A DNA stretch of 64,000 nt from Deltaproteobacteria bacterium (GTDB lineage: Bacteria; Desulfobacterota; DSM-4660; Desulfatiglandales; Desulfatiglandaceae), in contig JAIPDI010000005.1 of the NCBI GenBank assembly GCA_021737785.1, forward strand, positions 90,654-154,653, in the 5' to 3' direction. Within the stretch, counting starts at the first letter, position 1. Every line of letters starts with the position of its first letter. Below the pieces are notes generated by a model that made no database searches, was not told the DNA's origin, and saw only the letters and a list, made by a program, of their open reading frames with translations. Shown one piece after another: positions 1 through 64,000 of the stretch. The position numbers and the translations under genes were made by a program.

Positions 1-40
1 CCCGGGTGGTGGCGTTGTTGTCCATATAGATGATCTTCAT
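1..40 (-). CDS. nifS: Cysteine desulfurase NifS, N-terminal fragment (runs off the window)
   Basis: Only 13 codons are inside the window, reading [13 protein letters not shown] on the minus strand. The YMDNNATT segment is the characteristic N-terminus of NifS/IscS-type PLP cysteine desulfurases, which deliver sulfur from cysteine to a scaffold protein. The ATG at 40-38 overlaps the nifU stop in an ATGA, so translation is probably coupled to nifU. The catalytic part lies outside the window, so the NifS versus IscS assignment rests on this short motif and on the nifU neighbour. Confidence 0.85.
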
Positions 41-861
41 TTGGGCACCTCCTCGACGGTCAATTCGGGCCACACATGTTCCCGAAGTTTGGCCTCCACA
101 AAATGGGTCAGGGTCAGTTCCGAGGCCTTGCAGACCGCACAGGCGCCCAGGGAAGAGACCAGCACCCGGTTGCCGATCACATCCACCAGTTCAATGTCTC
201 CGCCGTCCTGCTGCAGCGAGGGCCTGATTTCCCGTTCAAGGGTCTCTTCGATCATCTTGATTTTCTGAATATTGCTCAGCTTGGGCTTCTTGATCGGCGC
301 TTCCTCCTCGCGAACCCTGGCAATCAGTTCCCGGATGGCGTCGTGGCAGGACTCGCAGCCGCCGCCGGCCTTGGTGTAATTGGTGACTTCTTCCACCGAT
401 GTGAGATTGTTTTCCCGAATCGCCTTTTCAATCTCCTTATCCGTGACCCCGAAGCACTCACAGACAACCTCCCCTTCCTGTTCTTTGGGCGCCTCTCCTC
501 TGTAGTTGGAAAGGGCCGATTCAAGGGCCTGCCGGCCCAGGACGGAGCAGTGCATCTTTTCTTTGGGAAGGCCCCCGAGAAAATCGGCAATGTCCTGATT
601 GGTTATCTTTTCAGCCTCTTGCACACTTTTTCCCTTGAGCATTTCCGTGAGCGCAGAGGCCGAGGCAATGGCACTGGCGCACCCGAACGTCTGGAATTTC
701 GCATCTTCAATCTTGCCGTCGTCGTCCACCTTCAACGTAAGCTTAAGGGCATCTCCGCAGGCCATCGAGCCCACCTCGCCCACAGCGTTTGCTTCTTCCA
801 CTTCCCCGGCGTTCCGGGGATTCAGGAAGTGCTCTTTTACTTTATCCGTGTATTCCCACAT
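37..861 (-). CDS. nifU: NifU iron-sulfur cluster assembly scaffold
   Basis: This 274-residue cytoplasmic protein has the three-domain NifU layout. An IscU-like domain (about 1-125) carries Cys35 in the ACGDA context, a second Cys in FGCASA and a third in HCSVLG. A central BFD-like [2Fe-2S] domain (about 130-185) has CECFG and GCESC. A C-terminal Nfu domain (about 200-274) has the CAVC pair. It builds Fe-S clusters with sulfur from the downstream NifS, to which it is coupled by an ATGA overlap. A Shine-Dalgarno sequence (GGGAGGGCG) precedes the ATG. No nif structural genes are visible, so it may serve general Fe-S assembly. Confidence 0.95.
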
Positions 862-1204
862 AAGCGCCCTCCCTACACCAAGCAGGTTAAAAATGAGACC
901 CCACCCCTATGGTCGGGCAGGACCTTGAGATTGTTATTATCTATATAAACATTCTTTAGCACAAAATGCATTTTATCTCAACAACCGATGTCTGAAGGAT
1001 TCGGATCCCCAGGACGGCAGTGAAGGACCCTTCATCCTTTTCACCCCCATTGTCGAGGCTACGGGGCTGCATGACCGCATGATGATGTGTGATGCCGTTC
1101 AAATAACGCCGTAATCCTTTGAAAAACCTTGACCGGGAAATCCGAATGGAGTTAATAGGATAAAGAAGATGTTGAATCACTCAATTCAATAGGGAGGTGG
1201 CAAG
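862..1204. other. Divergent intergenic region between nifU and the small exported gene
   Basis: No credible gene is seen here. The nifU-proximal half is AT-rich (about 930-975) and carries a perfect 12-bp palindrome, listed separately. An imperfect palindrome (GAAGGACCCTTC, about 1022-1033) lies further right. A Shine-Dalgarno sequence (GGGAGGTGG) for the plus-strand gene is at the right edge. Confidence 0.6.
963..974. promoter_or_regulatory. Palindrome AAAATGCATTTT upstream of nifU, candidate operator
   Basis: This perfect 12-bp palindrome sits in an AT-rich stretch about 100 bp upstream of the nifU ATG, inside its presumed promoter region. A dimeric regulator is plausible, and Fe-S operons are often under Rrf2-family control. 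The sequence does not match a site I can name, so this is only an operator candidate. Confidence 0.3.
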
Positions 1205-1495
1205 ATGGGTAATTTCCGATGTATCCTCCTCATGGCGGCATCGGCAGTATTGCTCTGGAGCGTTCAGGCCCTGTCTGCGGAATATTACGTGATCGAGACC
1301 AGATCCGGCATCGTCCGTATCACCGATCACCAGCCGCAGGGTGAGGCCGTTGTATTGAAAGGGCCTTTTGAAAACCGGGAGGCGGCTGAAGCGGCCCTTT
1401 CCGAGGAGGAAAAGAAAAATCCCGGCACATCGGGGAAGGGTGAAGGTCAGGGAAAAGGGAGAGGCCGGGGCCAGGGCCAGGGAAAGAACAGGTAA
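1205..1495 (+). CDS. Small exported protein with a basic Gly/Gln/Lys/Arg tail
   Basis: The 96-residue product starts with a clear Sec signal peptide (hydrophobic about 5-24, ending ALSA-EYY). A compact domain of about 45 residues follows (YYVIETRSGIVRI, then VVLKGPFENREAAEAAL). The GPF-x-NREAA pattern resembles the last strand and helix of SPOR-like modules, but the match is weak. The C-terminus is low-complexity and very basic (GKGRGRGQGQGK). The Shine-Dalgarno GGGAGGTGG is well placed. It lies 13 bp before the DUF1847 gene and is probably co-transcribed. Function unknown. Confidence 0.75.
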   Translation: MGNFRCILLMAASAVLLWSVQALSAEYYVIETRSGIVRITDHQPQGEAVVLKGPFENREAAEAALSEEEKKNPGTSGKGEGQGKGRGRGQGQGKNR

Positions 1496-1508
1496 TAAAG
1501 GGGATGTT

Positions 1509-2192
1509 ATGAAGGATGAGAGGAGTCCGGAATGCGCCAAGTGTCCTGTTAAGGATCGAATCTGCCGGGTGGAGGATGGAAAGGGACCCGAGTCCTGTCC
1601 CACCATTCATTATCGTGAGGTTATCGAAGATGTCGTAAAGGAATACGATAAGCCCGGAATACATGAATTCGCCAGGATGGCGTCGATCCAGGAGTCGGAA
1701 TGTTACAGCAATCGTGATATTCAACCCTATGTAATGCATCCTGTGAAGCCGCGGGTCCAGGAGATCTGTGAATTCGCCCGGAAAATGGGATACCATAAGC
1801 TGGGCATCGCCTTTTGTACGGGGCTTCACCCCGAGGCAAAGGCCCTGAACCGGATACTGGAGGCACAAGGGTTTGAGGTGGTGTCCGTTGTGTGTAAGGC
1901 AGGCGCCATCCCCAAGGAAACCATAGGGATCAAGGATTCGGAAAAGGTACGGATCGGAGGGTTTGAATCCATGTGCAGTCCCATTACCCAGGCCACCATC
2001 CTCAACAGGGAGAAGACCGATTTCAACATCCTGGTGGGTCTGTGCGTGGGTCATGACTCGCTGTTCTTCAAATACAGCGAGGCCTTCTGCACCGTCCTGG
2101 TTGCAAAGGACCGCGTCCTCGGCCACAACCCGGCGGGGGCCCTGTATACCTCCGGCACCTATTATGCCCGAATGCTCCGCAAGGGGTTTTAA
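1509..2192 (+). CDS. DUF1847 cysteine-rich putative metal-binding protein
   Basis: This is a 227-residue soluble protein. The N-terminus has a Cys cluster (CAKCPVKDRIC, then SCP), followed by a Rossmann-like region (GYHKLGIAFCTGLHPEAKAL and FEVVSVVCKAG). The central and C-terminal parts have conserved Cys and His residues (FESMCSP, LVGLCVGHDSLFFKY), typical of DUF1847, a family called metal-binding but without a known reaction. The start at 1509 is chosen because AAAGGGG precedes it and the longer in-frame extension is a translation of the upstream gene's low-complexity tail. It forms a pair with the small exported gene 13 bp upstream. Confidence 0.85.
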   Translation: MKDERSPECAKCPVKDRICRVEDGKGPESCPTIHYREVIEDVVKEYDKPGIHEFARMASIQESECYSNRDIQPYVMHPVKPRVQEICEFARKMGYHKLGIAFCTGLHPEAKALNRILEAQGFEVVSVVCKAGAIPKETIGIKDSEKVRIGGFESMCSPITQATILNREKTDFNILVGLCVGHDSLFFKYSEAFCTVLVAKDRVLGHNPAGALYTSGTYYARMLRKGF

Positions 2193-2341
2193 GGGCGGTA
2201 GACGGAATCAGGAGACCGATTCCCAGCTCTCATGCTGCCAGCGCATTGCTGCCGGATAATGATTTTTCTGATCTCCGACTTCTGATCTCTGGCTTTCGGT
2301 GCCCGTCGGCCTTGCGCCTAACGCCTTACGCCTTGCGCCTT
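2193..2341. repeat. Short tandem repeats between convergent genes
   Basis: About 2262-2292 holds two imperfect copies of TCTGATCTCYG. About 2307-2341 holds a heptamer array with units GCCTTGC, GCCTAAC, GCCTTAC and GCCTTGC. Read on the minus strand, the array runs GGCGCAA-GGCGTAA-GGCGTTA and includes the TAA stop of the radical SAM gene, so the last codons of that gene are part of the array. No terminator-type hairpin with a T-run is seen. Confidence 0.75.
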
Positions 2342-4200
2342 CCACCACAAACCGCCAAGGCCAGGTATCGCTCCCCTTCGCAAAACATGAGCCGTTTATC
2401 TATCATCATTTGAAGGAAGGGCCTGATCCGGTCTTCGCCGAACCGCGGAAATCGGCCGACGATATCGGCCATGGACCGCTGGGTCCCGCAGAAGAGATAG
2501 ATGGCACGGGAGGTGCCTTTCAAGCGATGGGTCATGGGCGCGTCATCCAGCCGACGCTCCCGAATAATGAGAAAGTCCTTGCCGTCCCTGAAAGAGAGTA
2601 TCGGCTCACACCCCGGTTCCCGGTGCATGCGGTTATAAAAGGCATGCCATTCCGCCAGTTTTTCCCGGACCGGCGCCCACATCCGGTGTTGATGCCGGAC
2701 CCCGCCATGGTATCCCTGCATCATAAACCGGAGTTTCCCCCGCACTTCCGCCGGAAACAGATATCGATAATCCGGATGATTTCCCCTGAGGCGGATTCCG
2801 TAACGGTCAGGATGACGCCAAAGGAGGCTTCCATAGCCGAGCCAGAGGTCGATCCCTTTCAGGGGCCGGAATGGAAACGCAAAGGAGAGGTGGTGCAGGG
2901 TCTCGGACACGTCCCGGGAATCGCTGGAAGGAAACCCGAGAATGAGATTTCCGGTAAGATCCGGAAGGTGAGGGACCTCGCAGTTTTTCATCATTTCCAG
3001 ATTGTCCATGGCCGTGGTCCCCTTGTGAAATTTTTTGAGGAGGCGGCTGCTCAGGGCCTCAATGCCCACCTGGACCTCCTGCATGCCGGCGGCTGCCATC
3101 GCCTCCAGCACGGCCCGGGGCGTCCTGGCCCGGATTTCCGAGAACAACTGGAGGTCCATTCCCAGTCGCTGTATGGCCTGAAAGCGTCTTTCCAGCCTTC
3201 TGGCCGGGAGCAGATTATCCATAAAGTATATGGAGAGGACCTGGTGACGGTTGACCAGGGTGTCTATCTCCAGGGCCGTTCTCCCATCGCTTTTTTCCCG
3301 ATACCCGTGCCACTGAAGATTGAGGTTGCAGAAGGCGCAGCCCCCGCCCCCCTTTGAATCTCCCCCCTTGTTCCACCAGCAGCCCCGCGACATCTCCATC
3401 GGAAGTCTGGGCAGAAAGGCCTCTCCGGGGTCTGAAGATTCCAGATCGCGGAAGTAATCGGTATAATCGGGAATGGGGAGCTCATCCAGATCGGGGACCT
3501 GCTGAGGGCCATCCCAGGCCGGAAGCACGTCCCTGTGGATAAGACCGGGGATATGCGGAATCTGCGAGGCATCCCCTCGGCGCGCCATCCACGCCGTGAG
3601 GTGCAGCAGCGGCAGTTCCCCTTCGCCCTGAATGGCGTAATCAATATCCGGAACGGCTCGAATAAGCGTTTCACCCTGGGCCCCGGCACATGCGGAGCCG
3701 CCCACCACGATCGGCAGCCGGGGTGCACGCCGCTTGATTTCCCGGATAAAATAGAGTGAACTGGTCAATTGGGCCAGACAGATGGAAAACCCGGCAAAAA
3801 GATAGCTGTCCCATCGGTGTGCGTCTATCATGGCGAGGGAAGCGGCCTCGATCCGGCCGCAAAGGTCTTTGAAGTCCTTGGCTGCCAAACGGGGATCGCC
3901 GCGGATCTTCCGGTTCCAGAACCGGCCGATGGTTTCCATCCGGTCCGGGTAGAGGAGTGCGGCGTAGGGGGATTCCGCGATCCACGACCGTTCGGATACG
4001 GCCTGGTAGATGGAATAGCCCAGGTCCCGCGCGATCTTCAAATAGACATGACACGCATCTACCCGGATATGAGGAAGGCGTTCATTGAGAAACGCCTTGA
4101 GGGCTCCCAATTGAATGGACGGACGGTCAAATAACGGCCAGGGCGTGGACACCAGGGCAATCCGTTCTTTACGGGCCAGTCCCGGGTCAGCCTCATTCAC
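2326..4200 (-). CDS. B12-binding radical SAM protein, RiPP maturation C-methyltransferase type
   Basis: This 624-residue protein has a cobalamin-binding-like N-terminal domain (about 10-240; VVGGSACAG at 166-174 and YAIQGEGELPLL) followed by a radical SAM core. The core begins at MSRGCWW, a signature shared with the RiPP maturation radical SAM protein 1 family. The presumed cluster cysteines are Cys274, Cys288 and Cys291. The spacing CX13CX2C has a glycine-rich insertion compared with the shorter spacing usual in this family. Later motifs (YFMDNLLP, VQVGIEALSSRLLKKFHKG, GNLILGFP) fit the core. The gene overlaps the end of the decarboxylase-like gene by 8 bp and is downstream of it. Methylation of a peptide precursor is inferred from the family; no convincing precursor gene is visible. 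Confidence 0.8.
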   Translation of the reverse strand: MNEADPGLARKERIALVSTPWPLFDRPSIQLGALKAFLNERLPHIRVDACHVYLKIARDLGYSIYQAVSERSWIAESPYAALLYPDRMETIGRFWNRKIRGDPRLAAKDFKDLCGRIEAASLAMIDAHRWDSYLFAGFSICLAQLTSSLYFIREIKRRAPRLPIVVGGSACAGAQGETLIRAVPDIDYAIQGEGELPLLHLTAWMARRGDASQIPHIPGLIHRDVLPAWDGPQQVPDLDELPIPDYTDYFRDLESSDPGEAFLPRLPMEMSRGCWWNKGGDSKGGGGCAFCNLNLQWHGYREKSDGRTALEIDTLVNRHQVLSIYFMDNLLPARRLERRFQAIQRLGMDLQLFSEIRARTPRAVLEAMAAAGMQEVQVGIEALSSRLLKKFHKGTTAMDNLEMMKNCEVPHLPDLTGNLILGFPSSDSRDVSETLHHLSFAFPFRPLKGIDLWLGYGSLLWRHPDRYGIRLRGNHPDYRYLFPAEVRGKLRFMMQGYHGGVRHQHRMWAPVREKLAEWHAFYNRMHREPGCEPILSFRDGKDFLIIRERRLDDAPMTHRLKGTSRAIYLFCGTQRSMADIVGRFPRFGEDRIRPFLQMMIDKRLMFCEGERYLALAVCGGRRKA

Positions 4201-5347
4201 GATCCTGTCTCCCGGGCGAATTGTCCTGTTTTTCCGTATGGTTCATTCGTTGTTTCTCGTGAATATCGACCGGGCACAGGCTCCGGGCATGCAGATAATC
4301 CTGAGGAAACCCCTTCCAGCACTCGTCTTCCGGACTCACCTCTGCGCCGGTTGCCCCCATGTTGGTGAATATCAGGACGTCGCCTTCCTGGATGACCGCC
4401 GGCGCATCCGGAAAGTCTATCCGGTTTCCCGGTCCCCCTGCCTGACCGATGATGGCCGTCGTTGAATTTGTTTTATTGCTATCGGATCTCGACAAATTGA
4501 CAATCCCATGATAGATGCCGCGCCTCCCATTATGGATCGGGGATTGCATATCCGCATTGATCCTGATCCAACGTCTTCCCTTCTCTTCGCCGGCCTCGAC
4601 AACCCGGGTTATGAGGACACCGGCGCGGGCAAGCATTCCATGCGGCAGTTCCAGCCACAGGTTGAATCGGGGATAGGCATGGGCGACGGCATCCAGATAC
4701 TCGTCTAATCCCGGGACATCCACCCATGCCTGTTCGCGATCCATTTCCTGTTCCATGCCGTTGCCCAGGATGAGGGTCGGTTTATCGGGAAAACGCACCA
4801 GTGCCTCGGTGAGGAAGGGGCGCATTTCATCCGGTCCTGACACAGGAGGGGCATCCGGCTTCAGGGAACAATAGAGTCCCCGGATAGAGGTCCCTGTGAA
4901 CCCGATCTCTCTGTGATGGGCGCCTGCATCCCCGCGAATGAAAAATCTCCTGTCTTGAAAAAGATCCGGCCGCCGTCTGATTGCACTCAGATTGTACACC
5001 ACCACGTGCACGCCGCAATCAAAGGCCCGCGCAAACTCCCGATCCTGGGCAGCGGCAGGAAAGAACACGATATGCTCGGGATCGAGTCGAGGGAAATCCC
5101 TCAAGAGGAGGTCCATCTCATTCCACGAGATGCACCGAAACCCCACGCCCTGCTCAACGGCCTTTCTCAGAATTTTTGGATGGGGATTCGCATGGACAGG
5201 ATAGAAGAGGCGGTCAACGGCATCGATGGATAACAGATCGAACAGAATCTCATTCAATGTCTCCTCATTGAAGACATAGAGGGGGGATCCCCGGCCGGCC
5301 ATGGCCAGCAATTCATCCCTGCGGGACTGCCACCATTCAGTTTCCAT
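4193..5347 (-). CDS. Fold-type III decarboxylase-like protein lacking the PLP lysine (probable pseudoenzyme)
   Basis: The 384-residue sequence aligns by eye along its length with diaminopimelate decarboxylases of the LysA type: SPLYVFNEETL, FYPVHANPHPKILR, GFRCISWNEMDLLL, AGVLITRVV, HGIVNLSR and EGDVLIFTNMGATG. The residues that make such enzymes work are changed. The PLP Schiff-base lysine of the FYAxKANPHP motif is His52, the EPGR motif reads ELPHGM, the CESxD segment reads GQAGGPGN, and GAY reads GAT. It is therefore probably not a PLP decarboxylase. It is the upstream gene of a two-gene unit with the radical SAM methyltransferase-like gene, which suggests a substrate-binding or partner role. 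That role is inference. Confidence 0.75.
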   Translation of the reverse strand: METEWWQSRRDELLAMAGRGSPLYVFNEETLNEILFDLLSIDAVDRLFYPVHANPHPKILRKAVEQGVGFRCISWNEMDLLLRDFPRLDPEHIVFFPAAAQDREFARAFDCGVHVVVYNLSAIRRRPDLFQDRRFFIRGDAGAHHREIGFTGTSIRGLYCSLKPDAPPVSGPDEMRPFLTEALVRFPDKPTLILGNGMEQEMDREQAWVDVPGLDEYLDAVAHAYPRFNLWLELPHGMLARAGVLITRVVEAGEEKGRRWIRINADMQSPIHNGRRGIYHGIVNLSRSDSNKTNSTTAIIGQAGGPGNRIDFPDAPAVIQEGDVLIFTNMGATGAEVSPEDECWKGFPQDYLHARSLCPVDIHEKQRMNHTEKQDNSPGRQDRE

Positions 5348-5956
5348 GATCTCAGGATTTTACATCCTGTCGGACACCGGGTCAATACGGTTCTTGAAAG
5401 GGTCACAGGCGCTGAATTTCCCGCTGCAGCGGGAATTCAGGGGGAGTAACGGCGACAGCATTGAAGACCGGATCGCTTGTGGACCCCGCTGCAAAGCCGG
5501 ACTGACTTAGCCGAAATCCGTGGATCGGGCACTACTTTCAGGTTTCAAATGAAGACCCGAGTGGCACTCTTATAAAAGGGACTTTAAACCAGCAACCGTT
5601 CTCCCGGGGCGGCCTTGAACCTTCGACCCTTTGAACCGGTAAACGATTAGTACCTGGTCTTCTGTCATGAAAAACAAGAAAATATGGCCATCCTTCCACT
5701 GCGCGCTTAGCCTTTCGTCATTCCGGCATGTTTCTAGCCGGAATCCAGAAATACGACGGACTGGATTCCGGCTAAGGGCATGCCGGAATGACGGGACAGC
5801 ACCATCCGTTTTGGTTGCGGTTATCCGCTTTAGGGTTTTTCGTTGACCCCTTCATGGTTTAGGTATAGTTTTGCCTGAATCAGGAGGTCCCTGTACAAAC
5901 ATGGGGGCATCCGTCCGCGGCGCTTTTTTTAAAGCTTTAAAGATTTAAGGAGCGAT
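5348..5956. other. Gene-poor intergenic region with inverted repeats
   Basis: This 609-bp region lies between divergent genes. A near-perfect palindrome (CTGAATT...CCCGCTGCAGCGGG...AATTCAG) occupies 5412-5440, and a longer interrupted inverted repeat is listed separately. A 33-codon minus-strand ORF (5360-5461) ends 12 bp before the decarboxylase-like gene, but it has no ribosome binding site and contains the palindrome, so I do not call it. The region just before 5957 has AAGGAG for the DUF1538 gene. Confidence 0.6.
5716..5793. repeat. Interrupted inverted repeat (REP/MITE-like)
   Basis: Two pairs of complementary arms are nested. CGTCATTCCGGCATG (5716-5730) pairs with CATGCCGGAATGACG (5779-5793), and TAGCCGGAATCCAG (5735-5748) pairs with CTGGATTCCGGCTA (5761-5774). 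The whole would fold into a long hairpin with a 12-nt loop. Elements with GTCATTCCGG-type ends are scattered through many environmental proteobacterial genomes as non-coding repeats. No transposase and no clear target duplication is visible. Confidence 0.8.
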
Positions 5957-8077
5957 GTGGTTTCTAAAAAGCCAGATAGAATCCATGTGAGCATCAGGGA
6001 AGCCCTCGGCCTTCTCATCCCCTATGTCAAGTCCCGGGTCCTGACCCAGGTGAGATCCATCTGGCTGATCATTTTGTATCTGATCTTTTTCCAAAAGTTT
6101 GTTCTCGGGATTTCCATCGCCGGTGCATCGGTTATCGCCGGTGGGATGGTGCTGGTCGTCATCGGGCTGACCCTGTTCATGGAAGGGCTCATGCTGGGGC
6201 TTATGCCGCTGGGAGAACTGGTGGGGCTCAGGCTCCCCCAGCGTTCCGGGCTCCCGATGGTGTTGGGTTTTGCCCTGGTCCTCGGTTTCCTGGCCACTCT
6301 GGCCGAGCCTTCCATTAATGTCCTCCAGACGGCCGGGCTATCCGTCAGACCCTGGGATGCGCCCCTCCTGTTTCTCCTGCTCAATCTGTACGCCCCCTGG
6401 CTGGTGTATACCGTAGGCGCAGGGGTAGGGGTTGCCGTCTGCCTGGGAATGATCCGCTTCTACTACAGTTTTTCTCTCAAACCCTTCATCTATATCCTGG
6501 TGGGGGCGCTTTGCGCCTTCACGGTGTGGGCCTCCTTTGATCCGAATCTCAGGCACATTGTGGGCCTGGCATGGGATTGCGGCGCGGTGACGACCGGGCC
6601 GGTCACCGTGCCCCTGGTGCTGGCCCTGGGGATCGGCATATCCCGGATGTTTGCATCCTCGGAATCGGGGGCCACGGGCTTTGGGGTCGTGACCCTTGCA
6701 TCCCTCCTTCCGGTGCTGGCGGTATTCATTCTGAGCGTATTCCTGCTCGGGATGGCGCCAGGTCCCGTTTCTGAGAGAGATTTCTTCAAGCCGGAAAACA
6801 GGACTCAGGCTGAACGCCTCCTCGGAGGGGAAGGCCGTCTGTTACGGTATGTCTTTGTCCAGGCTAACCCCGAAGGAAGACTTGCCTTTTTTGATAACAA
6901 TTATGACAAGATGGCGCAGTTTTTCGAGGACCTGTATGAGGATGATGCAAGACGAAAGGCCGTGTTTGGAGATGATCCAGAGGCATTAAAACGCTGGGTC
7001 GCCCTCCATGGGACCGAAGGGCAGCAGCGCTTCATTTTCGGGAGTCAGGAGAACCTGGAAAAATATCTTCTAAGTATCCGGGGCTCGGCAGAAGAATTCC
7101 AGGCCGAAGAGCTTTTGAGGTACAATACCATCGCCGCAATCAAGGCCATAGGGCTGTTGACCATCCCTCTTTTTGTCGTGCTCTTTTTTATCCTCCGCGA
7201 CAGGCTGCCCCAGCCCGATGAGATCTTCCTGGGTCTGTTTCTCTGTATCGCAGGGCTTGGCCTCTTCGGTATCGGGATCGAGGTCGGGCTGAACAGACTC
7301 GGGACCCAGATCGGCAGCAAACTCCCCTCCTCCTTCAAGGCCATTCAGCTTCCGGAAGAAAGGGAGGCCATCGCTGACTTTGATCCGGCCATGGTCCACA
7401 CGGCCATCTCTTCGGACGGCCAGAAACATCTGTTCTTCTATGTCAAGAAAGGGAACCGTTACGTCGAAACCCCTTACCATCCTAAGGATTACGATCCTGA
7501 AACCGGCCGGTATCACCATATCCCAACCAAAGGGCCCCTTTTCGGGGATCATTACAGTTTTGCAGGGATTGGTCTCGTCCTTTTCTTTGCCTTTGTCATG
7601 GGTTACGGCGCAACACTTGCCGAACCCGCCTTGAATGCCCTCGGCCTCACCGTGGAGGCATTGACTGCCGGGGCCTTCAGAAAGTCTCTTTTGATGCAGG
7701 CGGTGGCCGTGGGGGTTGGGGGAGGCATTACCTTGGGCGTGGCCAAGATTATCTGGAATATCCCCCTTGCCTGGCTCCTGGTTCCCCCCTATCTCTTGCT
7801 GCTGCTGTTGACCCGATGGTCCACAGAGGAGTACGTAAACATTGCCTGGGACAGCGCCGGGGTCACGACAGGACCTATCACCGTGCCCCTTGTCCTCACC
7901 ATGGGGCTAGGGATAAGCACCCAGGTAGGGGTGGTGGAGGGATTCGGGATTCTGGCTGCCGCCTCTGCCTGTCCCATCCTCAGCGTGCTTGGCCTGGGCC
8001 TCTATGCAGCGAAAAAGAGAGAGGCTGCATTGAGGGAGTCCATCGCTGTCGCACCGACTGGAGAAAGCCGGATATGA
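5957..8077 (+). CDS. DUF1538 multi-pass membrane protein, internally duplicated
   Basis: The 706-residue protein has many hydrophobic helices and two homologous halves. Each half carries a TLAEP motif (FLATLAEPSIN and YGATLAEPALN) and a TTGPxTVPLVLxxGxGIS signature (TTGPVTVPLVLALGIGIS and TTGPITVPLVLTMGLGIS), the hallmark of DUF1538. Between the halves lies a soluble stretch of about 130 residues, a further pair of helices and a second soluble insert. The start is a GTG at 5957 with AAGGAG just upstream; an ATG two bases earlier is in another frame and stops quickly. It overlaps the P-II gene by ATGA. Transport is likely, but the substrate is unknown. Confidence 0.85.
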   Translation: MVSKKPDRIHVSIREALGLLIPYVKSRVLTQVRSIWLIILYLIFFQKFVLGISIAGASVIAGGMVLVVIGLTLFMEGLMLGLMPLGELVGLRLPQRSGLPMVLGFALVLGFLATLAEPSINVLQTAGLSVRPWDAPLLFLLLNLYAPWLVYTVGAGVGVAVCLGMIRFYYSFSLKPFIYILVGALCAFTVWASFDPNLRHIVGLAWDCGAVTTGPVTVPLVLALGIGISRMFASSESGATGFGVVTLASLLPVLAVFILSVFLLGMAPGPVSERDFFKPENRTQAERLLGGEGRLLRYVFVQANPEGRLAFFDNNYDKMAQFFEDLYEDDARRKAVFGDDPEALKRWVALHGTEGQQRFIFGSQENLEKYLLSIRGSAEEFQAEELLRYNTIAAIKAIGLLTIPLFVVLFFILRDRLPQPDEIFLGLFLCIAGLGLFGIGIEVGLNRLGTQIGSKLPSSFKAIQLPEEREAIADFDPAMVHTAISSDGQKHLFFYVKKGNRYVETPYHPKDYDPETGRYHHIPTKGPLFGDHYSFAGIGLVLFFAFVMGYGATLAEPALNALGLTVEALTAGAFRKSLLMQAVAVGVGGGITLGVAKIIWNIPLAWLLVPPYLLLLLLTRWSTEEYVNIAWDSAGVTTGPITVPLVLTMGLGISTQVGVVEGFGILAAASACPILSVLGLGLYAAKKREAALRESIAVAPTGESRI

Positions 8078-9198
8078 TGGAGACAAGAAAGGCCTTTCGC
8101 ATCACCGCATTCCTTCCCAGGAGCTTTTCAAAAGAGGTACTGAATGCCTTGCGTGACATGGGGGTCCACGATCTCTGCACGGCGGCGGCCCGGTCCCTGG
8201 TGATTAAAGCCAAGAAGGGGATTTCGTTGCTCCTGCCGGGAAAGGATCTGATCGCGGATCCGATGGACCTGGTCGTATTTCTGGGGGGAGAGACCATGGA
8301 GACTGCTCTCTTCAACCTTGTAGTAGAGAAGGGGCATCTGGCCATTCCGGGAATGGGGACTGTCACCAGTGAAGAGATTGAAGTCCCTTCGGGGGAGGTC
8401 CTCTACAATGAAGAAAGTGTTCAACCCTTTGATGCAACGCCGATCCCTATCCATCCCCATGCAGTCACCGGGATCTGCTGCATCGTGCAGAGAGGCCAGG
8501 GAGAGGGTGTTGCCAGGATCGCTCTGGATACGGGGACCTGCGTCCCTGCGATCAATTTCGGGATCGGTACAGGGGTCCGCGACAAGATGGGACTCCTGCG
8601 CATCACCATTCCGGCTGAAAAGGAAATCATCCATGTCTTCACTTCGGTGGATGAAGTCCACGGCCTTTTGACCATGATGGCCGAGGCCGGAAACCTGGAA
8701 CAGCCGGGCAAAGGGTTCATTCACACCTATCCTGTAAAAAAGGCCGTGGTCAACATGAAGGTCATCAGGGGAGGTCAACAGCGTGCGGCCAGCATCGAGC
8801 AGGTGGTTGCCGCGATCGATCACATGAAAGGAGGGGCCGAATGGCGGCGCCGGGCCACGGGAATAGAAAGGCCGACCGGAAGGCAGCAGAGATTCCTTTT
8901 AAGGCTTATAGAGATCAACCTTCTGTGCGACGGGGGGACCGGGCCGGGGCTGGTGAAGGCCGCCATGGGGGCCGGCGCGGGGGGGAGCACCACTCAGAGC
9001 TTCAGGCATGTCCGCCCATCGGATTCACCCCTGGAAACAATCAGCCCGGTGCGTGAGCTTTGCAGCCTCATTGTCCCGGAAGACCGGCTGGATCCCATTG
9101 TGGACGCCCTCAAAGAAGCCGGCGCCTTTACGGACCGCTGCCACGGCCAGATCCACTTTCGCCGGGTCCCCAAGGCGGTGACCTATATGGTCAAGTGA
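8074..9198 (+). CDS. P-II-domain regulatory protein paired with DUF1538
   Basis: The 374-residue soluble protein has a P-II-like segment at the N-terminus (RKAFRITAFLPRSFSKEVLNAL, DMGVHDL). A middle region includes GTGVRDKMGLLRITIPAEKEI and FTSVDEVHGLLTMM. A C-terminal P-II-like domain holds REL-CSLIVPEDRLDPIVDAL, KEAGAFTDRCHGQIHFRRVPKAVTYM. P-II-family genes next to DUF1538 transporters are a known pairing, and P-II proteins commonly gate membrane transporters. The ATG at 8074 overlaps the DUF1538 stop in an ATGA, so the two are translated together. The classical T-loop tyrosine (GRQKG context) is not seen, so the ligand cannot be assumed to be 2-oxoglutarate/ATP. Confidence 0.8.
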   Translation: MMETRKAFRITAFLPRSFSKEVLNALRDMGVHDLCTAAARSLVIKAKKGISLLLPGKDLIADPMDLVVFLGGETMETALFNLVVEKGHLAIPGMGTVTSEEIEVPSGEVLYNEESVQPFDATPIPIHPHAVTGICCIVQRGQGEGVARIALDTGTCVPAINFGIGTGVRDKMGLLRITIPAEKEIIHVFTSVDEVHGLLTMMAEAGNLEQPGKGFIHTYPVKKAVVNMKVIRGGQQRAASIEQVVAAIDHMKGGAEWRRRATGIERPTGRQQRFLLRLIEINLLCDGGTGPGLVKAAMGAGAGGSTTQSFRHVRPSDSPLETISPVRELCSLIVPEDRLDPIVDALKEAGAFTDRCHGQIHFRRVPKAVTYMVK

Positions 9199-9360
9199 AC
9201 CCTTTTCAGGCAGGACTTCCTTCATTTTCGGTACAACCGGCAGCAAAGACCAGAGCTCAACGGTCGGAAGTCAGACATCAGAAAACCCACCATCCCGGTC
9301 ATCCAGCCATCCAGTATCCAGAATCAAGTATCCAGTACCCAGCATCTTCGCATCCAGTAT
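9199..9360. repeat. Degenerate ATCCAGT/ATCCAGC heptamer array 3' of the CHAT gene
   Basis: Positions about 9301-9360 are filled with degenerate heptamers ATCCAGY on the plus strand, which is RCTGGAT in the sense of the minus-strand CHAT gene. The array starts directly after that gene's TAG stop (9363-9361). The remaining 100 bp towards the P-II gene show nothing recognisable. The two flanking genes are convergent. Confidence 0.8.
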
Positions 9361-12300
9361 CTAGAAATAATCCCCCACCAGCACAAAGGCCCCCCAGTAG
9401 CCGGGGTGGGGATACCGCTGCTTCACATGCTGCATGGCCTTCTGGAGGCTTTCGGCTGTAGGCCTTGTCTTGTATTCCCGGTAGAACTGCTTGACCAGGA
9501 TGGCGGTGGAGATGTCGCTGACCCGCCAGAGGCTGGAGAGGACCGCATGGGTCCCGGCATAGAGGAAGGCCCGGTTCATGCCGATCACGTCATCCCCCTG
9601 GGTCACCCTTCCGAGCCCGGTCTGACAGGCGCTCAGGACCACGAGCCCGGCCCGGATATCGAGGCCGAAGATCTCGGAGGTCTTCAAATCGCCGTCGTCC
9701 TTTTCGTCTCTGGCCAGTTTGACGGCCGAAAAGAGCGGGTTGACGGGATCGAACTCCCCGTGGGAGGCCAGATGGATGATCCCGAATTCCGATATGTGGC
9801 GCACCACCCACCCCTCGGTGGCCCGTTTTCCGGTGAGGACCGTGATGTCGGGGAAGTTCCAGCCGATAGCCCCCACCTCTCTCTCGGCAAAGGGGAGGTC
9901 CAGGGCAGGGTTTTCCAGGTCAGGATTGCCCACTGCCAGGACCCTGGGATTCTTTTCCTCGGCCCGCCGCTCCAGGGTATACCGGAGCACGCTGGCGCTG
10001 GGGACGGAGAAGAGGGGGAACCGGTCCGCCAGATACGCTTTTCCGTCAAAGAGGGCGGCAAAGGAGAGGTGGTGCAGGGCATCATGGGGCACGATCCCCA
10101 CGGCCTGAACGCCCTCCAGTCCCGCTGCGGGCCGGGACAGGAGCCATGCGTGGAGTTGTTGTGAAACCGCTTCCGCAGGTTCCAGGTTCTGAAGGATCCG
10201 CCGGTAATGGAGGACGGTCTCCCTCAGGGTCTTGCGGCCGATGGGGGTGCGGAACAGGTCGGCCCGGTCCCGCGTGATCCGCCAGCAGAGGACCTGGTCG
10301 GGGACCACATAGTAGACCAGGACCGCCACGCCGGGCTCCAGCAGATTGCGGAACTCACGGAGCGTCAGGGGCAGGACCGAGACGATGCTGGCCAGCTGCG
10401 GGTTCTTCATCTGGATCTCCAGCATGAGGTCCCGGTGATCGTCCCTGGCCCGTTTCAGGGCCGTGGCATAGACCTCCCGCGCACTCTCCTCCCGGGCCTG
10501 GGCCAGGAGGGTCTCATACTCGCCGATCCGGGACTTCAGGGCCTTCTCCCGATCATACATTTTTTGATTGACGGTCCCGTGCAGGCTGAGTCGCTGGTTT
10601 CCCAAGAGGTCGATGAGGTTCCGGGCCCGGGAGCGCTCGGCCACCTCAAAGGCCTCTGTGTCTTTCCCCATATCCACCAACAGGCCCACCAGGGTCTCAT
10701 AGACATCCATCTTGTTTCCGATGAATCCGTCTCTCAGCTGCTCCAGCCTGATCTCAGACCGCACCCCTTCGATGACCTCCACGGCCCGGGAAAGGAGGCC
10801 CCTGGCCCCTTCCCGGTCTCCCTCGCGGATCCGGAGTCTGGCCAGTCCGTAGAGGGCCCGCCATTCGGTCTCACGGAGGGCCATGCCCCTCGAAAGTTCC
10901 AGTGCCTCGCCATAGACCGTTTCGGCCTTTGAAGTGCGGTCCAATTGCGTCAGGGCATCGCCGTACGCGGCCAGGATCTTGGCCTGGTTGATCCGGTTGC
11001 CGATCTGGGCCGCCGTGACAAGGGCCTCCTCAAACAGGGGGACGGCCGCCCCCGGCTTTCCCATGCGCACATAGGTCATGGCCTGGTTCTTGAGGTCATA
11101 GGCAACGGCCCATTTGGAGCGGATCTTTCGGTCGATCTGCAAGGCCTGGTCCAGTATGTGGAGGGCCTTCTCATACTCCCCCTGATCGCGATAGACCAGT
11201 CCCATGTTGTTGAGGGTGGTGGCCGTCTCGTCCTGCCGGGCCTTCAATTTCTTTGCCAGTTTCAGGGCGTCTGCCAGTTCCCGCAGGGCCCGATCGTGAT
11301 CGCCCAGGGTCCACCAGATGAGCCCTGCGGTATTGAGGGCGTTGACCTGCTCCAGGTCCCACTGGTTTTCCCGGGCCTTCACCAGCACCTCCCTCTGCCC
11401 CTCGAAGGCATGCTGGTATCGGGCCTGAAACCAGTCATTGTTGGCCTGCTCCATCCGGATATTGGCCCTGATGCGCTGATCCGCCTCTCCCGGTTCCAGG
11501 AGGGTCAGGGCCTTTTGGTAGCGATCCGAGGCATCCCCGAAATTCCCGAGAAGACGATCGCACCGGCCCGTGTCCAACAGGGCCTGGGCCATCCAGGCCT
11601 TTTGTTCCAGTGCCTCATAGAGGTCATAGGCCGCCATATAGTGCTGTTTGGCCCCGGCATATTGACTCAGCCGCAGATCATATATCCGGCCCATGCGCAT
11701 GTGCTGCCGGGCCAGGAGTTCGTCCTTGTCCATGTCCCTGCTGAGGGCGGCCGCCGACTGGAACTGCTCCAATGCCCGATCATAGTCGGTGGCGTTCTCC
11801 AGGACCACGCCCAGGTCGGTGAGGGCCGCCACCTGGGGGGCGCCCAGCTCCAGATCGGCCATGATCTCGGCCCCTTGCTCCAGGACCGGGATGGCCTGAT
11901 CGTATTTCTCCATGCGGGCCCGGACCAGGCCCAGCCGGATCAGGGCATCCGCATGTTCCGGGGTATCGGGTTTTTCCCGGACCATCATCCCGGCCAGGGC
12001 CTGTGCATAGGTCTCTGCGTCCCTGTACCGGCCCGCGGCAAAAGCGCTTTCCCGTGCATAGGTGTAGAGCTGGGGGATATAGGATTTCAAATCCTTTGTC
12101 TGAAGGGCCACATTCAAGGCCTTGTCAAAAGACACCATGGCCCTGAGGGGCGCTTTTCCCTTGAATGCCTGGACCCCGTCCGTGACATATTCCTTGAAGC
12201 GCTTTTTGGCCAGCGCCAGGGCCTCGGCCTCTGTCATGCCCCAGTAGCCCAAAGAGATCCATTCCCCTCTGCCGCCGGTCTCCTGCTGGGCAGCCATCAG

Positions 12301-15300
12301 CGCCTCAAAGGCAGGGGCCTCGGCATATGCCGCAAAAAAAGGGCCTGTCATCGTCAGGTCGGACGGGCCTTGCCGGGGCATCAGGAGGGTGGGCACGTCC
12401 AGCATGGCGAAGAGGTGGCCCAGTGAATAGGCCTGCTCAACAGAGGCCCCCGGCAAAAGGGCCAGCGAGACATCCGGGACCCGGCCCGAGAGACGGGAGA
12501 GGGGAAAGGTCCGGCCCTTGTCCAGTCCCATGGCCGGATAGGGAGACGGGATCTCTCCCGGTCTCGTGGGGACTGAATTGGCCGTGAACAAGGGGCCTCC
12601 CAGAAGGAGTCCCTGGGCCCCGGGCAGGGCCTCCATGATCTGGTTTTGGGTGGCGCCGGCCCCAAGGGAGGTGATCTCAAAGGGGAGGGGGATGGCGGAT
12701 TCGAAGGAGAGGGCGATGATGCGACGGCGGAAGGGCCTTCGGTTTTCCACGGATCGCACCAGGTGCGTGGCGTTCAGGGCCAGGGGCCGGTTAAGGGATG
12801 CGGGAAGCATCGACAAATCCTCACACACCCAAACGGTTTTGCCCGCCTCGAGCCCCTGAATCGGATCGTCCAGGTTTATTTCCTGAACCGCGATGTCGTC
12901 CGGGGTGATCCTGAAGGCCTGTGCGGGTCCGTCTCCGGCCCCCTTGAAGATCCGCATACAGGTCCATCCGGCCGGCAGATTCTCCATGAGATCGATGGCC
13001 TCCACCGGGTCCGGCCCGAACATGGCCGCAAGACCCCGGCAGCCTTCCCTGGCCGCCCGGGTCCTTAGCTTTTTTAACCTTTCCTCATAGACCGACAGGG
13101 TGTCGTGGTATTCCTTCCTCAGGGCATCGGAAGGGGAACCAGGGTCGTGGGTGACAAGGGTCTCTGCCAGGTCCTGGGCCTTCACGGCCAGACCCAGGAG
13201 GATCATCACCTGTTCCTGAAGGGCCTCGGATGGGGCCAGACCCACCTGGACCGGGACCTGATCGTTTTGCTCCCCCATGGCCTTCCTGAGGAGTTGCCGT
13301 TCCTGATCGATCCGTTGCCGGAGATGGGGCCGGTCTTCTTTTGGAGCGGTCTCGAGCCCTGTTTCCAGTCGCTCCAAGGCCATGAGCCTCGGGGCCACCC
13401 GATTGAGCCACGCCCTTTCAGGTCCTGTGAGAGGGTTTATGATCAAGGGTCTCAGGCAATGGAACCGCTCCATGTCGGATATCTTTTCCAGGAAATTGAA
13501 GGCCTCTTCGATCTTCCCCTCCCGGATGAGATCAGCGACCATGGGCGAAAAGGCATGCACCATCTCCCCCGGGCCGCAACCGGTTTCAAAGAGGGAAACA
13601 CGTTTTAGCGCCGACAGGGCCGTCTTCAGGTCTCCCAGTCCGGCCAGACCCCGCCACTGGTACGCGGGGAGGATTCCCCTCCGGGAGATCTCAAGGGCCT
13701 TGCCCAGATGCGCCTGCTGTTCCACGTCCTCTTGAAGGTCTCCGGCCACTCGTGCCATGTTGAGGTGGAGGGCCGCCTCAAGGGCCAGGGTCTTTCTCCC
13801 CTTGGGGCCTTTGACGCGGTCCAGCCAGGCGAGCCCCTCGGAGAAATGGGCCCCGGCCCGTGTCAGGGCGTGGGTGCGGCGGACCGCTTCTTGGGGCGAG
13901 GTCGCGTCCCTACCAGGGATCTTTGCCAGGAGGTAGACCCCGAGGGTGTTGTGGTATTCAGGGGTGGTCAGGGGATCCAGGACCTCGGAAAAGGTCCTGA
14001 GGAGCCGGACCGTCCGGCGGTCCGCGATCATGAGATCGGCCCGGCAGCGGTCATACTGGGGATCCCGGGCCGGTATCCGGGCCAGTGCGACGGCCATGTT
14101 TTCCACGTTCAGCGCGGCGCTGACCGGGTTTTTGAGTTCCAGGGCTATGAGGGCGGACCGGTGAAATCGATGGAAGGCCTCTGTAGTCTGTTGCAGGGCA
14201 TGGCTCAACTGTCCGCCCCGGTGAGAGAGGAGGGATAGACCGTACAGGTCTCCCTCGGCCACCGGCTGTTCCGCGGGGTAGGCCGCCAGTTGCGCGGCCA
14301 GCGCCTCTTCTGCTGAAGACAAGACCCCCAGCTCGGTCTCGATGCGGGAGAGGAAGGCCTGGGCCAGCCGCCGCTCCTGCTCAGGGCTGAACCCGTATAC
14401 GGCCCTGGATGCGTCTGTCTTGTCAAAGGCCACGTCCAGGGAAAGGTTCATGAGGGCCTGGCCGGGCCGGGATGCGGTGCCCTTCTTGATTTCCGCCGCG
14501 CCGTGCTCCTCAAGCAGCCCCGGTACCTGTTCAAAGTCTCGGGCCGCCTCTTGAAGCATCTCGATTCGGGCCGCTCCGGTGAGATCCCCTGCGGTCATGT
14601 AGGCGCTGTAGGCAACCGAGCGCCGGTTGGCCGCCAGGTTCCGGACCTGGCCCAGGGCCTTGTTGAGCGCAAAGGCCGCTTCAAAGGCGGCCCGGGCCTC
14701 AGGCCATCGTTCCGCCTCCTGAAAGGCCAGGCCGAGACGGTCCAGCATCTCGGCCTTGAGCTGGACCATTGACATGGGAAACCCGAGGGCCTCCCTTGCT
14801 TTAAGGAGCATGTAGCGGAGGTTCTGGACGGTTTCCTCGGGCTTGCCCTGGATCAGGGGCGCGATCTCGGCAATGAGCGCTTCCTGATCCTTTAGGATCG
14901 GTTCCAGTGCATCCCTGTAACCCTGCCACCGGGGGTCGGGCGGGGGGCCGAAGGTCTGGGTCGTGGCCTGAAAGAGCCGCTGTTGGATGTCGGCCTGTCT
15001 CTGGGCCAGTGCCTCGGCGGCCTGGGCCGTATCGGGTCGTTTCAGGGCCGGGGTCAGGACCCGGTCGCGGACGGCGTCGTTGATCTTTCCCATGACCTTT
15101 GAAGGGCGTTTGGGGTCGATCCGTTGATCGATGAGGGCGATGGCCTTCTGAAAGGCCGTGATGGGCCGCTCAGGGTCCCGCACCTGGAAGGCCGCGGCCC
15201 CTAAGCGGCGGTAAAAGAGGATTTCCGTGTCCGGTTGATCAAAGGGAACATCCGCATCGAGGCGTTCCAGGTAGCGCTCCAGGGCCTTTCCATACTGGCC

Positions 15301-17958
15301 CAGCAGAAAATGGATATTCCCCAGGTTGAGGGCCAGATCGGCCCCGTTACGGGGGTCCTCTTCGGGCCGGTTGAGGAAATAGGCCTTCTGGTACGCTTCG
15401 AGGGCCTTTTCCAGATACCCCGGCTGGTGGTGAACCGTCTCCATCACCTCAAAGATATACCCCAGGGTCTGGTGAAAATAGGCGGTCTGTCCCTCCCGCT
15501 GGATAGCCTGTTGGATCAGGCCGCGGGCCTCATCGAGGGGCGTCTTTCCATCCAGATAGGTAAGACAAAGCCCGGCGGCGTAGAGGCGGACCGGGTCATC
15601 CGGGGCCTGTTGCAGCCGGCTGCGATAGAGGGTGAGGGTGGATCCCATCTCCTGTTTGGCGGCCGCGCACTTGATATACCCCCGGTGTCCCCTGATCAGG
15701 GAGGGGTCTTCGCGGATCAGTTCCGCATAGATGGCCTGGGCCCCCGGGACCTCGCCCAGCAAAAAGAGATAATCGGCCGCGGCCAGGGATTTCTGCACAT
15801 AGGCGGCGCGGGCCAGGCGGTAGAGCCGGTCTTCGTCGGGTCGAAGGTCCATTTCCGTTGCATAGAGATCGAGGGCCTCCCGGAACAGCTCCTCTTGATA
15901 CAGGATCTCGGCCAGGGCGAGCCGGGCCGCGGCCGTCTGGGTGGCGGTCTCTCCTGACTGGGGAAACCCGGTCAGGACCTGCCGATACCAGGTCTTGGCC
16001 TGTCTCCAGTCTCCCCGGTCAAAGGCGATATCCCCCATCCGGTTGAAGGCCCCCATGGCCGTCTTGGGAAGGGTCGTTCGATAGTCGCCGGCCAGCTTGT
16101 TGAGGGCCTCGATCCTCGCCTCGTCCGTTGTGAGGGCCGGATCCGACAGGGTGGTGTCGATCATCGCCGCCACGGATCGGTCGGCCCAGAGGGATTCAGG
16201 GGCCTCGTCGATGACCCTCTGAAATGCGGGCATGACCTGGCCGGGCCTCCCGATACGGCCGGTTATCCGGGCCTGGAGAAAAAGGGCCTCTCCTTTGGTG
16301 GAGTTCCCGATGTCCGTCATGTGAGCCACCCGGTCCAGGAGCTTCAGGGCACGAAGGAGCGATTCCGGATCCGTGCTGAGGTCGCTCAAGAGCCGGGCCT
16401 CCTCCAGAAGACTGCGGGCCCGAATACGGGCCAGGTCCTGATCGGAGAGCCCGGGGCTTGGAAGGTCTCCGGGTTTCTCCGGGGACCCGATGCGGTCAAG
16501 GGCCTGCTGAACGGCCGCCGCTTTTGCCGTATCTGTTACCGCGGCCTCCCATGCCTTTCGCCCCCGTATCCCCTCCAGACGGATGCGGGCAAGGGCGGCC
16601 TCGGGACCGGACGTATTGAAGGAAGAGATCACCAGAGAATAGGCCCGGTCTGCATCATCGGGCCGCCCCATCCGTTGACAGACCTTTCCCATCTCATAGG
16701 CGGCCTGTGCCCTGATCCTGTCCTGGGCCGGAAACCCCTCCATGGCCTTGTAACAGGCCAGAACGGTCAGACGGTCGTCCCCGGGTCGGCGGTCGGCAAA
16801 GGTTCGGGCAAGGGCCATCTGGGCCTTTGCATCCTTCTGAAGGGGGATCATCCCGTCCATTGGCAGACGCCGGAGATTGGAGGTCCCTCGAAGGCTCGAC
16901 AGGAAAAAGATCCCGGAAGGCGCAACCATGGGCTGATAGGCTGAAAAGGCCTCAGAGGTCAGGGGATAGACCAGCGGGTTTGAACCTGTGACCTCCACTC
17001 GACAGATGACGGCAGGGTCTTCGGGCGTCACTTTTCGGTCGCCGGTGGCATCCACGGCAAACCGGGAAAAATAGATGTACCGGCCGTCGGGGGACCAGGA
17101 TGGATAGAGGTCCAGGGCCGGGCCTCGGGTCACAGGCGTCACGCGGCCGCTGGGGAGATCGAGCACAAAGATATCCCCGCCCGGATCATGCCGGCCCGAG
17201 ACAAAGGCGCAGGCGTGGCCGTCCGGAGAGACCGCGGGGAAGGCCCCGTCGGCCCCCGTATCCAACAGCTGGGGTGAGGGCGAGGCCTCCCTCAGGTCAA
17301 GGGCAGCCAGGCGTCGCCCTGTCTCTCCGGTCCGGGAAAGATGAAAATAGAGGGTGTTTCCATCGGGTGAAAAGGCGGGGGCCCCGTCCTGGGTCTCCCG
17401 TCCTGTGAGCCGCTTGGGGGGGCCATCTCCCTGGTCCGGGATCAGGAGATAGATGTCTCCCTTGGCATCGTGGCCCGTGGCCGCAAAGGCGATCTTCTGA
17501 CCGTCTTGGGAGATGGCAGGGGACGTGATTCTCCCCACCCCCTGAACCCGCCTTTGCGGCAGTTCAACGGCAGACGGCCCCAGGTTTCTGAGCCAGAGGG
17601 AGGATTGGCCGTTCTCTTCCGTGACATAGACCAGCCTTTGCCCGTTGCCGGACAGGGCCGCATAGAGGACCGGATCGGCTTCAAAGGTGATCTGGACCGG
17701 CCGGTGGATGGGCAGGAGCCTCGGGCCGCTCCGTTGGGTCCCCTGCTGCGCAAAAGGGTCGGACAGGGGCGGACCCGCAGGGGGTTTCGTTTCACCCGGC
17801 AAGCGGGAAAATCCCGGAATCGTGCAGGCGGACAAAAGAACGATGACCAGGAGCAGTATCCCTGTCAGAAAACATGAGTTGTGAATTGAGGGATTGAGGG
17901 ATTGAGGGATTTGCGCCTCATGCCTCGAGCCCGGCGCCTTTATTGCTTCACCGTCCAC
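9361..17958 (-). CDS. Giant CHAT-protease lipoprotein with TolB-like propeller and TPR arrays
   Basis: The product has 2865 residues. The N-terminus has a lipoprotein signal (hydrophobic about 32-43, lipobox LSAC near 45). A TolB/WD-type propeller (about 85-370) contains repeats such as PAISQDGQKIAFAA, PAFSPDGNTLYFHLS and PSWSPDGRYIYFSR. Long TPR regions span about 400-1650 and 1900-2450. Residues about 1660-1890 look like a degenerate CHAT domain without the catalytic pair. A complete CHAT (caspase/separase-like) domain ends the protein, with His2733 in IHLASHGEFD and Cys2778 in VLSACQTGLG. It is predicted to be a membrane-anchored protease outside the cytoplasm. It follows the YdbL-like gene with a 19-bp overlap. 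The start is uncertain: the first 30 codons include a GGATTGAG repeat, and translation may begin nearer the hydrophobic segment. Confidence 0.85.
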   Translation of the reverse strand: MDGEAIKAPGSRHEAQIPQSLNPSIHNSCFLTGILLLVIVLLSACTIPGFSRLPGETKPPAGPPLSDPFAQQGTQRSGPRLLPIHRPVQITFEADPVLYAALSGNGQRLVYVTEENGQSSLWLRNLGPSAVELPQRRVQGVGRITSPAISQDGQKIAFAATGHDAKGDIYLLIPDQGDGPPKRLTGRETQDGAPAFSPDGNTLYFHLSRTGETGRRLAALDLREASPSPQLLDTGADGAFPAVSPDGHACAFVSGRHDPGGDIFVLDLPSGRVTPVTRGPALDLYPSWSPDGRYIYFSRFAVDATGDRKVTPEDPAVICRVEVTGSNPLVYPLTSEAFSAYQPMVAPSGIFFLSSLRGTSNLRRLPMDGMIPLQKDAKAQMALARTFADRRPGDDRLTVLACYKAMEGFPAQDRIRAQAAYEMGKVCQRMGRPDDADRAYSLVISSFNTSGPEAALARIRLEGIRGRKAWEAAVTDTAKAAAVQQALDRIGSPEKPGDLPSPGLSDQDLARIRARSLLEEARLLSDLSTDPESLLRALKLLDRVAHMTDIGNSTKGEALFLQARITGRIGRPGQVMPAFQRVIDEAPESLWADRSVAAMIDTTLSDPALTTDEARIEALNKLAGDYRTTLPKTAMGAFNRMGDIAFDRGDWRQAKTWYRQVLTGFPQSGETATQTAAARLALAEILYQEELFREALDLYATEMDLRPDEDRLYRLARAAYVQKSLAAADYLFLLGEVPGAQAIYAELIREDPSLIRGHRGYIKCAAAKQEMGSTLTLYRSRLQQAPDDPVRLYAAGLCLTYLDGKTPLDEARGLIQQAIQREGQTAYFHQTLGYIFEVMETVHHQPGYLEKALEAYQKAYFLNRPEEDPRNGADLALNLGNIHFLLGQYGKALERYLERLDADVPFDQPDTEILFYRRLGAAAFQVRDPERPITAFQKAIALIDQRIDPKRPSKVMGKINDAVRDRVLTPALKRPDTAQAAEALAQRQADIQQRLFQATTQTFGPPPDPRWQGYRDALEPILKDQEALIAEIAPLIQGKPEETVQNLRYMLLKAREALGFPMSMVQLKAEMLDRLGLAFQEAERWPEARAAFEAAFALNKALGQVRNLAANRRSVAYSAYMTAGDLTGAARIEMLQEAARDFEQVPGLLEEHGAAEIKKGTASRPGQALMNLSLDVAFDKTDASRAVYGFSPEQERRLAQAFLSRIETELGVLSSAEEALAAQLAAYPAEQPVAEGDLYGLSLLSHRGGQLSHALQQTTEAFHRFHRSALIALELKNPVSAALNVENMAVALARIPARDPQYDRCRADLMIADRRTVRLLRTFSEVLDPLTTPEYHNTLGVYLLAKIPGRDATSPQEAVRRTHALTRAGAHFSEGLAWLDRVKGPKGRKTLALEAALHLNMARVAGDLQEDVEQQAHLGKALEISRRGILPAYQWRGLAGLGDLKTALSALKRVSLFETGCGPGEMVHAFSPMVADLIREGKIEEAFNFLEKISDMERFHCLRPLIINPLTGPERAWLNRVAPRLMALERLETGLETAPKEDRPHLRQRIDQERQLLRKAMGEQNDQVPVQVGLAPSEALQEQVMILLGLAVKAQDLAETLVTHDPGSPSDALRKEYHDTLSVYEERLKKLRTRAAREGCRGLAAMFGPDPVEAIDLMENLPAGWTCMRIFKGAGDGPAQAFRITPDDIAVQEINLDDPIQGLEAGKTVWVCEDLSMLPASLNRPLALNATHLVRSVENRRPFRRRIIALSFESAIPLPFEITSLGAGATQNQIMEALPGAQGLLLGGPLFTANSVPTRPGEIPSPYPAMGLDKGRTFPLSRLSGRVPDVSLALLPGASVEQAYSLGHLFAMLDVPTLLMPRQGPSDLTMTGPFFAAYAEAPAFEALMAAQQETGGRGEWISLGYWGMTEAEALALAKKRFKEYVTDGVQAFKGKAPLRAMVSFDKALNVALQTKDLKSYIPQLYTYARESAFAAGRYRDAETYAQALAGMMVREKPDTPEHADALIRLGLVRARMEKYDQAIPVLEQGAEIMADLELGAPQVAALTDLGVVLENATDYDRALEQFQSAAALSRDMDKDELLARQHMRMGRIYDLRLSQYAGAKQHYMAAYDLYEALEQKAWMAQALLDTGRCDRLLGNFGDASDRYQKALTLLEPGEADQRIRANIRMEQANNDWFQARYQHAFEGQREVLVKARENQWDLEQVNALNTAGLIWWTLGDHDRALRELADALKLAKKLKARQDETATTLNNMGLVYRDQGEYEKALHILDQALQIDRKIRSKWAVAYDLKNQAMTYVRMGKPGAAVPLFEEALVTAAQIGNRINQAKILAAYGDALTQLDRTSKAETVYGEALELSRGMALRETEWRALYGLARLRIREGDREGARGLLSRAVEVIEGVRSEIRLEQLRDGFIGNKMDVYETLVGLLVDMGKDTEAFEVAERSRARNLIDLLGNQRLSLHGTVNQKMYDREKALKSRIGEYETLLAQAREESAREVYATALKRARDDHRDLMLEIQMKNPQLASIVSVLPLTLREFRNLLEPGVAVLVYYVVPDQVLCWRITRDRADLFRTPIGRKTLRETVLHYRRILQNLEPAEAVSQQLHAWLLSRPAAGLEGVQAVGIVPHDALHHLSFAALFDGKAYLADRFPLFSVPSASVLRYTLERRAEEKNPRVLAVGNPDLENPALDLPFAEREVGAIGWNFPDITVLTGKRATEGWVVRHISEFGIIHLASHGEFDPVNPLFSAVKLARDEKDDGDLKTSEIFGLDIRAGLVVLSACQTGLGRVTQGDDVIGMNRAFLYAGTHAVLSSLWRVSDISTAILVKQFYREYKTRPTAESLQKAMQHVKQRYPHPGYWGAFVLVGDYF
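17884..17913. repeat. GGATTGAG octamer repeat inside the 5' end of the CHAT ORF
   Basis: Three tandem copies of an octamer (AATTGAGG/GATTGAGG/GATTGAGG on the plus strand) encode residues around NPSIHNS and PQSLNPS of the predicted CHAT protein, just before its signal peptide. Similar short arrays are otherwise intergenic here, which suggests that the real start codon lies downstream or that an array has been absorbed into the reading frame. Confidence 0.6.
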
Positions 17959-18527
17959 TTCCCGTTCTCCTGCTGTATCTTTTCGCCCGAAAGGGCGTTT
18001 TCCCGGTTCATTCGGGCAAAGATGCTCCGGACCCGGGGCAGATCCTTTTCGGTCAAATCCGGGTTGGTGTCCACCACCCGCTGCATGACCGTGTCCCGGG
18101 CCTTATTGACCTGGGCCACCACCGCGTCGAATTCAGGCTGGGTGTACCGGGATGCAAAGGCCTGAAGATTATCCGGGACCTTCTCCTTCTGCAGGGGAAA
18201 GGGGGCCAGACGACCCTGGGTGTCTTCTCCCACCCAGCCCAGCCGTTTGAAGGCGTCCACATCATCTTCGTGGAAGGCCAGGGTCTCCACGGCCTCCACC
18301 GCGTTCTGCTGCTCCCGGCTCTTTTTGGGCGGGGTCTTGATGGCGCCCAAGGGGTCCACCCCTCTGACCGAGGCCACTAAGAGCACGTCCTGGGTCAATG
18401 CATTATAGGATCCCAGGACCTGGTTTTCGAGGGCCGTCCGTTCGCTCACCACATTGACGTCCACCTTGGCCAGGGTGCAGCCGAAGAGGACCAGGGGGAG
18501 GAGTGCGAGGCAATATATGTTTTTCAT
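17940..18527 (-). CDS. YdbL-like lipoprotein (DUF1318)
   Basis: This 195-residue lipoprotein has a short signal peptide ending in the lipobox LFGC, with Cys at residue 17. The middle part (LLVASVRGVDPLG, HEDDVDAFKRLGWVGEDTQGRL) is conserved in DUF1318 lipoproteins. The C-terminal helix region (VNKARDTVMQRVV, then NGKW with a final KQ) follows the pattern of E. coli YdbL, which ends in NGKWLKK. In E. coli, ydbL is in an operon with ydbH and ynbE, an AsmA-like intermembrane lipid-transport system. The same order appears here: the AsmA-like giant is upstream, and the CHAT lipoprotein overlaps the end of this gene. Confidence 0.75.
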   Translation of the reverse strand: MKNIYCLALLPLVLFGCTLAKVDVNVVSERTALENQVLGSYNALTQDVLLVASVRGVDPLGAIKTPPKKSREQQNAVEAVETLAFHEDDVDAFKRLGWVGEDTQGRLAPFPLQKEKVPDNLQAFASRYTQPEFDAVVAQVNKARDTVMQRVVDTNPDLTEKDLPRVRSIFARMNRENALSGEKIQQENGKWTVKQ

Positions 18528-18540
18528 GATGGGGTCTCCA

Positions 18541-18747
18541 GGGTTAGGCGTTAGGCTTCAGGCGAAGGGGTAATGAGCTGAAAGCTCAAAGCTCAAAGCT
18601 GAAAGCTGAAAGCTCGAGGGGTAAAGCAGTTATTGGTTGTCGATCGACATCATAGCGCATGGCGACTCGTGGATGGCGTATGGCGTTTTTGAGCCCAAGA
18701 AACACAATAGAGCAGCCTATCCAGCATCCAGTATCCAGTATCCAGCA
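18541..18747. repeat. Three kinds of heptamer arrays between the AsmA-like and YdbL-like genes
   Basis: About 18541-18566 has TTAGGCG/TTAGGCT units. About 18576-18615 has five AAGCTSA heptamers (AGCTGAA and AGCTCAA). About 18717-18747 has four ATCCAGY heptamers, which read RCTGGAT in the sense strand of the AsmA-like gene and begin right after its TGA stop. The 207 bp hold no gene. Confidence 0.8.
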
Positions 18748-21700
18748 TCACCGCCCATTCCCCACAAACCGAATGTCTGAATCCTTTCCAATCAGTATAC
18801 TATCGGCAGACAGGGTCTTCAACCCCTTCTCCACCGGACCCAGCCTGCCCAGGATTTTCTGGAGTCTGGCGTGGATCGGCAGGTTGGTCAGATTGAGTCG
18901 TTCCACCGCAGGAAGGGGGATACTGGTCCCCATTGCGGCTACGGATCCGGCGAGGGAGAGGTTTCCATGGCGTATCTGCACGTCCACCCATTCGGGGGTC
19001 CCCTTCCTGAGGAGGGCCCGCTGCCGGACGATCCCCTCATTGGCCTCGTAGGGATCCATGGCGTACAAAAGCCTCTCCAGTGTCCTGGACCCGATGTGGG
19101 TCAGACGGATGCCCGCGCTCAGGTTGTTCATGACCTGTACCGAATCATGGGAAACAGGCATTCGAAGGGAAACCTGTCCCGAGACCTGGGTGTCCGGATC
19201 TGTATGAGGAGATGTCCTTTCCCCCGGGGCCGGTTCAGGGAGGAGCGTTCGGGCGTCCAGGCCTGAAAAGGCCCCGTTCATCTCAAGGCGGGATAGATCG
19301 TCCTGCCGGGTGATCCGCAGATCGCCCAGGATGCTCCCTCCCATGGCATCCAACTGGAAGCGGTCCAGGGCAGGGAGGGACCCGGCCAATCGGAACTGCA
19401 TCTGGCCGTGGCGCAATTCAAGGGGAAACGGGCCTCCCTTTAAGGTTGCCGATTCAAACGAGAGGGCAGGGGGCCCGGACATGGATCCGCCCAGGTCTTC
19501 CACCAGCCGGCGGACCAGGGCATTGCCGGGTCCGGATGGCAGCGCTGGAGCCCTTGCGGGACGGAGGACCTTCCGGGAGAGCAACGCAGATCCTGATCCG
19601 GGACTGTCCTTCTCTTCCCCCTCAAATTGAAGGCCGTAGGTCTTGGTCAGATGGATATGGCTGGTCAGCCCTTGAATGTGGGCCTGCTGTGCAGTCACAT
19701 CGAGGCCAGCGCTCTCCAGGGACACACGGGCCGATATCCGCTTTCCCCCGTTGAGTTCGACCCCGAGGCCGGCATTGAGGGGTCCGGTCAGGGCGAGGCC
19801 GGGCGTGAAGGGGGCCAGAGACGGACCCAGGGTGGTCCGAAGACCTGCGGTGAGGGTGCCGTCCAGGTGCCTCAGAAGGGTGGAAAGGGTCGGCGGATCC
19901 TCCAGATTCAGGAGACGGCCCAGCCTGTTGAGAGAAATATGGAGGTCCTGATCGATGCTTAAGGGGTCGATATGGAGGGCCTCTCTGATCTGAAGCGACG
20001 ACAGGTCCCGGCTATCGGCCCTGAAGGAAAGGGTCGCCGAGAGGGGCGGTTCGAAGGCCCTTGAACCGGGGATCTGCGAGATGGCGTCAACGGCCAGGTT
20101 GCCCTCCAGGAGAAGGGATTGGAGCCCGGACGAAGCAATGACGGTCAGGGGAGAGACGGAACGGATGCCGCGGGCCGACAGGGACGCCCCCCCCTTCATG
20201 TGGAGATCCAGGCCCACATTCTTGAGGCCGGCCTTTAGTTCGACCCTGTTTATGAAGCCCAGGGCCTCGAGGCGACGGGCCAAAGAGAGCCCCCGGTCGG
20301 AGAAGGTCTTCAGCTCTCCCGGCGTGGGCCGCCGGCCCTCAAGTCGCCAGTCCACATCCAGTGCCCCGGCAAAGCTCCCTTTGGGCCTCACAGAGGCAGG
20401 GATCAGGGCGCCGGCCGCATTCAAATCGAGTCTGGCGCGTCCGTTGGCCCGGAAGGCCTTTGCCCCGAGGGCAGCGGCCTCTCCCTTGATCTGCATATCG
20501 AGCAGCTGGCCGAGACGGATGGCTGCCTCCATTCCTCCCACGTCGGCCATAAGGGGCGTGAGGCTCGCAATATCCAGATCCTCGATCTGTGCCTCCAGGT
20601 GCATGCCGCCCTGGATCGGTTGTTTGGAAATGGGATCGATCCGAGGGGAGGGGGATTCAACGGCCGTTTGGGCAGACAGTTTCATCAATGGGGGGCGGTC
20701 CTGCATGAGGATGGAGGCCTTCAGATCATGATGCATGTCGGGGATGGAGGCAAGGCCCGGGGCGTCCATCCGGGCAATGGTAACCGATTCGGTGAGATGG
20801 ACGGTCCCTGACACGCCCAGCAGGGCCTTGGAAGACCGGACCAGGTCTTGCATTGTCACATGGACGTCCGTGGCTTTCAATCCGTGGACATGGACGGGTT
20901 GGGGCCCTGTCAGGCTGAGGTCCTGGATCTCAAGATCTGCGCGCATATCGATGGATAGGGGAAATTGGTCCTGAAGCCGGACATCCGCCCCGGACATGCG
21001 GAGGCCCATCCCCTTCGCGGAGAGGCCGTTCTCGGCGTGGGCCAGTCTCAGACCCGGAAGGTCCACCCTGAGGCCCTTCACCGCAACATGGACCGCCCCG
21101 GCAGGGAGGATCCCGTTCAGGTGCACCTGCTCGACAAAGACCCCCTGAGGTTCCTTCGGGGACCACCCGCTCGTGACGTCCATGGGGAGGAACGGACCTG
21201 CAAGTCCTGCTATCTCTTTCAGGTCTATGGCGATGGCGGCGATGGCGAGATCGGCGTCAATCCCGGAGGTATCCGCCCGGCGCACCCGGCCCTCCCATTG
21301 GAGGCGGGTCTTCTCCTGAATCCGGAGTTTCCCTTGAGCGATCGTCAATTCCTTCTTTTCCGGTGTCACGGTCCCTTTTTGTGAAAACCGGAGGGCCACA
21401 GGCCCGACGCGGCGTTCCTTGAGGGGGCCTCCCGCAATTGCCAGCCGACTGCCCGAAAGCGTCATATCATAGGCGATTTCGTCCCCGGAACCGAGGTGCG
21501 CCTTTGCGGTAAAAGCCACCTCTCCGGACACGGCAGGGAGAGTGGAGGGGGCCAGGGGACCCGCCGCTTCCATAAGGGCCGCGAGATCCAGATCCAGCTT
21601 TCCTTCGATCCCCATGTCCGAGAGCCCCCCTGACACGGCCAGGTCAAGGCCGGGGAGCCTGCATCGGGCCTGGATCGATGCCGTGTTGAGCCGGACCGCA

Positions 21701-22419
21701 GGCTTGGAATCCACCATGTGTTCGACAGAGAGGGACAGCTCCACCGGCGGCAGAGGGGTTCCATCCATCTCCTGGGTTGAAGAGAGGGTCATGGTGATCG
21801 GCTTGTGCACCAGGGAGGGGACACTGAGAAGAAGGGCGATGTCGCGAATCGTGAGGGAACGCTTTGCCTGCCGGTCCTCCACGAGGATAGCGCTCCGCTC
21901 TAGCCGGATCCGTGCGTTGAGGTCTCCGGGGAGGGCCAAGGCCATGTTTCGCCAGTCCCCGGGTTCGGCCGGCCGGGTCTCCGGGGGGGGCGTCGCGGTT
22001 GACCTGATCCGGGCCAGCCAGGCCTCCAGATTGGTGCGGCCGTCCTGCCCCCGGATCACGCGGGCCTTGAGTCCCTCCATCTGAAGATCCAGATAGAGAA
22101 GTCTGTCCATCAATCGGACGGGATCGATATGCAGGGTGAGCCGGTCAAGCGAGAGGATCGGGTCAGCGCTGAAGGCCTGATCGTCAGCTACCCGGAGACC
22201 CTCTATTCGAATGCCCTCCTTCCAGGTCCATTGAAGGCCGTCCATGGTCACCGGGGCATGCAGGGCCCGGGAGGCCCGGATTTCGATCTGTTTTTTGGCC
22301 CAGTCGGTGGAAACGGCCCTGGGCATCATCCAGAGGGCCGCAACCCCTATGGTCAGGATGAAGATGAGGACCGCCAGACCCCACAGCAGCCATTTGACAA
22401 TCCGGCGCAGCATCGACAT
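18748..22419 (-). CDS. AsmA/YdbH-like large inner-membrane-anchored protein
   Basis: The 1223-residue protein begins with one transmembrane helix (about 8-31) followed by VSTDWAKKQIEIRASRALHAPVTMDGLQWTW. That is the usual entry of AsmA-like proteins, where the anchor is followed by a helix and a strand-rich chain. The rest is long and rich in strand and turn, with repeated GLRVD/LxLDRLTL/HIDPVRLM segments, as expected for a bridge-like periplasmic groove protein that carries lipids between membranes. The closing region (ILIGKDSDIRFVGNGR) is short and polar. It is the first gene of the minus-strand unit with the YdbL-like and CHAT lipoproteins. YdbH homology is inferred from architecture and context, not from residue identity. 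Confidence 0.7.
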   Translation of the reverse strand: MSMLRRIVKWLLWGLAVLIFILTIGVAALWMMPRAVSTDWAKKQIEIRASRALHAPVTMDGLQWTWKEGIRIEGLRVADDQAFSADPILSLDRLTLHIDPVRLMDRLLYLDLQMEGLKARVIRGQDGRTNLEAWLARIRSTATPPPETRPAEPGDWRNMALALPGDLNARIRLERSAILVEDRQAKRSLTIRDIALLLSVPSLVHKPITMTLSSTQEMDGTPLPPVELSLSVEHMVDSKPAVRLNTASIQARCRLPGLDLAVSGGLSDMGIEGKLDLDLAALMEAAGPLAPSTLPAVSGEVAFTAKAHLGSGDEIAYDMTLSGSRLAIAGGPLKERRVGPVALRFSQKGTVTPEKKELTIAQGKLRIQEKTRLQWEGRVRRADTSGIDADLAIAAIAIDLKEIAGLAGPFLPMDVTSGWSPKEPQGVFVEQVHLNGILPAGAVHVAVKGLRVDLPGLRLAHAENGLSAKGMGLRMSGADVRLQDQFPLSIDMRADLEIQDLSLTGPQPVHVHGLKATDVHVTMQDLVRSSKALLGVSGTVHLTESVTIARMDAPGLASIPDMHHDLKASILMQDRPPLMKLSAQTAVESPSPRIDPISKQPIQGGMHLEAQIEDLDIASLTPLMADVGGMEAAIRLGQLLDMQIKGEAAALGAKAFRANGRARLDLNAAGALIPASVRPKGSFAGALDVDWRLEGRRPTPGELKTFSDRGLSLARRLEALGFINRVELKAGLKNVGLDLHMKGGASLSARGIRSVSPLTVIASSGLQSLLLEGNLAVDAISQIPGSRAFEPPLSATLSFRADSRDLSSLQIREALHIDPLSIDQDLHISLNRLGRLLNLEDPPTLSTLLRHLDGTLTAGLRTTLGPSLAPFTPGLALTGPLNAGLGVELNGGKRISARVSLESAGLDVTAQQAHIQGLTSHIHLTKTYGLQFEGEEKDSPGSGSALLSRKVLRPARAPALPSGPGNALVRRLVEDLGGSMSGPPALSFESATLKGGPFPLELRHGQMQFRLAGSLPALDRFQLDAMGGSILGDLRITRQDDLSRLEMNGAFSGLDARTLLPEPAPGERTSPHTDPDTQVSGQVSLRMPVSHDSVQVMNNLSAGIRLTHIGSRTLERLLYAMDPYEANEGIVRQRALLRKGTPEWVDVQIRHGNLSLAGSVAAMGTSIPLPAVERLNLTNLPIHARLQKILGRLGPVEKGLKTLSADSILIGKDSDIRFVGNGR

Positions 22420-22553
22420 GCCCCTGGTTTAGGGTCAGAGGTTCAGGGTTTAGAGGGTTTCAGGTTGACAGCAGGCGTTGAGCATTCACAGGTTATTTTT
22501 GATTTTTGGGGGTGGATTGTCAATCCTAAAGCGGCTTAGCCGAAACCAGAATA

Positions 22554-22583
22554 TCTCACACAAAGCCACAAAGCCACAAAGAG
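22554..22583. repeat. CACAAAGC octamer repeat, copy A
   Basis: The segment is TCTCACA followed by CAAAGCCACAAAGCCACAAA and GAG. A near-identical block lies at 30905-30935, with G replacing A at two positions. The period is 8 bp. Confidence 0.8.
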
Positions 22584-22644
22584 GGTGTTCGACTTTGGCA
22601 GGTTAATACCGAGTTCTCTCACACACATAAGACGCAGTCGGAAG

Positions 22645-22684
22645 AGGGTAAGAGGGTAAGAGGGTAAGAGGGTGAGAGGGTGAG
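22645..22684. repeat. GGGTAAGA octamer array
   Basis: Three perfect GGGTAAGA units are followed by two GGGTGAGA units. The array is non-coding. Arrays with such perfect copies are prone to length change by slippage. Confidence 0.8.
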
Positions 22685-22909
22685 ACCCAACGGGCAAGAG
22701 TAAGCAGGAACGAGCAACTGATAACCAGCACCGAGTTCCCGATTCCAAACCTGTTGCCCTGAGGGCGCAGCGGGATCTACCCTGCGCTTCGACCGGGAAA
22801 GGGTCACATTCACCCTTGCAATCGGGTGTGGCTCGTATTATAGAAAGGTCCTCAAAAGTGCTCAATAGAAATTGCTCCCAAATATTTTGAGGTTGGAAAG
22901 GTCGTCTGA

Positions 22910-23797
22910 ATGAACCCAATATCTGAGAGGGAGGCCCTCGACGTCAAGGCAGTAATCCTCCTGACCCTCCTCTGCATGGCATGGGGCTTCAATGCCGTGG
23001 CCATGAAGGTGGGCAATACGGGAATCGCCCCCATCTTCTGCGCCGGCATCCGGTCCGTCATCGCCGTCATGGGACTGGTGGTCTGGATGCGGATAAAACG
23101 GATCCCCCTGTTCCCGGGAAGCCTGATGGACGGGCTGATCGTGGGCATCCTCTTTGGTCTGGAGTTCGCCGCACTTTTCTCTTCCCTCCTCTATACATCG
23201 GTGTCTTCGGCATGGATTCTCCTTTATTCCACCCCCTTTTTTCATGCAGTGGGGGCCCACTATTTTCTGGCAGGGGATCGCATCACCCTGCAGAAGACCA
23301 TCGGCCTGACCCTGGCATTCTTCGGAATTATAATCCTCTTGAGCAAACATCTGGGCCTTCCGTCCCTCACAGGACTGGCAGGCGATATGCTGGCCCTGGC
23401 TGCGGCCATGCTCTGGGCCGCCACCACCATCTGGATCAAGCGGCGGCTGGTGGGACGGGTATCACCGCATCATACCCTCTTTTACCAGACCCTCTTCTCC
23501 ATCCCCATCCTCTTTCTCCTGAGCGCCCTGTTCAGGGAGACCCCGGTCCATCATCTCGACGCGCTCATTATCTCGTCCGTCCTCTTTCAGGGGATCGTCA
23601 TCGCCTTTATCAGCTACCTGGTCTGGTTCTCCCTGGTCCATGACTACCCGGTCAGCAGGCTCTCGTCCTTCACCTTTCTGACGCCGGTGTTCGCCACCCT
23701 GTCGGGGGCCCTCTTTCTCCAGGAGCCCCTGACGCTGCGGCTGACCCTGTCGCTGGTACTGGTGAGCATCGGGATCTACGTGGTGAACCGGAAATGA
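22910..23797 (+). CDS. EamA/DMT-superfamily exporter
   Basis: The 295-residue protein has about ten transmembrane helices in two homologous halves, the normal size of EamA-type drug/metabolite transporters. The first half opens with AILLTLLCMAWGFNAVAMKVG, and the second has GDMLALAAAMLWAATTIWIKRR. The end (FLTPVFATLSGALFLQEPLTLRLTLSLVLVSIGIYVV) is typical of the last three helices. It is a single-gene unit with no neighbour that hints at a substrate. Confidence 0.85.
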   Translation: MNPISEREALDVKAVILLTLLCMAWGFNAVAMKVGNTGIAPIFCAGIRSVIAVMGLVVWMRIKRIPLFPGSLMDGLIVGILFGLEFAALFSSLLYTSVSSAWILLYSTPFFHAVGAHYFLAGDRITLQKTIGLTLAFFGIIILLSKHLGLPSLTGLAGDMLALAAAMLWAATTIWIKRRLVGRVSPHHTLFYQTLFSIPILFLLSALFRETPVHHLDALIISSVLFQGIVIAFISYLVWFSLVHDYPVSRLSSFTFLTPVFATLSGALFLQEPLTLRLTLSLVLVSIGIYVVNRK

Positions 23798-24103
23798 TCC
23801 CTTTCTTTACTCAGGTTGGGTGGGGGGGCGTCCACTGAATCGGCTGACAAAATCAGGCTATGACCAAATTTGGCCTTGACAATATTCAGTTAATCCCTGC
23901 GATCCAGCTTAGCAATAGGAACGGCATCCACAAGGTTGTTTCGAATAACCGGTCAAAAATATTGATCATCAGTGCACACCACTGGCTCTCTTTGCTGCCA
24001 TAGCGCCAGGTAATTGGACCCTGTTGGGATCAGCTTCCCGTTCATCGGTGCGATCGCGGTTTGAAGGCCGCTTCCACAGAATAGGTCCTATGCAGCCAAA
24101 GGA
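23798..24103. other. Spacer without a recognisable gene
   Basis: These 306 bp have stop codons in all frames and no recognisable RNA. They may contain decayed parts of the pseudogene that follows, but I could not identify any conserved motif upstream of codon 24104. Confidence 0.4.
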
Positions 24104-24331
24104 TTGCTAAATGGTTGTGCATTGACTTGGAAACCCGCCTCGGATAACATTGAGGCATCGGAATCCATTATCGAAGCATTTGAGGTGGACTTCGCCGAAC
24201 CCGAACACCTTGTCTTTCAGGCCGGCTACCTGACCATTGAACGGGAACACCGGGCGGCAGGCAAGACTTTTTACAGGCTGCGCTATCCCAACATGGAGGT
24301 GAAAAGCAGCCTGTCGGATTATATATTCTGA
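24104..24331 (+). pseudogene. Remnant of an AAA-ATPase-like/DUF1703 protein
   Basis: The frame reads IEAFEVDFAEPEHLVFQAGY, LTIEREH, then FYRLRYPNMEVKSSLSDYIF. This matches the linker that follows the AAA-ATPase-like domain in the AAA-ATPase-like/PD-(D/E)XK (DUF1703) family, where LLFQTGYLTI and YxLxxPNxEV are conserved. Full members exceed 500 residues. Here both the upstream ATPase (Walker motifs) and the downstream nuclease domain are missing, and the only in-frame start is a TTG. It is a fragment of a dead gene. Confidence 0.65.
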
Positions 24332-24365
24332 ATCTCTATTCCCCTGACAAAAAATTGGGCGCTCC

Positions 24366-25826
24366 ATGATCCAGAATCTCACATTGACGACCTCTTTGAT
24401 CTCTGTTGTCCACTGGGTGATTGTTATCGCCCTTTCCATTCGCGTGATCATGAGACGTCTTCCGGTCGGCGTCTCCCTGGCATGGCTTGCGGTGATCTTC
24501 AGCATCCCCTTTGTGGGGGCTGTGACGTACCTGCTCATCGGGGAGAACCGATTGGGCCGCAAGTATGCGAAGCGCGCCACCGCCATCCACGGGGTCTACA
24601 GCAAGTGGCAGGAGGACCTCCGGGCGAGGATCTCGCATCTCCCGTGGCCTGAGGATTCAACGGCGGCCTCCCTCCAGTACCATGCGAAAACACTGGTGGG
24701 ATTTCCTCCCATGCAGGGGAACCGGCTCAGACTGATGGATGACTTCAAGACGGTCTTCGCGTCCATTATTGCTGACCTGGATCAGGCCGGGCGGACATGC
24801 CATCTTGAATTCTATATCTGGCACATGGGCGGAATGGCGGATGAGGTGGGAGAGGCACTGATCCGGGCCGCAGCGCGCGGAGTGGTTTGTCGTGTTCTAG
24901 TGGACGCCGTCGGAAGCAAAGGATTCCTCAAAAGCGGGCTCTCCCGACAGCTTCGGGATGCCGGCGTCCACGTGGCCGCCTCTCTCCCGGTAGGCCCTTT
25001 ACAACTCCTGACGACCCGGGCCGATCTTAGAAATCACCGGAAAATCATTGTTATCGACGGAGAAATCGCCTATACCGGCAGCCAGAATCTGGTGGACCCT
25101 CGTTTCTTCAAGCAGGACGAGGGGGTGGGACAGTGGATCGACGCCATGGTGCGGATGGAGGGCCCCGGGGTCGAGGCCCTGGCAGGGATATTCATTGAGG
25201 GCTGGGAGCTGGATACCGGCGAGGGCCTTGAAGACCTTGAGACCACCAGCGATGTGGGCCCGGTATCGTCGAGGGGACCGTCCACGGTGCAGGTGGTCCC
25301 TTCGGGCCCCGGATTCAAGCCCGATGCCATCCGCCAGTTGCTGCTTAGCGCCATCTACTCGGCCCGCAGGGAACTGGTGATCACCACCCCTTATTTTGTG
25401 CCGGACGACACGGTCCATACGGCCCTGATCTCTGCGGCCCACCGGGGCGTCGAGGTCACAATTGTGGTCCCCTCAAGATTGGATTCACGGCTTGCGTATT
25501 ATGCCGGCCGGTCGCTTTACGATGATCTCCTCTCGGCAGGCGTCCGGATGATAGGGTTCAAAGGAGGGTTGTTGCATACCAAATCGATTACCGTGGACCG
25601 GGAGTTCTCCGTATTCGGCTCGGTCAATCTGGACATGCGCAGTCTGTGGCTCGATTTCGAAATCTCACTGTTCGTCTACGACGCTGAGTTTACAGAGAGG
25701 GTGCATGCCATGCAGGCCGGATATATGGCGGATGGGGAGGTCGTGGATTTGGCTGAGTGGCGAAAACGGCCGGCAATTCAACGATTTGTCGAGAATGCGT
25801 CCCATCTTGTGGGACCGCTTCTCTGA
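24366..25826 (+). CDS. cls: Cardiolipin synthase (phospholipase D family)
   Basis: The 486-residue membrane enzyme has two N-terminal transmembrane helices (about 8-28 and 36-58) and two PLD catalytic motifs: HRKIIVIDGEIAYTGSQN, and HTKSITVDREFSVFGSVN followed by LDMRS. The length and the helices followed by two HKD motifs fit the ClsA type, which condenses two phosphatidylglycerol molecules into cardiolipin and glycerol. It starts 34 bp after the pseudogene fragment, and no partner gene follows in the same direction. Confidence 0.93.
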   Translation: MIQNLTLTTSLISVVHWVIVIALSIRVIMRRLPVGVSLAWLAVIFSIPFVGAVTYLLIGENRLGRKYAKRATAIHGVYSKWQEDLRARISHLPWPEDSTAASLQYHAKTLVGFPPMQGNRLRLMDDFKTVFASIIADLDQAGRTCHLEFYIWHMGGMADEVGEALIRAAARGVVCRVLVDAVGSKGFLKSGLSRQLRDAGVHVAASLPVGPLQLLTTRADLRNHRKIIVIDGEIAYTGSQNLVDPRFFKQDEGVGQWIDAMVRMEGPGVEALAGIFIEGWELDTGEGLEDLETTSDVGPVSSRGPSTVQVVPSGPGFKPDAIRQLLLSAIYSARRELVITTPYFVPDDTVHTALISAAHRGVEVTIVVPSRLDSRLAYYAGRSLYDDLLSAGVRMIGFKGGLLHTKSITVDREFSVFGSVNLDMRSLWLDFEISLFVYDAEFTERVHAMQAGYMADGEVVDLAEWRKRPAIQRFVENASHLVGPLL

Positions 25827-25871
25827 ACCGGAACCCGCTGTCCGATCGAGAGAGAACCCGCGTTACCCCTT

Positions 25872-26225
25872 TCAGCCGCCGTTTCTCTCCAGGATCAGAA
25901 GGCCCACCAGGTAATGTCCTTTGAACGGGCCTTGGTCCAGCCGTGTAATATGTTCGATCTTCGTCTTCAGGTGTTCGGCCGAACCTGAGGCGTTCCCCGG
26001 ATTGTATTTCATCTCCAATACATCGCCCTCATTGAGGTACTTCAGCGCAGCGGAGGTCTCATTTACCAGAATGCCGAGGCCCCATGGCGACATATCCCGC
26101 ACTCTGAACTGGTGGACAGGGAGTTCACGGCTGACGGCGAACTCCACGCTGTAGTAGTCCGTGAGAATCTTTCGGGGTTCGGATCTCTTTTTGTGCCCTG
26201 TCTCCTTTTCTTTCCATGGATCCAT
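25872..26225 (-). CDS. PilZ-domain protein
   Basis: The 117-residue protein is almost entirely a PilZ domain. RSEPR gives the RxxxR motif, and DMSPWGLG gives the [D/N]xSxxG motif after the first strand, so binding of cyclic di-GMP is expected. The start at 26225 is preferred because CGAGGTTC lies at the right distance; an in-frame ATG at 26273 would add 16 residues. It is transcribed divergently from the Wsp-like chemosensory cluster, so it might act as a c-di-GMP effector near a pathway whose own output domains are not GGDEF. Confidence 0.85.
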   Translation of the reverse strand: MDPWKEKETGHKKRSEPRKILTDYYSVEFAVSRELPVHQFRVRDMSPWGLGILVNETSAALKYLNEGDVLEMKYNPGNASGSAEHLKTKIEHITRLDQGPFKGHYLVGLLILERNGG

Positions 26226-26594
26226 ATTGAACCTCGTCCGGATATCCGGCCCAGGCATGTCTTGCAGGTCCATCTGCCGCAGTCGGTGGTGTCACCGTAT
26301 AAATCAAGCTCTGTGAAGAAAAATCGTATTATTTTTAAACGATTTTGCACCTAAAGTCCATACTTTTTTTGGTTATGGCTCATTGTTGACTGTTCAGAAC
26401 CTTCCCGCGCATGCGTTCAGGGGCAACACGCTGTTCCCAGACGCCGGTTTGAAACGGTTGCATCCTTCAACATAGTGTTATATACATTCCAGGGAGATGC
26501 ATTCTTAGGTACGCAGTCATTTCGTTGTCAGACACCCTTTTAAATCGATCGATGGGGCGCCCACCAATCCCGTCCAGGGCCCGGAGGCTGGGGC
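26226..26594. other. Divergent promoter region of the chemosensory cluster
   Basis: This 369-bp region between the PilZ gene and the first chemoreceptor contains no gene. The part near the PilZ gene is AT-rich (26310-26375). A candidate promoter for the cluster is listed separately. Confidence 0.6.
26458..26486 (+). promoter_or_regulatory. Candidate sigma-70 promoter of the chemosensory cluster
   Basis: TTGCAT (26458-26463) and TATACA (26481-26486) are separated by 17 bp, about 110 bp upstream of the first chemoreceptor ATG. The match to the consensus is moderate, and the call rests on sequence only. Confidence 0.35.
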
Positions 26595-28652
26595 ATGAGG
26601 TTTACGTTACGGCTGAAGATTCTTCTGATGGTTGGCATTATCACGCTCTCGTCCCTCCTGGGCTATATCGTGTTGACCTATAATGCCCGGGTGATCGGGA
26701 ACAGACTTCAGGTTGAAACCGAAGACCATATCAAGGCGATTGTGGGGAAAAATGCCGGGGAGATCGAATCCGCCATGCTCCTTATGGAGAGAACCGCGGA
26801 TGCCCTTGCCACTACAGGAGAGGCCTTTTATGCGATTCATAAGGCCACGGCACAGGATATCACGGAACAAATCAAGGGATACCTTATCAACACCTTCAAG
26901 AAGGTCCCGAAGGCGATCGGAGGCGGTCTCTGGTACGAACCCCATGCCCTGTTTGAAGAAAGAGAACGTTTCGGGGCCTATGTTTATCGGGAAAACGACC
27001 AGGTTTTCTTCACCTGGGATCTGAATACGGAGGCGTATGACTATCATCGACAGGCATGGTATCTCCTTGCCATCCCGGAGGACTGGAACCGGTCCCAGCA
27101 AAGACCTTCCAGGATTTACTGGACAGATCCCTATTTTGACGAGGCCGCAACCAAGGCCCTCATGATTACGGTGGATGCCCTGATGCATGACCTGGAGGGT
27201 AAAGTGATAGGGCTCTCTACGGTTGACTTCAGTCTGGAGGGATTGAAAGACATGGTGGCCAGGATGACCGTCACCCCCAATGCCTTGCCATTTGCCGTGG
27301 ACGTGTCCAGCGGTCTCCTCATCTCTTTTCCTTCTGATCCCTCCAAGGTCTTGAAGAATATCGCCGATCTCGGCTGGGGAGAAAAGATCGAGGAGATCAA
27401 GAACGTCCGTCCGGGAGAGGTGATCGCCACCCTGGCCACACTCCAAGGGAAGGAGTTTTTCCTGGTGTATACGGTCTCTTCCACCGGGACCGCCCTCGGC
27501 ATCCTGGCGCCCCATGACGAACTCTACGCCCATATCAACGAACTTAATCGGGCCAATATGGTCACGTCACTCATCATTATCTCGATCCAGGTGGTTCTTT
27601 ATCTGCTCATTGCATTCTTCATGGTGAGACGTATCTGCAATCCCATCAGCAGATTGACCGATGTGGCCCAGGAGATTGCAGCAGGCAATCTCGCCGGTGC
27701 GTCGGGGTCTCTGGCCGCAATCGAGGCCAAAAACCGATCAGACAAGGATGAAACCGGACAGCTGTTGGCCGCGTTCCAGGGAATGAATAGAGACCTCACC
27801 GCCCTTTTCGGACAGGTCCAGCGATCCGGAACCCAGGTCAGTTCATCCTCGGCACAGATCGCCGCCTCCTCAAAGCAGATGGAGGCCACTGTCAGCGAGC
27901 AGGCCGCGGCCACGCATCAGGTCAGCGTTTCCTCCAAGCAGATTTCCGCCACCGCAAGCACGCTGGCGAACACCGTCAATGAGGTGACAACGTCTGCGAC
28001 TGAGACGGCAGGTCTGGCCGAAGCGGGTCAGAAGGGCCTGGAAGGGATGGAACAATCGATGCAAGGCGTGCTCAAGGGATCTGAATCGGTTTCGGCAAAA
28101 CTGGAGGAAATCAAAGAAAACACATTAAATATCAGTACGATTGTATCTACCATGACAAGGGTCGCGGATCAGACCAACCTTCTCTCACTCAATGCGGCGA
28201 TCGAGGCTGAAAAGGCCGGGGAATACGGCCTTGGATTCTCTGTGGTGGCAAGGGAAATCCGCAGGTTGGCGGACCAGACCTCCGTAGCCGTGCTGGACAT
28301 CGAGGATATGGTCAAGAGGATGGAGGCATCCGTATCGGACGGGGCCGCTGAAATGGAAACCTTTTCCGAAGACGTGCGTGTCGCGGTCAGCGACATCAAC
28401 AAGATCGGAAGGCAATTGGATGGGATCATGGAAAGGGTCCGGTCTCTCCCCCCCCGTTTCGAATCGGTCAATGAAGGGATGGAAACCCAATCCCGGAGCG
28501 CAGGCCGAATCAGCGAGACCATGGAACAGTTGAACCTGACGGCCCAGCATACACTGAAGGCGCTGAGGGAATTCAATCTTTCGGCCGAGTACCTGAGGGA
28601 CGCGGCCCAGATCCTCCAAGATGCGGTTGCCCGCTTCAGGGTAACCGAATGA
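26595..28652 (+). CDS. Methyl-accepting chemotaxis protein, dCache type (WspA-like output)
   Basis: This 685-residue chemoreceptor has TM1 (about 7-28), a large periplasmic domain (about 35-320) with double-Cache motifs (RQAWYLLA, then IYWTDPYFDEA, then LSTVDFSLEGL), TM2 (about 323-345), a HAMP region and a long coiled-coil signalling domain. The hairpin tip reads ADQTNLLSLNAAIEAEKAGE, followed by REIRRLADQTSVAVLDIEDM. The EKAGE and LADQTxVAxLDIE wording is that of WspA-type receptors. There is no C-terminal NWETF-like pentapeptide, so adaptation enzymes are probably not tethered. It is the first gene of the cluster; the next receptor begins 20 bp later. Confidence 0.93.
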   Translation: MRFTLRLKILLMVGIITLSSLLGYIVLTYNARVIGNRLQVETEDHIKAIVGKNAGEIESAMLLMERTADALATTGEAFYAIHKATAQDITEQIKGYLINTFKKVPKAIGGGLWYEPHALFEERERFGAYVYRENDQVFFTWDLNTEAYDYHRQAWYLLAIPEDWNRSQQRPSRIYWTDPYFDEAATKALMITVDALMHDLEGKVIGLSTVDFSLEGLKDMVARMTVTPNALPFAVDVSSGLLISFPSDPSKVLKNIADLGWGEKIEEIKNVRPGEVIATLATLQGKEFFLVYTVSSTGTALGILAPHDELYAHINELNRANMVTSLIIISIQVVLYLLIAFFMVRRICNPISRLTDVAQEIAAGNLAGASGSLAAIEAKNRSDKDETGQLLAAFQGMNRDLTALFGQVQRSGTQVSSSSAQIAASSKQMEATVSEQAAATHQVSVSSKQISATASTLANTVNEVTTSATETAGLAEAGQKGLEGMEQSMQGVLKGSESVSAKLEEIKENTLNISTIVSTMTRVADQTNLLSLNAAIEAEKAGEYGLGFSVVAREIRRLADQTSVAVLDIEDMVKRMEASVSDGAAEMETFSEDVRVAVSDINKIGRQLDGIMERVRSLPPRFESVNEGMETQSRSAGRISETMEQLNLTAQHTLKALREFNLSAEYLRDAAQILQDAVARFRVTE

Positions 28653-28671
28653 CGTGTGGAAGGGAAACGAC

Positions 28672-30879
28672 ATGAGATTAATGCTCAGGCACAAGGTCAT
28701 CGGCCTCCCGGTCCTGGCGGCCATCCTGCCGGTCCTGGCCATGTTTGTTTTGACATTCATGGAAAAAAGCAGCGTCACACACAAAATCGAAGGGGAACTG
28801 GATCTTCTTGCACGTGACAGCATGAAAGGGATTGCGATAGCCATCAGGGATACCTGCCAGGTCACGAGCCATATGATACAGAAGGATGTGGACCGGCGCC
28901 TCGAGGATGGGGATTCCTTTTTTTCGGCCCTCGGAGGGCTCTCCTTGGGTTTTGAAGAGGTCTCATGGACCGCAGTGAATCAGTTTACGGGTGAAGAAAA
29001 AAAAGTGTCTCTTCCCAAAATGCTTATCGACGGGGTCACCTGGCTGGGACAAAATGAAAGATTGGATGAATCGACCCCTGTTATTGACGATGCCAAGATG
29101 AAATTCGGAGGAGACTATGCCATCTTTCAGCGGATGAATGAAAAGGGAGATATGATTCAGGTGGCAACCACCCTGCCCACTCAGGATGGGCATCGCGCCA
29201 CCGGAAGCTACATTCCCGCAACGACCCAGGGCATTTCGGTCCCCGTGGTTTCAACCGTGCTTCAGGGGAAGACATACAAGGGCCTGGCTGAAATAAACAA
29301 GCGGTGGTATGTCTCCGGTTTCAAGCCGATCAGCGATAAAACCGGGAAAATTATAGGGATGCTGTTTACAGGGATACCCGATAAGATCCCCGACAGCCTG
29401 CGACAGGTCATTTTGAACATGAAGGTGGGGAAGACGGGGTATGTATATGTCCTCGGCGGCCGATTCCCCCACCACAGGGGACATTATATCATTTCAAAGG
29501 ACGGCGAACGGGACGGCGAGAATATCTGGGATTCCAAAGACGCAAACGGCCGTTATTATATTCAGGATATCATAAATAAGGCGACGGCGCTGAAAGGAAA
29601 CGAGGTGGTATTTGAGCGGTATCCATGGCGGAACATCGGGGAGGACAAAGACAGATGGAAGGTTGTCGCCGTCACCTATTTTGAACCCTGGGACTGGGTA
29701 ATCGGGGCCGGCGCATACGAAGAGGATTATTATGATGCGAGGCAGAAGGTTGAAGCCTCCATGTCTCACATGCTGTGGGTGATGATCCTGAGCGGACTTG
29801 CCGTGCTTATTCCCATCGTCGGAATAGCCCTGTTTTTCGGGAACAGGATCACCAGACGCCTCATCCAGATCACGTCCATATCAAGGAAAATCGCCAAGGG
29901 GGATCTCTCGGCGGCCGCTGCCGCAGTCAGATCCCTGGCGGCTGCAGATGATCCTGACGGCAGGCGCAGGACTGACGATGAAACAGGACACCTCCTCAGT
30001 TCCATCAAGACGATGACGGAAAATCTCAATGCCCTGGTGGGGCAGGTCCAGCGTTCCGGGATTCAGGTCACCTCTTCTTCCACGCAACTGGCGGCGACGG
30101 CCAAGGAACAGGAGACCACCATGGCCAATCAGGTGGCATCCACCAATAAGGTGGTCAGGTCCATAAAAGAGATCTCCGAGGTTGCCGCCCGGTTGGTAGA
30201 GACCATGGAGCAGGTCGCCTCCAAGTCTCAGGATACTGCCGGTTTTGCGACCAAGGGTCAGACAGACCTGGCCCGCATGGAGGCGGCCATGCAGCATATG
30301 GAGACGGCCTCCAGGTCTATTTCAGGCCGATTGGAGACCATCAATGAAAAGGCGGAGAACATCACCAACGTGGTCACCACCATTACCAAGGTCGCGGATC
30401 AGACCAATCTCCTCTCCCTCAATGCGGCCATCGAAGCGGAAAAGGCCGGAGAGTATGGAAGGGGATTCAACGTGGTGGCCCGGGAGATACGGAGATTAGC
30501 GGATCAGACCGCGGTGGCCACCCTCGACATCGACAAGATGGTCCAGGAGATGCAATCGGCCGTATCCGCCGGCGTCATGGAGATGGACAAGTTCATCGCC
30601 GAAGTCAATCGCAGTGCGGAAGATGTGGGAAGGATCAGCGTCCAGTTGGCCCGGATCATCGAACAGGTCCAGGCCCTGTCTCCTGATTTCGAAAATGTCA
30701 ATGTGGCCATGGGAAGACAGTCTGAGAACGCCCAAAAGATCAATAGCTCCATAACGAGTCTAAGCGAAGAGATACAGATGGTGACCGAATCATTGCACGA
30801 GTCGTTTTCCGCTATTGAGCAACTGAATGATGCGGCCAGAGGGCTCCAAAACCAGGTATCGCGATTCAAGGTGAGCTGA
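28672..30879 (+). CDS. Methyl-accepting chemotaxis protein with Cache_3-Cache_2-type sensor
   Basis: The 735-residue receptor has TM1 (about 6-27), a periplasmic domain of about 330 residues, TM2 (about 358-382), HAMP and a WspA-type signalling domain. The periplasmic part has the features of fused Cache_3-Cache_2 sensors: CQVTSHMIQKDVDRRL, ATTLPTQDGHRATGSYIP, KRWYVSGFKPISDKTGKIIGM, then VGKTGYVYVLGG and WDWVIGAGAYEEDYYDA. The start at 28672 is preferred over the GTG at 28654 because GGAAGGGA is correctly spaced. From about 30040 onward its DNA is very similar to the third receptor. No pentapeptide tether is present. Confidence 0.92.
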   Translation: MRLMLRHKVIGLPVLAAILPVLAMFVLTFMEKSSVTHKIEGELDLLARDSMKGIAIAIRDTCQVTSHMIQKDVDRRLEDGDSFFSALGGLSLGFEEVSWTAVNQFTGEEKKVSLPKMLIDGVTWLGQNERLDESTPVIDDAKMKFGGDYAIFQRMNEKGDMIQVATTLPTQDGHRATGSYIPATTQGISVPVVSTVLQGKTYKGLAEINKRWYVSGFKPISDKTGKIIGMLFTGIPDKIPDSLRQVILNMKVGKTGYVYVLGGRFPHHRGHYIISKDGERDGENIWDSKDANGRYYIQDIINKATALKGNEVVFERYPWRNIGEDKDRWKVVAVTYFEPWDWVIGAGAYEEDYYDARQKVEASMSHMLWVMILSGLAVLIPIVGIALFFGNRITRRLIQITSISRKIAKGDLSAAAAAVRSLAAADDPDGRRRTDDETGHLLSSIKTMTENLNALVGQVQRSGIQVTSSSTQLAATAKEQETTMANQVASTNKVVRSIKEISEVAARLVETMEQVASKSQDTAGFATKGQTDLARMEAAMQHMETASRSISGRLETINEKAENITNVVTTITKVADQTNLLSLNAAIEAEKAGEYGRGFNVVAREIRRLADQTAVATLDIDKMVQEMQSAVSAGVMEMDKFIAEVNRSAEDVGRISVQLARIIEQVQALSPDFENVNVAMGRQSENAQKINSSITSLSEEIQMVTESLHESFSAIEQLNDAARGLQNQVSRFKVS

Positions 30880-30904
30880 GCCGGCACAGCCGGGACCCAA
30901 GATG

Positions 30905-30935
30905 TCTCACACAGAGCCACAGAGCCACAAAGAGA
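30905..30935. repeat. CACAGAGC octamer repeat, copy B
   Basis: TCTCACACAGAGCCACAGAG followed by CCACAAAGAGA lies between the second receptor and the first binding protein. It matches the block at 22554-22583 except for two A-to-G changes. Confidence 0.8.
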
Positions 30936-31032
30936 CAGAAAAATTTTGTGCTTTTTGCGACAGAAATCTAAGAGATAAGACCCTGACGCCTTTGGCTGGC
31001 GCCTGATGTCTTATGCCTTATCAGGAGGTCGA

Positions 31033-31848
31033 ATGTCGAACCTATGGTCAAGATTTCAGGTTTCTAATTTTTCAACATTCACTTTTTATTTTTCAATATT
31101 CAATATTCGATGGCTTGCATGCGGTGTTCTTGCCGCAGTCTGCTTCCTATCCGTTGATGTCGCGCCTTCCTGGTCCGACCGGAAAGAGCTGACAATGGCT
31201 GTCGGACTGGCCCTGCCCCCCTATAACATCCCGGAAACAGATTCGGGAATCGAGATGGATATCGTGCGCGAGGCGCTCAAGATCAAAGGCTATGCCGTGA
31301 AACCCAAATATGTGCCCTTTGCGCGAGTCAGAAGAGAGCTGATGAATCGCGACGTGGACGGCGCATTGACCATTAATCCGGATTCCGGCATCGAGGCCTT
31401 TTATTCGGATGGGCACCTGGTTTGTCAGAATATCGTTGTCACCCTGAAAAAAAACGGCTTCCGTGTGGATGAGATCGCCGACCTTAAGGACAAGAGCGTG
31501 CTTGCATTTCAAGACGCCACCCTCTATTTGGGGAAGGAATTCGCCGCCATGGCCGAGCAGAATGATCAATACAAGGAAATCGCCAAGCAGGAGATCCAGA
31601 TCAATCTCCTGTACACCAATCGGGTGGACGCCGTTGTCCTCGACAAAAATATCTTTTATCACCATCGGAACCACAATACCGTGGTGGATACGTCCCAGGA
31701 TATCGATATCTGGTATATTTTTCCACCCACCACCTTCAGCGTCGCCTTCATAGATGAAACGGTGAGGGACGATTTTAACGAGGGCCTGAAACAACTGCGG
31801 GCGACAGGCCGCTATGATGAGATCGTCAAGCAATATATAACCCCCTGA
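31033..31848 (+). CDS. Periplasmic solute-binding protein, SBP_bac_3 type
   Basis: This 271-residue exported protein belongs to the polar-amino-acid type of binding protein: LTMAVGLALPPYNIPETDSG, IEMDIVREALKIKGYAVKPKYVPFARV, ADLKDKSVLAFQDA, then a C-terminal TGRYDEIVKQY. The start at 31033 follows a strong AGGAGG. The signal region is unusually long and contains an AT-rich 7-8 bp repeat (coding FSTFTFYFSIFN) before the hydrophobic core (WLACGVLAAVCFLS). There is no ABC permease or ATPase nearby. Because it sits between chemoreceptor genes, it probably presents a ligand to a receptor, not an importer. That role is inference. Confidence 0.85.
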   Translation: MSNLWSRFQVSNFSTFTFYFSIFNIRWLACGVLAAVCFLSVDVAPSWSDRKELTMAVGLALPPYNIPETDSGIEMDIVREALKIKGYAVKPKYVPFARVRRELMNRDVDGALTINPDSGIEAFYSDGHLVCQNIVVTLKKNGFRVDEIADLKDKSVLAFQDATLYLGKEFAAMAEQNDQYKEIAKQEIQINLLYTNRVDAVVLDKNIFYHHRNHNTVVDTSQDIDIWYIFPPTTFSVAFIDETVRDDFNEGLKQLRATGRYDEIVKQYITP

Positions 31849-31880
31849 CTCGAAATTGAAATCCGGAATTCGACGGAGCG

Positions 31881-33539
31881 ATGGTCATGCGTGATTGGAG
31901 CATTATAACCAAGATAGTGGCGGCTGCCTGCGGCATCGTGTGCACCCTGGTGCTGCTGGGCGGATTTGTGCTGATCAAGTTCGAAATAAACATGGTGGGC
32001 ACCTTCACCAGGCAGATCCTGACGGAATTGAATGAGTTTATCGATATGCGGGCGACCCAGGAAAAGGACTCCCTCCACCAGAATGTCCGGTTCAATGCGG
32101 AGATCCTGAGCGGCGTCGGCGCCACCTATCTGTACAATCTCGATCAGGACGGCATGAAGCAGTCTTTGCGGCCCTTTATGAATTACCGGGAAATCGTCGC
32201 CATACAGGTCCTGGATGAAAAGGGAAAGCCTTTTGCCGCTGCCTGGAGAGCGCCCGGAATCAGCATAGGGGACGCGCTTCCCGGCGATCTGAAACTGAAC
32301 GAGGCCCTCTCGGTTTCCGTGGATTGCATGCACAATAAAAAGAAAATCGGAAGTTTTCATGTCTACTACACCGACGCCATATTGAAAGACCGGATTATCG
32401 CGCTGAAAACGAGTGCCTCCCGGGAGGCAGAGGCCTTTGAAAACGCCGCCCGGTCGGAACTCGACCGCGCCATTGTCAGCCAGACGATCGGCGTCTTTGT
32501 GATCCTTATGACCCTTGTGATTTCCTTAATCTTTTTTCTGAGGGCATTGGTCCTTAAGCCGTTGAAGGCGGTTTCCGAAGCGGCGCGTCAACTCTCCAAT
32601 TTCAACCTTGGGGTCCGCATCACCGCCACATCCAATGATGAGATCGGCAAACTCCTACGGGCCATCGACGGCATGGCCGATTCGTTTCGACAGGTTGTCG
32701 GCCAGGTCCAGCGGTCCGGGATCCAAGTCACCTCCTCTTCCACCGAATTGGCTGCCACGGCCAAGGAGCAGGAGACGACCATGGCCAACCAGGTGGCATC
32801 CACCAACCGGATGGTGACCTCGGTGGAACAGATTTCGGAAGTCGCCGAGCAGTTGGTGGTGACAGTGGAGCAGGTGGCCTCCATGTCCCAGGAGACGGCC
32901 GGTTTTGCCACCAAGGGCCAGACAGACCTGGCCCGCATGGAGGCGGCCATGCGCAATATGGAAACGGCCTCCAGGTCCATTTCGGGCCGGCTGGAGACCA
33001 TTAATGAAAAGGCGGAGAACATCACCAATGTGGTCACCACCATTACCAAGGTTGCGGATCAGACCAATCTCCTCTCCCTTAATGCGGCTATCGAGGCGGA
33101 GAAGGCCGGAGAATATGGAAGGGGATTCAACGTGGTGGCCCGGGAGATCCGCAGACTGGCCGACCAGACCGCCGTGGCCACCCTCGATATCGACCAGATG
33201 GTTCAGGAGATGCAGTCGGCCGTATCCGCGGGCGTCATGGAGATGGACAAATTCATTGCCGAGGTCAACCGCAGTGCCGAAGATGTGGGAAGGATCAGCG
33301 TCCAATTGGCCCGGATCATCGAACAGGTCCAGACCCTGTCCCCGAATTTCGAGAATGTCAACGTGGCCATGGGGCAGCAGTCGGAAAACGCCCAGAAGAT
33401 TAATCAATCCATGATCCATTTAAGTGAAGAGATGCAGGAAACCATGGATTCCCTGCGTGAGACCTATGCCGCCATTGAACAATTGAATGAGGCGGCAAGG
33501 GGCCTGCAGGACGAGGTGTCCAAGTTCAAGGTGAGCTGA
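31881..33539 (+). CDS. Methyl-accepting chemotaxis protein with small periplasmic sensor
   Basis: The 552-residue receptor has TM1 (about 8-30), a short periplasmic domain (about 31-190; GATYLYNLDQDGMKQSLRPF, REIVAIQVLDEKGKPFAAAW), TM2 (about 195-215), HAMP and a WspA-type signalling domain with LSLNAAIEAEKAGEYGRGF and LADQTAVATLDIDQM. The cytoplasmic part is nearly the same as in the second receptor at both DNA and protein level. It begins 32 bp after the first binding protein. Its sensor is too small for two Cache units, so it may be the receptor that reads a binding protein. Confidence 0.92.
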   Translation: MVMRDWSIITKIVAAACGIVCTLVLLGGFVLIKFEINMVGTFTRQILTELNEFIDMRATQEKDSLHQNVRFNAEILSGVGATYLYNLDQDGMKQSLRPFMNYREIVAIQVLDEKGKPFAAAWRAPGISIGDALPGDLKLNEALSVSVDCMHNKKKIGSFHVYYTDAILKDRIIALKTSASREAEAFENAARSELDRAIVSQTIGVFVILMTLVISLIFFLRALVLKPLKAVSEAARQLSNFNLGVRITATSNDEIGKLLRAIDGMADSFRQVVGQVQRSGIQVTSSSTELAATAKEQETTMANQVASTNRMVTSVEQISEVAEQLVVTVEQVASMSQETAGFATKGQTDLARMEAAMRNMETASRSISGRLETINEKAENITNVVTTITKVADQTNLLSLNAAIEAEKAGEYGRGFNVVAREIRRLADQTAVATLDIDQMVQEMQSAVSAGVMEMDKFIAEVNRSAEDVGRISVQLARIIEQVQTLSPNFENVNVAMGQQSENAQKINQSMIHLSEEMQETMDSLRETYAAIEQLNEAARGLQDEVSKFKVS

Positions 33540-33655
33540 CAGGGGTTTTGGCTGATGGCTGATAAGCTCATAAGCGGGTCAGCGGCGCTGGGCCCAATCC
33601 CGCTTTTCAGCATGCGGATAAAGAACCTTGGGCCTTGCGCCTCATGAGGTTGACC
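33540..33655. repeat. GGCTGAT heptamers and a truncated TCCCGC hairpin
   Basis: GGCTGATGGCTGATAAGCTC starts about 10 bases after the receptor stop codon. TCCCGCTTTTCAGC at 33598-33611 is the left part of an 18-bp hairpin found complete at 34482-34499 and 50858-50875; the right arm is missing here. GAGGT at 33646-33650 serves the next gene. Confidence 0.75.
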
Positions 33656-34375
33656 ATGATTCGATGGGGGTTGATCATACTATGCCTTTTGGGGGGAGCT
33701 GCGGCCAGTTCCGCTGAAACCATCACCCTCGGCGCTGAGAATGACTGGGTTCCTTATGCCAACCAGGACGGCACCGGGATGTCGAATGAGATTGTCCGTG
33801 CGGCGTATAAGGCGGTGGGGATCGCGGTTGTATTCCAGGTGGGACCCTATAATCGTCTGCTGCAGGATGTCCGGGACGGCGCCATATTGGGGGCCTTCAA
33901 TGTGCCCAGGGAGCGCTCGAATGAGGATCTCTATCTTTTCGGGAAGACGCCCCTTTTCACTGCCTTGTCGGCCTATTATCACAACCGCGACAACCCGCTT
34001 TCAGCCACCCGAAAGGAAGAACTGGTAAACGGAGAAACCGTGGGCGTTGTCTTCGATTACGGGTATGGGGACTTTTTTACCAACAATGACCGGATCGCCA
34101 AGGTTGAAGTGAGATCGGACCTGCTGAATCTTCGGAAGCTGGCCAAAGGCCGGCTTGACGCCACCATCCTGTATGACAAGACCGCGAGAAAACTCATCGA
34201 GGACAACGGGCTTGGCGACAAGATTGTAAAGGCCTTTGACAGCGAAAGCGCCGACATCTACGTCGCCTTCTCCAAGGTCTTCCCAAGGGCTCGGTATTAC
34301 GCCGATAAGTTGGATGAGGGTCTCGCCATTATCAAGGGCAACGGCGAGTATCAGAAGATACTGGAGGCGTACTGA
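33656..34375 (+). CDS. Periplasmic solute-binding protein, SBP_bac_3 type (second copy)
   Basis: The 239-residue exported protein has a signal peptide (MIRWGLIILCLLGGAAASSA) and the fold signatures of family 3 binding proteins: ITLGAENDWVPYANQDGTGM, SNEIVRAAYKAVGI, NGETVGVVFDYGYGDFF, and IKGNGEYQKILEAY at the end. The start at 33656 is chosen for the GAGGT six bases upstream; ATG 33644 and TTG 33635 are in frame. It has only modest similarity to the first binding protein. It lies between a chemoreceptor and the cheW gene and has no transporter partner, so a sensory role is likely. Confidence 0.85.
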   Translation: MIRWGLIILCLLGGAAASSAETITLGAENDWVPYANQDGTGMSNEIVRAAYKAVGIAVVFQVGPYNRLLQDVRDGAILGAFNVPRERSNEDLYLFGKTPLFTALSAYYHNRDNPLSATRKEELVNGETVGVVFDYGYGDFFTNNDRIAKVEVRSDLLNLRKLAKGRLDATILYDKTARKLIEDNGLGDKIVKAFDSESADIYVAFSKVFPRARYYADKLDEGLAIIKGNGEYQKILEAY

Positions 34376-34608
34376 AGGTTTGTTGAGTTCGTTGGGTTAC
34401 TTGAGGTTATTGGGTTGGGTGGGGTGCCGGATACTGCTGACAGCTCATGGCTGATGGCTGATGAGCGGATATGGGGCTCAATCCCGCTTTTCAGCGGGAC
34501 TTAACAGCTCAACAGCTTAACAGCCTGATCCCGCTTTCAGCTTTGAGCTTTGAGCCTTAGGTCTTGCGTCTCAATCGTCAACCGCCAATTATTAATCCTG
34601 AGGGGGCC
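34376..34608. repeat. Composite repeat region before the first cheW
   Basis: Several short arrays follow one another. TTGRG-type nonamers occupy 34376-34425, and GGCTGAT units 34448-34464. The perfect hairpin TCCCGC-TTTTCA-GCGGGA is at 34482-34499. CAACAGCT octamers (about 34503-34525) are followed by CTGATCCCGCTTTCA and CTTTGAG heptamers (34540-34555). The block AACAGCCTGATCCCGCTTTC recurs at 41569. The hairpin has no T-run, so it is not an intrinsic terminator. GAGGGGG precedes the cheW ATG. Confidence 0.75.
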
Positions 34609-35082
34609 ATGCTGGTACTTATTTTCTATCTGGGGGACACCATGTATACGATGACGTGTGACAGGGTGAGAGAGGTGGCCCCCATGGTAAAGCTCAAGGA
34701 GGTACCCCATACCCCGGATTATTTTGCAGGGCTCTTCAATTACCGGGGGGTGGTTGTCCCTGTCATCGACTTGAGGCAATTGATACAGGGGTGTCCGTGC
34801 CAGATGCGCCTCAGCACCCGGATCATCCTTGTGGATTATTTAAAGGAAGATAAAACCCCCTACATCATGGGACTCATGGCGGAACGGGTCACCGATGCGG
34901 TCAGAAAATCCCGGGATGCATTCGTATCCCCCGGGCTTAGCTTGCAGGAGGCCCCCTATCTAGGGGGGTTTGTCATGGAAGATAAGGAAATGATTCAATA
35001 CATCGATCTGGACCTTCTCCCGGAAACATTCCGGTTTCTCCCCCTGCTGGAAGGCGGCCATGGAATCCCTGGCAATGATTGA
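34609..35082 (+). CDS. CheW-like coupling protein (WspB position)
   Basis: This 157-residue single-domain CheW protein (LVLIFYLGDTMYTMTCDRVREV, FAGLFNYRGVVVPVIDLRQL, IILVDYL) joins chemoreceptors to the CheA kinase. The start at 34609 has GAGGGGG upstream; the longer in-frame start at 34564 would translate repeat sequence. Its 3' end overlaps the cheR start by 23 bp. Its place before cheR-TPR matches wspB in Pseudomonas. Confidence 0.9.
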   Translation: MLVLIFYLGDTMYTMTCDRVREVAPMVKLKEVPHTPDYFAGLFNYRGVVVPVIDLRQLIQGCPCQMRLSTRIILVDYLKEDKTPYIMGLMAERVTDAVRKSRDAFVSPGLSLQEAPYLGGFVMEDKEMIQYIDLDLLPETFRFLPLLEGGHGIPGND

Positions 35083-36352
35083 ATCCTTTCTGGAGAAAAA
35101 GATCGGCCTTTCTACGGAAGCCATCGGTTCCGAGGTCATCTCCAAGGCGGTGCGCGTTCGAATGGCCGACCTTGGGCTGCCTGACGCCGTCGCCTATCAT
35201 GACAGTCTCAAGGCATCTGAAAAGGAACAGGCCGCCCTTATCGAAGCGGTGGTCGTACCCGAGACGTGGTTTTTCAGGAATAAAAAGGCCTTCCGCTTTC
35301 TTGTGGATTACGTTACAGGGACATGGTTCAGGGAAAATCCGGGCCGTCGGCTGCGGGTACTGAGTATCCCGTGTTCAACCGGTGAAGAGGCCTATTCCAT
35401 CGCCATGTCCCTGATGGATGCCGGAATCCAGAGTGACCGGTTCCACATCGACGGGGTGGATATCAGCGAGAGGGCCTTGACAAGGGCAAGAACGGCTGTC
35501 TATGAACAGGGGTCTTTTCGGGGTGAGGACCTGTGGTTCAGGAAGCGCTACTTTGATCCCGAAGGCGATGCCTTCCGTCTCCACGACGATGTACGCAAGA
35601 CCGTCCGCTTTCTGAAGGAGAATGTGCTGAATGATCGTCTTCTTAAGGATCAGGAGCCCTATGACATTATCTTTTACCGCAATCTGTTGATTTACCTGAG
35701 CCCCAGGGCAAAACAGCGGACCCTTGAAATCGTAGGCCGGTTGCTGGCAGATTCAGGGATCCTGTTTCTGGGGCACGCTGAAAGAGAGACGGCTGTGTTA
35801 TGCGGGCTGGCGGGCATCCCTGAGTTCGGCGTGTTTGCCTGTCGAAAAGATCGGAGGTGTAAGAAGCGCATGGTCAAACCGGCTGCTCCCCCCGACCCCT
35901 GCCGAAGACGATTTGAAAAGGTCGGAAAAAGCCTTCAGCCGCCCCGACCGCCTGTCCCTGCCCATTCTGCGGTCAAGATCCCCGAAGACGCCGTTTTAGA
36001 CCGGGTTCCGAATAGGAGTGAGCAGGATGCCGTGCAGGGGGATCTGTTCGATGAGGCCCAGCGACTGGCCGACAGGGGGTCTCTCGGTTCGGCTCTCGAG
36101 CTTTGTCGGAGTTGCCTGAACGACCATCCGATGAATGCGGGCGTCCATTTCCTGATGGGGCTGATATATGAGGCGCTGGACAGCCCGGAAAAGGCCGAAG
36201 AATCCTTCAACAAGGCGATTTATCTGGAGCCTAACCATTCGGAAGCCTTGAATCACCTCTCCTTTATCGTTGAAAACCGGGGTGACATCTCACGGGCCGC
36301 CCATTTGCGAGAAAGGGCGCAGCGGGTATCCCGCCAGAAGACCGGAACTTGA
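35060..36352 (+). CDS. CheR methyltransferase with C-terminal TPR (WspC-like)
   Basis: The 430-residue protein has a CheR N-terminal helical domain and a SAM-dependent methyltransferase domain (VVPETWFFRNKKAF, LSIPCSTGEEAYSIAM, DIIFYRNLLIYL), a polar linker (about 275-330) and a tetratricopeptide region (about 335-425; ALELCRSCLNDHP, AEESFNKAIYLEPNHSEALN). It methylates glutamates on the receptors. CheR with C-terminal TPRs is typical of Wsp-type and similar alternative-function systems. The receptors here lack the pentapeptide that CheR binds elsewhere. It starts inside the cheW gene, with GGAAGG upstream. Confidence 0.93.
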   Translation: MESLAMIESFLEKKIGLSTEAIGSEVISKAVRVRMADLGLPDAVAYHDSLKASEKEQAALIEAVVVPETWFFRNKKAFRFLVDYVTGTWFRENPGRRLRVLSIPCSTGEEAYSIAMSLMDAGIQSDRFHIDGVDISERALTRARTAVYEQGSFRGEDLWFRKRYFDPEGDAFRLHDDVRKTVRFLKENVLNDRLLKDQEPYDIIFYRNLLIYLSPRAKQRTLEIVGRLLADSGILFLGHAERETAVLCGLAGIPEFGVFACRKDRRCKKRMVKPAAPPDPCRRRFEKVGKSLQPPRPPVPAHSAVKIPEDAVLDRVPNRSEQDAVQGDLFDEAQRLADRGSLGSALELCRSCLNDHPMNAGVHFLMGLIYEALDSPEKAEESFNKAIYLEPNHSEALNHLSFIVENRGDISRAAHLRERAQRVSRQKTGT

Positions 36353-36363
36353 AGGTAGGATCA

Positions 36364-37035
36364 ATGGAAAAACAACAGGAAGAGAGATGCTGGAAACGGA
36401 TAGGCGTATGGGCCAAAGAGGGTCCCCGCTGCCCCGAACTTGCACGGGTCATCCACTGCCGCAACTGCGAGGTATTCACGCAGGCGGGCAGAAATCTCCT
36501 GGAACGGGAGCTTCCGGATGAATACAAGGAGGAATGGGGTCAGGTCCTGCTGGAAAAAAAGAATGATGAGCCGACCGGGATCTTCCCGGTGGTGACATTC
36601 CGGATTGAAACAGAATGGCTGGCGCTTCCCGCCCGGTTTTTTGCAGAAATCATGGATACGGTCCCCATCCACACCGTCCCCCACCGGAAAAGGCCGGTCT
36701 TGAAGGGGGTGGTGAATGTGCACGGCGAGATCCAGTTATGCATCTCCCTGGGGCATCTGATCGGCCTGGAGGCGGAATCCCCGGAAGGGGAAAAAGCGGT
36801 AAGGCGCCATGAACGGATGATGGTGGTCAGCAAGGACGACGATGTGTGGGTATTTCCGGTGAAGGAAATCCATGGCATTCACCATATTCATCCCGGCCTG
36901 TACCAGAATGTTCCGGCAACCGTAGCCAAGTCCAAGTCGTCATTTACCAAAAAGATCTTCAAATGGGAAGACAAGCATGTGGCCCTGTTGGATGACGAAC
37001 TCCTGTTTTACAGTCTCAAGAGGAGCGTCCAGTGA
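36364..37035 (+). CDS. CheW-like coupling protein with Cys-rich N-terminus (WspD-like)
   Basis: The 223-residue protein has an N-terminal segment with four cysteines (CWKRIGVW, RCPELARVIHCRNCEVF) before the CheW domain (about 75-220; FRIETEWLALPARFFAEIMD, GVVNVHGEIQLCISLG). This Cys-rich leader is a known feature of WspD proteins. The start at 36364 is 11 bp after the cheR stop and follows AGGTAGGA; an in-frame TTG at 36349 is rejected. The stop overlaps the GTG of cheA. The leader may bind a metal or respond to redox, which is not established. Confidence 0.9.
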   Translation: MEKQQEERCWKRIGVWAKEGPRCPELARVIHCRNCEVFTQAGRNLLERELPDEYKEEWGQVLLEKKNDEPTGIFPVVTFRIETEWLALPARFFAEIMDTVPIHTVPHRKRPVLKGVVNVHGEIQLCISLGHLIGLEAESPEGEKAVRRHERMMVVSKDDDVWVFPVKEIHGIHHIHPGLYQNVPATVAKSKSSFTKKIFKWEDKHVALLDDELLFYSLKRSVQ

Positions 37036-40000
37036 CGGATAATAACTGCCGCACCCCTGACGATCCTTCCATTATGGATCTCTTTCGTACGGAAGTGGAA
37101 CAGCATTCCGCGACCATCAGCGATGGGCTGTCGGCCCTTGGGAAGAACCCGGCCGCCGCTGCCGACCGGATGGATGCCATGATCCGGGCCGCCCATGCCG
37201 TGAAGGGGGGGGCGCAGATCGTGGATCTGGATGGGGCAAAAAAGATATCCCGTGCCATGGAGGCATCTTTTCTCGCCGTCCAGAAAGGGGAGTTCTCCCT
37301 GGGAAGCGACAGCATCGACATCCTTCTCGAAGGCGTAGACATGCTCAATCAGATTGCCAGTTCGGCCGATGACCCCGAATGGCTGACCCGGCACGAGGAA
37401 GAGATCAGGCGCTTGGCCGCGGCCATGAACCGGATCCCTCCAGAGGACGCGGGTCCGGAGATCCCGCCCGCCCCCCCCTCCGGGTCGGAGGCAGTAGGCC
37501 CGCGCACTGAAATGGCGGCAACACCGCCGGAAAAAGAACCCTCTCCTGCGCAGACCTCGGCCATGGCTGATCCGGCCATGTTGGATCTCTTCCGAACGGA
37601 GGTGCAGGACCACATCGCGACATTGAACGACGGACTCCTCTCTTTACAGGACGATCCTGATGCTGTCGATGCACTCGACCCGCTGATGCGGGCCGTCCAC
37701 TCCATCAAGGGCGCTGCCCGCATTGTGGGCTTTGATGCCGCAGCAGACGTCTCCCATGCCATGGAGGACTATTTTTCGGCCGTTCGAAAAGGTGAGGCGT
37801 CCTTAGGCCAGGATCGGATTACCATCCTCTTAAAGGGTGTGGACATCCTCAACCGGATCATCGCGTCCGAGACCGGATCCGAATCCATGGATGGGGCTCA
37901 GGAGGACGTCGAAGGGATGATAGCGGGCATCCGGGGAACCCTGGCCGAAGAGACGGCAGCCCCCTCAGGCGGTACCCCTTCCACCATTTCTATGGATGCT
38001 TCTGCAGCTGAAAAGGAGCCGGCAGGGGGGGAGGCACAGATCGAAGCGGTCGATCCCGTCATGCTGGATCTCTTTCAGACAGAGGTGGAAGCCCATGTGG
38101 CGGTCCTAAACGATGGACTCCTGGCGCTGGAAAGCAATCCGGGGGCCACCGATCAGCTGGAGGCGTTGATGCGGGCGGCCCACTCCATCAAGGGCGGTGC
38201 CCGGGTCCTGGGCCTGGATGTTGCGGTCCGGGCGGCCCATGTGATGGAGGACTGTTTTGTGGCGGCCCAGAAGGGAGAGGTCTCCTTAGGCTCCGATCAG
38301 ATCGACATCCTGCTCCGGATTGTGGATATCCTGACCCAGCTTGCGCATTCTCTCAGTGCAGGAGAAACCGACTGGCTGAGCCACCACCGTGAGGAGATCG
38401 ACCGTCTGGTGGGTGCCATATCGGCGATTATCGACGGGGAAATGGCCATTCCGGTCTCTCCCATTGAAACCGCGGCCTCAAAGGAGGCCACCCCGCCGGC
38501 CAGACGCCCGCCGGAACCGGTCCCGGCCCATTCGAAAACCGACGTGGGCCTGCCGACGCCTCAAAAGACTGATGAGACCCTGCCTCAACCGCATGTCGCG
38601 GACAAGGACCGTACGGTGCGCGTTACGGCCGCAAAGATCGAGCGCCTCATGGGGCAGGCCGGAGAGGTCGTGGTGAATGCCCGCTGGCTTCCGGCCTTTT
38701 CAGAGGCCCTTCTGGAACTCAAGAGGAATCATGGGGAACTGCTTGCAATCCTGGATGGAATACAGGAGGTCCTTGTTCAAAAGGGGAGCAGTCCGGAGAC
38801 ATCGGATCTGTTGCTCCAGGCCAGAAATAAAACCAAGGAATGCAACCGAAAGGTGGGCGAACGGCTGAATCAGTTCGACATATTCAACAGTACCTCAGCG
38901 GCCCTTTCCGACCGGCTCTATCACGAGGTCATTTCGGTGAGGATGCGTCCCTTTTCAGACGGGGTTCAGGGGTTTCCGAGGATGGTACGGGATGTTGCCC
39001 GTGAACTGGGCAAGAAAGTCCGGCTAGAGATCAAGGGGAAATCCACCGAAGTGGACCGGGATATCCTGGAGAAGCTGGACGCCCCCCTCAACCATCTCCT
39101 TCGCAACTCCCTGGATCACGGGATCGAACCCCCTGAGGACCGCGTTCGTGCCGGGAAGCCCGAGGTCGGTTCTCTGCGCCTGGAGGCCGCTCACCGTTCA
39201 GGCATGCTCATGATTACCCTGTCGGATGACGGCCGCGGCATCGATCTGGACGGATTGCGCCGGAAGATCGTGGAAAAAGGACTGGCCGGCGGGGATATGG
39301 TCGAAAAGATGACCGAGGCGGAACTCATGGATTTTCTCTTCCTTCCGGGATTTTCTACGGCACAGAACGTGACTGAAATCTCGGGTCGGGGAGTGGGCCT
39401 CGATGTGGTTCGGAATATGGTGCATGAGGTGGGCGGCGTGGTCCGCGCCGTATCCAGGCCCGGCGAGGGGTTGACCCTCCATATGGAGCTTCCCCTCACC
39501 CTCTCCGTTGTCCGGACCTTTCTGGTGGAAATCGCCGGGGAGCCTTATGCCTTTCCCATCGCCAGGATCGAGAGGTGTCTTGAACTCCCGAGGGGAGAGA
39601 TCAGCACGGTCGAGGACCGCCAGTATTTCAGGTTTGACGACAACAATATCGCCCTGGTGGACATCCATAATGTTCTGGAACTGGATGCCCCCCCCGGACT
39701 TCAGGACGACCTCTCCGTGGTGGTGGTGAGCGATAGATTGAACTTCTACGGTCTTTCAGTGGACCGTTTCCTGGGGGAATACGACCTTGTGGTCAGGCCT
39801 TTGGATCCGCGGTTGGGAAAGGTTCCTGACATCAGCTCGGTCGCCGTGATGCTGGATGGCTCGCCGGTGCTCATCTTTGATGTGGAAGACCTGGTCCGAT
39901 CCATCGACAATCTCCTGGCGGGTCGCAGACTCCGTAAACTGAGCCGTGAGGCGGCCAGGGAGACGACCCAGCAGAAAAAGCGGATTTTAGTGGTTGACGA

Positions 40001-40346
40001 TTCCTTCACGGTCCGGGAGATGGAACGTAAACTCCTTGAAAGCAGAGGATATGCTGTGGAAACCGCGGTGGACGGGGTGGACGGCTGGAATGCCGTGCGT
40101 ACCGGTCATTACGACATGGTCGTATCGGATGTGGACATGCCGAGGATGAACGGAATTGAATTCGTAAGACAAATCAAACAGCACCCTGAGCTCAAACCCC
40201 TCCCTGTTATCATTGTTTCCTACAAGGACAAGGAAGAGGACCGGATCCTGGGGCTGGAGGCGGGCGCCAACTACTATCTCACCAAGAGCAGTTTTGAGGA
40301 TGATTCTCTCATTCATGCGGCGGTTGACCTTATTGGGGAGGCGTGA
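37032..40346 (+). CDS. Hybrid CheA kinase with three HPt domains and a receiver (WspE-like)
   Basis: The 1104-residue kinase has three HPt domains, with phospho-acceptor histidines at His55 (AAHAVKGG), His223 (AVHSIKGAAR) and His384 (AAHSIKGGAR), separated by Pro/Glu-rich linkers. A dimerisation and HATPase region follows (LNHLLRNSLDHGIE, LSDDGRGIDLDGLR, GRGVGLDVV), then a CheW-like domain (TFLVEIAGEPYAFPI) and a C-terminal receiver (LVVDDSFTVREMERKLL, Asp1033 in SDVDMP). It takes receptor signals and phosphorylates CheB and the two downstream receivers. The start is a GTG overlapping the cheW stop. The HPt triplication with conserved active residues is unusual for a Wsp-like system. Confidence 0.95.
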   Translation: MTDNNCRTPDDPSIMDLFRTEVEQHSATISDGLSALGKNPAAAADRMDAMIRAAHAVKGGAQIVDLDGAKKISRAMEASFLAVQKGEFSLGSDSIDILLEGVDMLNQIASSADDPEWLTRHEEEIRRLAAAMNRIPPEDAGPEIPPAPPSGSEAVGPRTEMAATPPEKEPSPAQTSAMADPAMLDLFRTEVQDHIATLNDGLLSLQDDPDAVDALDPLMRAVHSIKGAARIVGFDAAADVSHAMEDYFSAVRKGEASLGQDRITILLKGVDILNRIIASETGSESMDGAQEDVEGMIAGIRGTLAEETAAPSGGTPSTISMDASAAEKEPAGGEAQIEAVDPVMLDLFQTEVEAHVAVLNDGLLALESNPGATDQLEALMRAAHSIKGGARVLGLDVAVRAAHVMEDCFVAAQKGEVSLGSDQIDILLRIVDILTQLAHSLSAGETDWLSHHREEIDRLVGAISAIIDGEMAIPVSPIETAASKEATPPARRPPEPVPAHSKTDVGLPTPQKTDETLPQPHVADKDRTVRVTAAKIERLMGQAGEVVVNARWLPAFSEALLELKRNHGELLAILDGIQEVLVQKGSSPETSDLLLQARNKTKECNRKVGERLNQFDIFNSTSAALSDRLYHEVISVRMRPFSDGVQGFPRMVRDVARELGKKVRLEIKGKSTEVDRDILEKLDAPLNHLLRNSLDHGIEPPEDRVRAGKPEVGSLRLEAAHRSGMLMITLSDDGRGIDLDGLRRKIVEKGLAGGDMVEKMTEAELMDFLFLPGFSTAQNVTEISGRGVGLDVVRNMVHEVGGVVRAVSRPGEGLTLHMELPLTLSVVRTFLVEIAGEPYAFPIARIERCLELPRGEISTVEDRQYFRFDDNNIALVDIHNVLELDAPPGLQDDLSVVVVSDRLNFYGLSVDRFLGEYDLVVRPLDPRLGKVPDISSVAVMLDGSPVLIFDVEDLVRSIDNLLAGRRLRKLSREAARETTQQKKRILVVDDSFTVREMERKLLESRGYAVETAVDGVDGWNAVRTGHYDMVVSDVDMPRMNGIEFVRQIKQHPELKPLPVIIVSYKDKEEDRILGLEAGANYYLTKSSFEDDSLIHAAVDLIGEA

Positions 40347-40348
40347 TC

Positions 40349-41395
40349 GTGCGGATTGCCATTGTCAATGATCTGGCCGCGGTGGTGGAATTCCTGCGAC
40401 AGATTGTCTCCGAGGTCCCCGGATATGAGGTGGCCTGGGTCGCCCGGGATGGGGCCGAGGCGGTCAAAAAATGTTCGGCAGATATCCCGGACCTGATCCT
40501 CATGGACCTGATCATGCCGGGCATGGACGGGGTGGAGGCCACCCGTCGGATAATGGCCGAATTCCCCTGTCCCATTTTGATCGTGACGCCCACCATGGAG
40601 AGAAATACCCCTAAGATCTTTGAGGCGATGGGCCATGGGGCCCTGGATGCCATCAGCACCCCGGTCAGCGGAAACGAGGCGGCCGCACAACAGAGCCGGG
40701 AGGCCTTGCTCAAGCGGATTGAGAGCATCGGGAGGCTCAACGGCCCTTCCACCTTGTCTCCTCTGGGCCGCACACGGGGAAGCCTGACACGGAACCTCCC
40801 CCCGCTGGTGGTTATCGGTGCTTCCACGGGCGGTCCCAAGGCGCTGGCAACCGTGCTTTCCGGACTCCCCGGAGACCTGCGGGCCGGTATTATCATTGTT
40901 CAGCACGTCGGCGGGGAATTTTCAAAGGGGCTGGCGGGTTGGCTGAGCAGCCAGACCCTCCTGAATGTGCGCCTCGCCGCAAAGGGTGCCCGACCCTCCC
41001 TGTCAACGGTCTTTCTGGCAGGCAGCAACGATCATCTGATTCTTTCCCCGGACCTCACCCTGACCTATACCCGGGAACCGAGCAATATCCCGTTTCGTCC
41101 TTCAGTGGATGTGTTTTTCAAGAGTGTTTTAGAAAACTGGCCGTTGAAGGGGGTTGCCGTTCTCCTGACCGGCATGGGACGGGACGGGGCGGAAGGGCTG
41201 GCCGCCCTTCGAGGGGCAGGCTGGTACACCATTGCCCAGGACGAGGCCACCAGCGTGGTGTACGGGATGCCCAAGGCGGCCAGGGACTTGGGGGCAGCCG
41301 CGGATATCCTTCCCATTGACGATGTGGCCCCGGCCATCCTGCGGCATCTTCGCAAGGGAAGGGGAGGGATGAAGGGGATGAGCTGGGAGTGGTGA
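40349..41395 (+). CDS. cheB: CheB receptor methylesterase (WspF-like)
   Basis: The 348-residue protein has a receiver domain (MRIAIVNDLAAVVEFLRQIV; Asp53 in LMDLIMPGMDG) and a methylesterase domain with the catalytic Ser159 in VVIGASTGGPKAL, His in IVQHVGGEFSKGL and Asp in LLTGMGRDGAEGL. It demethylates the receptors when phosphorylated. The GTG at 40349 is chosen over the GTG at 40343 because GGGGAGG is spaced seven bases from it and MRIAIVND is the family N-terminus. Loss of its relative WspF locks the Pseudomonas Wsp system on. A GCTGGAT array begins right after the stop. Confidence 0.95.
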   Translation: MRIAIVNDLAAVVEFLRQIVSEVPGYEVAWVARDGAEAVKKCSADIPDLILMDLIMPGMDGVEATRRIMAEFPCPILIVTPTMERNTPKIFEAMGHGALDAISTPVSGNEAAAQQSREALLKRIESIGRLNGPSTLSPLGRTRGSLTRNLPPLVVIGASTGGPKALATVLSGLPGDLRAGIIIVQHVGGEFSKGLAGWLSSQTLLNVRLAAKGARPSLSTVFLAGSNDHLILSPDLTLTYTREPSNIPFRPSVDVFFKSVLENWPLKGVAVLLTGMGRDGAEGLAALRGAGWYTIAQDEATSVVYGMPKAARDLGAAADILPIDDVAPAILRHLRKGRGGMKGMSWEW

Positions 41396-41624
41396 GCTGG
41401 TGCTGGATGCTGGATGCTGGATACTCGATACTGGATACTGGATGGTGGAGGAGGGATGAATCGAGGGAAGGATATCTGATAAGCCCATAAGGTTGTATGC
41501 TGGTGGCTGATAGCCGGTGGTGCAGTTCACGCGCTCACCCGCTTAACAGCTCAACAGCTCAACAGCTCAACAGCCTGATCCCGCTTTCAACTTTAGTTCA
41601 CTTTAGGCACTTTAGGCACTTCCT
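41396..41624. repeat. Tandem repeats between cheB and the cyclase gene
   Basis: A perfect heptamer array (GCTGGAT three times, then ACTCGAT, ACTGGAT, ACTGGAT) lies at 41405-41446, directly after the cheB stop. CAACAGCT octamers (about 41544-41576) lead into CCTGATCCCGCTTTCA, shared with 34524-34539, and CACTTTAGG nonamers occupy 41600-41622. No gene and no clear terminator is present. A strong ribosome binding site for the cyclase gene is not visible. Confidence 0.8.
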
Positions 41625-43106
41625 ATGACTGACGATAGAACCGACCAGCCCGTTTCCCTGACCCAGCACCGGATTACCGTCCTTTTGGTGGACGACCAGG
41701 CCATTATCGGCGAGGCGCTTCGCCGCATGCTGGCCCCGGAACAGGATATCGATTTCCATTTCTGCCAGGATCCGACAAAGGCCATCAAGGTGGCCAACCG
41801 GATCCACCCCACGGTTATTCTTCAGGACCTGGTCATGCCGGAGATAGACGGGTTGACCCTGGTCCGTTACTACCGGGCCAACCCTTCCACCCGGGATGTG
41901 CCGTTGATCGTCCTGTCCAGCAAGGAAGAGGCCGTGACCAAAGCCGAGGCCTTTGCCCGCGGGGCCAACGACTATCTGGTCAAACTGCCCGACCGGCTGG
42001 AGATCATCGCCCGAATCCGATATCACTCAAAAGGGTATATCAATTTGCTGCAGAGAAATGAGGCCCAGGCCCAGTTGGAAAAGGCCAACCGGATCATCCG
42101 CAAGACCTTTGGTCAGTACCTCTCAGACGATATCGTGGATGCCATTCTGGAGACCCCGGAGGGTGCGGCCCTTGGCGGGGAAAAACGGTTTGTCACCATT
42201 ATGATGACCGATCTTCGCGGGTTTACCGCAATCGGCGAGCGGCTTCCGGCCGAGGATGTGGTGGGCATCATCAATATCTATCTCGAGACCATGACAGAGA
42301 TCATCCTCAAGTACCAGGGGACCATCGATGAATTTATCGGCGACGCCATCTTTGTCATCTTTGGGGCACCTGTTCTTCGGGAAAACGATGCCAAGAGGGC
42401 CGTGGCATGCGCCGTGGAGATGCAGCTGGCCATGGAAGCGGTCAATCGCCGGTGCAGAGAGCGCGGGTATCCGGAGGTGCAGCAGGGGATCGGGATCAAC
42501 TCCGGCCAGATCGTGGTGGGCAATATCGGATCCAAGAAACGGATGAAATACGGCGTGGTGGGCCGGAACGTCAACCTCACGTCACGCATCGAATCCTACA
42601 CGGTCGGCGGTCAGATCTTCATCTCGGAAAATACCCTGGATGAATGCGGTCGTCACCTCCTGAGAATCGACGACGAGATGGAGGTCATGCCCAAGGGGGT
42701 CAAGAAGCCAATTACCATTTACGAGGTGGGCGGGATCAGGGGGGAGTTCGATCTGTTCCTTCCGGAGAAGGTGGAAATGGACCTGCCGGAACTGCCAAGG
42801 CCGTTTCCTGTCCTGTTTACCATTTTGGAAGGGAAGCACGCCGGCAACGAAGCGCGTTCCGGAACGGTGGTCCGAATGCTGGGCACCGCGGCCGAGATTT
42901 CGGCGGATGTAACACCGGACAAACTGACGAACCTCAAGATCTCTGTTTCAGATATGGAAGGAAATGAGATCACCACCGATCTGTACGCCAAGGTTATCGG
43001 AGCGGTCTCGAACCACCCCGGCACTTTCAAGGTGCAATTTACCTCTATTCCCCTCGAAGTGGATGGGTTTTTGAAGACGGTCGCGGCACAGGAGCGGACA
43101 TCATGA
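41625..43106 (+). CDS. WspR-type receiver fused to a class III nucleotide cyclase
   Basis: The 493-residue protein has a receiver (about 15-140; LLVDDQAIIGEALRRML, Asp68 in ILQDLVMP, VLSSKEEAVTKAEAF, GANDYLVKLPDR) with the wording of the WspR receiver. A coiled linker leads to a class III cyclase domain (about 185-365): metal Asp in MMTDLRGFTAIGERL, second metal Asp in EFIGDAIFVIFG, then YGVVGRNVNLTSRIES. The position that is Asp or Thr in adenylate cyclases is Gly here (YGVVG), so ATP versus GTP preference is open. The last 100 residues form a strand-rich domain resembling PilZ without its c-di-GMP motifs. It replaces the GGDEF output of WspR and overlaps the next gene by ATGA. Confidence 0.92.
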   Translation: MTDDRTDQPVSLTQHRITVLLVDDQAIIGEALRRMLAPEQDIDFHFCQDPTKAIKVANRIHPTVILQDLVMPEIDGLTLVRYYRANPSTRDVPLIVLSSKEEAVTKAEAFARGANDYLVKLPDRLEIIARIRYHSKGYINLLQRNEAQAQLEKANRIIRKTFGQYLSDDIVDAILETPEGAALGGEKRFVTIMMTDLRGFTAIGERLPAEDVVGIINIYLETMTEIILKYQGTIDEFIGDAIFVIFGAPVLRENDAKRAVACAVEMQLAMEAVNRRCRERGYPEVQQGIGINSGQIVVGNIGSKKRMKYGVVGRNVNLTSRIESYTVGGQIFISENTLDECGRHLLRIDDEMEVMPKGVKKPITIYEVGGIRGEFDLFLPEKVEMDLPELPRPFPVLFTILEGKHAGNEARSGTVVRMLGTAAEISADVTPDKLTNLKISVSDMEGNEITTDLYAKVIGAVSNHPGTFKVQFTSIPLEVDGFLKTVAAQERTS

Positions 43107-44317
43107 ATTTCCCGGATCACGGCGCATCCGACCAAGCCACACAGCTTACCCAGCACGGCATTCAGGTGCTCCTTATCGATGACCAGGCCATTATCGCCGA
43201 GGCGGTCCGCCGGATGTTGCACCAGGAACCGGACATCCGGTTTCATTACTGCCAGGACCCTGCCCAGGCCATCCAGACGGCCTGTGACATCCATCCCACC
43301 GTGATCCTGCTGGATCTCATCATGCCGGAGATTGACGGGCTCACCCTGGCCAAGTTTTTGCGTGCCAATAAATTGACCCGAGAAATCCCCCTGATCGTCC
43401 TTTCCTCCAAAGAGGAGGCCGTTACAAAGGCGGAGGCCTTTGCCGCAGGGGCCAATGACTACCTGGTCAAACTTCCGGACAAAATCGAACTGATTGCCCG
43501 GATCCGTTACCATTCAAACGCCTACATCATGCGGCTTCAACGCAATGAGGCCTATGAGGCCCTCGTCGCCAGCCAGAAGGCCCTCACCAACGAACTGAGC
43601 CAGGCGTCGGAGTATGTCCGATCTCTCCTTCCCCATCAGCTTACCGGGGATATCCGCACAGACTGGGAGTTCATCCCGTCCACCTCCCTGGGGGGCGATT
43701 CCTTCGGGTATCACTGGATTGATGACGACCATTTTGCCATCTACCTTCTGGACGTGTGCGGGCATGGCGTGGGCGCAGCCCTCCTCTCCATATCGGCCCT
43801 CAATACATTGCGATCGGAATCCCTCAATTACGTCGATTTCCGGGATCCCTCGCAGGTACTGGAAGGTCTGAATGAGGTCTATCAGATGGAGGCGCACCAT
43901 GAGATGTTTTTTACCATCTGGTACGGCGTATTCAACAGGGAGCGCCGCGATCTGATCTTTGCCAGCGGCGGTCATCCCCCGGCCATTGCCCGAACAGGGA
44001 TGTCTTCCCAAACCGCAGAAACCGTGGCCCTGAACCTGGGCGGATTGATTATCGGCGGACTGCCCGGGCAGAAATACCAGAAATCGACCCTCGTGCTCGA
44101 ACCCTATGCCAGACTGTATATCTACAGCGACGGGATTTACGAGGTTTCCAGGCCTGAGGGCGGCATGGTTCAACTCAATGATTTCATTGAGCTGGTGGGG
44201 AATCTGTCCAGGGAGGGAGACGGCTCGCCCAAGACCATCATCAACGCCATGCGACGCATTCAGAACAAAGAGATGTTTGAGGACGATGTGTCTCTGCTGG
44301 AGGTCGAGTTCCTCTGA
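43103..44317 (+). CDS. WspR-type receiver fused to a PP2C/SpoIIE phosphatase
   Basis: The 404-residue protein shares its receiver (Asp71 in LLDLIMP; VLSSKEEAVTKAEAF; GANDYLVKLPDK) with the upstream cyclase protein, so the two genes arose from one receiver. The C-terminal part (about 170-404) is a PP2C-like SpoIIE/RsbU phosphatase with the expected acidic metal ligands: GGDSFGYHWID, LLDVCGHGVGAALLS, IYSDGIYE and FEDDVSLLEVEF. Such phosphatases normally dephosphorylate an anti-sigma-factor antagonist. No antagonist (STAS) or anti-sigma kinase gene is in the window. The ATG overlaps the cyclase stop. Confidence 0.93.
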   Translation: MNFPDHGASDQATQLTQHGIQVLLIDDQAIIAEAVRRMLHQEPDIRFHYCQDPAQAIQTACDIHPTVILLDLIMPEIDGLTLAKFLRANKLTREIPLIVLSSKEEAVTKAEAFAAGANDYLVKLPDKIELIARIRYHSNAYIMRLQRNEAYEALVASQKALTNELSQASEYVRSLLPHQLTGDIRTDWEFIPSTSLGGDSFGYHWIDDDHFAIYLLDVCGHGVGAALLSISALNTLRSESLNYVDFRDPSQVLEGLNEVYQMEAHHEMFFTIWYGVFNRERRDLIFASGGHPPAIARTGMSSQTAETVALNLGGLIIGGLPGQKYQKSTLVLEPYARLYIYSDGIYEVSRPEGGMVQLNDFIELVGNLSREGDGSPKTIINAMRRIQNKEMFEDDVSLLEVEFL

Positions 44318-44396
44318 TTTGCCGTGAAAATGATGTTTTTTTGTTGCTTTAGCAACCATGGAAAGTCCTGCCATTAACCAAAAAGGAGGTTCGGAG

Positions 44397-45914
44397 ATGA
44401 AGATCAACAGGTCAGTGCGCGTAATGCTGTCTTTGGTAACACTTGTGGCAATCTTTACTGTGGGCGTAGGGATTTGTCTGGCCGCGGCACCGGAAATCGC
44501 CGCAGGGACGCTCCACACCGTCACCCTGAAGGGTGACGGTTCACTCTGGGCATGGGGAAATAATGACTATGGCCAGCTTGGAGACGGGACGGTCGTTGAC
44601 CGCTGGTCCCCGCTTCAGTTAGGAACTGATACTGGCTGGAGTCAGATTGGCGCATCCAGCGGGGGCTCTCACACCATCGCCCTGAAGAGGGACGGCACGC
44701 TCTGGGCATGGGGAGAAAATGACTATGGCCAGCTTGGAGATGGAACTTTTATTGATCGTCGATCCCCTGTTCAGACAGGTGCGGATACGGATTGGGCCCG
44801 GATTTCTGCCGGGGGGTTTCACAACATGGCCCTGAAGAGCGACGGGACCCTGTGGGCATGGGGACATAATGATTACGGTGAACTTGGAGATGGAACTTTT
44901 ATTGATCGTCGATCCCCTGTTCAGACAGGTGCGGATACGGATTGGGCCCAGATTTCCGCAGGGTGTCATCACACCATCGCCCTGAAGAGTGACGGCACCC
45001 TATGGGCATGGGGATACAATTCATCCGGCCAGGTTGGGGACGGGACGGTCGTTGATCGCCGGTCCCCTGTTCAGATAGGGATGGACACCGACTGGACTCG
45101 GATTTTTGCCGGGGGGTTTCACAACATGGCCCTGAAGAGTGACGGGACCCTTTGGGCATGGGGAAGAAACAGCGAGGGCCAGCTTGGGGATGGGACGTTC
45201 ATCGGTCGCAATTCTCCCGTTCAGATAGGAACTGATATTGACTGGGCCCAGATATCTGCAGGGGGGTTCCATACCATCGCCCTGAAGAGTGACGGGACTC
45301 TATGGGCGTGGGGATGGAATGATTTCGGCCAGCTTGGGGACGGGACGGTCGTCGATCGCCGGTCCCCTGTTCAGATCGGTACGGATACGGATTGGGCCCA
45401 GATTTCTGCGGGGGGGGATCACACGATGGCCGTGAAGAGTGACGGCGTGCTATGGGGATGGGGATACAACCAGTACGGGCAGGTTGGAGACGGGACGGTC
45501 GTTGACCGCTGGTCCCCTGTTCAGATAATCAGTATTGCCGGTCCCATGCCTCTTCCCATTATCAAGGCAAACGGTCAGGAAAACTCCGTGGTCCTTGCTG
45601 AAGGCACAGCCGTTTCCATCACAGTCAGTCTGAATCCTGGCGAAAAGGCGGGCCATGATGCTGATTTATGGATCGTGATCCATACTTCCTTTGCTTCTCC
45701 TTTAGACTGGCAGAGCTTTGTGTACCCGGTCGGATGGATACAAGGAATCAACCGATGTATTCAGCTCCCGCTGTTTGAGTTCAGCTCCCTGCAGGTGCTG
45801 AATCAGATTCTGCCGAAAGGACGCTACACCTTTTATTTTGCGATTGATGATCCGGATGGGTATGCCACAGGTCCCTGGTGGGGGATGGATTCCGTTGAGG
45901 TGACGGTGAATTAG
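44397..45914 (+). CDS. Exported RCC1-repeat propeller protein
   Basis: The 505-residue secreted protein has a signal peptide (VMLSLVTLVAIFTVGVGICLAAA) and seven tandem RCC1 repeats of about 50 residues (HTIALKSDGTLWAWG, YGQLGDGTVVDRRSPVQIG, DTDWAQISAG), enough for one seven-bladed propeller. A C-terminal domain of about 120 residues has no recognised family (VVLAEGTAVSITVSLNPGEK, GRYTFYFAIDDPDG). The start at 44397 has AAAAGGAGG seven bases upstream. It lies 79 bp after the phosphatase gene with its own ribosome binding site. RCC1 repeats mediate protein contacts; the partner is unknown. Confidence 0.88.
   Translation: MKINRSVRVMLSLVTLVAIFTVGVGICLAAAPEIAAGTLHTVTLKGDGSLWAWGNNDYGQLGDGTVVDRWSPLQLGTDTGWSQIGASSGGSHTIALKRDGTLWAWGENDYGQLGDGTFIDRRSPVQTGADTDWARISAGGFHNMALKSDGTLWAWGHNDYGELGDGTFIDRRSPVQTGADTDWAQISAGCHHTIALKSDGTLWAWGYNSSGQVGDGTVVDRRSPVQIGMDTDWTRIFAGGFHNMALKSDGTLWAWGRNSEGQLGDGTFIGRNSPVQIGTDIDWAQISAGGFHTIALKSDGTLWAWGWNDFGQLGDGTVVDRRSPVQIGTDTDWAQISAGGDHTMAVKSDGVLWGWGYNQYGQVGDGTVVDRWSPVQIISIAGPMPLPIIKANGQENSVVLAEGTAVSITVSLNPGEKAGHDADLWIVIHTSFASPLDWQSFVYPVGWIQGINRCIQLPLFEFSSLQVLNQILPKGRYTFYFAIDDPDGYATGPWWGMDSVEVTVN
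44733..44949. repeat. Two identical 67-bp copies within RCC1 blades
   Basis: Positions 44733-44799 and 44883-44949 are identical over 67 bp and lie exactly 150 bp (one 50-residue repeat) apart. The other blades have diverged at synonymous sites, so this pair points to recent duplication or conversion of a blade. Confidence 0.8.
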
Positions 45915-46057
45915 CAAAACCCTTGACGGATTCTGCGATACCCTGAGATCCGAGTCGATCGTCACGGCATTATGCCCTGATGCGGGAAAAGACCCGACAC
46001 CTTCTTGAATGGTGAGCTTCAATTCATTCACACTTCAATCAGAGAACGATTCCGACC

Positions 46058-47671
46058 ATGCAGATCTGGAACGGCTGGGGGGATGAACATGTGATCATGG
46101 GGGTGGCGCCGGGCGCCGGGGACCTCCTGAGAGACCGGATCGGGAAAGGAATGCGGCCCAAGGACGTCCTCCTTGAAGAGGCCCTGGCGCGTGTGCCCGA
46201 CTCACGGCTTCCCGATCATCCCCTGATCACAAAGGACAAGAAGGAACGGCTCACCCATTCCCACGGTCAAAGCCTTCCGGACTGGATCGCCCTGAGGCAG
46301 GGCGGTCTTGAGCGCTTCCCGGACGGCGTGGCCTTTCCCACCACTGCCCAGGAGGTGGAGGCGCTTCTCGGGCTCGCCTCCGAACGCGATATTGTGATCA
46401 TCCCTTATGGCGGCGGGACCAGCGTGGTGGGTCATCTGACCGTCCCGGCCACAGACCGACCGGTCCTGAGCCTCTCCCTTGAACGGTTGAACCGGCTCGT
46501 TTCCATGGATCCCCGCAGCCGATTGGCCGTATTTGAGGCAGGGGTGAGGGGTCCCGACCTGGAGGCCCAGCTCAGGGCCCACGGGTTTACCCTGGGGCAT
46601 TATCCCCAATCCTTTGAATACGCCACTCTGGGAGGATGGGTGGCCACCCGATCCAGCGGACAGCAGTCTTCCCATTACGGAAGCATCGAAAGCCTCTTTG
46701 CCGGGGGCGAGATGGTGACCTTGCGGGGTCCCCTGACCTGCCCGCCGTTCCCCGCGTCGGCAGCAGGACCCGATCTGAGGCACCTCATCTTAGGGTCTGA
46801 GGGCAGGCTGGGCATCCTGGTAAAGGCCGTTGTGAGGGTCTCCCCCCTTCCCGAGCGGGACGAGGTATGGACCGTCTTCTTCCCTTCCTGGGAAAGGGGT
46901 ATCGAGGCGGTGCAGTCTCTGGCCGGCGCAGGGGTGCGCTGTTCCATGATCCGGCTCAGCAATCCGATGGAAACCGTGACCCAGCTGGTGCTGGCCGGAA
47001 GAGAGCGGATGATTACCCTGCTCAAGAGATATCTCGGGTTCAGACATATCAGAGACGGGCAGGGCTGTATGTGTTTGATCGGGTTTATCGGATCGCGGCG
47101 GCAGGTGGCCTGTGCAAGGCGACCGGCATTTTCCATCTTCAGGAAATACCGGGGGGTCTCGGTGGGGAGGTCCATGGGAGAGGCCTGGAAACGCCATCGG
47201 TTCAAGGCCCCCTATCTCCGAAATGCGCTCTGGAATATGGGCTATGCCGTAGATACCGTAGAGACGGCCGTAACCTGGGATCAGGTGCCGGCCGCCATTG
47301 GGGGCCTCGAGGCGGCCATCGGCGGTACCCTGGCGCCGTGGGATGAAAGGGTCCATCTCTTCACCCACCTCTCCCATGTCTACCCCACCGGGTCCAGCAT
47401 CTATACCACCTTCCTGTTCCGGATTGCAGACACCCCCGAGGAAACCCTGGCCCGGTGGCGGGCCATCAAGGCATCGGCCAGCCGGGCCATTGTCGCCAAC
47501 CACGGGACCATCAGCCACCAGCACGGGATCGGCCTGGACCATCGTGTTTACTTAGGGGCGGAAAAGGGACCTCTGGGCATGGATATCCTCAGGCAGACCT
47601 TCGCCCATATGGACCCGGAACACCGGATGAATCCCGGTAAGCTGGTGGGGGGGCAGGATGACGCAATTTAA
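46058..47671 (+). CDS. FAD-binding oxidase of the alkyl-DHAP synthase (AGPS) type
   Basis: The 537-residue flavoprotein has the VAO/PCMH fold: YGGGTSVVGHL for FAD phosphate binding, then YPQSFEYATLGGWVATRSSG and QQSSHYGSIE, and near the C-terminus ANHGTISHQHGIGLDH. The N-terminal WNGWG and the C-terminal HHH-like motif match alkylglycerone-phosphate synthases, which swap the acyl group of acyl-DHAP for a fatty alcohol and so start ether lipids. D-lactate-dehydrogenase-like oxidases are the main alternative. The neighbouring GlpD, overlapping by 14 bp, produces DHAP from glycerol 3-phosphate, which supports a DHAP-linked role. Confidence 0.82.
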   Translation: MQIWNGWGDEHVIMGVAPGAGDLLRDRIGKGMRPKDVLLEEALARVPDSRLPDHPLITKDKKERLTHSHGQSLPDWIALRQGGLERFPDGVAFPTTAQEVEALLGLASERDIVIIPYGGGTSVVGHLTVPATDRPVLSLSLERLNRLVSMDPRSRLAVFEAGVRGPDLEAQLRAHGFTLGHYPQSFEYATLGGWVATRSSGQQSSHYGSIESLFAGGEMVTLRGPLTCPPFPASAAGPDLRHLILGSEGRLGILVKAVVRVSPLPERDEVWTVFFPSWERGIEAVQSLAGAGVRCSMIRLSNPMETVTQLVLAGRERMITLLKRYLGFRHIRDGQGCMCLIGFIGSRRQVACARRPAFSIFRKYRGVSVGRSMGEAWKRHRFKAPYLRNALWNMGYAVDTVETAVTWDQVPAAIGGLEAAIGGTLAPWDERVHLFTHLSHVYPTGSSIYTTFLFRIADTPEETLARWRAIKASASRAIVANHGTISHQHGIGLDHRVYLGAEKGPLGMDILRQTFAHMDPEHRMNPGKLVGGQDDAI

Positions 47672-49244
47672 AGACCTGCCTGAAGACTGGGACGTGATTG
47701 TCATCGGCGGGGGCATCACAGGGGCGGGGATCTTGCTGGAGGCCGGCCGCCTGGGACTCAGGACCCTTCTGTTGGAACAACATGATTTTGCCTGGGGCAC
47801 CTCCTCCCGGTCCACCAAACTGATTCACGGGGGATTCAGATACCTCAAGGAAGGAAAGATCGGCCTTACCCGGACCTCTGTGGAGGAGCGCGAGCGCCTG
47901 CTGAGGGCGGCCCCTGGACTGGTGGAAAGGCTGGGGTTCCTCCTCCCGGTTTATCATAACAGGGGCCCCGGCAGATGCACGCTGGGCGCGGGGTTTGCCC
48001 TGTACGATCTGATCGCCCGCAAATGGGATCATCGATTCTATGATCCCGAGGCGTTTTGCAGGTTGTCGCCCCACGTCAACCGTGAAGGGTTGGCCGGCGG
48101 GTTTAGATTCTTCGACGCCCAGGCGGACGATGCGAGGCTGGTATTGCGGCTCATCACCGAGGCCGGGACGTTCGGGTCTCATGTGGAGGCCCTCAATTAC
48201 GTGGAGGTCAGCCGGATCACCAGGGATGCGTCGGGGAGGGCCTCGGGCATTCTCGCCATGGACAGGGAGATATCCGTTGAAAGGGTCTTTAAGGCCCGGG
48301 CCGTCATCAATGCCACCGGGGCCTGGGCGGAAACCCTCCACCCCTCGCCGGACCCCAAATGTCACCTGCGTCCCCTCCGCGGCAGTCACCTGGTCTTTCC
48401 CTCATGGCTAATGCCCACATCTCATGCATTGAGCTTCTTTCACCCTGCGGACAACAGGCCTGTCGCCGTCATCCCGTGGGAAGGGGCACTCCTGGTGGGG
48501 ACCACCGACATCGATCATGAAGGAGACCTTGTGCAGGACCCCGCCATCACGCCGGCCGAGGTCTCCTATCTCCTGGAGGGCCTCTGCCATGCCTTCCCGG
48601 GCATCCGGTTTTCTGAGAAAGACTGTCTCGCGTCGTTTGCAGGCATCCGTCCGGTACTCAGCTACGGGAAGTGTGATCCCTGTAGAGAATCCCGTGAGCA
48701 TGTGATATGGGTCCAAAACGGGCTCGTCACCATTACCGGGGGGAAACTCACCACCTTTAGAAGGCTGGCCCTGGACGCATTGAAGGCAGCCCGGCCGTTC
48801 CTCCCCTCAGACCTAACCGGATTGGGGAAAGGACCTCTTTTCCGGTCCATTGCCCCGGTCCGGGCAAAGGAAACCGGTCTGCCGGTCCGATGCCGGCGCC
48901 GGCTGAGCGGCAGATACGGCAGTGCGGCCGAGGAGGTGATCCGGGACTCTGCCCCGGAAGACCTGGAAACCGTTCCGGGGACAAATACCCTGTGGGCGGA
49001 GTTGCCTTTTGCGGCCGAACATGAACAGGTGCATCACCTCTCGGACCTGCTCTTGAGACGGGTCCGGATCGGTCTGGTCACCCCGGAAGGCGGGGTCCCA
49101 TATCTGGACCGGATAGAGCACCTGTGCGCCCCGGTCCTCCCGTGGGATGCGGCACGCTGGCAAATGGAGAGGACCGCATACCAGCAGCTGTGGGAAAAGA
49201 GTCATGCTGTTCCTGATCGCCGGAAAGAGGTGCCGGACCCATGA
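47658..49244 (+). CDS. glpD: FAD-dependent glycerol-3-phosphate dehydrogenase
   Basis: This is a 528-residue flavoenzyme. It has a Rossmann FAD-binding motif ([20 protein letters not shown]) and the GlpD signatures [32 protein letters not shown] and [18 protein letters not shown]. It oxidises glycerol 3-phosphate to DHAP and passes electrons to the quinone pool at the membrane. It is the size of the aerobic single-subunit type, although the host is probably anaerobic. Its start overlaps the AGPS-like gene and its end overlaps the kinase gene by ATGA, so the three are one operon. Confidence 0.92.
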
Positions 49245-50800
49245 CCGACAAAGATCTCATATTGGCCATCGACAACGGCACCCAGAGTCTAAAGGCCTTG
49301 ATTTTCGATCTGGAAGGGAAATTGCTTTTCAAGGAACGGGTGCCCTTCAGGCCCTATTTTTCCACGTATCCGGGGTGGGCCGAGCAAGACCCGGGCCTGT
49401 TCTGGAAGGCCCTCTGTCAGGCCTGCCAGGGGTTATGGAAACAGGCGGGGGTTGACAGGGAACGCATTGCCGGCGTTGCCCTCACCACCCAGAGGGGAAG
49501 CGTCATCAACGTGGACCGGAAAGGAAGGCCGCTGCGCCCTGCCATCCTGTGGCTGGACCAGCGAAAGACCTATGGGCTCCCCCCGGTGGGCGGCCTGTGG
49601 GGGATGCTGTTTCGGATTGCAGGGGTAAGGCATACCGTGGCGTATCTTCAGGCTGAGGCCGAGGCCAACTGGATACGCACCAACCAGCCGGATATCTGGG
49701 ACAATACCCACAAATTTCTCCTCCTCTCAGGTTATTTGACATACCGTCTGACCGGGCGGTTCGTTGATTCGGTGGGCTGTCAGGTAGGGTATATTCCCTT
49801 TGATTACAAGCGCCTCAGATGGTCATCGCCCAGGGACTGGAAATGGACGGCCGTGCCCGTGGACCCGGATCGGTTGCCGGCCCTCCTTCCCCCGGGCAAG
49901 GTCCTCGGACCCATCACACCGGATGCCGCAAAAGCGACCGGCATTCCGGCAGGACTTCCCCTGATTGCCGCGGCAGCGGACAAGGCCTGCGAGGTGATCG
50001 GTTCAGGGAGCCTGGACCCATCGGTCGGCTGCATCAGTTACGGGACCACAGCGACCATCAACGTCACCCATGAGCGGTATATGGAGGCGATCCGGCTGAT
50101 TCCCCCTTATCCCTCTGCAATAGAGGGGCGCTATTCCATGGAGGTCCAGATTTTTCGCGGGTTCTGGATGGTCAACTGGTTCAAGGAGGAATTCGGATAC
50201 CCTGAGTGTCGGCAGGCCGAAATCGACGGCCTGGAGGCGGAGGCCCTGTTCGACAAGCTGACCGCGGATATTCCGGCGGGGTCTATGGGCCTGATGCTCC
50301 AGCCCTACTGGACCCCGGGGATAAAGATGCCGGGGCCGGAGGCAAAGGGGGCCATTATCGGATTCGGAGATGTTCATACCCGGGCCCATCTATACCGTTC
50401 CATTCTGGAAGGACTGGCCTATGCGCTCATGGAGGGAAAAGAGCGCATTGAAAAGCGTACCCGGGTTCCGATCCGGGATCTGCGGGTCTCCGGCGGCGGA
50501 TCCCAGAGCAGGGTTGCCATGCAGGTAACGGCGGATGTCTTCGGCCTTCCCACGGCACGGCCGTTCGTGTATGAGACATCCGGCTTAGGGGCGGCCATGG
50601 ACGCGGCGGTGGGACTCGGCCTTCACAGGGACTTCAGGGCTGCGGCAGAGGCCATGACCCGAATGGGGGATGTCTTCGAGCCGGACGCCGAGGCCCATGA
50701 ACGCTACCATGCCCTGTATCAACAGGTTTACAGGAAAATGTACAGACGCCTTAAACCCCTGTACAATCGCATTCGGGAGATCACCGGGTATCCGGCGTAA
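49241..50800 (+). CDS. FGGY-family carbohydrate kinase (glycerol-kinase-like context)
   Basis: The 519-residue kinase has the ASKHA phosphate motifs ([29 protein letters not shown]) and the FGGY C-terminal signature ([24 protein letters not shown]). The order and spacing fit FGGY sugar/polyol kinases. The context with GlpD suggests that it phosphorylates glycerol or a similar polyol. The sequence is closer to generic FGGY or xylulokinase-like members than to canonical GlpK, so the substrate stays open. It ends the operon, and a GGCTGAT array begins two bases after its stop. Confidence 0.85.
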
Positions 50801-51180
50801 ATGGCTGATGGCTGATAGATGATAAGCCGACGGCCGTTGCGTGGCTGGGGGGCGCGATCCCGCTTTTCAGCGGGACGGCGTCACTTGACAGCTCAACCAC
50901 CGATTGTCACTGTTTAGTGCTCTTATTTCCTGGTTTTCTGTCGCGAAAAGCAAGAAGATGATTGTGAGAGGGTGACGTCTTTAATTTGGAATAATGGAAG
51001 TATGGAATGATGGAATAATGGGTTTAAGGAAAAAACCTTTCCTGGGTGATCCAGGTTCCTTTCCCAATCTTCCATTATTCCAGTATTCCAACATTCCAGA
51101 TGTCTGGCAACGCCTCTGTGTGATAAATTTTGGGTTGTGGGCGTTAGCCCGCGTTCGTCATCGTAAATTCCAAGAGGGGG
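50801..51180. repeat. Repeat-filled spacer after the glycerol-type operon
   Basis: GGCTGAT heptamers (50803-50826) follow the kinase stop, and the 18-bp hairpin TCCCGC-TTTTCA-GCGGGA is at 50858-50875. Octamers of the GGAATRAT type at 50989-51018 are mirrored by ATTCCANT-type octamers at 51069-51098, which together could form a long stem. No gene is seen. GAGGGGG at the end serves the small lipoprotein gene. Confidence 0.75.
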
Positions 51181-51363
51181 ATGATTCAAGAGATGAAAAA
51201 TACTTTGAAGAAGGCTGTTTTGATCTGCCTCGTGCTGGTGAGTATGGCCGCGGCAGCGTGCGACAAATCCAAGTGGCGGGCCAAGGAATATGGCGGCCCT
51301 CCAAGCTGGGAACATGATATGGGGCGTCCGGACGGCTACGGCGGAGAGGATCCCTGGAGATAA
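51181..51363 (+). CDS. Small lipoprotein
   Basis: The 60-residue product has a lipoprotein signal (hydrophobic about 12-25) ending in the lipobox AAAC, with Cys27, and leaves a mature peptide of about 34 residues rich in Gly, Pro and Trp (KEYGGPPSWEHDMGRPDGYG). The ATG is close to AGAGGGGG. It ends 15 bp before the next gene and is probably co-transcribed with it. No family is recognised. Confidence 0.65.
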   Translation: MIQEMKNTLKKAVLICLVLVSMAAAACDKSKWRAKEYGGPPSWEHDMGRPDGYGGEDPWR

Positions 51364-51378
51364 GAGGAAAAGGGATTG

Positions 51379-53478
51379 ATGGAGGATCCACTCGCAATCG
51401 TCATTCAGCGTCTCGTGGATGAGACCGGCGGAAACAGCCCCCTTTCAGGGACCCTCGTGTCCGGCCAGTTTCGACCTGAAGAGAAAAATGCCCACGATAT
51501 TGCGCGGAATCTCAATGCCGCTTTTCTGATCGTCCTTTCAGGGCCAAAACATCCTCTGTACAGCCGGGCATCCGGTTATCTGAATGTGCTTGGTGAAGAC
51601 AGGGGCTGGACGAATACGGTATCCTTTTTCAGGGAAGGGCTCAGGCGGATTGGGGAAGAGGTGACATCCGCCTGCCGGTCAGACAGGGATTTTGCGGGGG
51701 TGCTTGAAGCGGCGCGGGCATGGTGCCTGGCCCCTGCAACAGATTGGGACGACGAGGCCCGGCAGAAGATCTGGGCTCTCTTTTTCCCCGAAGGGGCGGG
51801 TTGTCTCGGAGATCCTCAAGGGCCCATCGCCCGGATCCGCGAGAAAAGGCGTGTCCAGGTTACCGGACTGAATCCCGATCCGATTACGGATCCGGCCCGC
51901 CAGATCCTGTTCATGTCCAACCTCCTGATCACCCTCCCCCCTGATGGGGAGGATCTCGATGGCCTCCCCTACGGCCCCCGGTTGATCCGGGAGTTGAAGA
52001 AGATTGTCCAGGAAAAGCAGATATACTGGTATGATCACCCGATCCAGATCGGGGTCGAAGACCCAAACAATGAGGCCATATACGGGTTGCGGGGCCTGGA
52101 CCGGGCCATCGCCTTTGAAAAACAGCGGGGCACTCTCGGGCCTGATGAGCGGGTGACCTGTCTCTTATCCGTCTCGGTGACTCACAACGGTCTTCACAGA
52201 ATCGTCAGGGACTATCTGAAAGCGGTCTATGCGGCAACCGACCCCTTTCCCCACCTGAAGATATATCTCTTTTCCGAGGTCGATGCGGAGCGCATTCTGG
52301 AACAGGTCCTTCTGCCGGGGGCAGCGCAATATCCGGGAGGCGATCACAGGGACCTGCTTGGAAAGGTATTCGGGGTCGACGGCGAATACGGCCGTCACTA
52401 CAGTTTCCTGAAGGCCCTGTCCGCCTACTGGCAGGTGATGATTGATCCGGGGACAAAGGGATCCTTCAAGCTGGACATGGACCAGGTATTTGATCAGGAG
52501 GCCCTGGTGGCGGAGACCGGGGAGTCCGCCCTGGAGCATTTTCTCACCCCGCTCTGGGGCGCGGAGGGTGTGGATGCGGACGGCCGGGCCATCGAACTGG
52601 GCATGATGGCCGGGGCCCTGGTCAATGAGAAGGATATCGGTCACGGCCTGTTTACGCCGGATGTGCCGATGCCCGATCCCATTCCGCGAGGAGAGGCGGT
52701 TGTGTTCTTCAGCCCCCTCCCGCAGGCCGTTTCGACCCGGGCCGAGATGATGGCCCGGTACGGCAGGGGGATTCCGGATGGCCGTGAAACCTGCCTTCAG
52801 CGGATCCACGTGACCGGGGGCACGTGCGCCGCGCTTGTTCAAAGCATCCGCAGGCATCGTCCTTTTACCCCCACGCGGATCGGCCGGGCAGAGGACCAGG
52901 CCTATCTCCTCTCCTCCCTGTTCAGGGACCCTGATAGAGGCCTTCGCTATCTCCACAAACCCGGACTCATCATGCGGCATGACAAGGAGACCTTTGCAGG
53001 ACAGGCCATTGCCGGGGCCAAGGCGGGAAAATACGTGGGGGACCTGGTGCGGACCCTCCTTTTCTCCTATTATGCCCGGGCACTCCCCTGGCCGTTAACA
53101 GAAACAAAGGGCGTGGTCGATCCATTTACCGGATGCTTTATCAGCAGGATTCCCTTCACCGTGGTCTATCTGCGTTTGGGACTCAAGGTATTGGAGACGA
53201 TGGCCCGGGACGTGTCGTCCGGGAACGCGGAGGGAATGAAACTCCTGACCCTGGCCGTCGATCGTCTCGAGGGTCTCCTGAGAGAACTGGAGGCCCCCCC
53301 CAATCCGTTGATTGAGGCCTGCCTTGAAGAAAAGCGCGGGTGGGACCTGTTCTATGATGTGCTGGACGGCATCGAGGCGGGACTGGCCAAAGGGGATAAG
53401 CGCGCCGTCCTGTTGCGCCAAAAGGCCCGGGGCCTTGTCCATGACTGCCTTATGGAAACAGACCGGCAGAGGCCCTGA
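51379..53478 (+). CDS. Large unassigned protein with GT-A glycosyltransferase-like motifs
   Basis: The 699-residue soluble protein is not one I recognise. Residues about 170-500 look like a nucleotide-sugar-binding fold: VTCLLSVSVTHNGLHRIVRDY, then PHLKIYLFSEVDAERIL, FKLDMDQVFDQEAL (a DxD-like motif) and TPTRIGRAEDQAYLL (an ED motif such as retaining GT-A enzymes use). The C-terminal third is helical. The ATG at 51379 has AAAAGGG upstream and is preferred over the TTG at 51376. It follows the small lipoprotein and ends 29 bp inside the convergent EngB gene. A transferase role is a hypothesis. Confidence 0.6.
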   Translation: MEDPLAIVIQRLVDETGGNSPLSGTLVSGQFRPEEKNAHDIARNLNAAFLIVLSGPKHPLYSRASGYLNVLGEDRGWTNTVSFFREGLRRIGEEVTSACRSDRDFAGVLEAARAWCLAPATDWDDEARQKIWALFFPEGAGCLGDPQGPIARIREKRRVQVTGLNPDPITDPARQILFMSNLLITLPPDGEDLDGLPYGPRLIRELKKIVQEKQIYWYDHPIQIGVEDPNNEAIYGLRGLDRAIAFEKQRGTLGPDERVTCLLSVSVTHNGLHRIVRDYLKAVYAATDPFPHLKIYLFSEVDAERILEQVLLPGAAQYPGGDHRDLLGKVFGVDGEYGRHYSFLKALSAYWQVMIDPGTKGSFKLDMDQVFDQEALVAETGESALEHFLTPLWGAEGVDADGRAIELGMMAGALVNEKDIGHGLFTPDVPMPDPIPRGEAVVFFSPLPQAVSTRAEMMARYGRGIPDGRETCLQRIHVTGGTCAALVQSIRRHRPFTPTRIGRAEDQAYLLSSLFRDPDRGLRYLHKPGLIMRHDKETFAGQAIAGAKAGKYVGDLVRTLLFSYYARALPWPLTETKGVVDPFTGCFISRIPFTVVYLRLGLKVLETMARDVSSGNAEGMKLLTLAVDRLEGLLRELEAPPNPLIEACLEEKRGWDLFYDVLDGIEAGLAKGDKRAVLLRQKARGLVHDCLMETDRQRP

Positions 53479-54034
53479 CCTGTTTCCAGATCTCCTCCCT
53501 CCCCTGTCGGGTCTTTGCCGAAAAGAGGATCGGTTCGTCAGGAGACATCCCGGCAAGCGCTCCCGCAATAAGCGCGGCGCGTTGCCTCGCCTGCTGCCGG
53601 GAGAGCTTGTCTGCCTTGGTGAGCACGATAATAGGGGCAATCTGATAGTGATTCAACCAGTGAAGAAGATCTATGTCCCCGGCCGCGGGGTCCCTTCGGA
53701 TATCCAGGATCACGATCACCGCCTTCAGGGTTTCCCTGCTTTTCAGATAGCTTTCCACCATCTGCTGCCACGACTGCTTGACCTTGACCGGAACACGGGC
53801 AAATCCATAGCCGGGCAGGTCCACTAAATAGAGGGATTCGCCGAAACGGAAAAAATTGATGGACTGGGTCCTCCCCGGGGTGGCGCTGGTCCTGGCCAGC
53901 TTCTTCCGATTGACCAGGGTATTGATAAGGGAAGACTTGCCCACATTGGACCGGCCCGCAAAGGCGATCTCCGGCCTATCCGCCGGCGGGTACTGCCCCT
54001 CTTTGAAGGCGCTTGTGAGAAATTCGACATTCAT
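53450..54034 (-). CDS. engB: Ribosome biogenesis GTPase EngB/YsxC
   Basis: The 194-residue TRAFAC GTPase has the P-loop GRSNVGKSSLIN (G1), TPGRTQSINFF (G2 region), DLPGYGFARV (G3) and LTKADKLS (G4), all with the spacing of EngB/YihA. It acts in 50S ribosomal subunit assembly. The first residues (MNVEFLTSAFKEGQYP) fit the family N-terminus. It converges with the large unassigned gene and overlaps it by 29 bp. Confidence 0.95.
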   Translation of the reverse strand: MNVEFLTSAFKEGQYPPADRPEIAFAGRSNVGKSSLINTLVNRKKLARTSATPGRTQSINFFRFGESLYLVDLPGYGFARVPVKVKQSWQQMVESYLKSRETLKAVIVILDIRRDPAAGDIDLLHWLNHYQIAPIIVLTKADKLSRQQARQRAALIAGALAGMSPDEPILFSAKTRQGREEIWKQVRASAGLFP

Positions 54035-54655
54035 GATAATGTTTATCCAAGAAAGAAAACCGTCTCCAGGGGTCTAACCGCCGATCTTCTCCAGTCCTCA
54101 TTTTTTTCCCATTCGAGCGTTCGACCAAAGCGACTCCCCAGCTGGTGCAGGGCCCCTGCAATCGCTTTAAAAAGGCGATTTTCAAATACGTCTTTGAAAT
54201 ATCCTTGGTTTGCACAAAACGATTCCAATGGACATGGCCACAGATTCAAAGATGCCATTTTTATGCATCCTATATGACGTACCGAAAATATTCAAGGGAT
54301 CAATGTCCCGCGCCCCTCCGCGGGATCACAAGTCGGAACGAACCGGCAGAGACCTCCAATCTCCACAAAAACGAACAAATCGTTGCTCAGGTGTTTTTAA
54401 TCCGGAGGGAAAGGACTTATGCGGGCGGCGGGCGAGAGTAGGGAATATCGCTCCAATTGATGCAAATGAAACCGACCGGCATGTTGGAAAGTCAGTTGAA
54501 GGGTCACAGGAAGGCGTCACTCTGAAACATGGCCAAGACTGCCGATATCGGCTTCAGCGGGTGTTTGAGGCCGGGAAACGCCATGGTCCCGCCGAAGCCT
54601 ATGGTGACGGAGCGGCCAAATGGGTTGGGGATCCTTGGCCGGCTCCGTCATTTTT
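54035..54655. other. 621-bp region without a recognised gene
   Basis: A 167-codon plus-strand ORF (54210-54713) crosses this stretch, but it runs into the binding-protein gene on the other strand and has no recognised motif or ribosome binding site. AATCGC-TTTAAAAA-GGCGATT (54159-54180) could form a short stem. Nothing else stands out. Confidence 0.5.
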
Positions 54656-55882
54656 CTATTTGCCCTTCAGCTGCTTCAATTCGTCATCGGTTCTGCAGAT
54701 CTCTTCTCCCTGAACAGCATAAAAGCTCTTGGGCATGGAGAATCCGTATTCCTCATTGAAGGTGGTCTGCCCCCAGAGGCAGTCCTCGACAACTGAGTGA
54801 TCCTCGGGCCGTATGATCTTCCAGCCTTCGGGCGTTTCAAAGGCAAGCGGCTCTCTGTCTACCGCCTTGATGATGGCCTCGGTATCGGTGGTGCCTGCAC
54901 GTTCGACAGCCGCCTTGATAAAGTAAACGCCGGCATAGGTTTCTCCAGCCATGTAGTCAGGATATTCTTTATAACGGTCCTGATAGGCTTTCACAAAATT
55001 CCGGTTCATGGAGGAATCGGGTGTGGGAAAGAAGTATCGGGACGATACATAAATGCCTTCAGGCATCTCTTTTCCCATAGGGACCAGCACCTCCAATGCG
55101 CCTGCGCAGGGAAATGCGAAGCCCACCTCCTTGAAGAGGCCGGTGGGCAGGGCCTGCCTTATGAAGGTAACGGCGTCTCCACCCCACAACGGAGACCAGA
55201 CCATGTCCGGTTTGGCTTCCTGAATCTGCTTAATGTATGAGGAGTAGTCATCTGCCAGAAACTTGGGAAACAGCTCCCCAACGATTTCCACATCGGGACG
55301 AAGCTCCTTGAGCTTTGTTTTGAACATCTCCCACGAAGAGTGGCCGTAAGAGTAGTCCGGGCCGATGCACATATACCGTTTATAGGATTTGGATGCCAGC
55401 AGATAAGCACCTGAGCGGGAGTGCATCATGGCATTGCTGAGGGTGCTGTATATGTAGGGATGCAGCTTAGCCCCGGTCAGGGCGTCGTCCGCCGCCTGAG
55501 TGGCGATCAGGATCTTTTTGTTTTCCTTGGCAAATTCGGTAAGGGCGATGGCCAGGCCGCTGGAGGTGGGCCCCATGAGAAAGTCCACCTTGTCTTCGTT
55601 CACGAATTTTTTGGCGATTTCCAGCATCACATCTTTTTTGAGTTTGGTATCTTCAACCTTGGCTTCCAGTTTCCTGCCCAGAATACCGCCGGTTGCGTTG
55701 ATCTCGTCAACCGCCAGTTGAATGGCCTGCTTAGCGTGCTGGCCGTAGCCTCCTACCTTGCCCGTACAGATAAACATGGCGCCTATCTTGATGGGCGGGC
55801 CCTCGGCCAGGGCAGTGCCGAAGGCAACCGGCAGGGCCAGGGAAATGATGCAAATCGCGATGATCCAACTCCTTTTTTTCAT
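54656..55882 (-). CDS. Branched-chain amino-acid-type ABC substrate-binding protein (Peripla_BP_6)
   Basis: The 408-residue exported protein has a signal peptide ending AFGTALA-EG and the type I binding-protein fold: IKIGAMFICTGKVGGYGQHAKQ, LAVDEINATGGILGRKLE, DFLMGPTSSGLAIAL and GPDYSYGHSSWEMF. It is of the LivJ/LivK or amide-binding class. AAGGAG precedes the ATG. No permease or ATPase genes are adjacent, so it is an orphan that must work with a distant transporter or a sensor. Confidence 0.9.
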   Translation of the reverse strand: MKKRSWIIAICIISLALPVAFGTALAEGPPIKIGAMFICTGKVGGYGQHAKQAIQLAVDEINATGGILGRKLEAKVEDTKLKKDVMLEIAKKFVNEDKVDFLMGPTSSGLAIALTEFAKENKKILIATQAADDALTGAKLHPYIYSTLSNAMMHSRSGAYLLASKSYKRYMCIGPDYSYGHSSWEMFKTKLKELRPDVEIVGELFPKFLADDYSSYIKQIQEAKPDMVWSPLWGGDAVTFIRQALPTGLFKEVGFAFPCAGALEVLVPMGKEMPEGIYVSSRYFFPTPDSSMNRNFVKAYQDRYKEYPDYMAGETYAGVYFIKAAVERAGTTDTEAIIKAVDREPLAFETPEGWKIIRPEDHSVVEDCLWGQTTFNEEYGFSMPKSFYAVQGEEICRTDDELKQLKGK

Positions 55883-56828
55883 GATGATCTCCTTTTCCAG
55901 TATTTTATCATTGAATGTGTGGGGCAGCCGGCCAATCCCCCACGCCTGAGTGCAGCCTTTGACGCGAACAGCAGGAGCTGTTCACCCGAACCCGGTCGAA
56001 GGCCCTGCTTCTGATTTCACCTCCTTTTCTGATGTGCCGTCAATGGATGGATATCCTGCTATCCTCCAGGTTGTGCCGACGCAGTCTTTTGAACCGGCGG
56101 TGAGTCATCAACACATCCCAAGGAGAGAACGTCGCCATCCTTGTTCGCTTTCCCGGTCCAGACCGGTGGAGATATGCCGCTATCGAAGGGCATTTGCAGC
56201 ATTATTGAATTGCTGACCGGAGCTTACCTCTGGATCTTGAAAAGAGATATGGCCTTATGGGAGAGCCGGCACCAGATGCCTTTTTTTTGGAGCAGCCTTT
56301 AGAGACAATGGCAAAATACATGCCAGGGAGGGAAATGTATTTTCGGGAAATGAAAGGGATTCCTAACAGCTTAGATTTTCAAGAAAAGATATAGGAAACG
56401 GCGGACATGCGCTGAGGAAGCGGGCATCCAAACGCCGAAAAGAACTTTCAATCCCGGAAAGATTCTTTCATCCGGCAGGTGCAAAGCCTTTGCCTGGCGA
56501 TAAGTGTTCGAGTCCATGGCTTCCGTATGAGTCCGCAGGTCACCGGGAGCTGGAGCGAATCGGCAAAAGAAGCCGCTGAGACTTTAAACACAATTGAAAT
56601 TGATGTATGATATAATTTGAGGCTGTAAGGTCGGGGGTCGCCATGCCCTAATCCTATTGCATAAAGTTGAAAAGATAAATGCTGGCCGTCCCTGCTTTGC
56701 CAGCATTTTCGACCGGCAGATAGATGCCGAAAATGACGCTGGATTCCGGAAATTATGGAAGGCACGAAATGGTAATCGCATATTATCTTTAAAGAATCAC
56801 CAGAGCTGAATATTGAAAGGAGGTCTCA
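55883..56828. other. 946-bp divergent gene-free region
   Basis: No ORF here has a ribosome binding site or a recognisable motif. A TATAAT hexamer (56611-56616) lies about 210 bp before the next gene, but no good -35 is found at the right distance. The length would allow an unannotated RNA, but no structure was identified. Confidence 0.45.
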
Positions 56829-57206
56829 ATGAAAACCCGAAAATGCGTGATAGGTCTCATCGGTGTTGTTTTTCTCCTGCTCAACGCGCCTATGATCCGG
56901 GCCAATGAATCCTCGGTCGAGATACAGGCGCCCAATCAGGCGGTTCAGGGATCCGAGGTGGTGATCACACTGCGGGTAAGTCACAGCGCAAATAATTTTC
57001 TCCATTATACCGACTGGGTAAGCGTAAAGGTCAATGGAGAGGAAATCGCCCGCTGGGAGTATTCCCCCATGAACCGTCCCGAGGATGAGGCCTTTACCAG
57101 GGAGGTAAAGGTCACTGTGGATAAGGACCTGGAGGTTGAAGCCCAGGCAAGCTGCAATATCCACGGGAGTGCAGGCATCAGCAAGAGGATCATTTTCGTT
57201 AAATGA
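56829..57206 (+). CDS. Secreted desulfoferrodoxin/superoxide-reductase-fold protein
   Basis: The 125-residue exported protein (signal peptide ending about ANE, residues 25-27) has the core of the superoxide reductase fold: His52 in VSHSANNF and His59 in LHYTDWVSVKVNG, like the HPM and HYIxW elements, and Cys109 with His112 in CNIHGSAG, like CNLHG. The usual fifth ligand, the EKH histidine near the N-terminus, is not visible, and the Dx rubredoxin-like domain is absent. It could be a modified superoxide reductase or a SoxZ-like carrier. GGAGG is seven bases before the ATG. It is a single-gene unit. Confidence 0.75.
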   Translation: MKTRKCVIGLIGVVFLLLNAPMIRANESSVEIQAPNQAVQGSEVVITLRVSHSANNFLHYTDWVSVKVNGEEIARWEYSPMNRPEDEAFTREVKVTVDKDLEVEAQASCNIHGSAGISKRIIFVK

Positions 57207-57386
57207 AAGGAAAGCCTTCCCTTCGGAGGTGACAAAGTAATGAAGGTTGCAGCGATATCTTCTCTTTTGGTATTCCATCCATCAGAGCGATGATACCGAC
57301 CAGATAGTATAGAATGTTGTCCGAGAAGGCAGAGAGGGAGAACTTTCACGGGAGCTAAATGTACTTGGTGTATTGAAGATAACGCA

Positions 57387-58775
57387 TTATCCGGGAAAGA
57401 GAATCACGAATTCGAGGCCCTTTTCCGAGTTCAAGGCGCAAATACGGCCCTGGTTTTGCTCGATAATCTTCTTGGCGATGGCCAGACCCAGGCCAGTTCC
57501 TCTTTCTTGAACGCCCTCCACCCGGTAGAAGGGTTCGAAGAGTCTCTCCAGTTCGCTATCGGAAAGCTTCCGGTAGGTGTTGGTGATACTGAGCCTCCAA
57601 TGATCGGCATCCTCGGCCAAGCAGATGGCCACCTCCCCCCCTTTGGAAGCAAACTTGACGGCGTTATCCAGAAGGTTGGACAAGGCGGAGTAAAGACTCT
57701 CCCTCTCCCCGTAAACCAGTGCGTTTGAGGGGAGTTCCGCCCGCAGCACCACCCTCTTTTCGTTTATGGCCGTTTCAAAACGGTGGAGCAGTTCTCTGAT
57801 CAGCGCCGGCAGATTCAACGACACCCTCTCAAATGACCTTTCGTGAATGTCCAGCTTGGAAAACTCCAGTATCCTGCCGATGAGGCGGTCCAGCTCCTCG
57901 ATGTCCTCAAGGATCGCGTTCAGGTGTCTTTCCACACTTTTTGAATCGCCCTTTTTCAATTTTTCCCCTATGATTTCTTGTGCCACCCGGATCCGGGCCA
58001 GGGGGCTTCGCAATTCGTGGGAGACATTGGCCGTGAGTTCTTTTCCGCCCCGTATCATCCGTTCAAGCCTTTCCGCCATGACATTGAAGGTTCGACCCAG
58101 TTGACCGATCTCGTCTTTGCCGCTGAGGGAAGACCGGTGGGAGAGATCTCCTTCCGAGATCCGTACGGCCGATTGTCTGAGCCGGTTTAAAGGCCTGGTG
58201 ATCTGTCTGGAGACAGGTACCACCAGGAGGGCGATAATCACGCCGATCACGACCAGCCCGAGGGCAAAGCCCCGTTTGTGGGGTCTTGTATCGATGGGTT
58301 GAAAAAGGGCATGGAGGACCCCGGTTTGTCCATCACCCATCCGGATGGGGATGAGGACGTAGAATCCGCCTCCTTTTCTGAAGTCCTTATAGACCTTATA
58401 AGGCCCCATGTTTAATCCCCGCCCCCTGACAAACCGTTCTTCCACATCCTTGGGGATGCCGACGTCAAAGGACCTGGCCAGGGCGCCTCCATCGGGTCCG
58501 GTGAGCCAGAAACGGGCACTATAGATCTCCCCCATTCGCAGGATGAGGTCTTTCAACGCCTGGTTTTGGGAGGGGGACAGGAGAGGTTCCGATCGGATCT
58601 TGTCCTCCACGAACGCTTTCACGAGGGTGGCCTGACTTTGCATCTGCTGCTCAAAATGGTCCCGGAATTGCTTTCCGGCAAAATGGACAAACAGGACAAA
58701 GATGAGTGCCTCGGTGATGACCAGGATGCCCAGGAAAGAGAGGAATATTTTCGTATAAAGCCTGCTGATCTTCAT
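57387..58775 (-). CDS. Membrane sensor histidine kinase (CpxA-like)
   Basis: The 462-residue kinase has TM1 (about 9-30), a periplasmic sensor of about 135 residues, TM2 (about 170-188), HAMP (SRQITRPLNRLRQSAVRIS) and a DHp domain with His253 in NVSHELRSPLARIR. The ATPase domain carries LSNLLDNAVKFA, an F-box-like LFEPFYRVEG and ERGTGLGLAIAKKI. The layout and the divergent Spy/CpxP-like gene match CpxA. The ATG at 58775 overlaps the response-regulator stop (ATGA), so the longer start at 58808 is rejected. It probably senses envelope stress. Confidence 0.9.
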   Translation of the reverse strand: MKISRLYTKIFLSFLGILVITEALIFVLFVHFAGKQFRDHFEQQMQSQATLVKAFVEDKIRSEPLLSPSQNQALKDLILRMGEIYSARFWLTGPDGGALARSFDVGIPKDVEERFVRGRGLNMGPYKVYKDFRKGGGFYVLIPIRMGDGQTGVLHALFQPIDTRPHKRGFALGLVVIGVIIALLVVPVSRQITRPLNRLRQSAVRISEGDLSHRSSLSGKDEIGQLGRTFNVMAERLERMIRGGKELTANVSHELRSPLARIRVAQEIIGEKLKKGDSKSVERHLNAILEDIEELDRLIGRILEFSKLDIHERSFERVSLNLPALIRELLHRFETAINEKRVVLRAELPSNALVYGERESLYSALSNLLDNAVKFASKGGEVAICLAEDADHWRLSITNTYRKLSDSELERLFEPFYRVEGVQERGTGLGLAIAKKIIEQNQGRICALNSEKGLEFVILFPG

Positions 58776-59476
58776 GATGCATCCACAAACATGTACCCGG
58801 TCCCCCACACCGTCTTGATCCGCTCCGGGGACCGGGGATCACGCTCCACCTTTGCACGCAGTTTGCTGATGTGGACATCGATGCTTCGGTCGAAGGCCAT
58901 AAAATCGCGACCCCTGGCCATATTCATCAATTCGTCGCGGCTCAGTACCCTGTTGGGGTGTTCCATCAGTACCCTGAGGAGTTCATATTCGGTTGATGAC
59001 AATGCCGTTTCGTCTCCTTCCACCACGATCATGCGCCTTGCCTTGTCCAGGACAAGGCCTCCGGACCGGAGGATAAGATCTTCGCCCCTCTCTGTTTCTC
59101 TTGCCCCCGGCGCGGCCGACCGCCGAAGCACGGCCCGCATCCGGGCCAGCAGTTCACGGGGGTTGAACGGTTTGGGCAGGTAGTCGTCGGCCCCTACTTC
59201 CAGTCCCACGATACGATCCGCGTCTTCTCCCCTGGCCGTGAGCATGATCACCGGGACAGTGAAGGCCGTGCGAATCTCTCGAAGGACCTCCAAGCCATCC
59301 TTCCCGGGCATCATGATGTCCAGTATGATGATGTCCGGGTTCACTGTCTTGATGGTTCCCAGTATCCCGGTGCCGTCAGGGAGCGTCGAGACCTGAAACC
59401 CGTATCCTGTGAGATATTCGGTCAAAAGGTCTCTAAGCTTTTTGTCATCATCTACGATCAAAATCGTTTTGTCCAT
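58772..59476 (-). CDS. OmpR-family response regulator (CpxR-like)
   Basis: The 234-residue regulator has a receiver (ILIVDDDKKLRDLLTEYL; Asp53 in IILDIMMPGKDG; Lys in YLPKPFNPRELLARMRAV) and a winged-helix DNA-binding domain (LSSTEYELLRVLMEHPNRVLSRDELM, RSIDVHISKLRAK, IKTVWGTGYMF). Its start faces the Spy/CpxP-like gene across a 139-bp region that carries repeated GTAAA-type boxes. It therefore probably activates that gene and its own operon. Confidence 0.93.
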   Translation of the reverse strand: MDKTILIVDDDKKLRDLLTEYLTGYGFQVSTLPDGTGILGTIKTVNPDIIILDIMMPGKDGLEVLREIRTAFTVPVIMLTARGEDADRIVGLEVGADDYLPKPFNPRELLARMRAVLRRSAAPGARETERGEDLILRSGGLVLDKARRMIVVEGDETALSSTEYELLRVLMEHPNRVLSRDELMNMARGRDFMAFDRSIDVHISKLRAKVERDPRSPERIKTVWGTGYMFVDAS

Positions 59477-59491
59477 ATAACTCCTTGCTAA

Positions 59492-59526
59492 TTTTCACTT
59501 TTTTACACTTCTTAACATTTTTTTAC
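59492..59526. promoter_or_regulatory. Array of CpxR-like boxes between the two-component pair and the Spy/CpxP-like gene
   Basis: On the plus strand TTTTC (59492), TTTAC (59502), TTAAC (59512) and TTTAC (59522) recur every 10 bp. On the minus strand this reads GTAAA-N5-GTTAA-N5-GTAAA-N5-GAAAA. The E. coli CpxR site is GTAAA-N5-GTAAA. A further TTTAC lies at 59544. The 10-bp period places all boxes on one face of the helix. Confidence 0.65.
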
Positions 59527-59615
59527 ATTCCCCACAAACATTCTTTACGTCCCGGGTCTATTCTCATGACAAAAGGGCGCTCGAAACACAAACACTAAAC
59601 AAAGGAGGAGTCATT

Positions 59616-60110
59616 ATGGTGAAGAGAAGAACCGTGGCGGTGGGGTTGGCGTTGCTGGGAATTATGGTGATTGCCGGGGCCGGGGTTGCCGGGTGCCACA
59701 GGCCCCCGGGATATTGCGGCGGAGGTTTTCATGGAAAGGAATTTCCCAAGGATGTTCTCGAAAGGATGGACTCGGAGATAGAAACGCTTGAACTGACAGG
59801 GGTCCAACAGGAGGCATACGGGGAGATCCGGGAAAGGGTGGAAAGCGAATTAATGGAGATGGGACAGGGAAGAAAGGCCTTTTTTCAGGAGGTCAAAACG
59901 GAGATGGACAAGGACGCGCCCGATTTGGGTGTGGTGGCCGATCTTTTAAAATCCCACGGCAGGCAGTTTCCGGATCGAATGGCCTTTTTCGTGGACCAGT
60001 TTATGAATTTCTACCAGGTTCTTGATATGGAACAGAAGGAGAAGGTTGTCGCCCACTTGAAGGGCAAATTCAAGAAATTCGAGGCATTCAGGGCGCTTGT
60101 CGCCGAGTAA
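59616..60110 (+). CDS. Spy/CpxP-like periplasmic protein
   Basis: The 164-residue protein has an N-terminal signal with a lipobox-like VAGC, with Cys27. An all-helical mature part follows with LELTGVQQEAYGEIRERVESEL, related to the LTxxQ motif of Spy/CpxP chaperones and stress regulators, and a helix-rich end (FVDQFMNFYQVLDMEQKEKVV). CpxP inhibits CpxA, and its gene lies divergent from cpxRA in E. coli, as here. An AAAGGAGG ribosome binding site is present. It is followed by the Tat flavodoxin gene. Confidence 0.85.
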   Translation: MVKRRTVAVGLALLGIMVIAGAGVAGCHRPPGYCGGGFHGKEFPKDVLERMDSEIETLELTGVQQEAYGEIRERVESELMEMGQGRKAFFQEVKTEMDKDAPDLGVVADLLKSHGRQFPDRMAFFVDQFMNFYQVLDMEQKEKVVAHLKGKFKKFEAFRALVAE

Positions 60111-60213
60111 GGGGATTCAGGGTCCCCTGAGCCGCAGCAACGGCTCAGGGAAACCTCCATTGATGCATTCATGCCCGACAAACAACCCGGCGATGCGTCA
60201 GAAAGGAGAAGAG

Positions 60214-60927
60214 ATGATAGAATTTCTTTCGAGAAGAGAGTTCATGAGCAGGAGCGCCGTGCTGGCGGGCGGGGCCCTGGTGGCCCTGGCCGTGGGCAGG
60301 GACCTGGTCTCTCCCAGAGAAGTCCGGGCCGGAGAAGTCCGGTTCATCGAGACCCGGTGCGGAGAAACCCGCAAAAAAGAGAGGATACTTATCGCCTATG
60401 CCAGCCGATGCGGTTCCACGGGCGGCGTGGCCGATGCCATAGGAGGTGTTTTTTGCGAGGCAGGGGCCTGTGTGGACGTGCTTCGGGTAGGAAACGTGCA
60501 GGATCTGACGCCTTACCGTGCCGTTGTTGTCGGGAGCGCCGTTCACAGCGACCAATGGCTCTCCGAGGCCTCGGAGTTTGTCATTCAAAACCAAGAGGTG
60601 CTGGGCCGTCTCCCCGTGGCCTATTTTCTGACCTGTCTCACCCTTGTCAGACCCACGGAGGAAAACCGGATGAAGGCCTTAGGGTTCCTGGATCCCCTGC
60701 ACCGGGATGCACCCCAAGTGACGCCCGTAGGCATCGGTCTCTTTGCAGGCGTTCTGGATTATGACAAGCTCTCTTTCATGGTGCGAACGGTCATGAAGAT
60801 CAAGATGAAAGACAAAGGCGTGGATGAAGGCGATTACAGGGATTGGGCATCCATTCGATCCTGGACCCGGGACGTCGCGCCAAAACTCTTGAACGGCAGC
60901 GATGCCTCAACGTCAGCTACAGGTTAA
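60214..60927 (+). CDS. Tat-exported flavodoxin (HemG/flavodoxin_5-like)
   Basis: The 237-residue protein has a twin-arginine signal (LSRREFMSRSAVLAGGALVA, then LAVGRD) and a flavodoxin domain. ILIAYASRCGSTGGVADAIG forms the phosphate loop for FMN, and YRAVVVGSAVHSDQWL is the second flavin loop, as in HemG-like menaquinone-dependent protoporphyrinogen oxidases. The start at 60214 follows AAAGGAG, and upstream in-frame starts lack one. Flavodoxins normally work in the cytoplasm; here the FMN protein would be folded and exported. It lies 103 bp after the Spy-like gene, possibly in the same stress regulon. Confidence 0.85.
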   Translation: MIEFLSRREFMSRSAVLAGGALVALAVGRDLVSPREVRAGEVRFIETRCGETRKKERILIAYASRCGSTGGVADAIGGVFCEAGACVDVLRVGNVQDLTPYRAVVVGSAVHSDQWLSEASEFVIQNQEVLGRLPVAYFLTCLTLVRPTEENRMKALGFLDPLHRDAPQVTPVGIGLFAGVLDYDKLSFMVRTVMKIKMKDKGVDEGDYRDWASIRSWTRDVAPKLLNGSDASTSATG

Positions 60928-60952
60928 CAGGACTCAGGCTTTCAGTATGGGT

Positions 60953-61678
60953 TCAGGCATAGTCGCCCTGAAGGCGCTCAAAGACCACGAGCCGGCGGCG
61001 ATGGGGGGAATGGGGAATCTTGTAGGAGAGATCATGGGTCAATGTGTAGTCACCCGGGAAACGGGCCAGGCCTTCCCGGATCTCCGTATCGCAGTTGGGG
61101 CCTTTCATGAAGATGGCCCGGCCGCCCGGCACCAGACACCGGCGCACCCGGGCCAGGGTGCTTGCGATCGGTTCCACTGCCCGGGTAATGACGCCCGCTG
61201 CCGGACGATCATAGGAGGCGTAGATCTTTCCCTCATGAATCTCGATCCCTTTCAGGTCCAGGGCTTCGATCACCTCGTGCAGAAAGCGCACCCGCCGATG
61301 TCTCCCCTCGGAGAGGATGATGTGGGTATCGGGGCGCACAATCTTGAGGGGGATGCCCGGCAGACCCGCGCCCGTACCGATATCCAGAAGCGGAGAAGGG
61401 AGCCTCCCTCCCAACAGACCGACCGGCAGAATCGAATCAATATAGTGCTTCTGGACCATACTGTCGAACTGATAGATCCGGGTCAGGTCATAGGCCGCAT
61501 TCTTTTCGCGTAAAAGCGTATGATATTGCCACAGCTTCTTGTATTGTTTTTCTGTAAGGAGTAGATTGGATTTCACGAACCATGATTTCAAGGCAGGGAG
61601 CCCCGGAGGCATTTTCTTCGACGCGGGCCTGCGTTCTTGCTGAACCTTTGTTTTTTGTTTCGTTGACCGAGGTCCCAT
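60953..61678 (-). CDS. rsmG: 16S rRNA m7G527 methyltransferase RsmG
   Basis: The 241-residue enzyme has the RsmG layout: a helical start (LLTEKQYKKLWQYHTLLREKNAAYDLTRI), then the SAM-binding LLDIGTGAGLPGIPLKIVRP, VRFLHEVIEAL, and VITRAVEPIASTLARVRRCL with GGRAIFMKGPN. It methylates N7 of G527 in 16S rRNA. Its start (61678) overlaps the start of the divergent RluA gene within one CATG. The N-terminus is about 25 residues longer than in E. coli, so an internal start (for example 61612) is possible. Confidence 0.93.
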   Translation of the reverse strand: MGPRSTKQKTKVQQERRPASKKMPPGLPALKSWFVKSNLLLTEKQYKKLWQYHTLLREKNAAYDLTRIYQFDSMVQKHYIDSILPVGLLGGRLPSPLLDIGTGAGLPGIPLKIVRPDTHIILSEGRHRRVRFLHEVIEALDLKGIEIHEGKIYASYDRPAAGVITRAVEPIASTLARVRRCLVPGGRAIFMKGPNCDTEIREGLARFPGDYTLTHDLSYKIPHSPHRRRLVVFERLQGDYA

Positions 61679-62387
61679 GGATCACCACCCCATATCCTTT
61701 CCAAAGCGTTCTCTTTCCACAGACGCCCTCGAGGTCCTCTACGAAGACAACCATCTCATTTCGGTGAACAAACCGGCCGGCATGCTGGTGCAGGGGGACA
61801 GATCGGGAGAAGAGAGCCTCATGGACATCGTGAAGGAGTATATCAAAGAGCGCTATCAAAAGCCAGGGAATGTCTTTTTGGGGCTGGTCCACCGTCTGGA
61901 CCGTCCGGTATCCGGGGTGGTTCTCTTTGCGAGGACCTCCAAGGCGGCCTCCCGGTTGATGAGACAGTGGAAGGCCCATGAGGTGAAAAAGACCTACTGG
62001 GCCGTGGTGGAGGGGGTGCTGAAACCGGAACAGGGGAAACTCGTAGGGCATCTGAGGAAATCCGGAAAGCGTGTCCGTACGGCTAAGGAGGGGGACCCGG
62101 GGGCAAAAGAGGCAATGCTGGAATACAGGACCCTTGCCTTGGGGAAAAGGAGTTCTCTTGTGGAAATCGGTCTGATCACCGGTCGGAAGCACCAGATCCG
62201 CGCGCAGCTTTCCCAGGCCGGTTGCCCGGTGGAGGGAGACGTCAAGTACGGGGCCGGTGAATTTTTAAGAGACAAGACCATCCGTCTTGTGGCCCGGTCC
62301 CTGAGCTTTCGGCATCCGATAGCCGGACTGGAGATGACCCTTTCCGTGGACACGAGCGATCTCGAACGCGAATTCTCCATGTCCTAA
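61677..62387 (+). CDS. RluA-family pseudouridine synthase
   Basis: The 236-residue enzyme carries the catalytic motif HRLDRPVSGVVLFARTSKAA, with the active Asp after RL, along with NKPAGMLVQ, KKTYWAVVEG and LITGRKHQIRAQLSQAGCPVEGD. It lacks an N-terminal S4 domain, like the TruC/RluA-short types. It isomerises uridines in rRNA or tRNA; the site cannot be told. It is divergent from rsmG with the two ATGs overlapping. Confidence 0.92.
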   Translation: MDHHPISFPKRSLSTDALEVLYEDNHLISVNKPAGMLVQGDRSGEESLMDIVKEYIKERYQKPGNVFLGLVHRLDRPVSGVVLFARTSKAASRLMRQWKAHEVKKTYWAVVEGVLKPEQGKLVGHLRKSGKRVRTAKEGDPGAKEAMLEYRTLALGKRSSLVEIGLITGRKHQIRAQLSQAGCPVEGDVKYGAGEFLRDKTIRLVARSLSFRHPIAGLEMTLSVDTSDLEREFSMS

Positions 62388-62596
62388 TCCGACCAAACGC
62401 TGCCCCCCAAGGCTCGCGACAAAGGCTTGTCGCTCTCTCGAGTAAGAACTTTTCTTAACCTGTGTGAACGGCGTCCTCGCCGCGAGGGTCGAGGCTAAGA
62501 GCCTCTCCCCAAAAAACAGGGAAAACTTATTGGTTTCTTACGAAGAAGTGACAGACAAGGATTCTCACGCCGCGCTGACCCCAGGGGCGTATGGGG
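62388..62596. other. Convergent intergenic region with three small hairpins
   Basis: GCGACAA-AGGC-TTGTCGC (62416-62433), CCTCG-CCG-CGAGG (62475-62487) and GAGGCT-AAG-AGCCTC (62491-62505) can each fold. None is followed by a clear T-run on either strand, so they may act as factor-dependent or bidirectional stops between the RluA and NlpC/P60 genes. Confidence 0.45.
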
Positions 62597-63370
62597 TTAT
62601 CTCAGATAGGCCCGTGCCCCTGCAAATCGATTTGCAAAGGAGGGGGTGGCAAGGGAGTCTTTTCGGATGATTTTGCCCCGGCCCGGCGCGTGAATAAAGG
62701 CATCGTCGCCGGTGTACATGCCTACATGAGAGACGGCATTTTGTTTGGCAAAACAGAAAAAAACCAGATCGCCCTTTTGCATGCTGTTCCTGCCCACCGG
62801 TCTCCCTGATGCGAACTGATCTCGAGAAGATCGCGGCAGATTGAAGCCGTTGAGCTGGTACACGGCCATGACCAGCCCGCTGCAGTCAAATCCCTTATCC
62901 GGAGAGGTCCCGCCCCACTGATACGGAAGTCCGATGAAACTCTCCGCGGTTTGCACAAGACTGGATCTGATGGCTCCCATATCCGCGGCTGTGGCTCTGG
63001 CCGCGGGATAGGACTCGGGCGAGACAATATAATAGACGTCAATGATCCCTTCTGACAAAAGCGACTGTGCCCTGGCAAGGGCCTCCGAGGGCAGGGAGAA
63101 CTCTCCGAATCGGACCTTGAACAGCCCGTCCTTGGCTCGAAAGTAATAGGCGCTGAGCCCTTTTGCCTCCAGGGATCGGGTAAGACGTACGGCGTTTTGC
63201 ACGTCCGAAAAGGCCCCCGCCTGAATGGTGTATTGCATGAGGGCGATTTCCCGGGCAGGCGGAGGCGAAGATGGGGGCGGCGGGCCTTTTACAGCGCAGG
63301 CCCAGAGGGTGAGAAGCGTCAAAAAAAGGATGCAACGCCCATAGGGCAATTTTGAAAAGGATGGGGTCAT
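62597..63370 (-). CDS. SPOR-NlpC/P60 lipoprotein, cell-wall peptidase
   Basis: The 257-residue lipoprotein has a signal ending in the lipobox LWAC (Cys25) and a Pro-rich linker. A SPOR domain (about 45-115; YTIQAGAFSDVQNAVRLTRSL, FKVRFGEF) binds denuded glycan strands. The NlpC/P60 domain (about 135-257) has its catalytic Cys in KGFDCSGLVMAVYQLN, His in SHVGMYTG and a third polar residue in FIHAPGRG. It cuts peptidoglycan stem peptides in the periplasm. I take the ATG at 63370; the ATG at 63409 is also in frame, and neither has a strong ribosome binding site. Confidence 0.88.
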   Translation of the reverse strand: MTPSFSKLPYGRCILFLTLLTLWACAVKGPPPPSSPPPAREIALMQYTIQAGAFSDVQNAVRLTRSLEAKGLSAYYFRAKDGLFKVRFGEFSLPSEALARAQSLLSEGIIDVYYIVSPESYPAARATAADMGAIRSSLVQTAESFIGLPYQWGGTSPDKGFDCSGLVMAVYQLNGFNLPRSSRDQFASGRPVGRNSMQKGDLVFFCFAKQNAVSHVGMYTGDDAFIHAPGRGKIIRKDSLATPSFANRFAGARAYLR

Positions 63371-63483
63371 CCGTTTCAGGGTGGAATGGTAAGGATGGTT
63401 ACGCAGCATGGGATGTCACTCAATAAAGGCAACAGCCTGATGACGTCGTAAAGAAAAAGGAGGATGGCAACCGCCACCCCCTA

Positions 63484-63753
63484 TCATTTATTATGGTGGG
63501 GACGACGGGACGGTCTAACCAGAGATTTAATGAAAATCTTGTCCTTCCGACGTTTGATCTGATTTTCACGTTTCATGGCACTCGACCGGTCCGGGAACTC
63601 CTCGGAGCAGACCAGTTGCCATGGCCTCTTGGCTTTTGTATAATTGGATCGGCCTTGGTTATGACGATCGAGTCGGCTATTCAAGTCCTGAGTGGAGCCT
63701 ACATAGTAGCTACCGTCCTTTTCGGACTGAAGGATGTATACATAATAGGGCAT
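63484..63753 (-). CDS. GIY-YIG nuclease-domain protein
   Basis: The 89-residue protein is a single GIY-YIG domain: YYVYILQSEKDGSYYVGSTQ holds the GIY and YIG elements, with Arg in LNSRLDRHNQGRSNYT and the conserved Glu in MKRENQIKRRKD. It belongs to the small UPF0213/YhbQ-like group, whose cellular role is unclear. It is downstream of tRNA-Asp and its terminator on the same strand. Confidence 0.88.
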   Translation of the reverse strand: MPYYVYILQSEKDGSYYVGSTQDLNSRLDRHNQGRSNYTKAKRPWQLVCSEEFPDRSSAMKRENQIKRRKDKIFIKSLVRPSRRPHHNK

Positions 63754-63760
63754 CGGGGAT

Positions 63761-63803
63761 AAAAAAAAGGCCTGTCACGCAACTCAATTGAGGGCAACAG
63801 GCC
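63761..63803 (-). terminator. Intrinsic terminator of tRNA-Asp
   Basis: On the minus strand GGCCTGT (63803-63797) pairs with ACAGGCC (63775-63769) and is followed by eight T residues. The loop contains the small palindrome CTCAATTGAG. It lies 8 bp after the CCA end of tRNA-Asp. Confidence 0.8.
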
Positions 63804-63811
63804 ATTTGTTA

Positions 63812-63888
<77 letters not shown>

Positions 63889-63940
63889 GAATTGAAAACT
63901 TTGTATCAACGATCTTTTACGAAGTTCGCTGGGCATCCAG

Positions 63941-63997
63941 CTCGTGACCTTCCCGCTTGAACAAGCGGGACGTTCTAACCAACTGAACTACGCCCCC
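63941..63997 (-). pseudogene. Truncated tRNA-Asp-like copy
   Basis: The first 30 or so bases equal tRNA-Asp (GGGGGCGTAGTTCAGTTGGT, then TAGAACG), and AGGTCACGAG after the anticodon arm is also the same. The arm between them is 20 nt (TCCCGCTTG-TT-CAAGCGGGA), a near-perfect hairpin that cannot give a 7-nt anticodon loop. The T arm and 3' acceptor strand are missing. It lies 52 bp upstream of tRNA-Asp and is not a working tRNA. Confidence 0.6.
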
Positions 63998-64000
63998 GAA

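Follow-up and report, generated by a model that had tools for sequence, protein, structure and literature searches.

A Wsp-type chemosensory cluster of a desulfobacterial genome with two non-GGDEF outputs, a class III nucleotide cyclase and a SpoIIE-type phosphatase

A chemosensory gene cluster was located at positions 26595-44317 of the window (the whole 64,000-nucleotide stretch analysed, from contig JAIPDI010000005.1 of a Desulfatiglandaceae assembly, GCA_021737785.1). From open reading frames (ORFs) and Pfam matches, the cluster was found to encode three receptors, two solute-binding proteins, a CheW, a CheR with TPR (CheR-TPR), a second CheW with a Cys leader, a CheA, a CheB and two output proteins (Table 1). 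The two SBP_bac_3 genes are interspersed with the receptor genes. The CheW and CheR genes overlap by 23 bases, and 4-base overlaps occur at four junctions (CheR/CheW2, CheW2/CheA, CheA/CheB and cyclase/SpoIIE). CheB and the cyclase gene are separated by a 229-base gap (41396-41624), within which a separate promoter could lie. Among the 15 proteins scanned (smaller or overlapping ORFs lay outside the scan), no Pfam match named a lone CheY, CheZ, CheD or flagellar protein, and NCBIfam gave no row at cut-off for the six proteins scanned (best 25 rows each). The sequence-only reading had equated the order receptor(s)-CheW-CheR/TPR-CheW with Cys leader-CheA/receiver-CheB with wspA to wspF, with coupled gene overlaps and without flagellar genes, CheY, CheZ or CheD; the ORFs, domains and measured overlaps agree with this description. 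The two solute-binding proteins, the three Hpt domains of CheA and the PilZ-like fold of the cyclase protein did not figure in that reading.

Table 1. Features of the cluster (positions in the window).
Feature	Position	Strand	Evidence
Receptor 1: PDC/dCache sensor, HAMP, MCP signalling domain	26595..28652	+	Pfam; hairpin gap-free against the P. aeruginosa PA7 Wsp operon receptor
Receptor 2: Cache_3-Cache_2 sensor, MCP signalling domain	28654..30879	+	Pfam; hairpin alignment
SBP_bac_3 solute-binding protein 1	31006..31848	+	Pfam; counterparts in relatives
Receptor 3: HAMP and MCP signalling domain; no Pfam name for the sensor part	31881..33539	+	Pfam; hairpin alignment
SBP_bac_3 solute-binding protein 2	33635..34375	+	Pfam; counterparts in relatives
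First CheW (WspB position)	34564..35082	+	Pfam
CheR methyltransferase with TPR (WspC position)	35060..36352	+	Pfam
Second CheW, four-Cys leader (WspD position)	36349..37035	+	Pfam; leader counts across loci
CheA: three Hpt, kinase core, CheW domain, C-terminal receiver (WspE position)	37032..40346	+	Pfam; CheA tree
CheB methylesterase with receiver (WspF position)	40343..41395	+	Pfam
Output 1: WspR-type receiver, heptad stalk, Cya2-like class III cyclase (Glu236, Gly310), C-terminal domain modelled as PilZ-like	41625..43106	+	
Output 2: WspR-type receiver, heptad stalk, SpoIIE-type PP2C phosphatase	43103..44317	+	

The cluster was compared with the Wsp operon of P. aeruginosa PA7 (L112), and the Wsp gene order (receptor, CheW, CheR-TPR, CheW, CheA-receiver, CheB, output regulator) was present. 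The signalling hairpins of all three receptors aligned with that of the PA7 Wsp receptor without gaps over about 280 columns. The Cys leader of the second CheW was found in the cluster and in PA7; across loci, it was carried by 49 of 52 second CheWs and by 0 of 47 first CheWs. The likeness to Pseudomonas Wsp (wspA-F, wspR) thus covers gene content and order, the gap-free hairpin, CheR-TPR, the Cys-leader second CheW, CheA with its C-terminal receiver, CheB, and the receiver and stalk of the output protein. Unlike Pseudomonas Wsp, the cluster has two outputs rather than one and no GGDEF output, and it includes three receptors, two solute-binding proteins and a CheA with three Hpt domains (a His in each). 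Where Wsp systems have a single GGDEF (WspR) or hybrid kinase (WspH) output, a class III cyclase and a SpoIIE phosphatase were found. Because of these outputs, and because the genome search turned up no WspR-type receiver-GGDEF, the cluster is classed as Wsp-type and as neither a WspR nor a WspH system.

With WspR, both output receivers reached scores of 181-196 bits, whereas no other solved receiver gave more than 71 bits. For the receiver of the SpoIIE protein, the two WspR chains scored 182 and 181 bits and PleD 71; for that of the cyclase protein, WspR scored 196 and 190 bits and PleD 61. These scores and the domain matches bear out the earlier proposal that receivers with WspR wording are joined to a class III cyclase and a SpoIIE phosphatase instead of GGDEF; the wording itself, including GANDYLVKLPD, is present in both proteins. 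The two receivers are 74% identical to one another and 68% and 63% identical to PA7 WspR, and receivers attached to different outputs are 62-69% alike. Stalk lengths varied by whole heptads only, among the cyclase and SpoIIE sequences counted. Of 147 cyclase sequences, 10 did not enter this count (8 of other cyclase subtypes; P0059, a fragment without receiver; P0071, of odd architecture), and of 168 SpoIIE sequences, 1 did not (P0212, a fragment). As the database homologues were the nearest 120 for the cyclase and the nearest 120 for SpoIIE, the counts of stalk length, and of the Glu and Gly residues described below, are biased to close relatives.

A receiver-GGDEF gene elsewhere with a WspR-like receiver, which the sequence-only reading had named as evidence against its proposal, was sought by a WspR query of the genome. 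Two other receiver-GGDEF genes (C18 and C78) were recovered and were rejected as a hidden WspR partner: taken alone, their receivers are ordinary ones that reach only 35 and 30 bits with the WspR receiver. Elsewhere in the genome, the search brought up no further WspR-type receiver. A fresh tandem duplication of the two receivers was also considered and rejected: in a tree of the cluster's relatives (136 columns, weak support, the cluster's own receivers not included), the SpoIIE receivers of the lineage join other SpoIIE receivers, and the cyclase receivers other cyclase receivers. That the cluster's two receivers are closer to each other than to PA7 WspR runs counter to this result.

Possibly the Wsp label adds little and the locus simply belongs with the other ACF-class chemosensory clusters whose response regulators are multidomain. 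In a 2012 survey, CheR-TPR clusters were described with receivers fused to family 2C phosphatases, mononucleotidyl cyclases and other domains (PMC3447774), as here. However, the margin by which the receivers are assigned to the WspR type exceeds 100 bits, both the receptor hairpin and the Cys leader match Wsp operons, and the survey, in its accessible part, neither pairs two outputs in one cluster nor ties outputs to WspR-type receivers, and contains no stalk analysis. This explanation, which is compatible with a double-output Wsp cluster, is possible but rather doubtful.

Among solved cyclases, output 1 is closest to the guanylyl cyclase Cya2 of Synechocystis, and it carries the Cya2 specificity pair (E236/G310; alignment A1, 30 sequences taken from 120 listed homologues) together with the catalytic residues D196, D240, N317 and R321. 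Since the closest enzyme is Cya2 and the Glu/Gly pair is the same, the product is predicted to be cGMP. The alternative is that the enzyme makes cAMP, giving a cAMP and partner-switch system with a product nearer to the Pil-Chp/CyaB route. In its favour, the named homologues are mostly annotated as adenylate cyclase (database names only, among the matches listed), CyaB of P. aeruginosa ranks third among the solved cyclases, and the Tyr of Cya2, which is reported to favour GTP turnover (PMC4215837), is replaced by Ser320; Tyr was found at this place in only 1 of 147 relatives. The Glu236/Gly310 pair speaks against cAMP, as does the rarity of Lys at the place of Glu236: this exchange turns Cya2 into an adenylyl cyclase (PMC5995499) and was seen only in 8 relatives, all of other cyclase subtypes. 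A cAMP product is therefore considered unlikely. In domain layout, Cya2 has a CHASE2 sensor and a membrane segment (PMC5995499), whereas here a WspR-type receiver precedes the cyclase and a PilZ-like domain follows it.

The last domain of the cyclase protein has no name in Pfam, and whole-protein fold searches listed receivers and cyclases (among the matches listed) and nothing on this domain, so that a separate structure model was needed; this model shows a PilZ-like fold. PilZ receptors of c-di-GMP have the motifs RxxxR and [D/N]xSxxG, and the two together were found in 0 of 25 aligned domains.

The SpoIIE-type phosphatase of output 2 has its Asp motifs and is the only SpoIIE domain in the genome. 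A single stand-alone STAS gene was found, in trans to the cluster, adjoining an RsbW-like kinase gene (the C11 pair); its product is the likely target of the receiver-SpoIIE protein, to judge from gene content. A second HATPase_c_2 match in the genome (C61) is short and scores 35.8 bits. The STAS-RsbW pair has a Cache-HAMP-SpoIIE neighbour of its own in 3 of 10 loci viewed, and is therefore not exclusive to the Wsp-type phosphatase. Among known partner-switching systems, one close to this branch, in the accessible part of its literature, is the RsbK-RsbY relay of Bacillus cereus; RsbY is a receiver-PP2C protein. As in RsbU/RssB-type phosphatases, a regulatory N-terminal domain is followed by a helical linker and the PP2C phosphatase (PMC12143880), and the STAS and RsbW-like genes of such partner switching are present; unlike there, the input is a Wsp-type CheA array.

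Relatives share the cluster, and in 8 of the 10 full-length ones it is followed by the cyclase and SpoIIE pair. In named genomes, the pattern gave more than 595 matches, of which the best 80 loci, picked by likeness to the cyclase protein, were used; L042 (same record as the G025 locus) was omitted from counts and trees, and L051-L056, with no WspR-type receiver over 120 bits, lie outside the 76 receivers counted. Within this best-80 set, 53 of the 76 WspR-type receivers had a CheA in the same locus, and most outputs were SpoIIE, GGDEF or class III cyclase. The arrangement is not unique, since SpoIIE or cyclase outputs on WspR-type receivers, whose neighbours it had been suggested to map, are common beside Wsp-type clusters. 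Two double-output clusters (L076 and L087) combine GGDEF with SpoIIE. In a tree limited to the CheA proteins of WspR-type receiver loci and of this cluster, with no outgroup class, 14 of 15 cyclase-output kinases fell in one clade. The exception (L060) has a long branch, and at its locus separate ORFs encode the receiver and the cyclase; conversely, L063, a SpoIIE kinase, lies inside the clade. Double-output kinases of the host's lineage have three Hpt domains each, except L038 with two. That Hpt number tracks output number was rejected, as L076 and L087 have one Hpt and a single-output locus (L073) has five.

It is quite improbable that the two outputs obey different kinases, CheA driving one and another histidine kinase or CheA-like protein the other: receiver-cyclase genes without CheA do exist (L044, L046 and L048, at least 7 kb of sequence each side), the genome has two other CheA-like kinases and the gap before the cyclase gene is noted above, but both receivers are WspR-type and closely alike, the pair follows the cluster in most relatives, and either output, cyclase or SpoIIE, also occurs singly next to a Wsp-type CheA in other loci.

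We consider it probable that in this Wsp-type cluster the GGDEF gene is replaced by a receiver-stalk-cyclase (predicted to make cGMP) and a receiver-stalk-SpoIIE protein, both likely switched on by one CheA. The double-output reading is built on the gene content, the kinship of the receivers, stalks spaced by heptads, kinases that segregate with their outputs, conservation in relatives, and the single SpoIIE domain and single stand-alone STAS gene; phosphotransfer from CheA, the cyclic-nucleotide product and the phosphatase target are what we infer from it. A ligand, perhaps borne by a solute-binding protein, would act on the receptors, CheA would autophosphorylate on its Hpt domains, and phosphate would be handed to the two output receivers as well as to CheB; together, CheB and CheR-TPR would return the receptors to their starting state. 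The phosphorylated output receivers would pair, and the coiled-coil stalk would join two cyclase or two phosphatase domains in active form. The cyclase would raise cGMP, and the phosphatase would dephosphorylate the stand-alone STAS protein, changing the bound partner of the RsbW-like kinase.

In a beta- and gammaproteobacterial study of 2021, Wsp systems were reported to use WspR or WspH exclusively (PMC8552884). The Burkholderia WspH systems resemble the present case as Wsp clusters with a non-GGDEF output; there the output is a hybrid histidine kinase encoded by a single gene 5' of the operon (PMC8552884), whereas here a cyclase and a phosphatase lie 3' of CheB. Against that exclusivity, this cluster and its relatives are Wsp-type arrays with outputs other than WspR or WspH, and with two at once. 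No description of the double-output arrangement was found in open-licence PMC literature (among the matches listed), the closest being the 2012 survey; phosphatase and nucleotidyl-cyclase receivers in CheR-TPR clusters have been known since then (PMC3447774), and what is new is a Wsp-type cluster with a double, non-GGDEF output.

It has been proposed that coiled-coil linkers let receivers be exchanged among phosphatases, diguanylate cyclases and kinases (PMC12143880). The cluster is a natural case for this proposal, extended to class III cyclases, with the receiver hardly altered, the enzyme swapped and the stalk changed by heptads. We lean towards a broader view of Wsp as an all-purpose sensory platform whose output is exchangeable, in which one conserved receiver-stalk cassette, its coiled coil held in register by whole-heptad changes, would have been coupled in different phyla to GGDEF, SpoIIE, Glu-type (cGMP) or Lys-Asp-type (cAMP) cyclases; in the host's lineage one kinase array would feed two cassettes, the same stimulus giving cGMP and a partner switch in parallel. 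As the genome has a single phosphatase of this kind and a single stand-alone STAS gene, few proteins suffice to test the phosphatase branch. Should cGMP be the product of the cyclase, the cluster would provide a further, kinase-controlled way of making a bacterial messenger that has seldom been studied.

The twelve-gene cluster comprises, from its 5' end, receptor 1, receptor 2, a solute-binding protein, receptor 3, another solute-binding protein and CheW, followed by CheR-TPR, a CheW with a Cys leader, CheA (three Hpt domains, kinase, CheW domain and receiver), CheB, receiver-cyclase and receiver-SpoIIE. Gene junctions include four 4-base overlaps and one 23-base overlap, and a 229-base gap lies 5' of the receiver-cyclase start. 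By residue check, each Hpt domain holds a His, both output receivers have the acid pocket, phospho-Asp, Ser and Lys, and the metal Asps of the cyclase and the Asp motifs of the phosphatase are kept. No ABC transporter gene accompanies the two SBP_bac_3 genes among the 15 proteins scanned, and relatives hold counterparts at equivalent places; the encoded proteins may be dedicated to sensing. Immediately 3' of the cluster comes a gene for an RCC1-repeat protein. The C-terminal end of the cyclase protein has a predicted PilZ-like fold without Pfam name; the same domain also stands behind cyclases resembling Cya2 (the Synechocystis guanylyl cyclase) in three Leptospiraceae records without a WspR-type receiver (L052, L053, L055).

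Features of the Wsp-type cluster and its surroundings (window coordinates)
Feature	Coordinates	Strand	Basis
Wsp-type cluster, 12 genes	26595-44317	+	ORFs and domain matches
SBP_bac_3 gene amid receptors	31006-31848		
SBP_bac_3 gene amid receptors	33635-34375		
Four-Cys leader of second CheW	36349-36600		pattern CW..G..C..C..C
Receiver-cyclase gene	41625-43106		
PilZ-like end of cyclase protein	42753-43103		predicted fold
Receiver-SpoIIE gene	43103-44317		
RCC1-repeat protein gene	44358-45914		

The sequence-only reading had recognised the Wsp gene order and WspR-like output receivers, and both points held. The order CheW, CheR-TPR, Cys-leader CheW, CheA, CheB matches; the three receptor hairpins align without gaps to the Wsp operon receptor of Pseudomonas aeruginosa PA7 over approximately 280 columns; and, in the loci annotated, the four-Cys leader was present in 49/52 second CheWs vs 0/47 first CheWs. 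This leader is kept across many phyla and is possibly a metal or redox site. Against solved WspR, the cyclase-protein receiver scored 196 and 190 bits (next receiver, PleD, 61) and the SpoIIE-protein receiver 182 and 181 bits (PleD, 71). A GGDEF output is absent from the cluster, which is therefore named Wsp-type and not a WspR system.

The alternative that a WspR-like receiver-GGDEF gene elsewhere is the true partner of this CheA was weighed in the organism's own genome (5.33 Mb in 96 contigs; estimated completeness 100%), which has eight GGDEF matches. The WspR query placed the two window receivers at the top (197 and 181 bits), followed by two receiver-GGDEF genes with 143 and 135 bits over the whole protein. 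Taken alone, the receivers of these GGDEF genes are ordinary: they reached only 35 and 30 bits with the WspR receiver, and 47 and 50 bits with the one attached to the CheA of the window. No lone receiver in this genome exceeded 55 bits to the WspR query. Two CheA-like kinases occur elsewhere in it, at 236 and 134 bits vs 958 for the window's CheA core.

Genome contigs were scanned and the best 80 loci were kept, minus one duplicate record (L042). Among the 76 WspR-type receivers (>120 bits) obtained, outputs were 39 SpoIIE, 17 GGDEF, 9 FGRY-type cyclase, 6 NILP-type cyclase, 2 other cyclase and 3 other, including L060, where receiver and cyclase are two adjoining ORFs. CheA was present in the locus for 53/76 of these receivers (SpoIIE 30/39, GGDEF 16/17, FGRY 2/9, NILP 2/6, other cyclase 2/2, other 1/3); 15/76 lacked it where a contig end cuts the locus, and 8/76 despite at least 7 kb of sequence on both sides. 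In eight cyanobacterial and planctomycete loci (L058, L059, L064, L071, L078, L085, L099, L115) the WspR-type receiver is joined to a class III cyclase of another subtype; these cyclases have a Lys/Asp pair and are predicted to be adenylyl cyclases.

Among 61 genomes (own included), 22 had a cyclase-protein match at E 1e-60 and 10 a full-length match (at least 76% identity). In 8/10 of these a receiver-SpoIIE gene stands 3' of the cyclase gene; in G032 the contig ends, and in G031 the SpoIIE ORF (locus L036, 9330-9995) lacks a receiver, through deletion or assembly fault. CheA was likewise in the locus in 8/10, the others being G003 (CheB at contig end) and G002 (contig of just 5.3 kb). One more relative (G001, L041) is full-length at 52% identity; its 9.8 kb of sequence contains no Che genes.

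The CheA tree, built from 58 cores, places 14/15 cyclase-output kinases (this lineage and cyanobacteria) in one starred clade, which also includes one SpoIIE kinase (L063); L060, the remaining cyclase-output kinase, is a long branch elsewhere. GGDEF kinases formed a separate clade (support 93, unstarred). Output labels required 10 changes vs 28.4 in shuffles on this tree and 10 vs 41.9 on the receiver-only tree (0/200 that low in each), with common descent contributing to both. In these trees, Wsp-type kinase and output co-segregate. In two gammaproteobacterial loci (L076, L087) the Wsp cluster ends in receiver-GGDEF and is accompanied by a WspR-type receiver-SpoIIE gene in divergent orientation, a second kind of double output. 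Double outputs are therefore found in two separate clades of the CheA tree.

Whether compared inside one output class (GGDEF, SpoIIE or cyclase) or across classes, receivers had a median identity of 62-69%. Stalk lengths, measured from the last-helix motif of the receiver to the enzyme motif, fell in a single class modulo 7 for each enzyme: receiver-cyclase 99/99 distinct stalks (33 residues x78, 40 x20, 26 x1), receiver-SpoIIE 142/142 (43 x135, 36 x7), NILP-type 6/6 (42 x5, 35 x1) and GGDEF 12/12 (all 43). Independent length events are few, because the trees require at least 4 changes (receiver-cyclase) and at least 3 (receiver-SpoIIE). Whole-heptad change is a requirement of a parallel coiled coil. 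As described in the respective papers, WspR residues 140-171 are a predicted coiled coil (PMC2270323), linker coiling activates RsbU (PMC12143880), and the FGRY transducer motif of cyclases has a fixed heptad place, from which an engineered Cya2 fusion departs (PMC5995499).

The survey in PMC3447774 already lists family 2C phosphatases and mononucleotidyl cyclases on receivers of CheR-TPR clusters, a likeness to the outputs here. In beta- and gammaproteobacterial Wsp systems, WspH and WspR are described as exclusive outputs (PMC8552884), whereas two outputs are found here. In the open-licence literature, searched mostly by title and abstract, no paper was found that describes a WspR-type receiver joined to SpoIIE or to a class III cyclase, or a Wsp cluster that has two outputs; relative to that literature, the double non-GGDEF output would set this cluster apart from reported Wsp systems.

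The own genome has one SpoIIE domain and five STAS matches; the single stand-alone STAS gene (contig C11) adjoins an RsbW-like gene, and a further short HATPase_c_2 match (C61) is weaker than the latter. Strong SpoIIE matches (>100 bits) occurred in 30/31 genomes with a STAS match vs 8/30 without (61 genomes; Fisher p 5e-9, genome kinship ignored). STAS and RsbW were adjacent in 10/10 loci (own and nine relatives), and in three (L126, L127, L128) a SpoIIE gene of 641-668 residues, in which a sensor and HAMP part was recognised by eye, stands beside the pair; the own genome keeps just STAS and RsbW. Receiver-SpoIIE is the sole SpoIIE match in five genomes (own genome G000, G011, G013, G025, G036), all of which keep the STAS-RsbW pair. 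On the simplest reading of these gene contents, the Wsp-type phosphatase would serve, or would have taken over, the STAS-RsbW pair.
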